Part shown: positions 1 to 55,551 of the stretch, piece after piece
Numbering within the stretch: the stretch's first letter is position 1
Layout of the letters: each line of letters begins with the position of its first letter
Source: Globomyces pollinis-pini
Taxonomy: Eukaryota > Chytridiomycota > Chytridiomycetes > Rhizophydiales > Globomycetaceae
Length of the DNA: 55,551 nucleotides
Direction: 5' to 3'
NCBI GenBank assembly: GCA_025399215.1
Contig: MU621193.1
Span: 1 to 55,551 of the forward strand
Position numbers and translations under genes: made by a program
The notes under the pieces: model-generated
The model's database searches: none
Told to the model about the DNA's origin: nothing
The model's input: only the letters and a program-made list of their open reading frames with translations

Positions 1-599
1 AAAGGATTCTGGATAAATATTTCAATCCAATTCCAATCAAATGCGGGATTGGTAATAATTCCATCAATAGATTTCAACAAATGAATCACATCATTTGCAT
101 TCTTTAAATGATTATGAACGTTGTTTCCAAACAAAGCAATAACTTTGTGAATCATGGATGTCAAATCATGCACTTTAAAATAGTTGGATGCTTCGTATAA
201 CTGATCGATTGGTAATCCTTTCGTCAACCATTTAATTAAATCAGTCTCTTGAACATCAAAATGAATAAAATCCAAGACTGTGGTGAGAATTAGATCATCA
301 TATGCACACTCTGTCAGATCTAACATGGCAGTCTGTTGAGTTTTATAAAACTCATAGAAAAATTGTGATCGATACGAAAGGTAGAACTTTGAAAAGTTCA
401 ATGTCGAATGGTTAAGTTTGATAACACAGTCGGTTAAATTACTGATTTGGCATAACTGCTTTAAGTTGATAGGATTACTAGAATGATTTGATAACGTTCC
501 TTTATCACTGTTGTCATCTGATTGTTCTTCCTCATCCTGGTTAACGAAGGTAGATTCCAGGGCATCCGATAGGGATTCAGTATCGAGTGCTGTTAACAT
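1..599 (-). CDS. BTB/POZ-like domain protein, 5' part only
   Basis: An open frame starts at an ATG at 599 and runs off the left edge of the window without a stop, giving about 199 residues. The N-terminus (residues 1-45) is acidic and Ser/Asn/Asp-rich. From about residue 55 the pattern resembles a BTB/POZ fold: a V-x-L-N-H strand, then SKFYLSYRSQFFYEFY, a Leu-rich strand-helix element with TTVLDFIHFD, and LYEASNYFKVHDL, which matches the usual helix pair of BTB domains. No other domain is visible because the gene is cut. BTB proteins usually act as Cullin-3 adaptors or dimerising scaffolds, but no partner domain can be seen here. The start is the first ATG of the frame, and the N-terminal tail before the fold is plausible. 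The family call is by pattern only. Confidence 0.5.
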   Translation of the reverse strand, partial: MLTALDTESLSDALESTFVNQDEEEQSDDNSDKGTLSNHSSNPINLKQLCQISNLTDCVIKLNHSTLNFSKFYLSYRSQFFYEFYKTQQTAMLDLTECAYDDLILTTVLDFIHFDVQETDLIKWLTKGLPIDQLYEASNYFKVHDLTSMIHKVIALFGNNVHNHLKNANDVIHLLKSIDGIITNPAFDWNWIEIFIQNP

Positions 600-832
600 G
601 GTTTGATCAATTGTTGTTTTGTGATCTGGAAAAAAGGGAGGTTGATCCAGTTTTGGTTACAACTGTAACGAACTTTGATCACAATGTTTTTGGTGGTCAA
701 AACGTGGTTATGATCCCTTAATTTTTGACATCACGCTGGTATATTTGAATTATGACGATTATTAAAATGGGTGAGGTGATAATGATGAGTTCATATGGTT
801 GATGGGAGAAAAAATGGTCGTGAACAAATGAT

Positions 833-3283
833 TTATTGGGATTTTTCAACTTTGACAACTACAGATGGTAGTTTAGGGTCGAACGATAGATGCCATAACT
901 TGTAGATCGCCCAAAGACTGATCCATGTTTTACCAGGTGACAAGAGAGTTGCTTGATATCCATAAAAAATTGAGTACGAAACGGTGTCCAAAAGATGGTA
1001 AACTAGAGCAAACCCCACAATTAGCTTTGAATACCATCTGGTATGGATAGGTGAGGTTACTCGGATGTTACTCGCAGCGTATAGGAGTGTGGGTTTAGTG
1101 ACACAAAAAGATAAATAGAATGTTAAAGGAAATAGAGCATATAAGAGTCCATACCAAGCTAATATATAGGTTAAACATTCAATCAATTACCAAAGACCCA
1201 TGTGTCCAAAACTGGCTCCCACCGTCCATCATCAAACCAAATTCCATAAGTCATTAACCAGCCATACCTCTTTCCTTCAAAATCAGAATTTGGCACAAAA
1301 TCTCCGATAAACCACGGTCCAACCGTAATATAAAGTGAGAAAAGGTATAATGGATAGAAAATATCCTTCTTTCTTGAAAGTTCACAAAATCGCAAAAATG
1401 AACCCACCATGGTAAACTTAAAATCATTCCAACGGTGCTGCAATCGTTGTCGGACACTTGGAAATAGCATACGATTATACAACTGTGAATTTTGATCAAT
1501 AGATATCAACATTTTCGAAGTCTGGTTCTTCCAAAATTGATAGGTATCCACCATATCTGTCATTAACACAAATAATTTTGGAATTAATAGGAAAATTACT
1601 GTTACTACTACATAAAATAGTAAGAAAAGATCTTTGAAAACGAGCCCAAATGGAATGGAAATAATAAACCCTCCAGGTCCAGCTTCCATATCTGTGATTC
1701 TTTGTCCATCAAATCGGAACTTGACGGTGTGGTTCGCTTTTAAACCAAACTCATCTTCTGCAACTACAGTTAAAACATGATCCAAATCGTCATTGTAATC
1801 CAAGGGATTCCATTTAATAACGTATAATGGCAAGTTGGGTTCTTGTTCATCTAGAGATTGGATAGACGACCATGGATTCCCAATTCCATTGTATCTGGCG
1901 GGCGATTCAAAAAGGTGGTCATCAATAAAAGTAGTCACTTTTTTAATTTTCTTCAATGACCAGATCATAACCCTAATATGTGTTGATGTTTTGATTAAAT
2001 AAGTCGGTTCACGTCCAGGAATAATAAAACGTGCATCCTTTGGATTGGTGATCAAGACTATGGGCGCTCTGTTGAATTCAAAATTTTGATTTTTTCCCAA
2101 TGGTATTTTTGGAGAATCAATCGGCAAATCAACAAAAGAAATCAAATCATGATCAACTACTATGATTCTAAATAACCCATGAGTTTTTAAATCACCCAAT
2201 TCCAATTCCAACATAGAGTTGTCTTGATAAGCATACATGGTTTCTCCCAATCCTCCAGCTAATTTATGTAAATGTCCACAAAACCATATTGAGAAATGGT
2301 GAGATAATTGCCAAAAACCAATTCCATCGGAAGTTTTACCAAACAAGGTTGTTCCCGTTGCTATTCAATGAATTAAATAACAGGCATCACGTTACGATAA
2401 TGGCTCATTCCAAATGTATGGTTATGATTTCCATGTATACTTTTGATTAATGACGTGGCTAAAAAATCCATATCTTTCGTGTCAAAATACCCAAAGAAAT
2501 TTAGGGGTCTACCGGCACCTGTTTCGGGGCTATTGTAAATAGGAATGAAAAGATTACTTACCAGCCATCAAGTGCAATAAATGAATACGTGCCGAAATCT
2601 TTTTTCAGTTCAAACGCATAACCTTCCTTTTGGACTGCTGATAATGTCCTATACATATTTTCCGAGCTTTTAAAAGCGGGAATATTCCAGCAATCATGAT
2701 TTCCACGTTGATCCCACCAGAAACGAGAGTCTTGTCTCAATAATACTGAAGAATTGTCCAAAGCAGAGTGATATGCAACCCTAAAATATTTAATTCAACG
2801 CAATTGATAAAACCATTCTTCGCGGTGTTGAATTGAAGTTAGAGTGTGTGATGATTTGGCATCCTTTTAAGAATGAAGGTACAAATTGGGTTACCGTTAA
2901 ATCACCCTAAATGATGTTATCATTAACAATTTACAGTGCATAGTACTAAATCAGGAGCTATTAAAGGCAGCTCATTCTTTAGGAATACTTTTAAATGGGC
3001 CAAACCACCAACTTTTGAATATCTGGAAACATGTAGATCAGTAACCTTTGCATAAATTTCAATTCATTACTTGAACAAAATGGAACATATTTTCACATTG
3101 ATCGGTGATTTGTGAAGTACCAAACGTTCGAACGGCATCATTCAATAAGGGTGAATGAATATTTGTACTGTTTGACTGCACATCCAGTAGTGACTGTGAA
3201 TGAAGGTGTAGAGCGTATTTCCAACAAACCACTGTTGTGAGCAATAGAAAGATCAACTCCCATAGGTGATGGTATTTGAACAT
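833..3283 (-). CDS. TMEM62: TMEM62-like membrane-anchored metallophosphoesterase
   Basis: Eight exons separated by introns of 25, 28, 31, 33, 32, 35 and 32 bp join to a 744-residue protein. It starts at ATG 3283 (MFKYHHLWEL), a hydrophobic signal anchor. Calcineurin-like phosphoesterase motifs are in order: FVQVTDLHVS (metal-binding D and H), GDLTDAKSS, RGNHDCWNIP, a HGNHNH stretch and GHLHKLAGG. Several transmembrane helices follow (FLLFYVVVTVIFLL and others to the C-terminus), as in animal TMEM62 and its plant relatives. Human TMEM62 is about 640 residues. The metal ligands look intact, so an active phosphatase/phosphodiesterase facing a lumen is likely; the substrate is unknown. It is divergent from the gene at 3513, with a large inverted repeat between them. 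The splice sites are inferred from family alignment, and the summed coding length is a multiple of three. Confidence 0.85.
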
Positions 3284-3466
3284 TTTATTTATAGAAAAAA
3301 TCAAGTGATAGAATCAAAACATAGACTTGTTTCTATACTCCACATTCAATCTGATTAACAAACTATCTAATTTATTCCTACAATAGAATTGAATTTGAAT
3401 GTGTTTCTTACGCGAATTTGTTGGATATCAAAGTCAATTGAATCCTGAATTACTTCATATTAATTA

Positions 3467-3521
3467 AATACTCATTATCAAATTAATATAATTACTTCAT
3501 ATTAATTTGATAATGAGTATT
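3467..3521. repeat. 23-bp perfect inverted repeat overlapping a start codon
   Basis: Positions 3467-3489 and 3499-3521 are perfect reverse complements, separated by a 9-nt loop. The ATG at 3513 of the downstream plus-strand gene lies inside the right arm. An 18-bp direct repeat (3448-3465 and 3490-3507, beginning AATTACTTCATATTAATT) is interleaved with it. It sits between two divergent genes. Confidence 0.9.
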
Positions 3522-5373
3522 CCTATATCTACAGACTTTTCGTCACGGTTACCGTTACTCCAATGGTTGAACGTCCAACAATTTTTCTTTTTTTTTATGA
3601 TTTTCCCAATCCTAAAGTTCACTTCAAAAAACAATAAGAATCTGAACCAGAAGCTTTTCTCTCCTCAATATCAAAAAAAGTTGTTGCCTAGAGATTACTT
3701 TCTTATTGCAGAGCATTTACTAGCAGTCCAATTGGTCCCAATCTTACCTTCAAAATCACTATCGGTCTCAAATGAGGGATTAAAGGCCTATCATGCTCTT
3801 GTAACGTTCCAAGTACTAACTAGAGTAGTTTTCAAGAAATACCAGCTTCTCTCCAAAGGAAGAAAACGAATTTTGTAGATTCCAGCTACTGACACTCTCA
3901 ATTAGATTTCATCAATTAGATATACCTGAACTAGAAGAAAATATCATTCTTCTAAAGGAGCTGTTTGCAAAGATTAATTGGAATTTGCCATTTTGGACAA
4001 CCTCCAAACTGCCATCGGCTGTATTCGTCAAATACTTGGATGCCATATTGGCGAAAAATGACCCAGATCTACTTAACAACACTATTCTACAATTGAAATC
4101 TTTAATGAAGTTTATACCCTCCGATTATCATCCACAGCTTCAGCAGCTTCTGTTGCATTCCGAAATGAAATTTTGGAATCAGAAATTTCTTGTCAACAGA
4201 TTATCTTATGACCATGAATTTCATTCAAAGGTATCAAATCATGTATCTGGTATTGAAAAAGTAATTCATCAATTGTTTTCTTACAGTGATTCAAATATTT
4301 ACCATTTCAATTACTTTGAAGTTTACGACAACACCTTTTTTGATGATACCATGAAGTTTTTGTTTTTTGTTCAACGGATGATACTATTTCTCAAAGAAGA
4401 AAATATTGCAATCGCATCTCATACAGTAACTGGTGAATACAAGTATGATATATTTGAGGGGTTACACAATCAAAAGATTTGGAGTTTAAAACATATTTTT
4501 GGGATATTTCAATACATGTATGGGTCTGGATATTTGCCATCTGTCGATACCTACAATCAATTGCTCAAGACGATATCTGATACTTGTGAAATAGACAATA
4601 GATTATCAGAGAAACAGGCTTCGAGCACTCCTATTACAGATAACACAATTCCAATTGGGATACAACGCTCTATCGCTATTGCGAATAAAACAGAGACAAC
4701 CATTATAGATGAAAAACAAGGAAAAAATATGGGAATTATTGAGAGAAAAAATCAAAAGAAATTAGCAAAATTCAACAAATACGCAAATATATACAAGGAT
4801 GTTTTTAGAAAATATGTTAAATCTGGACTAACAGTTACGGATATACATTTCACAAATGCATTTAAATTTTTTAATATTCCAAAGCTTCAACAATCATCTT
4901 TTCGTTATATGCTTGATGTCGAAGAATTGATGCTGGAGAACGGATTTAATCATTGTGAAGAAACTCTATTTTTTGTGATAAAGAATTGCTTGGAAACGAA
5001 AAATTTCCATCATGCACATCAGAGATTAGTGGATGCCAAATTCTCAAAACTACAATTTGATTATAAATTCTACGAAATGGTCAGTTCAATTTCATGTCGA
5101 TATCCAGAATCAGCTCTTTATTTACTTGGAGAGTATCGACATATCATTAAACGTGATACTGAATTCTATGAACAGCTTTACTATTACTATTTGAAAAGTT
5201 GTCAGTTGCTCATGGACCACATATCTGCCATTGAACTATTGGATGAAATGGTAGAAATGAAAGCCAAGGTCGATTCAAAGACACTGGACTTGATAAAAGA
5301 ATTGCACAAGTTAGGAGATCACCAATTCAAGAGTAGCTTAGCTGATTATATTCAAAAATTGGGTAATCCATGA
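3513..5373 (+). CDS. Helical-repeat (PPR-like) protein, probably mitochondrial
   Basis: Two exons joined by a 31-bp intron near 3874 give 609 residues. The protein is helix-rich and basic with no membrane segment. The C-terminal 150 residues look like degenerate pentatricopeptide repeats: pairs of helices such as HAHQRLVDAKFSKLQFDYKF and AIELLDEMVEMKAKVDSKTL, the latter typical of the second helix plus loop of a PPR. The middle (about residues 225-270) is polar and probably disordered. The N-terminus is rich in Ser, Arg, Phe and Leu and could be an organelle-targeting sequence, but the exact start is uncertain: a poly-T tract around 3583-3596 encodes five Phe, and another ATG lies at 3597. 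PPR proteins bind organellar RNA; no specific target can be inferred. A generic alpha-solenoid protein is the alternative. Confidence 0.5.
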
Positions 5374-5750
5374 TACAATAAATTAATAACTTGAATTGAT
5401 ATAACTTGTGATATGATTCAATTTTCTATTGAATCTATTTGGTATTGATATAAAATTTCAATAGAATTCCATTAGTGTTTAGAAAGTTGATAGCGTGGCG
5501 TGACAGCCTCTTACACAAAACTCAAATAGTGTTTGATAAAGTGAATCAAACCCATTGATTTTCTACTACAACGTATATCTCTACTTGAAGAATCTATAAT
5601 AAAAAGCTCCAATTGATTTGATTGAAATCCAAGGGTATCAAAGGATTCAAAAAGTAAAAAAAAACACCCCAATAAAAATTCTATTTAGACTGCGCCTCAC
5701 CCCTCCAAACTCCATCTTCAAACATTGAAATTTTTACATTAACTTGAAGA
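5374..5750. promoter_or_regulatory. Intergenic region and promoter of RPL18
   Basis: This 377-bp gap follows the PPR-like gene. It is AT-rich with an A tract (around 5655) and pyrimidine-rich stretches shortly before the RPL18 start, as expected for a strongly expressed ribosomal protein gene. An AATAAA-like element right after the upstream stop (about 5375) may serve its polyadenylation. No open frame or RNA gene is visible. Confidence 0.5.
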
Positions 5751-6476
5751 ATGGTAAGGAACCAAAACAAATCACACACATCCATCCATCCATACAATTG
5801 ATAGTCTTCTACTTTATGATGGAACTACAAACTATTGTTCACTTATATGAATTCAATTCAACTTTTCAATGATATATATTAATAGTATAGGGTGTCGATT
5901 TAGCTAAGAAACATCACCAAAAAATCAGAAACCGATCTGAGCCAAAATCACAAGATGTTTACCTCAGACTTTTGGTCAAACTCTACCGATTCCTTGCCCG
6001 TAGAACTAACTCAAAGTTCAACGCAACTGTCCTCAAGCGTCTCTTTATGTCTAAAATCAACCGACCACCTCTCTCAATCGCTCGTGTTTCCAAGTACCTT
6101 GAAAACAAAGAAGATAAGGTTGCTGTCCTTGTTGGTACCATTACTGACGACGACCGTCTTCTAGTTGTCCCAAAAATGACTGTTTGTGCTCTTCGTGTTA
6201 CCAAGACTGCTCGCGCTCGTATCTTGAAGGCTGGTGGTGAAATCTTGACTTTCGATCAATTGGCTCTTCGTTCCCCTCTCGGTAAGGGTACCCTCCTTCT
6301 TCGTGGACCAAAGAACAGTCGTGAAGCTGTTAAACACTTTGGTACTCCTGGTAAACCTGGCTCTAGCGCAAAGTAAGAATTTCTTTAATCTAATATCTAG
6401 GCCTTTCGTTCGCTCCAAGGGTCGCAAGCAAGAACGTGCCCGTGGTCGTCGTGCTTCACGTGGTTACAAGAATTAG
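5751..6476 (+). CDS. RPL18: 60S ribosomal protein eL18
   Basis: Three exons join to 186 residues, the normal length for eL18 in fungi and animals. The first exon is only the ATG (5751-5753), followed by a 137-bp intron ending at 5890. Exon 2 reads G-V-D-L, then a short HH-containing stretch, [20 protein letters not shown], and on to the conserved core SRV-like and [18 protein letters not shown] 28-bp intron separates the last exon, which ends [24 protein letters not shown]. It is a component of the large ribosomal subunit in the cytoplasm. Codon use is biased towards C-ending and CGT codons, unlike its AT-rich neighbours, consistent with high expression. The intron placed directly after the start codon is a common arrangement in ribosomal protein genes. 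Confidence 0.97.
5754..5890 (+). other. 137-bp first intron of RPL18, the longest intron in the window
   Basis: It starts GTAAGG and ends TATTAATAGTATAG, immediately after the ATG codon. It is about four times longer than the typical intron here. I looked for C/D and H/ACA snoRNA boxes and found no convincing pair. It contains a CCAT-rich stretch (CATCCATCCATCCATAC). Confidence 0.85.
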
Positions 6477-6756
6477 AGGATATGATTCTTCTTTTGTTTT
6501 TAATACAATCACATTCCGTCTTAAGACAAACTATAAAAGATATTGTATTGTTAATTTCTTGAGTTACATTTTTTGTGGTTCGTTTGTGACACGTACAGGC
6601 TAATAATTTTCGGACCTAATTGGATCGAACATGTCGAATGTTCAATAAAAGTATTAGGGAAAGTACCAGATTCTAATTATTATAAATACGTAACGATTAG
6701 TTCAAACTAGTTTATTTAAAAGAAACATTATTTATACAAATCACCCATAGAGTGCA

Positions 6757-7782
6757 TTATTTTACTTCAAGTGAAGTGTGATCTACCAAATATTTGTACA
6801 ATTCTTCATGCCCATGTTGCAATGCCAGTCGCATCGGGGCTGCATCATCTACAAACGGATCTACACCTGGAACATTCAACAAGTTCTTTACAATATTTAA
6901 ATTCCCATTTTTTGATGCCTGTACAATTGCATAATTGTTCCACATTGTTGGATCAACTTTGGGATGTTGCAATAACAAATTGACTACTTTGGTGTGATTG
7001 TTTCTACATGCCCATCGAATACACCTATTACTGTCCACAGAAGGATCTACATTACTGTATTTTAACAAAAGTTGAATGATCTCGTGATGACCATTCTCTG
7101 ATGCATAACAAAGTGGAGTATTATTCCATGCTGAAGGATCCACTCTATTATCCGAAAGTAGTAATTTAACAGTTTCATAACATCCAAGTCTTGAAGCAAA
7201 ACAAATTGCAATATTACTAAAGGAAGAAGGATCTACAGAAGGAAACGTCATGACTTCCTGTATTAATTTATAATCACCAACTATGGCAGCAGAACATATC
7301 AAAGAGTTTTTATCAAGAACTCTTCGAATGTCAAACTTGTTGCTGTTTATAACTGATAGAATAACTGTTTTTGCAAAGTAATTCCTCAACAAATCTGAAT
7401 ATTTGTTGAAAAAATCTACTGGATCTTCGAAAACGAGTACTTTAGCAAAAAGTGATTCTGATTGATACTTGTTGTCGATCACTCTCAATACAGAGCAATA
7501 ATTATCGGATTTTTTGACAAAATGTTGAATTGTTTGAAAGCGATCACTTTGGGCAATCGAATAGAGACTATAAGTTTGATATAACGTATTGAGATTCAGG
7601 GCTTTAATGATAGTAATATAAGACTTTGTTATTTTGGATAAGTTCTTTGATACTCTACAAAGTTGATATAATGAACGAGGACAAACAAATTTCAGTATTA
7701 GCTCCTATCATGATTATAAACCGTATCAATCGCTTACCCATATTTCATATGGAAGAACAGTTTTGTTTGATGATATTTTCAT
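6757..7782 (-). CDS. F-box plus ankyrin-repeat protein (first of three)
   Basis: Two exons separated by a 33-bp intron (7705-7737) give 330 residues. The first exon begins MKISSNKTVLPYEIW and, once joined to ELILKFVCPRSLYQLCRVSK, forms an F-box-like N-terminus. From about residue 165 there are ankyrin-type repeats of about 33 residues with the local signature P-x-VDPS-x-x-(D/N)-x-A-I-x-x-A-S-x-N-G-H-x-E-I. Such proteins usually recruit substrates to an SCF ubiquitin ligase via Skp1, with the ankyrins as the binding face. The same architecture and repeat wording occur at 29641-30825 and 35597-36565, so this is a local paralogous family. The start is inferred from the F-box. The target is unknown. 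Confidence 0.75.
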
Positions 7783-7833
7783 GAAATTTGTAAAGGAGGA
7801 AAGCCCTTGAAATTTTCCTGATCACAACGTCCC

Positions 7834-8208
7834 ATGTTGATCAAATTGGGTCTCAATCTAATTACCATTTTGGGACTATTAAACGCAGCGCCTATCACAC
7901 AAACTTCACTACTGATTTCAACTGCTTGGCCTTCTCAAGCAGCTATCAACGGAGATCTATTGGAACTCACAAAAACGTTGGCCAAAGTAAAGAAATTAAT
8001 CGCAATTGAAGAAAGAAATACTATTACTTTTAATCGTTTGTTTAAAAATGCGCAAGATCATCATATCAATAAAGATGCACAGTTTTGGAAATCAATTGCT
8101 GATCCCACTAAAGAATTCCTCAAAAATTTAAAAGGTCAAGAACATGATCTAAGTATGAAGATTGACTTGCTTACTAATGAATCTAACATAGTCAGACTAA
8201 GTAATTGA
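7834..8208 (+). CDS. Small secreted helical protein, unrecognised
   Basis: A single-exon frame of 124 residues starts at ATG 7834. Residues 1-18 (MLIKLGLNLITILGLLNA) form a clear signal peptide with an Ala-Ala cleavage region. The mature part has no Cys, is rich in Lys, Asp and Asn, and looks like two or three amphipathic helices (LLELTKTLAKVKKLIAIEE; FLKNLKGQEHDLSMKIDLL). This resembles small fungal secreted helical proteins in general, but I recognise no specific family. The gene is divergent from the F-box/ankyrin gene, with 51 bp between the two starts, so the two probably share a promoter. Confidence 0.6.
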   Translation: MLIKLGLNLITILGLLNAAPITQTSLLISTAWPSQAAINGDLLELTKTLAKVKKLIAIEERNTITFNRLFKNAQDHHINKDAQFWKSIADPTKEFLKNLKGQEHDLSMKIDLLTNESNIVRLSN

Positions 8209-8321
8209 GTCAGTCTCAATAAAAAAATCCAATTCGAATATTTAAACCACTAATTTTGGTTTTACGTTGACATCTAAGTCAGAGCATCAACAACCCAATT
8301 GGAAGACCACAATCGTCACTC

Positions 8322-8513
8322 TTATCGAATATTGATTTCTAAGACAAACCGGTTGATAGTTACGTGTTCCAAAAGACTAGCCAACAGACCTTCAATGCCT
8401 CTAGCAGATGTAGTAGGATGTTGAATTATCTCGATTTGCACCACAACTCTACCATCCCTTATTTGTTGAAATTCGAACATTCTCTTGTGAGTCCCAAGTT
8501 GGTTTTCTTTCAT
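8322..8513 (-). CDS. Possible small protein of 63 residues, unrecognised
   Basis: An ATG at 8513 opens a 63-residue frame starting MKENQLGTHK and ending FVLEINIR. Composition is ordinary, with a predicted strand (RVVVQIEIIQH) followed by a helix (GIEGLLASLLEHV). No signal peptide or known motif is visible. The frame is also open upstream of the ATG for nine codons without a convincing donor or acceptor, so it could be the last exon of a larger gene or a chance frame. It lies between a plus-strand secreted protein gene and a plus-strand NAD(P)-binding gene. Confidence 0.25.
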   Translation of the reverse strand: MKENQLGTHKRMFEFQQIRDGRVVVQIEIIQHPTTSARGIEGLLASLLEHVTINRFVLEINIR

Positions 8514-8641
8514 CCTAAACCAAGTCTCTAAGTGTTTCAAACACCCTATTCAATTCTGTATTATGGAATGGTGGGAAATTGAATGTCACACAACGAAAGA
8601 GATAGTGGAAAATCACGAAATTGGCTGTTTTATCTTTCCAA

Positions 8642-8968
8642 ATGAAAATCGCTTTGTTTGGTGGGTCAAGAGGAGTTGGATACAAATTTCTGCTTAAAGC
8701 ATTAGCAGAAAATCATACAGTAAATGTCCTGGTTAGAGATCCCTCAAAATTATCCGTTCCTGTAGATTTAGCAAAACAATTAACTATAATTCAAGGTGAT
8801 GTGATGGATAAAGAGGCAGTTGAAAAGACAATTACAGATAGTGAAGTTGTTATTAATAGTTTGGGAAACACTTCAATGAATGGTCCAAATTTGGATATTT
8901 GTTCAAGAGGTTCAAAGGTTATCATCGAGTCAATAATGTACTTGAATATATTAAACGTTGAGATTTAA
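8642..8968 (+). CDS. Short NAD(P)-binding (NmrA/SDR-like) protein, C-terminally truncated
   Basis: An ATG at 8642 gives 108 residues starting MKIALFGGSRGVGYKFLLKA, a classical GxxRGxG dinucleotide-binding turn. VLVRDPSKL, GDVMDKEAVEKTI and VVINSLGNTSMNGP follow, as in NAD(P)H-binding domain 10 / NmrA-like proteins. Those families normally exceed 200 residues. Here the protein stops about halfway, just after the helix CSRGSKVIIES, and its TAA overlaps the prohibitin stop on the opposite strand (4-bp overlap, 8965-8968). Either a half-domain protein or a gene cut by rearrangement. No intron can rescue it without running into prohibitin coding sequence. Confidence 0.6.
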   Translation: MKIALFGGSRGVGYKFLLKALAENHTVNVLVRDPSKLSVPVDLAKQLTIIQGDVMDKEAVEKTITDSEVVINSLGNTSMNGPNLDICSRGSKVIIESIMYLNILNVEI

Positions 8969-9981
8969 GGTTGAGTTTGAAGTTTGACCTAAATATTACA
9001 ATACTCCAACAACTTACATTTAATAACAACGTTTCAGAGTCCACATAGATCTTGTTGTTGCTCTTGGACACTGTTTGTGCAATTTCACGGGCAGCATCAA
9101 GTTTACGTAATTCCAAGAAACCAGGATTGTTCTTGACGGCATTACCAATTAATACAGCTGATTGAGCTTCCCCTTCTGCTTTAACTATGATAGATTGCTT
9201 TTCTTGTTTAGCTCTATCCACAATGAAGAATCCACGTTGAGCTTCTTGTTGAGCTATGAACTATTAGATATTTATTTCTGGTCAATACCAATTTGTTTAG
9301 CTTCAACAGCATGGGTAAATTCATTGGAAAAGGCAACATGGGTAATGGACACATCATCTAATGCCAAATCAAACTTTCCAGCTCGGTTCATCAATTGGTC
9401 GCGAATTAACTTGGACACCTAAAATCTTAGTGGAGGTGACATTTACCTTTTCACGTTGAGTGATAATCTGAGAAGCATTAAATTGGGCAACAACACTTTT
9501 TAAAACTTCATTGACAATGGAAGGTAAGACTCTTTCATCTTTAAACGATATTAGATCAATTAAATCATACCATAATCTAATCCAAGGTTTTGATAGATAC
9601 GTGGTAGTCGTTCAGCAATAGGTCTGGATAAGACTCTGACGGTGATGTTCACCATTTGAAGATCTTTAGTTCCAGTAAGGGAAGCAATATTTCTTGGTTT
9701 TGCACGAACATCATAAAGCACAGGAGTTTCAAACCAAGGAATAAAAAAGTGAGTTCCTTCGGCATAAACTTGATCTTTAACACCTCCGATTCGAGAGAAC
9801 TTGACAGCTCTATAACCACCATCAACTGAAGATGATTAGACAATAATAAGGTACCGTTGAACAAGGATTGATTGAAAGTGAAGGCGAGTAAACCCAATCC
9901 AATCACAGCTCCTGAAGATCCGATTAAACCTTTTTGTTTGTTCAATTGATTTAAAATATTTTTGAATTGCTGTTGTGACAT
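8965..9981 (-). CDS. PHB2: Prohibitin-2
   Basis: Six exons (introns of 29, 32, 28, 35 and 29 bp) give 287 residues. The start [18 protein letters not shown] leads into a hydrophobic membrane anchor ([11 protein letters not shown]). The PHB domain follows: [48 protein letters not shown] and [20 protein letters not shown]. The C-terminal coiled coil ([20 protein letters not shown]) and [20 protein letters not shown] close it. Prohibitin-2 assembles with prohibitin-1 into inner mitochondrial membrane ring complexes that chaperone respiratory subunits and regulate m-AAA protease. The length is slightly below the usual 300. The intron before AQQEAQ uses an acceptor TTCATAG seven bases after an earlier TAG; only the distal one preserves the frame. 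Confidence 0.95.
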
Positions 9982-10351
9982 TCGAAAATGAGAAGAAAAA
10001 ATATTTGAAATCCAACCAAAACCTTTGATCCAAAGCGAGGATGTTCGATGTGATTATGGATGAATGAAGTTGAACTATGGGAGTTGAATTGAATTCCTGG
10101 AGTATGAATTGAAGGTCGTTTGTGTCGATAGTTTTTTAGATTACCATCACCTCTTTATCTGGGATGGACAGAGACAGTTACAAATTGTTCAACTAGCTTT
10201 AACTTACTGCAAGGCCTGGATTCATTGTACTTTGCATGCTCAACTGGTCTGTGTTACTTTGTAACTCTTCAGCCAAAATTTGGTTTTTTGAATCATTTAA
10301 TTTCTTTTGTTCATTTAGAGCTTACTGGATATTTAGATACTATTAGAACCT
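9982..10351. other. 370-bp intergenic gap between PHB2 and the first secreted-family gene
   Basis: A divergent promoter region. On the minus strand a stretch of about 40 codons (around 10215-10320) is open and coiled-coil-like, with GTAAGC and GTAAGT donors nearby, but a complete gene could not be built. Nothing else is recognised. Confidence 0.4.
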
Positions 10352-11362
10352 ATGCGTCTTCAAAGTTTACTGTTCATTGGGATTGTAAACACAAAATCTC
10401 ATAAGCACAAGAATCCCACAAATTGTAATGTAACTGAAATCAACTTGTATTCTCAAGAAATGCCTATAGTTGTACTGGTAAACTTTATATACATTGCTGA
10501 TCCTTAATAGCCGAAATCTATGTTATATAGTGCAGAGTATAATGAAATGTTGTCATGTGGAATGTTTGTATGTCTTAAATTGAAGGACTATATGTTTGAT
10601 ACGGTTGTTGTGGGAACTTGTGGGGATTGTAAAACGATGAAATTCCGTAACCGATACCTTAAATGCTAATGTTTTTTAGTCCCTACTTCATCAATGTTGG
10701 AAACGATCAGACATGTGAACCAAACAATAACAAATACCACAGACGATAGTTCTACTATACCTACTGAAACTGATGATACTGGTTTAGAACGAAGAGATCA
10801 GTCCGTTAATTCAACCAACCTTCAGTTTCAATACACTGCAAAATCATGCTCAAACTATGATCTTATCAAGAATTCCAGTATCCATAATGTTACTCTATCT
10901 CCAGACTTACAGAGTATGAAATTATCTATCGGGATATGGAATCCAAATCTTCCAGTGACAACTGATGGAGTTCCTCAGCCGATCGAAACAAGAGGTCCTT
11001 CAATACCAGTAATCACAAAAATCAGTCTACAATCATCCACCCAAAATAATATCAAAACTTCACAACCATCGTCCAGTAGGCTATCAACCATACCTACCAC
11101 ATTCGTTACAATACCAGACAATAAAATATCAAATTTCGCTATATCAACCACAACCCCAATCAACACTAATTTAACAAATTTAACTACAACTTCTATTATT
11201 ACTACTACTTTTACTACTACAGATATTGATATTTTCAATATACCAATCACGTCTTTACCCACCATTCAACCTACACATCGACCACCTGAAGGATCTGCCA
11301 CCAACAACATAATATTATCAAGTTTATATTACTGTCTTTGGTTTTGGATAGTGATAATTTAG
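10352..11362 (+). CDS. Secreted cysteine-motif protein, GPI-like tail (family copy 1)
   Basis: Three exons (33-bp introns at 10478-10510 and 10647-10679) give 314 residues. A short signal peptide (MRLQSLLFIGIV) is followed by a cysteine domain: NC-NVTEI, LSCGMFVC, then VVVGTCGDC and KSC. Next come a motif IWNPNLPVTT with TRGPSIPV, a Thr/Ser/Asn-rich stalk with many N-x-T/S sites, and a hydrophobic C-terminus (IILSSLYYCLWFWIVII) preceded by GSATNN, as in GPI-anchored proteins. The pattern C..(intron)..P..CG-x3-C..V-x2-G-x-C-x2-C..C..W-N-P..R-x-P-S is shared with the genes at 14999, 16972 and 18282. I recognise no named family; CFEM domains have eight cysteines in another spacing. Likely a cell-surface or wall protein; function unknown. 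Confidence 0.65.
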
Positions 11363-11641
11363 AATTTAGAAAGTGTATTTTTATTCCCTATTACAGCACA
11401 ACTTCAAGATGTTGCTTCTATACTAATTGGTAACTTGTGGTTGTTTTTATAATAAAAAAAGATTGTTGTATAATAAATACCCTTGGTTTTCCCATTCCAA
11501 TGGTCTTGTCCGTTTGTGTTGCTTGAGCCCATGAACGGGCCCCCACACATCTCCCACATTATGCACTGACCTACTTCACGAGCAAACATGCTTTTCATTA
11601 CAAGTCAATAAAACTCAATACAAGGTTCAATGACTAACGTT

Positions 11642-14256
<2,615 letters not shown>

Positions 14257-14998
14257 CAAGAAATTAGGAAAGAAAAATGCAAGATTACGAGAGATAATGA
14301 TAGAGGAATTGTGTGGCTTGTTCCGATCATCTCAAGATGAAGGGAGACTTCAGTTGATTTAGTTGAATTGAAGGAAGGATTTCAGAGTATTTAATACTCA
14401 GTATTGTATAGTTATAGTGGATGTATTAGAATAGGGGAAATTGTTGGTTGTGGTTTGTGCTTTGCATCAACCCCCACATTTCATGATACGTGATCATTTC
14501 AACATTTCATTTAACAGTAAATGAATTTCTTAGTAATTATGAAAGAAATCAAAGAGTAAGAAGCTAAAACGTTCACTTTCTGATTTGATAGTTCCTTCTG
14601 GATTTGATAGACACGCTGAGTAAGAATATGCAGTAACAGCGTAACTTGAGGTATTAAACGCAAGCAATTTTACGAAGGAAGGGCAGTTAGCAAGGACTCA
14701 CCAATAGAATTATGAGACATTCAGATAAAAGCGTCGAGGTAACACAATGGGCCATTTGAAACCAAGAGTTGAAAAGAACGATTCATTGAACAGAAAATAG
14801 AATGAGAGAAACGAGAAGAAGAAGCAGAAGCATCACGAACAGTAGCAAGCAGAGTTCGATGGAAACAAGCAGTTCCCTGACCATCAAATAATCCGCAGTT
14901 ACCTGTTCTTCACCGTTGGCGTATCGAGCACTACCCTAATAATGGTATCACCAGGTGCCTTCATTTTAATTCATTCAATTCTGCATTTACCTTAAAGA
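14257..14998. other. 742-bp divergent intergenic region between ARG5,6 and secreted-family copy 2
   Basis: It holds the promoters of both genes. A purine-rich stretch (about 14805-14850) translates on the minus strand into a Leu-rich hydrophobic segment, discussed among the rejected items. No tRNA-like B box or other RNA gene was seen. Confidence 0.4.
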
Positions 14999-16585
14999 AT
15001 GCTTGATTTCTTGTGGTTTACTCTGCTGTTGAACCCAGTGCTTTCTGAAGACATTGCAACTAACACTACAACTGTCTCTTCGACCACAATTACTGTTTCT
15101 TATACTACTACCCTACAATCAATTGCTTCACTATCGTTACCTTCAGAAACTAGCTATTTATCAACTACTTCAATGTCTGCAATTGTCTCAACAGGCGATT
15201 GGCCCACAACTACAACTGACTATATTCCTACTACTACAACTGACTATATTCCTACTACTACAACTGACGATATTCCTACTACTACAACTGACGATAACCC
15301 TACAACTACCGAACTGGATATAGAACCTACTGGAACTGACACTGACATTATTGATGATACAGTTACAGAAGACGACTTGCAACCAACTTCTTACGTTGTT
15401 CCAAAACACAAACAATGCACTATACCAGAAATTGAATCCTTTTACCCTGAACGCTCAGTAATTTATTTTGTAAGATATTTGTTTGTTTATTCTTCCTAGT
15501 CACCCACATACCAGGATGATATACCAATTAGCTGTGGTTTGCAGTTGTGTTTGAGATATTCACCAAATATGGTTCATAAATCAGATGCATTTACCCCTGA
15601 TGGAGGGGACATAGATCCGGAAACGCAACCTCCTGAAAATATCGGGACTAGTGAGAACACGAATATTCATAATAATGGACATGTAAATGATGGAGACCAA
15701 ATTCCTGGAGGCGGGGATGACAGCCCTGATGGAAATCCGGATGGGGACGTACTACCAGACGACAGTGGTGATTTAAGTCCAAATGATGGGAAGGAGGAAG
15801 GGGCTGATGGTTCCATTGCTATTGACGTTGTTTTGATAGGGGAATGTATCAACAATTGCACTGAAAACCAGCTTAGTAAAATATTCTTACTCACATGTAG
15901 TTCCCAACCAGAAAGATTTTGAGTTGCTTCAAAAAGTTTTGGGATTAAACTCGGATAAGGAAGCAATGAGTTTCTACTTGACTCGTAGTAAATGTGATGG
16001 GACATCTATGAAAGGTATAATGGAACAGAGACAGATCTTTTTCAACGCGAATGCAACAATAAATCGTGTTGGAGTTACACCTTGGAATCCGACTGTGAAC
16101 CCAAATCCTTCACCGGACAATAGTCGTGCTGTTGATTCAAGAAGTCCTTCTAATGCCGTTGTCTCAAACATTTCAGGCAATACCGATTCTAGTACTCAAT
16201 CAATAACTAAAGTTAGATACAAATCCGAAACAAGGAACAGACGATATTTCGAATATAGATGCACAGAATCCAGTCGAACCTGTAAGTAGCAGTGTGGGTA
16301 CCAATAGTAATAATGTGAATCCACCCATGAATATGATCAGTGTGGGGCCAAATGGTACATCTTCCATCTCGGTGTCCCCAATTATATCATCTCAGACCCC
16401 ATCGAGTACAGTTTCTATTGGTAACCCCACTGTTAACACTTCAACGGGCTCAACTCCGCCAAGTCCCACGACACAGAAACCACAAGGTAATACTCACGAC
16501 ATTTTAATAAGTAGGGAGTGCTAGCAGGAATATGCACTTGGAACATGCTTGGTGTCTTTCACTATTTACATTATTATTAATTTAA
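14999..16585 (+). CDS. Secreted cysteine-motif protein with Thr-rich repeats (family copy 2)
   Basis: Five exons (introns of 30, 25, 55 and 28 bp) give 482 residues. Signal peptide MLDFLWFTLLLNPVLSE is followed by a Thr/Ser-rich region with four 8-residue repeats (TTTTDYIP, TTTTDYIP, TTTTDDIP, TTTTDDNP). Then comes the family domain: QCTIPEIES, SPTYQDDIPISCGLQLC, a unique acidic Gly/Asp/Pro insertion of about 75 residues, VVLIGECINNC, SKCDG and the PWNP motif. The tail GSASRN plus LEHAWCLSLFTLLLI resembles a GPI signal. The 55-bp intron (16212-16266) is the least certain join; the alternative is a one-base frameshift there. The last intron (28 bp) is needed to reach the hydrophobic tail. The first intron position and phase match copies 1, 3 and 4. 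Confidence 0.6.
15205..15301 (+). repeat. 24-bp coding tandem repeat, four copies
   Basis: Units such as ACTACAACTGACTATATTCC repeat with a 24-bp period and encode TTTTD(Y/D)(I/N)P in the O-glycosylation-prone N-terminal stalk of secreted-family copy 2. Copies 1-2 and 3-4 differ by one or two substitutions, suggesting recent slippage or unequal exchange. Confidence 0.85.
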
Positions 16586-16971
16586 AGACAGTTTTAATAA
16601 ACTTCATTGTAATCCTTAATAGTAGTACTTCAATTTATAATGGTAGCATTCTTATTGATGGTTTTTGGAATCTTTCTACAAGTTTTCGTAAGTTCATCAA
16701 TCTGGATAATTCTCCGAATAAAACGGGCAGTTTCAAATCTGACAGAGTCGTTTCACCATGGACGAATTCTAAATATATTTACAGAATCAGGTTCATGGTG
16801 GATGACTTTATGGCCGATGACTTAATGGACACTCGAGTCAGTGTCTAAAGAGGGGATGATCAAAGCCCAAAGGTAGTTTGGTTGATTTGACGCCCCAACA
16901 CCAGTCCCATGAAATGGATACCGACCGAAAGGGTCGGTTTAAAAAAGAAAATACTTCTATTTAGAAAATTG
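16586..16971. other. 386-bp gap between family copies 2 and 3, with a 5' hairpin
   Basis: It contains AT-rich sequence and a 7-bp hairpin (ACCGACC at 16920-16926 with GGTCGGT at 16932-16938, loop GAAAG) about 34 bp before the preferred start of copy 3. A 61-residue hydrophobic frame at 16640-16825 has no support. An in-frame ATG at 16909 would place the hairpin inside the coding region. Confidence 0.45.
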
Positions 16972-17980
16972 ATGCTGTTTAGTTTTACAACAATAATATC
17001 CACCATAAATGCTTTAGTGACAACTAATAATACAATTGTGTCAAATAGTACGACCAGTAGTGGTGTAACAAACCAAACTGTCAGTGTAAAACCTACCGAT
17101 GGACAATGCTTTGATACAAACTATGTTAAAGAGACTTTTGAACAATCCTCAGTATTCTATTTGGTACCAGTCAAATTTTCTAATTTGTAGACACCCAATA
17201 TGCAGAGTAATTATGAATTGGAATGTGGATTAGGTTACTGCTTCAATTTCACACAGTCTATCAACGCTGTTTATATGGGAACTTGCAGCAATTGTACCAG
17301 TATTCAATTTTGTAAACTGCTTTGTATACTTATTTTTAGTTCCAAATAATCAGACACGCCCTGTGCTTGAATTGTATCCTACATTCTTTGGATTCTTCCA
17401 TCAAACTTGTGATGAAATGATGAATCGAGACTTTGGATCTTTCATTCAAATAAGCAGTCATTCACCAGCAATTGTAGAGAATTTGGTTATTCAAAAGTTT
17501 AGTCCATGGACTCCTGATATCAGCCCATCTAATGGACCTGATATTGTTAACCCAATCGATACTAGAACACCTTCAGATCCGGATGTCAAACCTATTTCAT
17601 TTAATCCATCAGGTGCAGACGAGCCTGATAATTCCCGAAGTGCAGGCATTGATCAAACTGTACCAGTACCAAGTGGTGAACAGATTACATCTGTAGGGAG
17701 TAATGGGCAAAGCGGTCCCATATCAAATAATGACCCAACAATAGCTATGAATCAACAAGCTCAAACATCACAGGATGCTGCTAGCGCGTCAGGAAACCCT
17801 ATACCAGTTGATAATCAAAGCACAGCTTCAAGCGATGCCGTTTCTTCCGGCATTACACTTCCAGCAAACAACGGCGTAAATTCTACCAATCAAGCAGCGG
17901 CCGTCTCAAACAATTCAGGCACTGCATGCCAAATGTCATTAATACTGCTCTGCTGTCATTTATTCTATATTATATTATGA
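16972..17980 (+). CDS. Secreted cysteine-motif protein, GPI-like tail (family copy 3)
   Basis: Three exons (introns of 27 and 28 bp) give 317 residues from ATG 16972. That start yields a clean signal peptide, MLFSFTTIISTINA; an upstream in-frame ATG at 16909 would add 21 basic residues and spoil it. The domain reads QCFDTNYVKE, SSVFYL-TPNMQSNYELECGLG-YC, NAVYMGTCSNC and QTCDEMM, followed by SPWTPDISPSNGPD with DTRTPSDPDV. The rest is Ser/Asn/Gln/Pro-rich and ends with SGTACQMSLILLCCHLFYIIL, a GPI-like hydrophobic tail. Both introns fall at the same places as in copies 1 and 4. It lies in tandem with copies 2 and 4. Confidence 0.65.
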
Positions 17981-18281
17981 AAAGATGTAGACTAATGCAT
18001 TTTAGCCCTACCAAGTATATAATCCTTAGAGGATATTCTCCTAATATAAATTCAAATATTGATAACATGAATCTTCTACTATTGAATAAAACCATAAATT
18101 TCTATTCTCACCAAGCATCGTTGGTACCCATAATCGCAAAGTAAAACAAACCAATTGGTACTTACCGTTTACAAACCATGCGTTCTATTCGCTCGGGAAC
18201 TTGCCAAATAATCGAATCTGTATTGGGTTTCACTTGCAAAATTCATATTGAAATCTTTTGTTCATAAACAATTTAGATTCC
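17981..18281. other. 301-bp gap between family copies 3 and 4
   Basis: AT-rich, presumably the 3' end of copy 3 and the promoter of copy 4. A 72-codon open frame across 17926-18144 overlaps the end of copy 3 and has no recognisable content. Confidence 0.4.
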
Positions 18282-19364
18282 ATGTTGGTGTTAAAAGTAC
18301 TGGTGTTGATCACTGGTTATGCAATTCCAGTCAATGGGAATGAAATCAATTTAAATAGACCAATAGAGGGTAATATCCTTTGCTTCATATTCATTACATA
18401 GCCTCTTCAAACTGTTCAGTTCAATGCACAGAAGTCCAAATCACTACTCTGTTTAAATTGAAATCACTCATTTTTCTGGTAAGTTACTGTTTATGTAATA
18501 ACAACCTTAGCCGGTCGAAAAGTGTTCAAACTTCACTTGTGGTGATTCATTTTGTTTTTCGCAGTATGGAAACTACATTGATGTAGCATATGGAGGAGTG
18601 TGTAGAAACTGTACAACGTCTGAATTATGTACATTTTAAATTCTTTCTTACTTTAGTTGTACGGGATATGGATATAGAACCTTTAAGAAAACCGGAGGTT
18701 GTGGATGGTGCTGATTTCGGTCTAGATTTGGTTGATCCAATTTACACAGCACAGAACTGTACATCTGTGTATTTTAAAAATAAGAAATATGTTAATTGGA
18801 GGAATGAGAGCACACAAATCAAATTCGGATTTCCTGTGGGAAGTTGGAATCCAGCAATCTCTACCGATTCCACCAAGTCGGGATTGTTGCCTGCCATTCC
18901 CAATAGAGATCCTTCAGGACCAGTCATCGTAAACATTCCTCCTCAACAAAACGGAGATGAAAGCAAAAACCTACCCAATCAAAACGACATTTCAAATATT
19001 CCAGCAGCCAATAATATTAACCCAATACCACAGGACTTATCAAAAAACAATAACCCGTCAGCTTCTTCAACATCATCATTAGGACTAACAAGCTCAGAAG
19101 CGCAGTCAGGGACTTCTGACTCCAGCATTCTTCACATTGGAAGTGACACAGTTGAGTCTATGACAACAACCATAACACCAGAGACCACAACTACAGTATT
19201 AGGTCCTTCTACTTCATGTACTCTACATAATCACAATTATAACATTATTGAAGAACAGATGTCCCACTCCCAAAATGGTTTGTGTAATATTAAACTGATT
19301 TCTAGTTGTCCACTCGAGGTTCTTTTGGTTTGTCAGCTTGGCGGTTGTTATCTACAGCTGGTAG
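18282..19364 (+). CDS. Secreted cysteine-motif protein, GPI-like tail (family copy 4)
   Basis: Five exons (introns of 32, 32, 28 and 28 bp) give 320 residues. Signal peptide MLVLKVLVLITGYAIPVNG is followed by SNCSVQCTEVQITTL, then P-VEKCSNFTCGDSFC, IDVAYGGVCRNC, QNCTSVYFKN and GSWNPAISTD with NRDPSGPVI. A Ser/Asn/Pro-rich stalk and a Thr-rich run (MTTTITPETTTTV) precede the tail. Splicing of the last 28-bp intron replaces a hydrophilic Cys-containing reading by VVHSRFFWFVSLAVVIYSW, a hydrophobic end like the other three copies. This is good internal support for the family model. An additional intron after residue 30 is absent from the others. Confidence 0.62.
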
Positions 19365-19594
19365 ATCCTTGTACCAACTAATATAAATTAAATACATCAT
19401 ACAGGCATTTCATTAGGTTGGATACTACACTCAAGTTAATTCTTTTTAGCGGGTGAGATTGTGATATATGAGCACGTATGATAACATACACGTAAACCAG
19501 GTCTATGATACCTCATAAGGGCTATTGTGGCCTCATCAACACTTTCGTTAGACCAATGGACTGACGATGTCAATTTTCTTTCTTTTTTAATTCA

Positions 19595-20218
19595 ATGATT
19601 TACTTGAACACCTTTCGTCATTACACTAACCTTGGTCTAAATTATATCCATCGGGTTAAATTCACCGTAGGAAGAGGCATCCCAAGTCCAAAATATACCA
19701 AAGATACCTTAATATATCAAAGTCAGGATAGTATCACTGTGAAGGCCATTTACTTTGCACTTGGAACTCAAACGATATTCTGGATATCTCTTGTAGAGAT
19801 GATTTATAATGATCCTAACATTGAACCATCAACGTTTGGTAAAAAAAGAATTTGGGAGTATAAAACAGCAATTGCATGTAGTGTTTTTGCATTACTGTTC
19901 CCTATCTCAATGTATTCAGCTGGTAAAAAACGAGTTAAACAAATCAAAGTTTGTAAAGGTGGACAAGTAGTCAGACTTCAAAACTACTTACCATTTAATG
20001 GTACTCATTATTACGATTTGAATTCTTTACATACAGAAAAATCAATTTCATATTTTAAAGGTAATCTCATTCCGATTTAACAATTCAAAGATCGATCCAG
20101 CCAAAATTTGATGGAGTTGTACTTTGGTAATCAATCCACTTTTTATCTGGATATGGGGGGCAATTTTACTAGCGATTTAGAATGGGATAGTTTGTTTTTT
20201 AGAAAGAAAAGAACTTGA
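19595..20218 (+). CDS. TMEM223: TMEM223-like mitochondrial membrane protein
   Basis: Two exons with a 30-bp intron give 197 residues, similar to animal TMEM223 (about 200). It has two transmembrane segments (AIYFALGTQTIFWISLVEMI and AIACSVFALLFPISMYSAG) followed by the conserved basic stretch RVKQIKVCKGGQVVRLQNYLPF. The domain ends with a C-terminal GNQSTFYLDMGGNFTSDLEW segment. The basic N-terminus (HYTNLGLNYIHRVKFTVGRG) fits mitochondrial import. Human TMEM223 is reported to support COX1 translation in the inner membrane; transfer of that function is inference. Placed just after the secreted-family cluster, on the same strand. Confidence 0.7.
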
Positions 20219-20299
20219 TAAAATATATACTACAATCTATTTGGTTTCATTGCCTGAGTGACGGTGATGGTTTTCGAATCCAGTGGAAAGTTTTCCAAA

Positions 20300-21184
20300 A
20301 TGCCAATGAATCCAATCTTTTTTCAAATGATTCTAGGAACGTATGATCAATCAAGCTCATTGTATAAGTTGCGGAATAATAAGGATTGCTTACAGTTGAT
20401 CTTTGATAGACTGAATGACTGTTGGAAACTGTTCATCAATACCAACTCTACCGGATTACTGTTATTTCCATCAAATAAATTGAGGTTCCCAGAACCTCTA
20501 AAAGATGAAGATGGCAACCCTAAATCTGTTTATATCAATATGATGCCGTTCGTATTTGATTATGAAGGTTATAAAGAACTTGGTCCAGAAGTATCTCGAT
20601 ATAAGGATATGATCCAAGAATGTTTATGGAGTCATGCTACTGGCTATGGTGAAGTATGTTATCTAACCATACATGAATCTTATGTGGAACCAGAAGAATC
20701 ACATCGTCGAGGTGGATTACACACTGAATCGCCTGGTAAATTTAGAATGGGAAAGGGTGAACATGAATCTATTGATCATTTCATGTGGGGTCGAGGGTTT
20801 ATTGAAGGAAACAAATTATCTGGTGGTATATATATGGCTTCAAACATAAGTGATTCATGTCGGGTTTGGGATGCACAAATTCAAGAGGTTGATTCACAAT
20901 CAGCCATAGGGAAACTCGGAAATATTGAACATCTGCGTGGCCTCTTGGGACCAGATTATATTTCAGTTCCCGCAAACACACTTCTTTGGATTACAGATAT
21001 GACACCACATGAATCCGTACCACTGAAAGAGCGAACCTTTCGACAATACTTTAGATTAGTGACGAACGAGATCTCTGGATGGTTTGAAGAACATTCTACA
21101 CCAAATCCGATGGGTATCAAACCAAACGCCCCAATTATTAAAGGCAATAAGTTTGAGATGGTGAATCTAAACGAATCCGTCTAG
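20300..21184 (+). CDS. Putative Fe(II)/2-oxoglutarate-oxygenase-like protein, tandem copy 1
   Basis: An intronless frame of 294 residues, started at ATG 20300 (MPMNPIFFQM) because the paralogue at 21418 starts at the same alignment point (MPINQYFFQI). An earlier in-frame ATG exists at 20267. Conserved blocks are LGTYDQSSSLY, VCYLTIHESYVEPEESHRR, GGLHTESPGKF, GGIYMASNISD-SCRVW, WITDMTPHESVPLKER and SGWFEEHSTPNP. The order H141-x-E143, then H237, then R245/R248 fits the His-x-Asp/Glu...His...Arg facial triad and 2OG anchor of double-stranded beta-helix oxygenases. That is inference; I do not recognise the family. No signal peptide or membrane segment. Substrate unknown. Confidence 0.6.
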   Translation: MPMNPIFFQMILGTYDQSSSLYKLRNNKDCLQLIFDRLNDCWKLFINTNSTGLLLFPSNKLRFPEPLKDEDGNPKSVYINMMPFVFDYEGYKELGPEVSRYKDMIQECLWSHATGYGEVCYLTIHESYVEPEESHRRGGLHTESPGKFRMGKGEHESIDHFMWGRGFIEGNKLSGGIYMASNISDSCRVWDAQIQEVDSQSAIGKLGNIEHLRGLLGPDYISVPANTLLWITDMTPHESVPLKERTFRQYFRLVTNEISGWFEEHSTPNPMGIKPNAPIIKGNKFEMVNLNESV

Positions 21185-21417
21185 TGTAGTTTGTTCGGAT
21201 GAGCTAGTCTATAATATACTTGGTACTTTTTATCATTTAATTACAATGTTCAGGACAATTGTTCTTTTCTTCTGCTATGGAGGAATTCGTGAATGATTTC
21301 TATTTGATGGTCCAATCAGCTCAAACATTTGTTTTCGAACCGTGTTTTGTAATATGACTCAGTAATTAAGGCTGTGTGACTTCAATTTAAAACTGTTTTG
21401 GAAAGTATCCAAAATTT

Positions 21418-22293
21418 ATGCCCATAAATCAGTATTTTTTTCAAATTATTCTTGGGACGTATGACCGATCGAGTGCCCTGTACTTGTTGCGCAATGATAA
21501 AGATTGTCTACAGTTAATACTCAATGAAGTGGCAAAGTGTTGGAAATTACACATAGATACAAGTAAAGAGAGTATGCATATATTTGATAAAGCCATCCGA
21601 TTTCCCGAGCCTCTAACAGACATTAATGGGGAGTTTAAAACTGTGAATGTGAATTTGATGCCATTTGTGTTTACTTACGACGTTACTGAAATGGACTTAC
21701 CACCAGAACTAATTCGATATAGTGATTTGATTAAAGAATGTACAATGATACTTGATTCTAGTTATGAAGAAATCTGTTATCTTACTGTGCATGAGTCATA
21801 TGTAGAACCAGAAAAATCTCAACGGCGGTCTGGGCTACATACGGAATCTCCAGGACAATTTAGGATAGGGGGAGGTGAAATAAGCACCTTTAGATGGGGT
21901 TGTGGGGTTGCGAGTAATGCAAAGACATTCGAGGGTGGTATTATAATGGCATCAAATGTATCCAATACATGTCATGTTTGGAATGCGCAAATCCAAGAGA
22001 TAAACTCAACATCAGTTATTGGTGACTTGGGAGATATTGAACATCTTCGTTCAGTATTAGGACCATACATATCGGTTCCTGCAAATAGATTGGTTTGGAT
22101 AACTGATTTAACCCCTCATGAATCCGTTCCATTAAAAGAGCGTGCTTTTAGACAATATTTCAGGATTGTCACAAAGATGGATGGATGGTATGAAGAGCAC
22201 TCTACACCTAATCCATTGGGTATTAAGCCCGATACACAAATTATCAAAGGGAACAAATTTTTGAAAGGAGATACAAAATTCAATATGTGTTAA
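21418..22293 (+). CDS. Putative Fe(II)/2-oxoglutarate-oxygenase-like protein, tandem copy 2
   Basis: An intronless frame of 291 residues, a close paralogue of the gene 233 bp upstream (clearly more than half of the positions identical by eye). The candidate metal ligands H141-x-E143 and H234 and the Arg residues R242/R245 are kept at equivalent places, as are CYLTVHESYVEPEKSQRRSG, GGIIMASNVSNTCHVWNAQI and WYEEHSTPNPLGIK. Variation is concentrated at residues 45-60, 88-115 and 150-172, compatible with a shared catalytic core and divergent substrate loops. A short similar segment (GTTTTGGAAAGTATCC-like) precedes both ATGs, suggesting the duplication included the proximal promoter. It ends 77 bp from the convergent HAT1 gene. 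Confidence 0.6.
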   Translation: MPINQYFFQIILGTYDRSSALYLLRNDKDCLQLILNEVAKCWKLHIDTSKESMHIFDKAIRFPEPLTDINGEFKTVNVNLMPFVFTYDVTEMDLPPELIRYSDLIKECTMILDSSYEEICYLTVHESYVEPEKSQRRSGLHTESPGQFRIGGGEISTFRWGCGVASNAKTFEGGIIMASNVSNTCHVWNAQIQEINSTSVIGDLGDIEHLRSVLGPYISVPANRLVWITDLTPHESVPLKERAFRQYFRIVTKMDGWYEEHSTPNPLGIKPDTQIIKGNKFLKGDTKFNMC

Positions 22294-22369
22294 ATCTGTG
22301 TGATTGTGCATCTCATCTTTAATATTTCAACGTGAATAAAAATGATTTTATGTATAATTCATTTCAAAT

Positions 22370-23763
22370 TTATTGAACAACTGATAATAGAGCCCTATAA
22401 TCTTCTTCCACGGCATCAAAGGTATGCTGTAAAGCAGCCAAACGATCGCCAAATTCCATACCCATTAAGGCATCCTTATTTTTCTTATAAAGCCGTTTTT
22501 TAATGTAGATTCGATAATCTCTAAATGATTTCGCGTCCCATTTCAGAGTAGCCTTTAATAAAAGAATTTCGGAGCACCGTATGGCTTGGCGCTACAATGT
22601 TATTTATTTTTGAATACCTCACAAAGTTTGAATTTTTCTCTCAGGGCTTGTAAATGACCGACAGTCATTTGACTGGCAGTAACTCCAGCTAAGGCGTGGT
22701 TCTTAAGTAGCATTTGTATATCGCAACGGTCACGCATATCTTGGAATGCATCATTTGGATCTTCAACCGTTATGTCTACCACCTATGATAGATCAATATA
22801 GATTTGATTACTTGAGAATCGTTTAAAAATCTGTTATAAAGAAACTCATACATCCGATATCCATGACCTTTGCCCTGAAATGGTGGTAAAATTAGAACCT
22901 GACTATTGAAATCAATAAAAATGAGAGAAGGAGTACCTAATTCTCATTCGAAGTTTATCAGGGAAGTGATAGAAAGGGTAGTATGTTGCATATCCCACAA
23001 TAGTATACTGTTCAACTCCAATTGTTGATTTCCTGTAACTAAAATATAAATAGAATTAAAACGTACACCAATACACATTGCCAACGTTCATCATCATCTT
23101 CAATGAATGATGCTCCTTCAATAAACCATAATACAAACGTCTGTAATCTTCTATGATAGTCTTTAAAGCGTTTCATTTCAAAGTCACACTGATGTAGGTT
23201 AATAATACAAAATTGGTACTCGATAGTATTCATATGTTATGTTATTAATTTGGTATTCATGAATCTTTTCTCCCATTGGTTTAAATGACCGCTCGTCTTC
23301 CTTGACTTTGACCAGAAACTGATCATAGTTGAATGTAATTGCTAAGAAGACCATTAACTGATTTTTAAATACCTATCTAATTAGTCATTAAAGGTGCTAC
23401 GATGAGTTATTTTGGCAGTGATTTGCTTGATGACATCCTGAGGTAAAGTATTCCCAGACGATATTGCATTTGAGTAAGATATTCCTAAATAAGCGTTCAA
23501 AGAACCAGCAGAGTAATGAAGCTACTTTTAGTCGATGTATCTCTAACCTAATAATGAGATCTCTACCACAAACAGATACCTATATCAAGTTAAAAAGTGG
23601 ATAGAACCTTCAACTTCAAGTTCTTATACCCAAAGATCTTTTCCTCTTCCCCAAAGAAAGGATAAGAGAAATCAGGATGGAATTTGAGGGAAGAATGAGG
23701 GAGAACGAGAGCCAGCTCAATTGCCTCATTGGCATTGCAAACCCATTCCGCAAGTTGTTCCAT
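22370..23763 (-). CDS. HAT1: Histone acetyltransferase type B catalytic subunit
   Basis: Eight exons give 366 residues (yeast Hat1 is 374). The start MEQLAEWVCNANEAIELALV leads to YPFFGEEEKIFGYKNLKLK-LHYSAGSLNAYL, FKPMGEKIHEYQI, YHRRLQTFVLWFIEGASFIE-DDDERWQCVLVY, the acetyl-CoA loop RISQVLILPPFQGKGHG and VVDITVEDPNDAFQDMRDRC. Hat1 acetylates newly made histone H4 (K5/K12) before nuclear import, with Hat2. Two introns are exceptional: 23522-23607 (86 bp) splits into GT...AG units of 28, 32 and 26 bp, and 23342-23400 (59 bp) into 28 and 31 bp. The others are 26-34 bp. It is divergent from the disordered protein at 23924 across 160 bp. Confidence 0.95.
23342..23400 (-). other. Stacked double intron in HAT1 (28+31 bp)
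   Basis: Reading on the minus strand, GTAGCACC...AGATAG (28) is followed directly by GTATTTAA...CTTAG (31). The flanking exons join as ...KITHP|ITFNYDQF, which matches HAT1 spacing. Each half has intron ends and a typical length; neither half can be coding in frame. Confidence 0.8.
23522..23607 (-). other. Stacked triple intron in HAT1 (28+32+26 bp)
   Basis: Reading on the minus strand, three units GTTCTA...TATAG, GTATCT...ATTAG and GTTAGA...AGTAG abut exactly at AG|GT. Removing all 86 bp restores KNLKLK|LHYSAGSL, the expected HAT1 alignment with no extra residues. Confidence 0.78.
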
Positions 23764-23923
23764 TTGGAAAGAATTCGGACAAAACTATAACAGAAAACAA
23801 CAGGAACCTTGCTTGATTATAAATAGTATGACATGATTCAGTAATAACTAGAACTATCAGATCCTCTCCAGTTTACCTGATCAACCTGCGATAGAATTGT
23901 ATTCAACTGCCAAGAAATTTCAA

Positions 23924-24877
23924 ATGAACAGTTTAAAGTCATTCGTTGCAGATTGCAGAGTATCCAAGACTGTCCAATTACAGCCCAAAGCAGATTTACC
24001 AGTCGAATATCACTTCTGGACCAATCCCCATTTAAAAACCGCTCAATTAGTCGATGAACAATCCGTATTAAGCTACTCTGATTCAGATTCACCTCCTCAG
24101 ATGGATGGTTATGGCTACAATTCTCAATCATCTCAACCTTTCTTTTCATTTCAAAATCCAAATGTTTTGTCTCCAGATATGAATCAATCCTACCATTATT
24201 TATCTTCTAACCACAGTGATGACGATCGCTATTCTCAATATCACCCTGCAAGTAAAAACTCCAGCGAGCAGCAAATGAAAAGATCATATCCACCTTCCAA
24301 TCAAGTTTCTCCAACTTTCCCCATCAATGAACAGAATCCTCTTAATTATCTCTCTGGTACATATATCACCAATCAAATTCCATTAGCTAGTCAATCAAAA
24401 CTCTTCTTTAATGACTTTCAAATCAATGATGTTGATGACTATATTTCCGAACAAAGCACACATGATACCCAACAATCTTGTACAGTTAATGAAATACAAT
24501 CTCAATCTGATGAAAGTTCAATCTACAGTGATTACGCGTCAATTCAATCCCTTAGCAAACAGTCTCTGCAAACCAAATCTGCAAGACTACCTTTTCAATC
24601 TCCGATACTTGAATCCGCAAATTGGTCATATAATGTTCATGCAGATCATAGCCAAATGATTCCTCAACACCCAGATACTCTGAGCATTCGTCATCAAAGC
24701 CTGAATCAACTTAATCAAAATCATATTCATCATTCACCGCAAAGCGTTCCTGATCTATCGACCCTATTGATTCAAAGAGAAACCGAATATGATCAGCCAA
24801 TATCTCCTAGTCAAGCCCAATCATCAAGATCCAACTTTGTTGAAGATACCATAAGATTCATCAACGATGGTTTATAA
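23924..24877 (+). CDS. Low-complexity Ser/Gln/Asn-rich protein, unrecognised
   Basis: A single-exon frame of 317 residues begins at ATG 23924 (MNSLKSFVADCRVSKTVQLQ). After about 45 ordered-looking residues (including VEYHFWTNPHLKT) it is dominated by Ser, Gln, Asn, His, Pro and Tyr, with clusters such as SDSDSPP and SSNHSDDDRYSQY. Short conserved-looking peptides remain, and the C-terminus FVEDTIRFINDGL could be a short helix. No DNA-binding domain, signal peptide or membrane segment is visible. The composition suits a transcriptional cofactor, RNA granule protein or phosphorylation-regulated linker, but this is only compositional. It shares a 160-bp divergent promoter region with HAT1. Confidence 0.55.
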   Translation: MNSLKSFVADCRVSKTVQLQPKADLPVEYHFWTNPHLKTAQLVDEQSVLSYSDSDSPPQMDGYGYNSQSSQPFFSFQNPNVLSPDMNQSYHYLSSNHSDDDRYSQYHPASKNSSEQQMKRSYPPSNQVSPTFPINEQNPLNYLSGTYITNQIPLASQSKLFFNDFQINDVDDYISEQSTHDTQQSCTVNEIQSQSDESSIYSDYASIQSLSKQSLQTKSARLPFQSPILESANWSYNVHADHSQMIPQHPDTLSIRHQSLNQLNQNHIHHSPQSVPDLSTLLIQRETEYDQPISPSQAQSSRSNFVEDTIRFINDGL

Positions 24878-24959
24878 AAATACTCTTTTAAATAAATTAC
24901 TCATTGCATCATTAAAATAAGTTGAAACTGTATTGATATCCAAAAAAAAATGTTTATTG

Positions 24960-26990
24960 TTAAAGTTTTGCATTGACGTTTTTGGAAGCAAATTCACAAA
25001 TATGTTTGACATCTGCATAAACGCCTTGCAGGGTTTCAATGAACTTGGCCGAGCTTGTATCTGGGCAAGACACTTTGCTTTCAACCCCGATTTTCCTGCA
25101 AATTAAAATCATAAAAAGTTACATCATATCTGATTCAATGGTATAATTCATTCCATAGCCATCAGGGTAGACGGTACCGAACCCAGTTCCATAGACAGCT
25201 TTACCAGGGAAAAGTGCAGAGGTTGATAGTTGCCATTTAGATGATTTAGCAAAGACTGGATGTGTGAATATTTCGTGGCTTTCACCCTCCTTCAAGCATA
25301 ACTTCAAACCCAACAAATGCCTATCACATCCATACCCATTTGAGGCTATTTTTAGATATTCAACATGTGCCGTTGCTGCTTTTTGAAATAGTGCATACTT
25401 TTCCAGAGCCTAGAGTATTAGGTTGAAAATGCTACTGTAAAATTTGGATTGTCAAAAGCTTCCACGAAGGCTTGAGAAGCTGGAGTCAAAGATCGACAAG
25501 TTTCAGTTCTTCCGTGTAAATACTTTCTTGTTGAAGCAGTTTCGTAAACACCAGCACAGTAACCATGCAAGCGGTAAAAGGTTAATTGGATGCACAGTTG
25601 ATTGAATGCATCTGGACTCATTTTTGCTGTACATTAGAGAACCATATAAAATTACCAACTTTCTTGATGAAATTTGACCCGTATTTTGGGTAGTGCAGTA
25701 ATTTCATATCACTATCCGCAATGGTTTCATCAACAAAGCATTGTGCTTCAACAAATGCCTTTTTAATGTAATCATCGACCTCCCAAGAAACGCGCTTTAC
25801 AGCAGGTAATGATACAGTTTTTGCAGTATTGGCCGGATCTTGAGCAGGTTCTGATTCGGCCGCATTATTAATCATTAGTGCAGGAACTAGTGCGTCGCAA
25901 GGAGAATGCTCTCCATTTACACCAATTCGCCCATCATTGGTAACAATAACTGAAATAGCTTTATCAAACCATCTATTGTGCGCATTATATCCATGGAAAG
26001 TATTTTCTAAAAATAATTAAATAATGAAAGTTACTAGCTTGACTTGTCACATCATGAGGTACAATTTTATGATCCAAAGCAACCGCGAATAGGGCGGATT
26101 CAATTAATTTAAAAGATTCAGCATTTTTAGGATTTTTTAATAAATATCCATGATGTTCAGCCCATTTATCACGATGTTGGCCAGACAATAACCCAACGGG
26201 TGGTTGCAATGGAGTATTGGAATCTACTTGTCGAACCACATCCTTAAACTGCCTAAAAAGTAAATCAGCACCGATCAAATATACTTTTCGATTTCCTTCA
26301 TTGGTAACCTTTGACCTGTTTTGGGGTCATAAACGTAAACAATAAAAATTTGATCCTTTGCTAAAGCTATAATATGTTTCGCTTTAGAAGGAAAAGAATC
26401 CACCAGAATATCACATCCTGGTTTTGGAACTAGTACGCATTAAAAGATTCACTCATAATACCTCTGGTCACCCCAAAAATGTGTCTAAACTGATCCATAC
26501 AAATTGGCCCTTGTTTGGTAACTTCAGCAGGATAAGTTTGACTATACAAAAATCAGCAGTATTCAAATTACTCCTCAAGAGAATCTTTGTAGTTCAACAT
26601 ATTGCACACAAAACCAGCAGCCCTGAACAGTTGAAAATCGGTGAATCCTTCTTGGTAAGCAACCAAGTTTGGAGGAGCATTAACATGAGGTCGAACAATA
26701 ATAACCCAATTGGAATGAACCAAGACTGAGTTTCTCCATGTTAAATACGCATATTGTAACCACCATCGTTCCAACCAGGAGTTTGGTTGGGTTTTATCAT
26801 ACGCAATCAATCTATCTTGCAGTATTTGACCCAATCCGTTTGGTTTGATAAAATCATTGACAATATCAGTATATTGATCATGATCATGCTTGGATAGATG
26901 TGGTTTACAAGATTCCAAATAAGTTTTTGCAGTTACGTTTAACTCAGGAATCGGTAATCGTGGAAGCTTGGATTGATTTTGAAAAGTCAT
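24960..26990 (-). CDS. CAT2: Carnitine O-acetyltransferase, peroxisomal/mitochondrial
   Basis: Eight exons (introns of 27, 26, 29, 28, 32, 32 and 30 bp) give 608 residues. It begins MTFQNQSKLPRLPIPELNVT, a typical choline/carnitine acyltransferase start, followed by WLERWWLQYAYLTWRNSVLV, HIFGVTRVPKPGCD, GLLSGQHRDKWAE and the catalytic histidine in GRIGVNGEHSPCDA. Then come FNQLCIQLTFYRLHG, TASTRKYLHGRTETCRSLTP and VYPDGYGMNYTIESD. The protein ends NVNAKL, so the last three residues AKL form a peroxisomal targeting signal type 1. The enzyme moves acetyl units as acetyl-carnitine between peroxisome, cytosol and mitochondrion, which matters for growth on fatty acids or acetate. No clear mitochondrial presequence follows the chosen ATG. 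Confidence 0.95.
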
Positions 26991-27330
26991 TTGGAAATCG
27001 AAAATCAAATCAGTGGAGTAAAATCAGAAGCGGGTACATCACATGAGTGTCATCTGCGTAGTTGAGAACGTGAAATCGGATACTTTTGCACTATCAATTA
27101 CTGAATGAAATGAAAAAACTGAATACTGGAATAAAGATAGCACGTCATAATGTGTTTGGTATTAAAAATGGGCAGTTGCCATCTATTTGGAAAGAAAGAA
27201 CGACTAACACTCTGTTGAAAATTAACAAGAAATCCATTCACCAATGCCAATTAAAACCTTTTCAACTATGTACATGAATACGACTCATTGGAACAGCATT
27301 TCTAATATTGAATTTCAAATAATATATTTA

Positions 27331-29292
27331 TCATTTGGATCTACCACCATCCATTGTAATTCTTCCTCGAATCGATACCGGAACAACGTAGGAGCTTGTT
27401 CCAGCAATCACAGATGACCATTTCGCATAAAACAAAAGTGCTTGCCCAGTTTGTAACTCCATAATTTGTTTGTATCGTTCCGGTTCCATATGGATCTTCA
27501 TCTGCAAATACGTAAACCAGTCGTGCGCGATAAATCGATGAACCAAGCAGAGAGTGGAAAGATCAAGAATCTCTGCAGGTATTGATTTGGGGGATTGGGA
27601 GCTAACAACTATTCGAAGACCATGATGTCTCATTTGACGAACAGATGTAATAATGGATAAGGATAGTGGAGAGGTACTAGAGTCAAGGTATTTATGAGCT
27701 TCATCAAACACCGCCAGTTTTGGACCAGATGTGTTCAGAAACATAGCCAATAATACCTGGAAAATTCCATTGGCTTCTGTTGGTGACATCATTGGATCGG
27801 TTAAGTCAACAACTACTAATGATGGATCGCTAAATATTTTCTTTAAATCAGTCTTTGGAAAATGTTTGTTTTCGTTGGATTCTTGTAGCAGCGATTCTAG
27901 TAATGAAAGTCGAAGGTCCAAAGGGCTGGTTTGTTTATCAGTGAGTTTCATTTCAGCTTTGATCAAGTCTTTGAAACGTGCAAAATCGGGCATTTTACCC
28001 TGCTTTTGTAATCGTCGTAGCATTGTCAGGATTGAAGACATGTAAAGAGGAATGTTTTCACCAACATCAACACGCATAATAGCCTTGATTTGTGACGCAT
28101 TGAGCTCCTTCCATTTGAAAAGCAGTGGGTAGACAGTACAATTTGGGATACTGTCATAGTATGCCTTTCTTTGGATGTAGAATGATGGACTCACCAGGAC
28201 TGACATGTGCGACACGGGGGATATGCTATTGGGTATTCCAGGTCGTCGAGATGTCAATGTAACCGCTTCACACATATTGGCCAAATCCTGGTCATAATGG
28301 AACACAAGCGTGCTGGTAGGTTGTTGACGGTGAATGTGATTTGGAACACTAAGCATACAGTTCTCGATAATGGTAGCAACAGAATGGGATTTTCCAGCAC
28401 CCTGAACACCAACTGCCACTAAACAGAATGGTGCAGCAGTGTTCATATAAATTTTCTGGTTATCCTCTGTTTGTGCCAGAAAGCCATATTGTGAAATTTC
28501 TTTTGTTCGCTCTTCTGTGATTAAAGTTAAAGAATTTGCATCTGTAAAAGCTGTAAAAGGACGTGGTGACAGTAAGTCTTCAATTGACTGTGGTTTTGAT
28601 TCTACTTGATCATGGACGCAAAGCTTGGTCAAATCAAGAGATTCACAATTAACTTGCTTGTCCAATTTCGGTTGTGAATTACTCAAGTTGTTTGAAACAG
28701 TTGGTATAGTAGACTCTTTAGGTCTACCAAATAATGGTGCGCTAGATAGTTTGGGTTTGACGAATGCGGTAGTAGATTGTTTGCGTTTGACAAATAAGGT
28801 GGTGGATCGTGCATTAGATTGATTGGGTGTACCAAATCCAGTAGTAATTGGCGCAGTGGATTCCTTTGTTGTAGCAAATGCAGTAGTAATTGGTGCCGTA
28901 GACTCCTTAGGTGTACCAAACGAAGTAGTGATTGGTGTCGTAGATTCTTTGGGTGTACCAAATGTATTAGTAATTGGTGTCGTAGAATCCTTGGGTGTAC
29001 CAAATGTATTAGTAATTTGTGTCGTAGAATCCTTGGGTGTACCAAACGAAGTAGTGAATGGGGTGGTAGATGCTTCTGGTTTACCAAATGTAAAAGTAAA
29101 TTGAAATCGATCTTCCGTTTTTGATATCGAGTCGACTGGAATTTGCTGTAATTCAGGTTCGGTTTTCGTATGGTTGGTTTTTGCAGCATGAACTTTCCAA
29201 TCAGCGAAATGTATAAACTTTTCCTGGCATATTAAGCAAGAGTACTTTGGGTCATGAAATGATGGTAATGATAGTTCTGTTACTGTTACCAT
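27331..29292 (-). CDS. C2H2 finger + FG-like repeats + HerA/FtsK-like P-loop ATPase fusion
   Basis: An intronless frame of 653 residues. Residues 19-41 form a C2H2 finger (C19-x2-C22-x12-H35-x5-H41). Residues 69-166 hold seven 14-residue repeats with consensus FGTPKESTTPITTS, reminiscent of nucleoporin FG repeats, and further degenerate units to about 200. The ATPase begins near 270: Walker A GVQGAGKSHS (about 293-302), then a FHYD-containing strand, and Walker B AVFDEAHKYLD (about 527). SVRQMRHHGLRIVVSSQSPK follows, with sensor-like features of HerA/FtsK-type motors. I recall similar P-loop proteins as orphan expanded families in fungi but cannot name one. The nuclear-pore-like repeat and zinc finger suggest a nuclear role; this is inference. 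Confidence 0.65.
   Translation of the reverse strand: MVTVTELSLPSFHDPKYSCLICQEKFIHFADWKVHAAKTNHTKTEPELQQIPVDSISKTEDRFQFTFTFGKPEASTTPFTTSFGTPKDSTTQITNTFGTPKDSTTPITNTFGTPKESTTPITTSFGTPKESTAPITTAFATTKESTAPITTGFGTPNQSNARSTTLFVKRKQSTTAFVKPKLSSAPLFGRPKESTIPTVSNNLSNSQPKLDKQVNCESLDLTKLCVHDQVESKPQSIEDLLSPRPFTAFTDANSLTLITEERTKEISQYGFLAQTEDNQKIYMNTAAPFCLVAVGVQGAGKSHSVATIIENCMLSVPNHIHRQQPTSTLVFHYDQDLANMCEAVTLTSRRPGIPNSISPVSHMSVLVSPSFYIQRKAYYDSIPNCTVYPLLFKWKELNASQIKAIMRVDVGENIPLYMSSILTMLRRLQKQGKMPDFARFKDLIKAEMKLTDKQTSPLDLRLSLLESLLQESNENKHFPKTDLKKIFSDPSLVVVDLTDPMMSPTEANGIFQVLLAMFLNTSGPKLAVFDEAHKYLDSSTSPLSLSIITSVRQMRHHGLRIVVSSQSPKSIPAEILDLSTLCLVHRFIAHDWFTYLQMKIHMEPERYKQIMELQTGQALLFYAKWSSVIAGTSSYVVPVSIRGRITMDGGRSK
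28795..29088 (-). repeat. 42-bp coding minisatellite (seven units) encoding FG-like repeats
   Basis: Seven near-identical 42-bp units, for example GGTGTACCAAATGTATTAGT onwards on the plus strand, encode 14-residue FGTPK(D/E)ST(T/A)PIT repeats. The central units are most alike and the flanking ones are diverged, as expected for slippage-driven growth. Confidence 0.9.
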
Positions 29293-29640
29293 CTTAAAGG
29301 AAACAAAAAATAGTGAAGATGTTCGGACTATTTTTACACCAAACGGGTTGCTTTTGGATATTTGTTTCTAATCCTACAATGCTTTTGGATCCAATCCTGT
29401 CCATAGTTAATACCAATAAAAGAAATATAATCAATATTTTTCATTAGATAAAGATGCCTATGATTAACTGCAAGGTCAGTTTATATTGGAACCAAACCAA
29501 TCATCCCATAAAATGTCACACTGTACACATTTAATCTCTCATAACTTCACTTGTAAGAAAAGTTTCATGTCTAATGAAAGACCCAAATGATTGGAATGTG
29601 GCAATTCAACTTGTCCACCTCAACATAAAAAAGCTTATTT
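29293..29640. promoter_or_regulatory. 348-bp divergent intergenic region
   Basis: It separates the minus-strand ATPase gene from the plus-strand F-box/ankyrin gene and presumably contains both promoters. AT-rich, no repeat or RNA gene recognised. Confidence 0.4.
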
Positions 29641-30825
29641 ATGTTCGCTGATATTCCCAATACAATAACCAACCTACCACAGGACATCATACTCGAAATT
29701 ACGAGCCATTTGAATCTCGTAGACTACCAGGCTCTTAGACTCTCAACTGCTCTTTGGAGTTTACCATTTATACATACATGTACTTGGGAGAGTTATACAA
29801 ATACGATTCCAAACTTACCAACTGATGCATTGATTTCACCTAAATTGATGTTCAAACCATATTATAATATCCTAAATCAAAGTCGATTGGTTTCCATATT
29901 CAATTTCAATCATCAATCCTTAATGATGCATTTAATTACTCGCAAACTTATCCCTACCACCATGCATTCACAGTTACTTAAAATTGTATGTTCATTAGGG
30001 TCCCAATCGGTTATGACGAAAATACTGTTGGATTGGGATGTGGATGTACATCAATCAAATAACTTGTTTTTGTTTTTACTTGCAAGTAAAGGGCATGTAG
30101 AGTGTTTGAAGACATTATTACAAATGCGAGATGTTGAACCAAATGTATCGGAAAATTTGGCAATTGGGATTGCAGCTTGTAATGGACATTTGAATTGTGT
30201 AGAGTTTTTGTTGAAGGATGCTCGTGTGAACCCTGCCGATCAAGGAAATAGGGCGATAAAGTTAGCGGCTGAAAATGGATTTACCAATATTGTTGATGTA
30301 TTGTTGAAGGATATTCGCGTAGATCCATCAATGGATGATAATTACGCAGTTCGATTAGCAGCTGCTAATGGACATACAGAATGTTTACAGCGGTTAATGC
30401 TCGATCCAAGAGTAGACCCAAGTGATCATCAAAATTGGGCTATTGGTTTAGCAGCAAGTAACGGCCACGCAGAGTGTATTCGGATGCTTTTGTCTGATTC
30501 AAGGGTAAATCCTAGTGATGATTCTAATTTGGCCATACGGTCTGCTTGCGAATACGGCCATTTAGAATGTGTGAAACTACTTATATTGGATGCTAGAGTT
30601 GATCCCAGCGAAGGATTAAACTTTAGTATTCGAATTGCTTCTGAAAATGGGTATTTAGAAATCATTCGAGTATTGTTGGCTGATCCTAGAGTAGATCCCA
30701 GTGACGATTCAGATTATGCATTAAGACATGCATCATCCAACAAACATTATGATTGCGTACAACTGTTATTATCCGATTCTCGTGTTGGGTTGAATTTTCA
30801 GAATTTCAATCCTCGAATCTGTTGA
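29641..30825 (+). CDS. F-box plus ankyrin-repeat protein (second of three)
   Basis: An intronless frame of 394 residues. The F-box spans roughly residues 11-50 (ITNLPQDIILEITSHLNLVD, then YQALRLST). From about residue 135 there are seven to eight ankyrin-type repeats of 33 residues with consensus D-x-RVDPSDDxNxAIRxAAxNGHxECVxxLL, strikingly uniform towards the C-terminus. A role as SCF substrate adaptor is inferred from the domains. The repeat wording matches the genes at 6757 and 35597. Repeats of this RVDPS type are, from memory, common in amoebae, giant viruses and some early-diverging fungi, so horizontal spread is possible but not shown here. Codon use is like the neighbours. Confidence 0.8.
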   Translation: MFADIPNTITNLPQDIILEITSHLNLVDYQALRLSTALWSLPFIHTCTWESYTNTIPNLPTDALISPKLMFKPYYNILNQSRLVSIFNFNHQSLMMHLITRKLIPTTMHSQLLKIVCSLGSQSVMTKILLDWDVDVHQSNNLFLFLLASKGHVECLKTLLQMRDVEPNVSENLAIGIAACNGHLNCVEFLLKDARVNPADQGNRAIKLAAENGFTNIVDVLLKDIRVDPSMDDNYAVRLAAANGHTECLQRLMLDPRVDPSDHQNWAIGLAASNGHAECIRMLLSDSRVNPSDDSNLAIRSACEYGHLECVKLLILDARVDPSEGLNFSIRIASENGYLEIIRVLLADPRVDPSDDSDYALRHASSNKHYDCVQLLLSDSRVGLNFQNFNPRIC

Positions 30826-31036
30826 TTCGCTCTCTACCGATATATTTTCATACTTCAATCATCTAATCTAATAAAAATTATGACATATCAATTCGTAACT
30901 TATTTAACGTGTAACATCATTTTAGAAATCAGCATCATGGCCAGTTGTGATGGAACAAGGTCAATATCTCTCCACTAGAATGTTTGATATAATTATACTA
31001 TAACACTATTTAGTAGCAATACAACATTTATTATCA

Positions 31037-32689
31037 TCAACCAAAGAACTCCATGACCTGATAAATCAACTCTGACTTTCTTTTCTCGAGATAATCCACC
31101 TTTTCTTTTAAAAATTCTTTAAGTTCCGGTACAGTGAATCGATCCAAAGTGTTATTATAAGCAGCATTTTCGAAAGCAGAAAGACTCATATTTCTAGTCG
31201 ATTTAGGTCTTTTAGGTAGTCTAATAATTTGACCATAGTCTCTTTTACGAGAAAGAGGATGATTTGTTTCTAAACGCATTTGTGGTCGTTTAAGACCTCT
31301 TGCGATATCCATTTCACTAGATGATGCAATCATGGCCAGACCATTTCCGCCATAACCATGAGAGAAAGAATCAATCATTAATGGCTCCACATCTTCAAGC
31401 GAATGTTTGCCTTCAATAGACCCAGTCAAATCTTGCAATGACATTAATTGACAACGTGGTTGATTTCTAGCTTTGGACACTTTTGATAACCCAGGTTGTT
31501 GTCCCACAACCAAAATATCTGTTTTTCCTGATACACTTCCAGTTACTCTACCACCAAAGTCTTGAATCATTTTTTTGAGTTTGTCTTTTCCTAGATTCAG
31601 ACCAGATCCACCACCTAGTTCGGGGAATAGACCCGTACAAACAACAGTTTTACCTTGCAAAAACTGTGGTATGGCCCCATTCTTTCCTAATCATGATTAG
31701 TTAATGCCAAAATACCTGCAACTGGTGTATGAAATTTTTTTCGATTTGAAAGTGTCGTTGATGGTTGTTTTTGAAACCTAGCAACCATTTCGAATTGTTG
31801 TGATAATTCAAAATGTTGGAACTCTGCTAAAGTTGGTATAGGCATATGTGCATCACCAATATGTGCAATTTTATATCCAATATCTCTCATTCGTGATTCA
31901 TATTTAGGAACATCTGTTTTCTTTCTGTGAATCAATTTCGCCCAATTTGCTCTGTTCATCACATGTATAATCAATAAATTCTTGTCCTTTTCGGATAAAT
32001 CAATAAATCCAGTGAAAAGAAGTTCATTGAGTGAAGCTAATGCAGCACTAAATTGAGCCGGGTCTTGATTTTCATCTGGATTTGGAACACCAGACCATAT
32101 TTTGGATGGAACTCTCCAACATTTGAGATGTATCCAACGACCGTATGTTCCACTTTCTAAATCAATGGATCCAATTCTAATTTCATTCTTGTCAATGATT
32201 TGATCATGACACTTTTTTGCACATTTAGATCGACTTGATTTAGCTAATTCAACCTAACAGTTAGTTTGTTTTTTGTTGAATACTTTGTAAATTGGAACTT
32301 GTTCTTCTTGAGCATCGTAATAGAATTGCCATGATTTGAATGTTCCGGAATCTGGATAAGCTCTAGTACTAGCATTCTTCGAAGCACTCTTTGCAAAGGA
32401 ACTTATTGACGACTTTTCGAAGATTACTATATACAGTCAAATTGGATAATATTAAACCTCTAATGGTTTCCCATGCAGTATTAACAGCTCTAAACTCTCC
32501 AGCATCACCTCCCTTTGATATAAATTTGTTCCGTAAATATTTTACCTTATCGGGATGTACTTTTAAGATTTTTTGGAAGTACGCTTTCTTGATCAGTTTG
32601 AATTCCTCGTCGAGACTTGAACATGATTCCAGAGACGTTATGGATATTTGAATATGATCCAAACACTGCTTTATTGTAGTAGGGGCCAT
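31037..32689 (-). CDS. DnaJ + PARP-type zinc finger + BRCT fusion protein
   Basis: Four exons (introns of 22, 30 and 29 bp) give 523 residues. Residues 1-85 are a J domain with the HPD motif at 45-47 (ILKVHPDKVKYL). Residues 129-180 resemble a PARP-type zinc finger: VELAKSSRSKCAKKCHDQI, EIRIGSID, YGRWIHLKCW; the first Cys pair is spaced C-x3-C rather than the usual C-x2-C. Residues 317-400 are a BRCT domain (GKTVVCTGLF, GGRVTGSVSGKTDILVVG). The C-terminus has TVPELKEFLKEKVDYLEKRK, like a SAP-type helix pair. BRCT and PARP fingers sense DNA breaks; the J domain would recruit an Hsp70. A role in DNA-damage handling is inferred, and I know no characterised protein with this order. Confidence 0.75.
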
Positions 32690-32923
32690 TAAATTAAAAA
32701 GTTACTGAATAATGGACAAGCTTTATTTTTTTTTCCATATCGGACAACTGAACTCCGATTTTTGAAAGTTTGTACCATGGATTCAACGCAACACAAGTAA
32801 CAAAATGCTGTACGGGAATTATGGAATTATCACCGTTATTCATTCAAAACACATAATGCACGGCATTGTTTTTAGAAGATAATATTTATTCGTACAAATT
32901 CAATGTTCTCGGAGAGGAAATAA

Positions 32924-33891
32924 TTAATTACCACGACCAGCGAATTTAGCAGATTCTGGGAGAGTATCACAGTTAATACCAACCATGGCTTCACCCAAAT
33001 TGGTGGAGACATCAGCCAAAACGGCAGGATCTTTGTAGTGAGTAACGGCTTGAACAATAGCACGGGCACGTTTGGCAGGGTCGCCAGATTTAAAGATACC
33101 AGAACCAACAAAGACACCGTCCATACCCAATTGCATCATTAAAGCAGCATCTGCAGGGGTAGCAACACCACCGGCAGCAAAGTTGACTACAGGAAGTCTA
33201 CCTAAACGGGCAGTTTCCTTGACAAGGTGATATGGTGCTTGAATATCTTTAGCGTAAGAGTAAAGCTAAAATTAGCAACTAGAAACGTACTTCGACTTCG
33301 TCCATACTTTGAACACGCTTGATTTCTCCAATAAGAGTACGTGCGTGACGAACAGCTTCTACTACGTTACCGGTACCGGCTTCACCCTTTGTACGGATCA
33401 TGGACGCGCCTTCGTTAATTCTTCGAAGAGCTTCACCCAAGTTCTTGCATCCACAAACAAATGGAACCTTGAATTTAGTTTTGTCGATATGGTTAGATTC
33501 ATCAGCCATAGTCAATACTTCGGATTCATCAATATAATCGACCTTCAAATGTTCAAGAATTTGGGCTTCAACAAAGTGACCAATTCTGACTTTGGCCATG
33601 ACAGGGATAGTGACAGCAGCAATGATTTCTCTAATCATTTGTGGGTCAGACATACGGGCGACCCCACCATCTTTACGGATGTCAGCAGGGACACGTTCCA
33701 AAGCCATGACAGCACAAGCACCGGCTTCTTCAGCAATACGAGCTTGTTCAGCATTGACGACATCCATGATGACACCACCCTATGATAAGAGGATATAATA
33801 TTACTTTTAAGTTTTGAGCTAAGCCAGACTTTACGATCCAAACGGCATCGTTTTGAGGTTGAGAAGGGACAAGATTGGCAGGAGCAGACAT
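32924..33891 (-). CDS. PDX1: Pyridoxal 5'-phosphate synthase, lyase subunit
   Basis: Three exons with two 25-bp introns give 305 residues, the usual PDX1/SNZ1 length. The start [14 protein letters not shown] is short, then [40 protein letters not shown] and [10 protein letters not shown]. The active-site lysine region is [16 protein letters not shown], and the phosphate-binding end is [31 protein letters not shown]. The enzyme forms PLP from ribose 5-phosphate, glyceraldehyde 3-phosphate and ammonia; the glutaminase partner PDX2 is not in this window. Codon use is strongly biased (GGT, GTC, GCC), pointing to high expression. PLP is used by the aspartate aminotransferase at 41816, but the two genes are not otherwise linked. 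Confidence 0.96.
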
Positions 33892-34397
33892 TACTATTTG
33901 AAGGAGAGAAAAATCAAAAAAAAAGAGATAGAAATAGGAAGTGGCAAGACAGATGAGAATCTGTGGGACCTTGTGTATTACATAAGACGAAGCATAAAAA
34001 AAATCGAAAACACGAACGATAAAATGTATGTGGGGTGAAGGAAAAGTGTTTGATTTTTTATTAGTGGTAGGTAGTAGTAGCGTATTATCAAGGGTGTATT
34101 AAAATTGGTACCATGAACATGTGAGCATCTCAGTGGAGTATTTAATTGAGATGAACAACTTGATCGTACTAAACTACATAGTTGTTACCATTCATTATAA
34201 GAATATAAAAAATTCCTACTAACTACTAATAATTATTATACTAAAGAATTCATTCATTACTCTAACATTAAGTAATAGTACGTACAAATCCACAGTCATA
34301 ATAAAACTACTTGGTAATGACTTCACACTCATAATATTGAACTCCTTTCTTTTCATTACCATCACTTGACCTTCGTACTACTTTTTCCCCACTTCAA
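33892..34397. promoter_or_regulatory. 506-bp divergent promoter region between PDX1 and HIBADH
   Basis: A purine-rich stretch on the plus strand (about 33895-33960) lies next to the PDX1 start, giving a pyrimidine tract on its sense strand as often seen before highly expressed fungal genes. The rest is very AT-rich. A 60-codon frame in the purine tract is low complexity and not counted as a gene. Confidence 0.45.
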
Positions 34398-35439
34398 ATG
34401 TTCCGTCGCAAAATATCAAAACTATCATTGTCTTCCCGTCACTACTCTTCAGTTGGCTTCATCGGTCTCGGTACTCTATATTTCTAACCATAGGTCAAAT
34501 GGGTTATCCAATGGCTTCCAATTGGATCAAAAAATTAAACCCTTCGTCCTTTTATGTTCATGATCATTCTATTGATACCGCCTTGGATTTTCAAAAGAAT
34601 CACTCAAATGTGTCAGTTGCTAAATCCCCTAAAGAATTGGCTGAAAAATGCTCAATCATCGTCACTATGCTACCTGCTAGTGCTCATGTAAAATCAGTCT
34701 ATTTAGGTGAAAATGGTTTGGTTGAAGGTTTATCTCCAAATACACTTGTCATTGATTCAAGTACCATTGATCCTTCTACCACAAAATTGGTTCACCAAAA
34801 ATTGAAAGATATCAAAGTTGACCTTTTGGATGCTCCTGTCTCTGGTGGAACTCTTGGAGCACAAGCTGGAACTCTCACCTTCATGGTTGGTGCTGATTCT
34901 GACCAGCTGTTCAACAAATCAAAAGAGACTTTGGTACACATGGGCAAAAATATTACCTATTGTGGTACTCCTGGAAATGGTCAAGTTGCAAAGATTTGTA
35001 ATAATGTATAATATTATATATTCAATATGTAGATGTTGTTGGGAATTTCAATGGTAGCTGCTAGTGAAGCAATGAATCTGGGTGTCCGAATGGGCATGGA
35101 TCCAAAATTACTTGCTTCCATCATCAACACTTCCTCTGGTCGTTGTTGGTCCACTGAAATTTATAACCCTTGTCCTGGTGTCCTTGAAGGAGTCCCTGCT
35201 TCCAGAGACTACTCGTATTTTAATTTTTCACTTTTAACATTAGTGGTGGATTTGGGGTTTCTTTGATGGGCAAAGATATGGGATTGGCTGTTAATGCTGC
35301 CAATGAAACAAAGAGTACTGTCATGCTTGCTTCTATCACTCATCAAATTTATAATCAAATCACTACTACACCTGGTTATGAAAAGAAAGACTTTTCATCC
35401 GTGTACAAATGGTTGAATAACAATCAAGAAAAGATTTAA
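34398..35439 (+). CDS. HIBADH: 3-hydroxyisobutyrate dehydrogenase, mitochondrial
   Basis: Four exons (introns of 23, 27 and 29 bp) give 320 residues. The N-terminus [18 protein letters not shown] is a mitochondrial presequence. [16 protein letters not shown] is the NAD-binding signature, [20 protein letters not shown] the substrate-binding block, and [18 protein letters not shown] carries the catalytic lysine. Tail [19 protein letters not shown] fits the family. It oxidises 3-hydroxyisobutyrate to methylmalonate semialdehyde in valine breakdown. The 23-bp intron inside the GLG|QMG loop is among the shortest in the window. Codon use is biased towards preferred codons. It is divergent from PDX1. 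Confidence 0.95.
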
Positions 35440-35596
35440 GAGTTGTTATAGGATTCAATAAAAATCATTCTATTTAGTTTCATGAACCAGTACTTGGATT
35501 TCTTTTTTTCGGTTTTTGGACTCAATGAGGTATACAATAAGTGATTCAGTTTATCTACAACAAAAGAAACCAATTTAATTTCTTGTATCTGTTTAT

Positions 35597-36565
35597 TTAG
35601 GGTTTCAAATGTTCCAATAAGATGGAATGACATTCTTTGTGGTTGTTGCTCTTGGTAATAGAAAGTGCATATCGAATAGCAGGCTGAATATCTACTCTTG
35701 GATGATCCAATAATACTGTTAGACAGTCTACATAGCCATGGCTAGCTGCACATCGAATCCCAATCCCTTTCAATACGTTAGGATTGACTTTCGGATCATT
35801 AAGCAACAACTTCAAAACCTCTGCATTACCTTGACAAGCTGCCAACCGAAACGCGAAATTGTTTTGATCCGAAGCATTCACCTTTGAATGTTTCATCAAC
35901 AATCGTATACATTTGGAATATCCAAATGAGCATGTCAGCATAAAGACCTGATTTTGATTCAATGATGGGTTTAATCTTTCATCCAATAGCAGCACCTTCA
36001 AACTTTCATGATAATTCAAGGTACACACTAATTGTAGACAAATGTCGTTGTATACATTAGGATTCACCCGATTATCCTTCAACAACATGGATACCATTTC
36101 AGATTGATTCAATTTACATGCCAATAGGAATGGAAAGTTATTATTATATCCTACATCAAGTTTTGGATTACCCAACACTAATTGAAATAGCTTCACATGT
36201 CCAACTTTAATACAATGCACAAAAATTTGAAGTAACGTATGTGATTTGATACGATTCATTAATTTGCCATCAAGTAATGAGTTGTAGGCAAGGTTGATTT
36301 GGAAATGTGAAGTCAGCATTGTTAATAACCGACTATCATTAAGGTATTGTGGGTTGATTTGTACATGTGTTGATAAATCGTTCAAGGGGTTAATGAATGT
36401 GTAGTGTGGTTGGCATTGTGCATCTAAGCTCTGGGTATACGCTTCCCAAGTTAAACGCGATTTGGTTGGTAAATGTATATGACAGGAAGACATTCGAAAA
36501 TTGAGATATTCTCTTGCATTTAGATGACTTGATATCATATAATTGAGCTCGTTTGGTAATATCAT
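35597..36565 (-). CDS. F-box plus ankyrin-repeat protein (third of three)
   Basis: An intronless frame of 322 residues starts at ATG 36565 with MILPNELNYMISSHLNAREY, an F-box. The frame is open upstream for 27 codons but without another ATG. Ankyrin-type repeats follow from about residue 110, more degenerate than in the gene at 29641: LLLNDPKVNPNVLKGIGIRC and MLLKDNRVNPNVYNDICLQL show the same RV(N/D)PN signature. The middle part between F-box and repeats aligns by eye with the second family member (WEAYTQSL versus WESYTNTI), indicating common descent of the whole gene. Likely SCF adaptor by domain logic; target unknown. Confidence 0.72.
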   Translation of the reverse strand: MILPNELNYMISSHLNAREYLNFRMSSCHIHLPTKSRLTWEAYTQSLDAQCQPHYTFINPLNDLSTHVQINPQYLNDSRLLTMLTSHFQINLAYNSLLDGKLMNRIKSHTLLQIFVHCIKVGHVKLFQLVLGNPKLDVGYNNNFPFLLACKLNQSEMVSMLLKDNRVNPNVYNDICLQLVCTLNYHESLKVLLLDERLNPSLNQNQVFMLTCSFGYSKCIRLLMKHSKVNASDQNNFAFRLAACQGNAEVLKLLLNDPKVNPNVLKGIGIRCAASHGYVDCLTVLLDHPRVDIQPAIRYALSITKSNNHKECHSILLEHLKP

Positions 36566-37429
36566 TGATATTGGAAGTAGGAGTGAATCTGATCCTTTGG
36601 ATTTAATGTTACTTTGACAGTTGACAATTTCACTCTCAACCTTCAATACTTTTCATTACAAATGCTTGATAAATCAAAGGACTTATAAATATTCTTGAAG
36701 TGCCATATAGTTAGTTTTCTATTGCTAGTAAGTTTTTTTTAATTCAATGGTACCCAGCAGTATATTTTTTAGCAAATTGGCTCATGAGTTTCCGTGAGCG
36801 CTCTGCCCAATTTGGCATTCCCGACTTGATTAGCCTGTTCAGTGCGACTGGTAAATCGGCCGTCGTTGTCAACAAAGAATAACGTCATCAAAGAGTTGCT
36901 ATCAACTTATACGTATCCCATTTCCATCATATTGGTTGACCATCTCAATGAAATTGATTTACGATATTTATAGTTCAAAGTTTTCATTAATCTTTCATTT
37001 AAGCTAGTTTCTAAAAACTACGATAGATGACACCCAATATATTACTTCTCTTCCACTACGTGTCCAAGAAGCAAGTGGATTTATCCCAATAGGATCGGAG
37101 ACAAATGAATTTGGAGTTGAGCCAATGGCACACATGTTATTGAAACTACCATGAAATCGGGAACTAACAAGGAAAATCACTCCATTCAACGAGACTGGAG
37201 CAAAAATAACATACCTCAGGATATAATATTCATATTATTTACATGTGCGTGTTGAGTTGAACGGCACTGTCACGAAAGAGTTCTGTTACAGTACCGTTTT
37301 CATCAGATTTCTTTTGAACAGCACAAGCCCAAGCAAAAGGTCACCACGCGCATTACCGCAAACATGCGAACTCTTGTTACTATTTAAATACAGTGTAAAT
37401 TGCAGTGTAAAATCAATTAAAAATTAAAA
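36566..37429. other. 864-bp region with a decayed coding fragment, plus the fungalysin promoter
   Basis: No complete gene is visible; see the pseudogene entry at 36775-37252. The last 170 bp before 37430 contain the GC-richer stretch CACGAAAGAGTTCTGTTACA and presumably the fungalysin promoter. Confidence 0.45.
36775..37252 (-). pseudogene. Degenerate coding fragment, product unknown
   Basis: Two minus-strand stretches look protein-coding but cannot be joined. One (about 37230-37004) reads YVIFAPVSLNGVIFLVSSRF, then SFNNMCAIGSTPNSFVSDPI and ASWTRSGREVIYWVSSIVVF. The other (about 36885-36778) reads FFVDNDGRFTSRTEQANQVG-NAKLGRALTETHEPI. Stop codons in all frames separate them, and no start codon with a plausible donor is seen upstream. 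Base composition of both pieces is higher in GC than the surroundings. A gene relic is the simplest view; a gene with unusual introns is possible. I do not recognise the family. Confidence 0.35.
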
Positions 37430-39234
37430 ATGAATTATAAATATCTGTCTGCTATTACTTTCGCACTTGCCGCTCCAACTACTGTTGAAAAGTATGATAT
37501 CCCAGCAGTTAAACGTGGTGATGTTGAATTGCCATTTTACTACCCTGAACCAATCACGAAATCATTCCCTGTGTCTCATCTGTCTGCTAGAGCTGGTCTC
37601 TCCAATGACGATTTGATCAAGATTGCAAAGGCAGCCTTGGTAAAAGAATATGGAATTGTCGAATCCGAGTTGCAAATTGTTCAATTACATACTGGTGTTA
37701 CTTCTGGTATTACACACGTTTATGCTGTCCGTACCATCAATGGAGTTCCTGTAGATAATAATAACTGTGATGTTCATATTAAGAATGGTCAGGTTATCCA
37801 AATCGCTTCTTCTTTCTCGGGACATTTACAAAAGCGTGCTAATGACATTACTCCTCCAAAAGCTGTCGTTTCTTTAACTGAAGTTGTGAAGAAGGCTACA
37901 AAGGAATTTAACGCATCTCAAGATGAAGTTCCACCAAAAATGGTTTACATTCAAACTCCAAGTGACAAATTTGCATATTCCTACCAGTTCCAAGTCAAAG
38001 ATTTAACCAAAGGAAAGTTCCTTCAAGTCACTGTCGATGCTGCAACTGGACAAAACCTTCAAGTGGTTGACTATATCGCAGAAGCCTCATATAAAGTGAT
38101 TCCATTCACGAAGAAAGATCCTAGAGATGGGTTTGCCGTATTGACCAACCCTGAAAACAAAGTTGCATCCCCCTTTGGCTGGCACAAAGACAATACGCAA
38201 TCATTTACTACTACTCGTGGAAACAATGCTATTTCAACTGTTGGTGGACGATTGGTTTCTGGAGGAGCTAACTTGGATTTCAACACTGCTGCCAATCCAA
38301 ACGCTGATCCTGGAGTTGCCGCAAACCAACGTGCTGCAGTTGTTAATGCATTCTATTGTAAGTTTAATGTTTTGATTTATGTTTAGTGGTGAATTCTATT
38401 CATGATATCACATACCAATATGGGTTCACCGAAGCCGCTGGAAACTTCCAAAATTTCAACTTTGGAAAGGGAGGTGCTGGTAATGACGCTGTTATTATTC
38501 GTAATCAAGCTCCTGGTGAAAACAATGCTAATTTTGCCACTCCTCCTGATGGCCAACCAGGTGTTATGAACATGTTCCGATTCACCTTGACCAATCCTAA
38601 CCGTGATGGATCCCTTGATAATGGAATCCCTATTCATGAATATGTACATGGTGTATCTAACCGTCTTACTGGTGGATCGCGACAAGGTAATTGTCTCCAA
38701 GCAACCCAAAGTAGAGGAATGGGTGAGGGTTGGAGTGATACTGTTGCAATGTTTTTGGCTAGAAAAGAAACTGACACTAGAGCTACCGATTTTGGAATGG
38801 GTAGCTTTGCTGTAAACAAAAACTCTGGTATCAGAACTTTCCCTTACTCGACCAATTTGAGAACCAATCCACTTACTTTCCAAGATATCAATAGAGTTAG
38901 AGGTCCACACGCTATGGGAGAAATCTGGGCTAGTATGTTGAATGAAGTCTACTGGAACTTGGTCGAAAAGAAAGGATTCTCTTCCAATTGGTTCGACGCA
39001 ACTCAACAAAAGGGTAACATCATTGCAATGCAATTGGTCATTGCTGGAATGAAATTACAGCCTTGTAACCCAACTTTCATAAATGCCCGTGATGCCATCC
39101 TAAAAGCTGATGATGCTTTCTACAAAGGTGCAAACAAATGTGAAATCATCAAAGGTTTTGCTAAGCGTGGTCTTGGAACGAATGCAAGTGCTAATGGTAG
39201 AAATGGTAATGCTATTCCTGCCGAGTGCAATTAG
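37430..39234 (+). CDS. Secreted M36 metallopeptidase (fungalysin)
   Basis: Two exons with one 29-bp intron give 591 residues. Signal peptide MNYKYLSAITFALAAPTTV is followed by the FTP/PepSY propeptide (LSARAGLSNDDLIKIAKAAL, VQLHTGVTSGITHVYAVRTI-NGVPV). The mature enzyme includes FYLVNSIHDITYQYGFTEAA-GNFQNFNF and the zinc motif HEYVHG near residue 393, with a downstream glutamate ligand in GMGEGWSD. Length and order match fungal M36 fungalysins, extracellular zinc proteases that digest proteins such as keratin or elastin. Large fungalysin expansions are known in Batrachochytrium chytrids; only one copy is in this window. Catalytic residues are intact. A duplicated 31-bp element lies in its 3' flank. 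Confidence 0.96.
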
Positions 39235-39324
39235 TTTATAGACAATAAAACTACTTCGTCTCTCTAGAATTGATTCTATTTGATTTGTGTTAGTTATATG
39301 TATTAGATGGTATTAAGTATTTGG

Positions 39325-39391
39325 ATTCTAACATTTTAATGCCAGAAGTGGTTTAGGGTTATTCTAACATTTTAATGCCAGAAGTGGTTTA
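39325..39391. repeat. Two 31-bp direct repeats downstream of fungalysin
   Basis: Positions 39325-39355 and 39361-39391 are identical (ATTCTAACATTTTAATGCCA followed by GAAGTGGTTTA), separated by 5 bp. They lie in the 355-bp gap between fungalysin and SKI8, after the first polyadenylation-like AATAAA (39244). No other function seen in the gap. Confidence 0.9.
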
Positions 39392-39589
39392 AGTGGTTCA
39401 ATCGAAGAAGGCAGAGTGTTCAATTACTTCAACTTGTTCCGATCTATTGATGCACTCCTCGTACAATATGAATAAGCAACGACTTTAACCTGATCAGCAT
39501 GTTCCATACTGGTTATTCTACTGGGTAAATTGTGATTGAATGTGTTTTATTTTCGAGAGTGAGTTTTGTTTTTCTCGGATTTTACATAA

Positions 39590-40684
39590 ATGCCTTTTGG
39601 AGTTCAAAAAGTTTTAAAAGATGGTACATCAAAGAATAATCTAATCCAAAAGCTCACTCGGATGGTATTTGGTCAGTTGCTTGGTCTAAACGAGGAAACA
39701 AAATCATAACTGGTTCTGTTGATGATACTGTCAAAATTTGGTAATTTAACTTGTTTTGACTATTTAAAAGGGGAGGTGATTCAATAGCTCCTTTATATAC
39801 GTTGACTGGTCATCAGCTAGGTGTTATATCTGTAGATATTACTGGAAACGGACTTTGTAAACTGATTCTTGATTAACACTCAGACGCTTGTTCCAGTAGT
39901 TTGGATTCTCAAATAAGAATATGGGATGTCTCAAATCATACTTTAATTAAATCAATTGAATGTGGTCCAGTGGAGGCATGGACAGTCGCATTTTCACCTG
40001 ATAACAGATATATTGCTACAGGAACACATTCAGGGAATATAAACACTTGGGTCGTAGAAACAGGAGAAAAAGATCGAGTGTTGGAAACTAGAGGGAAGTT
40101 TGTTATGTCTATTGCGTTTGTAAGTTGAATCACGACTTACTGATTTTTCTAGAGTCCCAATGGAATGCTGCTTGCGTAAATCAAGAATATAGATAATTTT
40201 TAGTTCTGGAGCTGAAAATGGTACAATTTTCATCTTTGATATATCGACTGGGAAATTATTACACTCTTTACCAGGTATTAACAATTAGTTAATGTTTAGG
40301 GCACTCAATGGCTATTAGATCTTTAGCATTTTCTCATGATTCCCAGCACCTTATAACAGCATCTGATGATAAGCGAATCAATATTTATGATGTCCATAGT
40401 ACAAATTGTCTTGCTACTCTTACTGGACATCAATCATGGGTATTGTCAATTGCAGTATCTCCAGATGGAACCCATTTTGCAACAGGGTAAGTGAAATGTT
40501 TTTAATAATGATCATCAGATCTAGTGACAAAAGAGTAAAGATTTGGGATATTCCAAGTCGATCTTGCATACACACTTTTGAGTCACACACGGATCAAGTT
40601 TGGAGCGTGGCATACAATGAAGATGGTTCTAAATTGGTTAGTGTTGGAGATGACCGTTCAATCGTTGTCTATGGTACTCAATAA
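39590..40684 (+). CDS. SKI8: WD40 protein Ski8/WDR61
   Basis: Eight exons (introns of 29, 30, 27, 33, 28, 25 and 32 bp) give 296 residues, like human WDR61 (305). The blades align closely with that family: [101 protein letters not shown] and [20 protein letters not shown], ending [14 protein letters not shown]. Seven WD repeats form one propeller. In fungi Ski8 is part of the Ski complex feeding mRNA to the cytoplasmic exosome and acts in meiotic recombination; in animals WDR61 also joins the PAF complex. The identification is strong because the frame only works with the short introns removed. Confidence 0.93.
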
Positions 40685-40741
40685 AATAACATTGATTGAA
40701 TTTCTCTATTAACAGTATATTAATCTTAAATAAAGGTAGAT

Positions 40742-41662
40742 TTAGGTTCTTGGAACCTTTCTTGAATCTTCATCACTTGAATAAGTACTTTTTCGTCTCT
40801 TCCTGGACTTTTTTTCACGCTTATCCTTCTTTACCTTTTTCTCCTTTTTGGAGCGACTTCGACTTTCATGAATTTCTTGACTGGTATCATAAGGCAAAGT
40901 ATCTGATTTATCTTTCCCTCCAATCGAGTTAAAATAATCCAAATTTTGTTTTTGTCCATTTCTTGGATCATAATTTTCTGGCTATAATAGTTTAGAAAGG
41001 TAATAAACTTGAAATGAAATAAAAATATTATGAAAATGTTATTGAATAATTAGGCTTACCAAAACAAATTCTCCACTTATCAATACTTGGTTTCGATTTC
41101 GTTCAAGTTGCTCTCGTTCTCGCAACCTATCTTCCAATTTCTTCAAATATTTTTGAGCATTTGTATGGCTTGGTTCAATCACTAAAGCTAATTTCAAGTC
41201 TTCCATCGCAAGAGAGTACTTTTTTAAATTCGCTAAACTGGTTTTGAGTAATAAATTGTATACGCTGCTCCTCTTGCGACTAACGCAGATACACATTCAC
41301 CATCCAAGTCCAAGGCAGAGTCGTACTTTTTTATTGCAGATTCTAATTCATTTTGTTTGGCCAACATAATTCCTTCTACTGCTCTACTACATAAGTGTCT
41401 ACAAGAGTTACTGTTGGTTTGCCCAAGCTTTGTTCTGTTTAGTTCGTAGTGATAAATAATCTACTTTACTATCTGTGCTTATTTTAGGTGTCAAAAATGA
41501 ATAATCTGGTATCAATTCATTCATTGATACGAACAAGTCTAATCTACTTCCATTTGAGCAACCAGTACCCATTGCTCCCTTGTGATTCCGCATCTGGTTC
41601 TTCATTTCTTGTATATGCTCGTCATACTTTGTGGATTTCAGTAACTGAAATGGATCATCCAT
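40742..41662 (-). CDS. TTC14: TTC14-like TPR protein with basic RS-rich tail
   Basis: Four exons (introns of 25, 26 and 78 bp) give 263 residues. The centre aligns with the TPR segment of animal TTC14: SLRTKQNKAWANQHRAVEGI, NELESAIKKYDSALDLDGEC and SALVARGAALANLKKYSLAM-EDLKLALVIEPSHTNAQKYL. The tail is SRSRSKKEKKVKKDKREKKS plus more Lys/Arg, typical of nuclear splicing-associated proteins. It lacks the N-terminal S1 RNA-binding domain of animal TTC14, so it is either a short form or has unrecognised 5' exons upstream of ATG 41662. The 78-bp intron (40982-41059) is one of the few long ones and does not divide at AG|GT. Function unknown; RNA-related is inferred. Confidence 0.65.
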
Positions 41663-41815
41663 TAAATTTTTTTAAAAAAATCTCAGCATGTAGCTTAGCA
41701 TCAAGATGAACAACATATTGATTCTATAATGATGCACTTGATTGAGAGACAGTGTTGTAAAGGAATAGAAGTTCATTAATAATGCATCAAATGAAATGTT
41801 TATTAGAATCATTGA

Positions 41816-43318
<1,503 letters not shown>

Positions 43319-43449
43319 CAATCAAAAAAAACTCTGATTAACATCCACCCTTATCTCAAAAGAGCCATCAGAACTCAATTCACTTGAAAATTTGCATGCG
43401 TTGAATCATGGTTTTTATGCATACAAGCATAGCCAGTTGTCAGTCATTT

Positions 43450-44803
43450 TTATTCAAACTTGCCTATTTCGCGATACAACTGCGCTACAAGGTACAAAGA
43501 ACCTGCAACTACTACATTTGGTGTTATTTCTCTGTCTACCATCTCTAAGCCCTTCAATATGGAGCTGTCACAGTCCACAACTTTTGTCACCTTGGAAATA
43601 TCAGATGGGCTTACGCAAGTGATCCATGGCATTCCAGGAGGAGATGGAAACGTTACTGGATAAACTATATCACCTTCTATAATTAATTCATTCAGCATTT
43701 CCTGGAATTTTTTTCCTTTCGTGAACCCTACAATCCAAGAAACGGCACCATTCGGTCGTAAATGCTTGTTCACATAGTCACGTAGCATTTGACAACCCGA
43801 TATATTGTGAGCCCCATCTACTAAAATGTTTCCGAACTGAGTATCAATGTTTTCCATTCTACCAGCTATGAAAGCTTTGCTGAAACCTTGTTGAATATGA
43901 TCATTTACTATCAGAAATTTTGAAGGTAGTAGACTCAATGCCATTGCAGCTGTGGCAGCATTTTCTAATTGATAGGATCCATGTAATCCACTCTTCACAT
44001 GGATTTCTTCATCCTTCAACTTAGTATCAAGCAACTCTTACCTTAAAAACTATGAGAAAATCATTCGAACCGTTGGTTAAAGTAGCTGGTAGAACCTTAT
44101 GCAAGGGGACATCGTTTAATCGTGCAGTGGTTTCAAAAACAGATATACATTCAGGATGTGATTGGCTACTAAGAACAACAGCACCTGACAATGGTTTAAT
44201 AATGCCAGCTTTATGGGAAGAAATTTCTTGAATAGTATTTCCCAAATATTCGGTATGATCGATTCCCATTTTTGTAATTACACACACCAAAGGAGGAGGT
44301 ATGACATTTGTCGCATCATCCAGCCCTCCCAACCCCACCTCTATGACTGCTATCTCAATTTCAAGCTCCTTAATGTTAGATCTTGTCTGTTACTGCAAAA
44401 CACAGAAATGCAGTTGCTGTTGTCAATTCAAAATTGGTAGCACTTGTAGTTAATAGTGCATCTGCTTGTTCCACTCGCTTTCGGCAAATTTCGTATATTG
44501 ATTTATTTACAATGTTAGAGTCAATGCCTACAATGAGTTTGAATTCATACGAATGGAATCTCGTTCAGTAAGAAGATGAGGGCTATTGTAGCTTCCTGTT
44601 TTAATATTTGCTTCCTTAAGAGTTGCAGATATGAATGCACAAACAGAACCTTTCCCATTTGTACCTGTAATTTATCAAAGATAACTACTAATACCGGCAA
44701 CATGAATAGACTCAAATTTCTCTTGAGGGTTTCCCAATTGCTCAAGAATTTGAAGAATGCGAGTCTTTCCTAACAATATCCCTGTGTGTTCCTTGTTTGA
44801 CAT
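43450..44803 (-). CDS. FOL3: Dihydrofolate / folylpolyglutamate synthase
   Basis: Five exons (introns of 30, 23, 25 and 22 bp) give 417 residues. It begins MSNKEHTGILLGKTRILQIL and has the Mur-ligase P-loop HVAGTNGKGSVCAFISATLK, then YNSPHLLTERDSIRID, EVGLGGLDDATN, ITKMGIDHTEYLGNTIQEIS-SHKAGIIK, GSYQLENAATA and FIAGRMENIDTQFGNILVDG-AHN. The length of about 420 and the GLGG-x-x-DATN motif fit the Fol3 type (adds the first glutamate to dihydropteroate) better than the longer polyglutamylating Met7 type. It is cytosolic in yeast; no presequence is seen. It lies upstream of aspartate aminotransferase on the same strand, without evidence for joint regulation. Confidence 0.9.
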
Positions 44804-44884
44804 TACGAATTGAATTGAATTCAATGTTTTTTTTCTTTTTTTTTTAGATACAATTTTTCATATTTATACTTGAATTCATTAGCA

Positions 44885-47454
44885 ATGGTAAAAACAAAGA
44901 AGACAAAAAATCAGAAACCAGGAAAACAGATTACCTTGGACATTGAGGATCCAGCTTCTTTCAGGCATTTGAATTTGTCTGAAAATACTTTGTCTGGTCT
45001 AAATATGGCAAATTTTGTAAAAATGACAGACATTCAAAAGCATTCACTGCCACTAGCATTAGGTTGAACATTCTTTTTTTTTAATTGTGTAGCTGGAAAG
45101 GATATCTTGGGAGCTGCTAAAACAGGTTCTGGAAAAACTTTAGCCTTTCTTATTCCTGTTTTGGAGAAACTTCATAAAGAAAATTGGTCAGACTTCGATG
45201 GTTTGGGTGCATTAGTCATTTCTCCTACCAGAGAATTAGCATTACAAATATTTGAAGTTCTTCGGATTATTGGAAAGAAACATTCATTTTCAGCTGGTAT
45301 CCTAATTGGAGGAAAAGATTTAAAACAGGAACAGGTATTATGATTTAAATCTAAAGAGACAGGAGCGTGTTGGGAGGATGAATATCTTGATTTGTACACC
45401 TGGTCGACTGTTACAGCATATGGATCAAAGTCCAGAGTTTAATTGTGACAGTCTTCAAATATTGGTCTTAGATGAAGCCGATAGAATCCTGGATATAGGA
45501 TTTGAAAAAGCTTTGAATGCAATCTTAGAAAACTTACCCAAAAAACGACAGACTTTATTATTTTCTGCCACACAAACAAAGGCTGTTCGTGACCTTTCAA
45601 GATTAAGTGTGAAGGTATTTCTATAATAGATGAACGGTTAGGACCCTGAATATATATCAGTTCATGAAGCAGCCGATAACAGCACCCCAAAGAATCTAGA
45701 ACAAACTTATATTGTTTGCCCACTGCCAATGAAGCTAGATATACTCTTTTCTTTTATCAAATCACATTTAAAACAAAAAATTCTCGTGTTCATGTCCAGT
45801 TGTAAACAAGTCAGATTTGTTTTTGAAAGTTTCTGTAAAATGCAGCCTGGTGTTCCACTTCTATGTCTCCATGGGAAACAAAGTCAAATGAAACGTAAAT
45901 TGGATTTTTAACGAGTGTTTAGGAATGGCTATATTCAACCAATTTTCTCGAAAGACTGCAGGATGTCTTTTTGCAACGGATGTTGCCGCAAGGTAATCTT
46001 TAAATATTTAATTACCAGAGGCTTGGATATTCCAGCTGTTGATTGGGTTATTCAACTAGATTGCCCAGATGACACTGCTACTTATATCCATAGAGTTGGT
46101 AGAACTGCCAGATATGACGCTTCAGGAAATGCTCTATTAATACTTTTGCCTTCTGAAAAAGAGGCAATGCTTAAAGAGTTGGAATTGAAGAAAGTTCCCA
46201 TCAAAGAAATTAAAGTAAACCCATCAAAAACTACGTCTGTTAAAGGCCAACTGGCCGCCATTTGCTCCCAAAGTCCTGAAATGAAATATTTGGCTCAAAA
46301 GGTAGTCTTCAAACTGTACTCATTAGACTAGGCATTTATTTGTTATCTACGATCTATTTATTTGCAGTCTAATAAGGAAGTGTTTGACGTGCATGCTTTA
46401 CCTGCGGAAGAATTCGCAGAAGCGTTGGGCCTCCCAGGAGCTCCTTCGATTAAATTCAAAGTATATTCAACATTTTTAACCTTAGAAACTTGGTTCAGCA
46501 AAGAATACTTCGAGACAGCTGGCGAATATTGATAACAAAGAAATTAAAGCACCAATTTCTTTAAAGAAAAAAGCAATGGAGCTTGCTAAGCGAACAGAGT
46601 CGGATGATGAAACAGAGAAAACGAAGGATAAGAAACCGAAAACTCGACTTGACAAATTGTTTGCACAAACCAACAAAACTGTTTTATCTACACATTATAA
46701 TCTTTTGAAGGACGCAGAAGGGGATGGAGATGAGGAAGATTCATTACTTACCTTGGCTCGAAAAGATCATGAAATATCAGACGATGAACTGATTTTGAAC
46801 AAAAAAACCAAGAAAAAGCTATCAAAAATAAAGAGAGCAATGGATGAGGCGGGCATCGGTAAAAAGATGCACTTTGATGAAGAGGGGAATGCAGTTGATG
46901 TATACAAAGTTCAATCACTTGAGGACTTTGAAAAGGAAGACGTGAAAGAAAAGCAACAAAAACATTTGGAAACTGCTGCTAGCTTGATGAAAGAGGCTGA
47001 TTTATTAGATAAAGAAACTGCCAGAGAGCGATTGCGGGAGCTAAAGCGAGCTAGAAAGAATAAAGAAAAGGCAATTCGTCGAGAGGAGGTTTGATAACAT
47101 ATTAGTTAATAATTTTAGAGTGGACCAGTTACTGATGTTTCCATTGGTCCAAATGATGATGAAGGCTCAAATGAAGAATTTGAAAATGATTCAAACATTT
47201 CCTATAATTCTGATGCAAATTCATTCCATTCTGATGCCGCATTAAGCTATGGCTCAGATGACAACATCTCTGAGGAAAACATATTGGATGAAGGTTCCGA
47301 TTTTGATATATTAGACGAAGATATTCAATCAGCACCATCCGCTCGCAAACGAAAACAACACACACAATCCGATAAAATCGACAAGAAACAGAAGCTGCTT
47401 TCCAATATGAATACGGATGAATTACAAGAGTTGGCTTTAAAATTGTTGCAATAA
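44885..47454 (+). CDS. DBP4: ATP-dependent RNA helicase Dbp4 (DDX10)
   Basis: Nine exons (introns of 30, 28, 27, 28, 26, 66, 25 and 30 bp) give 769 residues (yeast Dbp4 is 770). DEAD-box motifs in order: [12 protein letters not shown] (Q motif), AAKTGSGKT (I), PTRELALQ (Ia), CTPGRLLQH (Ib), [10 protein letters not shown] (II), FSATQT (III), [11 protein letters not shown] (IV), [22 protein letters not shown] (V) and [11 protein letters not shown] (VI). A DUF4217-like region follows, then Lys/Glu coiled coil and an acidic Ser/Asp tail ending [11 protein letters not shown]. Dbp4 acts in the nucleolus on early 18S rRNA processing and release of U14. The 66-bp intron (46302-46367) may be a stack of a 30-bp GT...AG unit and a 36-bp GC...AG unit. 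Confidence 0.95.
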
Positions 47455-47585
47455 ACATTTAACGTAATGGGAGTATATTATTTATTTAGTTGTTCACAGT
47501 CAGTTGAATGATGGCATATAAAGTATGCATACTATAAATACTAAGGTAATGAACCATAGTTTAGAATTTTCCCGAATTTTTTTCT

Positions 47586-47990
47586 ATGGTCATCTTGAAT
47601 GGAGGATGCCATTGCACCAATATTCAATTTCAGGTTCAATTCGAAGGACGTGAAATAATTGCCTGGGATTGTAACTGCTCAATATGTTTAATGAAGAAAA
47701 ACACACACTGCATCATACCATCAAAAGATTTTAAGTTAAAAGATCCTGAAATACCTTTGACAAAGTATACATTTAATACTCACACCGCACAGCATTGGTT
47801 CTGTCCCAAGTGCGGAGTGCAGGCATTTTACGTTCCAAGAAGTAATCCAGATGGGTTTGCTGTGACTATTGCATGTATCAAAGAGGATGACCTTAAAAAC
47901 TCCAATATTATTATCAAAGTTCAAAAATTTGATGGTAAAAATTGGGATCAAGAATTCGCTGAAAGTAATATAAGTCAGCTTTCAAAATAA
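47586..47990 (+). CDS. GFA/CENP-V-like zinc protein
   Basis: An intronless frame of 134 residues with the cysteine pattern of the glutathione-dependent formaldehyde-activating (GFA) family: GGCHCTNIQFQVQF, WDCNCSICLMKK and FCPKCGVQAFYVPRSNPDGF. These Cys residues bind two zinc ions in known structures. The size and sequence are near animal CENP-V and many uncharacterised fungal GFA proteins. The family name is historical; few members have a proven reaction, so a carbon-sulfur lyase or chromatin role should not be assumed. No targeting signal is visible. It is 131 bp downstream of DBP4 and convergent with the exonuclease gene that follows. Confidence 0.85.
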   Translation: MVILNGGCHCTNIQFQVQFEGREIIAWDCNCSICLMKKNTHCIIPSKDFKLKDPEIPLTKYTFNTHTAQHWFCPKCGVQAFYVPRSNPDGFAVTIACIKEDDLKNSNIIIKVQKFDGKNWDQEFAESNISQLSK

Positions 47991-48031
47991 AATGAAACTA
48001 AAATGAACTTAAACGTGTATTTACACCTAAA

Positions 48032-51000
48032 TCATTCTGATATATTAGAAGTAGTATCTCCAAGCTTGTCTAAAAATGGTGGTACAGCATAAAGTTTGAA
48101 AGTTGGTGGACTACGTTCAATATCAGTAGTTATCAAAACTTGAACAGAATCAAACAAACCAATAATTTGCGTGTGACTGATAACATGTTCTAAAGGATCG
48201 GATACATTATCTTCTTCGCCGTTTTTGATTGAAGGAGGTTGTATTGCGTCTGGTACTTCAACACTTGCTGGAACCTTCCAATGAATGACTAACTCACAAT
48301 TTTCCATTCTAGATTCAATACCAATAACTTCCCCTCGATCAATTGAGTCTTCAATCCAGACTCTAGTTTCAATTCCAAACCTAGGAACTAATACATCAAA
48401 TGCTCGTGACTCTATTCCATTAATATACGCTTTGGCATAGATTCCCTCATCAGCACATTGCATCTGAAGGCCATGTAAATAAGTACATAGGTACAAGTTT
48501 TGAGATGCATCTTGAGCATCCTTTGCTGCATTTTTTCTATTGTTACATTGCTTCGCAATTTCATCGACTCTTTCTGATGTAAATACCTCAGGTTTGTCTG
48601 CTAAACAAGCTTCCAACATCTGATGTACAACCAAGTCACAGTATCGTCGAATGGGAGACCTACTATTTAATTTTCGTTTCGTTACGTGAAATGAGTATAG
48701 AGTGGGATGCTTAACGCATAGTGACCAAAAGAAGATATATCAACTGATCCTGTGCAAAAATAATCCGCTCTCCGCATACTCTTGATGCACATCAATCTTA
48801 CCAATGATTGCTTTAAAGGATCAGATATCTTATTTAAACTGTTATTTAAAGTCAAAGCTGATGTGGTATCAAGAGTTATTTTCTTTTTTTCCAGTTCCTT
48901 TGCCAATTCATTCAATGATCGCATTAATGGAGGGGTATGTCGTCGCAACAGAGACGATTCTGGATAATACGACACTATTTTTTCTGCCACGGTCCTGTTA
49001 GCCAATAGCATATACTATGTTTAATTCGCATGCTGTTACCTCTTCAATCAGTTTGTTAGATTCCTTCAGCAAGTATACCCCCGAATCCACTGGCAGACCC
49101 GTATCGTCACAATCAAACCATAGCTTGATGGAATTGAGTGTCAGAGATCCATTCTTATATCGATTCTCCCGTAAAACTTTGCTGAACTTATACAGTTGCT
49201 GAATATCTCCCCTGATTTGATCAATTGTCCATGAGCCATAGAGTTCTACATTTTCAGTTTCATCCCAATCTCTTCCTTCTATCACAGCTTGTGCATTATC
49301 ATAAGACAACTTTGCACAAGAATTAATTACGGTTCGTTGGAATGTAGGTTCGCCAACGATGTTACCTTCTGAGTCGAAAATCCAGAAAACAGAGAAGGCC
49401 AGTCGATCCACACCACCATTCAAACTGCAAAGCTCTTCACAGAGTAGTCTAGGTAACATAGGAATAACTTTCTGAACTAGGTAAACCGATGTTGCCCGAT
49501 TGAATGCCTCATCATCAACTTTTGTTCCATTACGAACAAAATAGGATACATCAGCAATGTGAACACCAATCTCAAACGTACCATCTCCAAGGTCGATGCA
49601 TGATAAAGCATCATCCAAATCACGTGCAGTTGGGGGATCAATGGAGAAAACACGATGCAGACGCATATCGCGACGATTAGCGAATTCAGATTCGGGAATA
49701 CTCCAAGGCTTGCAATTAGATTAAATGGACTTACTGTGGGAACCAAAGAATCAACCACTTCATCCGAAAAGAATTCCCATGTGATTCCTGACGACACCAA
49801 TAGGGCTTCTGATTCAGTCGTTAGGTGTCCCATCTTTCCCAAAACATTAACGAACTCACCTATGGGGAAGATACTGTCGGCCCTCCAATTCGTGATTTTT
49901 GCTGTAACTAAAGTTCCATCGAATGAATCTGGGTCATTGAGGAAATTTCCAGGAACGAGTGACTTTGAAAGTAATATAAATGGGACTCGTTTGTCGCTCT
50001 ACGGTTAATCAAATATTTTACAGGTTTGAACCAAACGAATTTCGAATTTGATCCAGTGCCATTGTTTTGAACTTCACTGGTTGGCTTCTCTACACTCAAT
50101 TCCCCAACAAACGTTCGCTCTCGCATAGAACTTTCCAATATAAAAACAATGGTACCAAATACTCTAGTTTCTTCAAACTCTACATGTTAACCTTTTAGTT
50201 TTACCTTCAACCTCAACTTCATCAATCGTAAGATTACACTTGTTTTGTCTTTTTTGATTTTCCAAAGATTTGGTCATCTTTTTTTCTTTCTGGAGATTTT
50301 TCTCCTGTTCTAAATCATCACCTGTTAACAACTCCACCAATACGATGTCTCCATCAAGCGCTCGATTCATGTGTTTCATGCCCGAAATAAAAATATCGTC
50401 ATCTTCCCCTTCAGATCTGACATAACCATCATTTCTATTCGCTTTACTTATTCTCAAAGTGCCTTGAAGAATCGTTTTATCTTCCAACCCATTATCTTTC
50501 TCTTCTTCAGATATGTACCTTACCATTAAATATCTTCAACTTACTCTTTGTAAAAATTCTTCTTTTTCTTTGAAGGTGTATTCCTAGGACTCTCCCACAA
50601 CTTTTTGGTCTTGGGTGTGGGGTTTTGCAAACCATTACCAGAACTTTTTCCGATATTTGTTGCAGCCGCTTTATTTCTTGGAGTTCTTAATACCTCATTT
50701 TGTTTTGAAGGTTTGTTGGTCTTGTTTTCGGGATTGATTTCTAACTGTGATGTTTGGTTCTTTAAGAAAGTCACTATATCAAAATCTCGTATAAAGCAAT
50801 CTTCTAAAACATCAAGTTTAAATTTGACTCCAGGGAATAGGTTTGAATCGTTGCTGGATGAGCCATTCCCTTCTTCAAATGAATCCGCAAAGATTTTTTG
50901 AGGTACGAAGTTCTTGCTGATGTGAGGAATGTTTGTGGATTTCGACCTGCATCTAGATAAACCACATAGTAGCACTTACGAAGATGCAATATCATGCGAG

Positions 51001-51314
51001 AATGTACATTCATTTCTACTGCATGATCCATAGTTTTTAAAATAGTTACAGATGTTGTTCTTCACTTTTGTTTTACCATTTTTCTTGGGTCTTTGACTTG
51101 AATTTCCTGATCTATTATTGTTGGGTTTAATATTTCCATTGGACTTTGTTTCTGATTGATGTGACATAGCACATTCAATACCTTTACGACAGCTTCCTTG
51201 TTGATAAAAAGGACAAACTTTTCGAATAGGTGGGGGATTGATAACCGGTTCACTGTGCTGATCACTTATTAGGAAATCCTCAAAGTTTAATTCTTTAACG
51301 TTGCTCGATTCCAT
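48032..51314 (-). CDS. DIS3L2: DIS3L2-like 3'-5' exoribonuclease with N-terminal CCCH zinc fingers
   Basis: Eight exons (introns of 27, 26, 25, 23, 26, 25 and 26 bp) give 1034 residues. Two CCCH fingers open the protein: CPFYQQGSCRKGIECAMSH (about 34-52) and CNYFKNYGSCSRNECTFSH (about 90-108). A basic disordered linker follows, then the cold-shock region YISEEEKDNGLEDKTILQGT-LRISKANRNDGYV, as in Dis3L2. The RNB domain has the active-site aspartates in SIDPPTARDLDDALS (about 515-529), HIADVSYFVRNGTKVDDEA, YTHFTSPIRRYCDLV and a C-terminal S1-like region. There is no PIN domain, which separates it from Dis3. The catalytic Asp residues are intact, unlike fungal Ssd1. Dis3L2 degrades uridylated RNAs in the cytoplasm; the fingers are not part of the family I know. 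Confidence 0.9.
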
Positions 51315-51385
51315 TGAATAGGTAAAAAATTTTGAACGAAAAAATCAGGTAAATGCAACTATCTGACTCATCCTAAACATAATAG

Positions 51386-53301
51386 TCACTTTAAATTTTT
51401 TTTATTAAAGTAGTCCTCAATGCTGCCACGAATGCTAGACTTTGGTTTCCTTTTCTTGGTAACTGGTACACGGTTTGTAGTTGGTTTCCTTTTGGGTATG
51501 TTTTTAGATGGCGAAGACAGACTTATCGCAAAGTGTAAATCGCTATGTTCAGCCTTTTGGGTATGGTCAATTATTACATTGCATTCAGGACATCTATATG
51601 CGAATGGTGTGCCATTCTCATCAACCATATCTAACAGCACATCAAATCCGCTATCAATCTGCTGAGGCTCGCTCTTTTTATCAATAAGCAATTTTGACGA
51701 ACACAATGCAGGATTGGAATCCTGCAAACAGATGGTGTTGTGCTCAGTACTTGACTCTACCAACCACTTTGATAGTGACAAGTTTGATCGCTTTTCAAAT
51801 CCAGAAATTGTCAAAGATATCAGAGTCATTGAAGCCATGTTGAATTCATTTTTAGCGAGCTGTAACGCTTTGTCAAGCACAACCGTAAAGTCTTTAAGAT
51901 CGTCTTTGTGTGGAAACGGACATGATTGGGTTCGAAGTGAAGGGTTTCGGATTGCAAGCTATTGTTTATAAATACTGATCAATACCGTTAAGAGTTTGGG
52001 CCATCGAGAGGTCTCACCATATTCACCTAAACTTCTGGAATATATTTCATTGGATAAAACTCCGAGCCATTTTCGAATACTATCAACTTCAGTGACAGGG
52101 GTATTGAATGTCTTTATGGAGGCTATAGACTTACAATTCTTTGATTGAATGACTTTGTCTGAACACACGCCCCTACAAATGTTGTACAACCAATCACCGA
52201 CATCTTCCCCAAGCTTATTCTGAATTTCTTTCTTGGAAAAGCTCCTTGACAATAAATTAGTAAAAGAGTACCATAAATCGGATGCCTTTTCTACTTCAAA
52301 GAATTCTTCTATCTTCTCCCCAAATTTTCCGCCTAAACCCTTTATTTTGGACATTGCTATAGTACGCATGAAACCTTCCACCTATATTTAGATTTGAAAA
52401 AATACTTCTTTATCTCTGAGTACAGTCTGAAAAGTAGTCGTTAGTAAATGATAATACCTGCTTGTTTGGTTTGTTTAAAGATGAAACTAGTTTGCTGAGC
52501 GTTTTATTGTGAGCAATCCCAGTACTGCAAGTATATCCCAATTGATTCCATATAGAATTTCGAATTGTCTGGCTTATTTTACAAGCATAAAGTAGCTGTA
52601 AATCTGCAAAACCACTGGACACCTCCACATCATCACCAACCATATATCCATAATCTTTCCAATACACCTGCGGCTCTTGAAGAGGATCAAATTTGTCATT
52701 CAAAAGCATTCTGTTGATATCTTCAGTTACATCTATATACACCTCATCAACAGAAGCTTTTTGATAATTTGGATACAGGCTTTGGATAATCTACAGCATT
52801 AGTATCATTAACTTATTAAAATAAATATATAAATCCAAAAAGAATTGGTAATACCTTCATTATTTTTAATGATGCATCTCTACACGGTTAAAATGAGAAA
52901 TGTTGACCGATAAGTGTGCAATGACGCTTTCAAGTTGTCCTTCTGTAGCCGCCCTGTTCTATACTTTGGAATAGGATCATCAGGAGAATAAGTGGGAACA
53001 TGTACTAAAACTAAATCTGGACATAACTCTTTCGCTTCTTGAACAGTAGTTGATCTTGTTATTCCAAATTTCCGAGCTGAATAAGACACTGCTAATATCC
53101 CTTCAATTATTTGAGTAAGACAATAGAGTACCTATTTAAGTTAGTGAATGTGATGAGTACCATTCCACTGTTGAACACATATTGGTGTATCAAGGGACAA
53201 ATTTAATCTAACTCTTTCCACTTGAGCATAAAATGCATCCTTTACATCAGAAGTATCAATGTATTTACTAAATCCAGATGTATAATTGCACGGGAATTCA
53301 T
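51386..53301 (-). CDS. RAD30: Translesion DNA polymerase eta
   Basis: Eight exons (introns of 29, 60, 28, 64, 31, 24 and 27 bp) give 550 residues. It begins MNSRAIIHLDLDAFYAQVER, the Y-family motif with the first catalytic Asp, then QWNGILAVSYSARKFGITRS, CPDLVLVHVPTYSPDDPIPK, YQKASVDEVYIDVTED (catalytic D-E), CSTGIAHNKTLSKLVSSLNK-PNKQTVL and VEGFMRTIAMSKIKGLGGKF. Near the C-terminus is a UBZ ubiquitin-binding finger (RCPECNVIIDHTQKAEHSDL-H), and the end SIEDYFNKKNLK resembles a PCNA-binding PIP box. It bypasses UV dimers. The 60-bp intron (53101-53160) is a 29+31 stack at AG|GT; the 64-bp one is not. The start codons of RAD30 and MTQ2 are 45 bp apart. Confidence 0.95.
53101..53160 (-). other. 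Stacked double intron in RAD30 (29+31 bp)
   Basis: On the minus strand GTACTCATC...TAAATAG (29) abuts GTACTCTAT...TTGAAG (31). Both units share the first six bases GTACTC. Removing both joins QWNG|ILAVSYSARK with the right frame and alignment; removing only the first leads to a stop codon within ten codons. Confidence 0.85.
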
Positions 53302-53346
53302 GTTGGAAACAAAAAATAAAATTGTTTCCAAATTCAATTCAATCCA
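53302..53346. promoter_or_regulatory. 45-bp bidirectional start region between RAD30 and MTQ2
   Basis: Only 45 bp separate the two divergent start codons. It contains AATTGTTTCC-like AT-rich sequence and no room for separate promoters, so initiation elements must be shared or lie within the coding regions. Confidence 0.7.
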
Positions 53347-54141
53347 ATGGAATTTTCAACTCCAAACTTGAAGCACATTCAGAAAAGTGATTTTGAAAAT
53401 GTTTATGAACCTGCAGGTTGGTCCAATGGCTATTAAACTTAGGTTCGTTTTTGTAAGTGTTAACATTAGAGGATACTTTTCTTTTTTTAGATACATTGGA
53501 GCAAGAATACTCGAAATTAATCACAGATAATCCTTTGATATGTTTGGAGATTGGGTAAATTTATTACTAATACTTATTTAAGCTCTGGCTCCGGCTGTGT
53601 CATTACATTTTTGGCAACCATCTTGGGACCATCCCGCTGTGAGACTTAAAACTGACTAAATTTAGTATATTTAGCTGTAGATATAAACCCCCAAGCTTGT
53701 GACATCAGTTTCAGGACCGGAAGTCAAAATAATGTCTCTGTCGATTTGGTGAACACAAACTTCACTGATGGACTAAATAAGAGATTACATGGTACTATTG
53801 ATGTTTTATGTTTCAATCCACCATACGTTGTAACTCCAACTGAGGAAATTGGTTCAAAATCAATTGAAGCATCGTGGGCTGGCGGAATTGATGGTCGTGA
53901 AGTAATTGATAGGTTTTTACCATTGGTAGATGTACAGTAGATGATATGATAACATGTTCAGGAACTTCTATCACCTAACGGGGTGTTTTATATGGTTGTA
54001 ATTAATGAGAACAAGCCGGAGGAGATAATGGAATATATGGCTGACAAGTTTGGTTTTTTTTCAAGAAGTTTAATGTATCGACGAGCTGGTTGGGAGGGAT
54101 TAAGTGTTCTTGGGTTCAGTAGAGTAGAAGGTCGAATGTAA
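53347..54141 (+). CDS. MTQ2: eRF1 glutamine N5-methyltransferase (HemK2 family)
   Basis: Five exons (introns of 53, 28, 36 and 30 bp) give 215 residues, matching human HEMK2 (214). MEFSTPNLKHIQKSDFENVY-EPAEDTFLFLDTLEQEY is the family N-terminus. CLEIGSGSGCVITFLATILG is the SAM-binding glycine loop, SVDINPQACDIS the acidic loop, VLCFNPPYVVTPTEEI the NPPY catalytic motif, and AGGIDGREVIDRFLPLVDEL-LSPNGVFYMVV the core. With Trm112 it methylates the Gln of the GGQ motif in release factor eRF1. The first intron (53417-53469) consists of GT...AG units of 26 and 27 bp joined at AG|GT. Confidence 0.95.
53417..53469 (+). other. Stacked double intron in MTQ2 (26+27 bp)
   Basis: GTTGGTCC...AAACTTAG (53417-53442) is followed immediately by GTTCGTTT...AACATTAG (53443-53469). 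Exons join as VYEPA|EDTFLFLDTLE, the invariant MTQ2 sequence, only if both are removed. Confidence 0.87.
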
Positions 54142-54277
54142 TATTTACATATATTTCTATTAATAATCTCGCTTTTAAAGTCATTATTTGTTTCCGATGA
54201 CGGAATGTGAAAGAGGTTGAGTCACGATCAGTATTTAACTCGTTCCGTAAACACGGTCAATTCTTTCTAAACTTTAC

Positions 54278-55378
54278 ATGACTGACGAAATCTTGGTGTT
54301 TACAAAAGATGAAGTCTCATCTCATCATGATACTTCGTCCCTTTGGGTAATTGTGAAAGACAAAGGTTCAGACTCTCAAAGTTAACCAAGTAGTTTACGA
54401 TCTAACATCATTCGCGGAAGATCATCCTGGTATAGATCTGAAATTTTATAATGATTTTATAGGTGGAATGGAAATATTATTACAGTATGGAGGGCAAGAT
54501 GTCACTGATGTTCTTCAAGATGTTAATGAACATCTTCATTCAGACTCGGCTTATGAAATGCTTGACGATTATATGATCGGTCATCTAAGTGATTCAAAAT
54601 CAGTATCCAAACAAGAATCAAAGACAAAGAATGACTTCATTGATGTTAACAAGCCAATGCTGGCTCAAATCTGGAATCGCAATTTTTCCAAATCTTTCTA
54701 TCTTGAACAAGTACATAAAGCAAGACATTGTAAACATTCTGCACCGATATTTGGTTACGCGCTCCTGGATATGTTTACTCGAACTCCTTGGTGGGCAATT
54801 CCAATATTTTGGATACCATTCATTATCTATACAAGTACAGAATGTATAAAACAGAATCCAACCTGGTACCTTCTTTGGATATATCCTGTTGGTATATTTA
54901 TTTTCACATTTATTGAATATTCGCTTCATCGGTTTTTATTTCACTTGGATGATATGCTTCCAGATCACAAAATAGCCTTAATGATTCATTTTACTATGCA
55001 TGGTGTGCATCACTTTCTTCCTATGGATCAGTATTTTATCAAATTTCTAATATCTAGGATGCGGTTAGTTTTACCACCTGCACTGGGCTTTGTATTGGTA
55101 TATCCTATATGGGCTACATTTCATTTCTTAATGCCAAATGGGATTGGACAGGGTATAACAGCGGGAGGATTGATTGGATTTGTAGCATATGACATGACAC
55201 ATTGTAATTAGTATGTTTGCCATTAACCACAGATTATTTACACCATGGCAAACCATTCAATGATTACGCCAGTGAAATGAAGAGTTATCATTTGGATCAC
55301 CATTACAAGAATTACGAGCTTGGCTACGGTATTACGTCAAAGCTTTGGGATTGGGTTTTTGGAACTTTAATTGTATGA
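54278..55378 (+). CDS. SCS7: Sphingolipid fatty acid 2-hydroxylase (Scs7/FA2H)
   Basis: Four exons (introns of 28, 33 and 29 bp) give 336 residues. An N-terminal cytochrome b5 domain has the haem ligand region VYDLTSFAEDHPGGMEILLQ and a second His near DVNEHLHSDSA. The membrane hydroxylase has helices WWAIPIFWIPFIIYTSTE and WYLLWIYPVGIFIFTFIEY and the di-iron histidine boxes YSLHRFLFH, HFTMHGVHHFLP, YYLHHGKP and YHLDHHYKNYELG. It hydroxylates the N-acyl chain of ceramides in the endoplasmic reticulum. The protein ends WDWVFGTLIV; a possible 28-bp intron at the stop codon would change only the last residue. The residue-level exon joins agree with the family. Confidence 0.95.
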
Positions 55379-55551
55379 ATAGTTTCCTATTCTTTTGCAG
55401 TGTTAAATAGATCGTAAGATTAAACCAATGTATATGTATTTAAGCAATTTGGTTTTATTAGACCATTTATCAACCAACCATGATTTTGATGAATACTATG
55501 TAAGTTGAAATCTTATTTTTTATATTTGCTGGCATTTTGCATTTATTCTGG
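55379..55551. other. Right end of window, no confirmed gene
   Basis: 3' flank of the hydroxylase gene. A plus-strand ATG near 55481 (ATGATTTTGATGAATAC) is followed by a GTAAGTTG donor, so a first exon of a further gene may begin here, but too little is visible to decide. Confidence 0.3.

Follow-up and report, generated by a model that had tools for sequence, protein, structure and literature searches.

The chytrid fungus Globomyces pollinis-pini (Rhizophydiales) carries stacks of introns in which up to ten units abut at AG|GT with no exon nucleotide between them. Judging from sequence, these stacks are probably trains of 2 to 10 complete mini-introns, each removed separately by recursive or serial splicing. 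The window analyzed here, a stretch of 55,551 nt, is the entire contig C104 of an 18.55-Mb genome in 459 contigs. A preliminary description of this window had listed four stacks, two in the histone acetyltransferase gene HAT1 and one each in RAD30 and MTQ2, and all four were found with exactly the unit lengths claimed (Table 1). Its count of nine introns above 36 bp among 105 was not reproduced, since we counted 104 intron sites, 6 of them longer than 36 nt, and one of these six calls wrongly parsed the surroundings of a genuine 64-nt intron.

At HAT1 and MTQ2 the encoded proteins are joined precisely across the stacks. The public HAT1 protein P0001 corresponds to our gene model minus both stacks (86 and 59 nt), with 100% identity over its full length, and both HAT1 stacks as well as the MTQ2 stack were crossed without a gap in alignments to solved homologues (PDB). 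In the alignment of RAD30, human polymerase eta has two extra residues at the stack and three more slightly upstream; the RAD30 site thus appears consistent with stacking but is less clean than HAT1 and MTQ2 and is not decisive.

Table 1. Positions of stacks, their units, long introns and near-identical units. Positions given without a contig refer to the window.
Feature	Position	Strand	Length (nt)	Basis	Remark
HAT1 gene (histone acetyltransferase type B)	22370..23763	-		gene model, public protein P0001, PDB alignment	two stacks
HAT1 first stack, whole	23522-23607	-	28+32+26 (86)	gene model	
HAT1 first stack, unit 1	23580..23607	-	28	gene model	
HAT1 first stack, unit 2	23548..23579	-	32	gene model	
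HAT1 first stack, unit 3	23522..23547	-	26	gene model	
HAT1 second stack, whole	23342-23400	-	28+31 (59)	gene model	
HAT1 second stack, unit 1	23373..23400	-	28	gene model	
HAT1 second stack, unit 2	23342..23372	-	31	gene model	
RAD30 (DNA polymerase eta) stack, whole	53101-53160	-	29+31	gene model, alignment	
RAD30 stack, unit 1	53132..53160	-	29	gene model, alignment	
RAD30 stack, unit 2	53101..53131	-	31	gene model, alignment	
MTQ2 (N6AMT1-like) stack, whole	53417-53469	+	26+27	gene model, gap-free alignment	
MTQ2 stack, unit 1	53417..53442	+	26	gene model, gap-free alignment	
MTQ2 stack, unit 2	53443..53469	+	27	gene model, gap-free alignment	
RAD30 unsplit long intron	52791..52854	-	64	gene model, alignment	no AG|GT; protein continuity also by alignment
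Gamma-tubulin (L048) unsplit long intron			69		no AG|GT; protein continuous by eye
Unsplit long intron	C2:70548		76		no AG|GT; protein continuous by eye
Unsplit long intron	C10:31173		80		no AG|GT; protein continuous by eye
Unsplit long intron	C10:34070		111		no AG|GT; protein continuous by eye
Long intron	C10:21638		106		splits only as 74+32; protein continuous by eye
Near-identical head-to-tail units	C12:42111-42252				
Near-identical head-to-tail units	C68:15928-16038				

Ordinary introns of this genome are very short. In gene models covering 305 kb, single introns measured 28.3 nt on average (s.d. 2.7, n=753), and intron lengths peaked sharply at 24-34 nt even when the gene finder was given a flat prior of 15-120 nt. 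Gene finding with flat lengths fused genes and mis-parsed HAT1, and it was superseded by a peaked length prior; later gene models used explicit intron chains allowing micro-exons of 0-12 nt. The motifs TTAAC, CTAAC, CTAAT and TTGAT, which resemble branch sites, were enriched in single introns, with the presumed branch A most often 6-8 nt upstream of the final G. The first AG at least 20 nt from the donor was the real acceptor in 88% of single introns and in 91% of train units. A search for U1 snRNA gave no RF00003 match in the genome, and the control genomes were likewise without a match. The genome also has 33 chitin synthase family matches (best E 8e-242), as would be expected of a fungus.

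The preliminary description had estimated that AG|GT would rarely fall at a suitable place by chance, and stacking indeed proved to be far above chance throughout the genome, by shuffles, micro-exon lengths and spacing counts. Among introns of 46-68 nt called under the flat prior, 11 of 44 split into two GT..AG units of 20-38 nt, while dinucleotide shuffles predicted 1.96 and ten control junctions gave 0-5 splits. At least one of the 11 splits is false, namely 22875-22936, where the second "unit" encodes VLILPPFQ of HAT1. When every exon length from 0 to 12 nt carried an equal penalty and exonic splice-site context was neutralized, the 305-kb sample gave 25, 1, 0, 0, 0, 2, 0, 1, 3, 2, 1, 2 and 2 micro-exons, that is, 25 of zero length against 14 for lengths 1-12 summed and 0-3 for each single length. 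A harsher penalty left 14, 1, 0, 0, 0, 1, 0, 0, 0, 2, 0, 1 and 2.

Spacing counts, which are independent of gene models, settle the excess over chance. Genome-wide, pairs of TAGGTA numbered 36 at unit lengths of 9-22 nt, 379 at 23-36 nt and 29 at 37-50 nt, whereas pairs of the reversed word barely shifted (277, 270 and 223). Similarly, two consecutive intron-sized units gave 229 matches versus 14 at the wrong spacing, several of these 14 being double-spaced matches within trains; the reversed controls gave 79 and 87, the reversed words being commoner overall and indifferent to spacing. Scaling from the 9 curated trains in 250 kb outside C104, we estimate that the genome contains roughly 670 trains, with a 95% interval of about 305-1270.

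Curation of the 305-kb sample left 13 trains with 20 junctions, nine of two units, two of three, one of four and one of five. Five stacks out of 18, and with them five of the 25 zero-length junctions, had been removed on inspection, two as clearly coding and three as uncertain. The call at C1:33772 was dropped because the unit encodes LYSTDIPPY, which we take to be a coding part of a FAM72-like protein, and that at C2:97393 because the unit encodes KKGSNWFSL, presumably a coding part of a GH47-like mannosidase; those at C2:76677, C10:28456 and C1:14789 were left out as uncertain. Curated units measure 24-36 nt and whole trains 53-285 nt. Twelve further loci, picked by pattern mostly from match clusters among about 100 places listed, all contained trains (10, 6, 7, 7, 6, 5, 7, 4, 5, 3, 7 and 6 units), and of eight loci picked from isolated matches seven contained trains of 2-8 units, the eighth being without a gene model. 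The longest train, ten units and 285 nt in PHYHD1, is crossed by a gap-free alignment, as are the trains of a CLK kinase (5 units), Ubc8 (7 units), an E2 G1-like enzyme (5 units), a SAMHD1-like protein (5 units) and MSH2 (2 units). Together with the two HAT1 stacks and MTQ2, computed alignments are gap-free across nine trains; the remaining trains, as we judge by eye, presumably fit their orthologues as well.

Units inside trains look like introns that stand alone. Internal units were 28.9 nt long versus 28.3 nt for single introns and had a similar AT content. Donor log-odds were 3.76 for internal units, 3.75 for single introns and 1.08 for pseudo-introns in coding sequence, and the acceptor values were 4.01, 4.07 and 0.62; selection by the gene finder contributes to these unit scores, as selection by the search pattern does to the junction words of pattern-picked loci. 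With a broader motif set, 0.79 of internal units and 0.74 of single introns had a branch-like motif; with a narrower set the fractions were 0.62 and 0.69. Donors of first units were somewhat weaker (log-odds 3.1 versus 3.75), with GTA in 0.68 of 25 first units versus 0.88 of 753 single introns.

Miniature recursive splicing, as put forward in the preliminary description, is thereby supported in part: stacking exceeds chance and the unit donors and acceptors match those of single introns, as stepwise removal requires, and stepwise removal rather than a single jump is what we infer. Every unit has a GT donor and an AG acceptor of its own, most units also have a motif resembling a branch point, and the exons between units have zero length. 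In the mechanism we propose, each unit would be recognized singly over about 28 nt and would undergo a separate splicing reaction. Once an upstream unit has been removed, the exon would abut the next GT, which would recreate a donor. Units might leave in any chemically possible order, 5'-to-3' stepping being a guess. Trains would grow as whole units are duplicated in tandem and shrink as whole units are lost, changes that would be invisible to the protein because every unit is spliced away.

Separate removal overlaps with a broader possibility, somewhat unlikely in our view, that trains are used in mixed ways, with competing routes (single units, several at a time or the whole train at once) and with some units retained as exons in some transcripts. 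Any GT can in principle pair with any later AG, and the public PHYHD1 model P0121 retains units 4 and 8 as coding and removes the others in groups. However, the resulting insert is absent from the three aligned relatives and may be only an annotation error; it reflects either a pipeline unaware of trains or a rare isoform.

We find it quite improbable that each train is instead one long intron, removed in one step between its outermost GT and AG, with the internal AG|GT sites as unused remains of duplication or repeats. Some trains do contain near-identical repeats, and the public HAT1 and CLK gene models excise the trains whole, which fits one step or many alike. Table 1 also lists introns of 64-111 nt that lack AG|GT, and this spliceosome can therefore remove longer introns at once; the suggestion that stepwise removal is obligatory, with introns defined only over about 30 bp, was not supported as stated. 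Yet such long introns tend to lack internal AGs and trains do not. The six long introns of Table 1 that do not divide into normal-sized units, chosen by eye, contain 3 internal AGs at least 20 nt from the donor, where their own composition predicts 8.8 (P 0.025). When each of the 13 sample trains is treated as a single intron, the corresponding count is 39 against 28.1 expected. The scarcity in the unsplit introns would be in line with a choice of the first suitable AG, and splicing past a whole train in one step would mean disregarding AGs that are mostly honored in ordinary introns. Moreover, the spacing peak is restricted to normal intron size. In the sample trains, identity between neighbors is 0.66 versus 0.63 for unrelated introns, and AG|GT is still present at 20 junctions. 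Had the units been neutral repeats within a single long intron, most of these junctions should have disappeared, although broken trains would count as long introns, so that junction survival is partly a matter of definition; 12 unsplit calls of at least 39 nt set the ceiling on broken trains in the 305 kb. Separate removal is favored because the units keep full donor and acceptor signals and normal length despite this near-random identity of neighbors.

That the trains are artefacts of gene models, the "first unit" being a coding exon that starts with GT and ends with AG by chance, is true for at least 2 of the 18 sampled stacks and was seen at the FAM72-like, GH47 and HAT1 (22875-22936) sites, but as an account of the class it is vanishingly improbable and is refuted by the nine gap-free alignments, by trains of 5-10 units, which cannot arise in this way, and by a spacing excess that does not depend on gene models.

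Some trains retain traces of how they grew. Of 81 neighboring pairs within trains, 8 were highly similar, as were about 5% of 153 non-neighboring pairs, and between the 25 trains compared, 0 of 5742 pairs had a similarity above 0.5. The clearest copies are in the trains at C12:42085-42369, with two identical 28-nt units among ten, and at C68:15877-16038. Trains can therefore grow by copying whole units, whether the duplication would run through DNA or RNA. In the 13 sample trains, neighbors are only marginally more alike than expected by chance (20 pairs, p 0.037), so that most trains look old or arose otherwise. The earlier proposal that stacks form by insertion or duplication at a junction is supported in part: tandem copying of whole units is clear in some trains. 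For the first step from one intron to two, candidate routes are slippage or unequal exchange via AG..AG or AGGT repeats at the two splice sites and re-insertion of an excised intron. Signs of microhomology as the route of the first duplication are weak: among 25 trains, 3 have an AG|GT exon junction and 4 a direct repeat of at least 4 nt, the corresponding numbers among 752 single introns being 20 (p 0.034) and 52 (p 0.10). In one train, L031, a direct repeat of 9 nt lies on both sides and takes in the first donor. A bolder reading, which we regard as rather doubtful, is that excised mini-introns re-enter their own splice junction and replicate in place into serially spliced arrays, so that the spliceosome, and not only DNA slippage, would be the maker of trains. 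Re-entry at AG|GT is proposed because this sequence offers a good donor context and could also be reversed into by a spliced intron.

Among known systems, stwintrons and ratchet-point recursive splicing come closest; the excerpts consulted on them mention no trains made of complete mini-introns. Stwintrons are described in excerpts of two papers as pairs of nested introns of Ascomycota, the inner one breaking up the donor, the branch element or the acceptor of the outer one, and as being excised consecutively (PMC12403724, PMC7138796). Like the trains, these U2 introns are fungal and place two introns at one position, both of which are removed. Unlike stwintrons, which by the published descriptions, as excerpted, have two constituents only, trains consist of up to ten complete, un-nested introns of about 28 nt each, and at their AG|GT junctions both introns are intact, with no element interrupted. 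In the [D1,2] stwintron the constituents share a G; nesting of this type would, by our reasoning, shift the reading frame at the 64-nt RAD30 intron and was rejected there. The kinship with stwintrons suggested in the preliminary description thus extends to the idea of consecutive excision but not to anatomy.

Ratchet-point introns can contain several juxtaposed AG|GT sites within one intron. In recursive splicing of Drosophila and vertebrates, an acceptor is juxtaposed to a donor (AG|GT), and excising the part upstream restores a 5' splice site, as stated in an excerpt of one paper (PMC8605326). Trains share with ratchet points the AG|GT with its zero-nucleotide exon, as the 25 zero-length exons and the genome-wide spacing demonstrate. 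However, ratchet points divide long animal introns into segments, whereas here the units span 24-36 nt and the trains 53-285 nt; the segments look like full introns on their own and are tandem copies in some trains. Introners, in which whole introns are copied (PMC9860276, in excerpt), resemble trains in that copying but spread to many genes, while train copies adjoin their source and units of different trains are unlike one another, with no similar copies dispersed over genes among the 25 trains. Some trains, such as those on C12 and C68, share with minisatellites the head-to-tail arrangement of near-identical units of fixed length; in trains, however, the repeat is a whole GT..AG intron and the units have mostly diverged. 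In one open-access literature collection, the titles listed for tandem, contiguous or arrayed introns and for very short introns of chytrids or aphelids included nothing of this kind, and the excerpt of PMC13391722, which names Globomyces and intron, contains nothing on Globomyces introns. Trains may thus be seen as recursive splicing miniaturized and multiplied, with tandem duplication of whole introns, their novelty being judged from that one collection.

As the two units kept as coding in PHYHD1 illustrate, gene models can mishandle train sites. Beyond annotation, the trains touch on the long-standing questions of intron gain and of the minimum size of a spliceosomal intron. Trains of 2, 3, 4 and up to 10 units form a natural series for the study of stepwise splicing, of how splice sites pair through intron definition and of the choice of the first AG, and their near-identical neighbors catch whole-intron duplication close to the act. 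If re-entry of excised introns were true, intron trains would be a living form of intron birth.

In the public annotation, units 4 and 8 of the ten-unit train of head-to-tail mini-introns in the PHYHD1 gene have been kept as coding. The resulting protein model, P0121, thus carries an in-frame insert of 19 residues, which is absent from three relatives in an alignment. A coding stretch of HAT1 (VLILPPFQ) resembles an intron, beginning with GT and ending with CAG. It misled the first gene model, which illustrates the need for homology checks.

Stack units lie closer to the gene start than single introns in the 305 kb sample (the window plus 250 kb of sampled contigs). Of the stack units, 58% (n = 43, a number that includes stacks later dropped, with units of one train being non-independent) fall within the initial 30% of the coding sequence, compared with 36% of single introns (n = 694). 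Among single introns of the window and sampled contigs with lengths divisible by three, retention would introduce an in-frame stop in 87% (174/201), a figure that detection bias may also raise, as such introns lacking a stop escape the gene finder. In the other two length classes, the proportions are 58% and 62%. The excess could reflect NMD-linked selection.

The six-unit train of the FabG-like gene is flanked on both sides by a direct repeat of 9 nt, GGTAAAAGA, as if its first donor had been derived from duplicated exon sequence. The CLK kinase repeat may be coding or may be an intron-like minisatellite.

Coordinates of trains, repeats, and genes
Feature	Location	Strand	Remark
Ten-unit train	L030:785-1069 (C12)		PHYHD1
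Intron-like coding stretch	window 22875-22936		HAT1
Six-unit train	L031:573-740 (C68)		directly after start codon, FabG-like gene
Repeat, ~40 nt	C1:21671-21919 (L007)	-	AAAGATATGATGATAGAAGGTAT and variants; start of CLK kinase model
Single-exon gene	window 29641-30825		F-box-like by eye
Single-exon gene	window 35597-36565		ankyrin-repeat-like by eye
Kinase family	C17:92244-102221		about four genes

Consecutive protein kinase matches on contig C17, all on the same strand, constitute a tandem family, which might provide material for dating intron gains.
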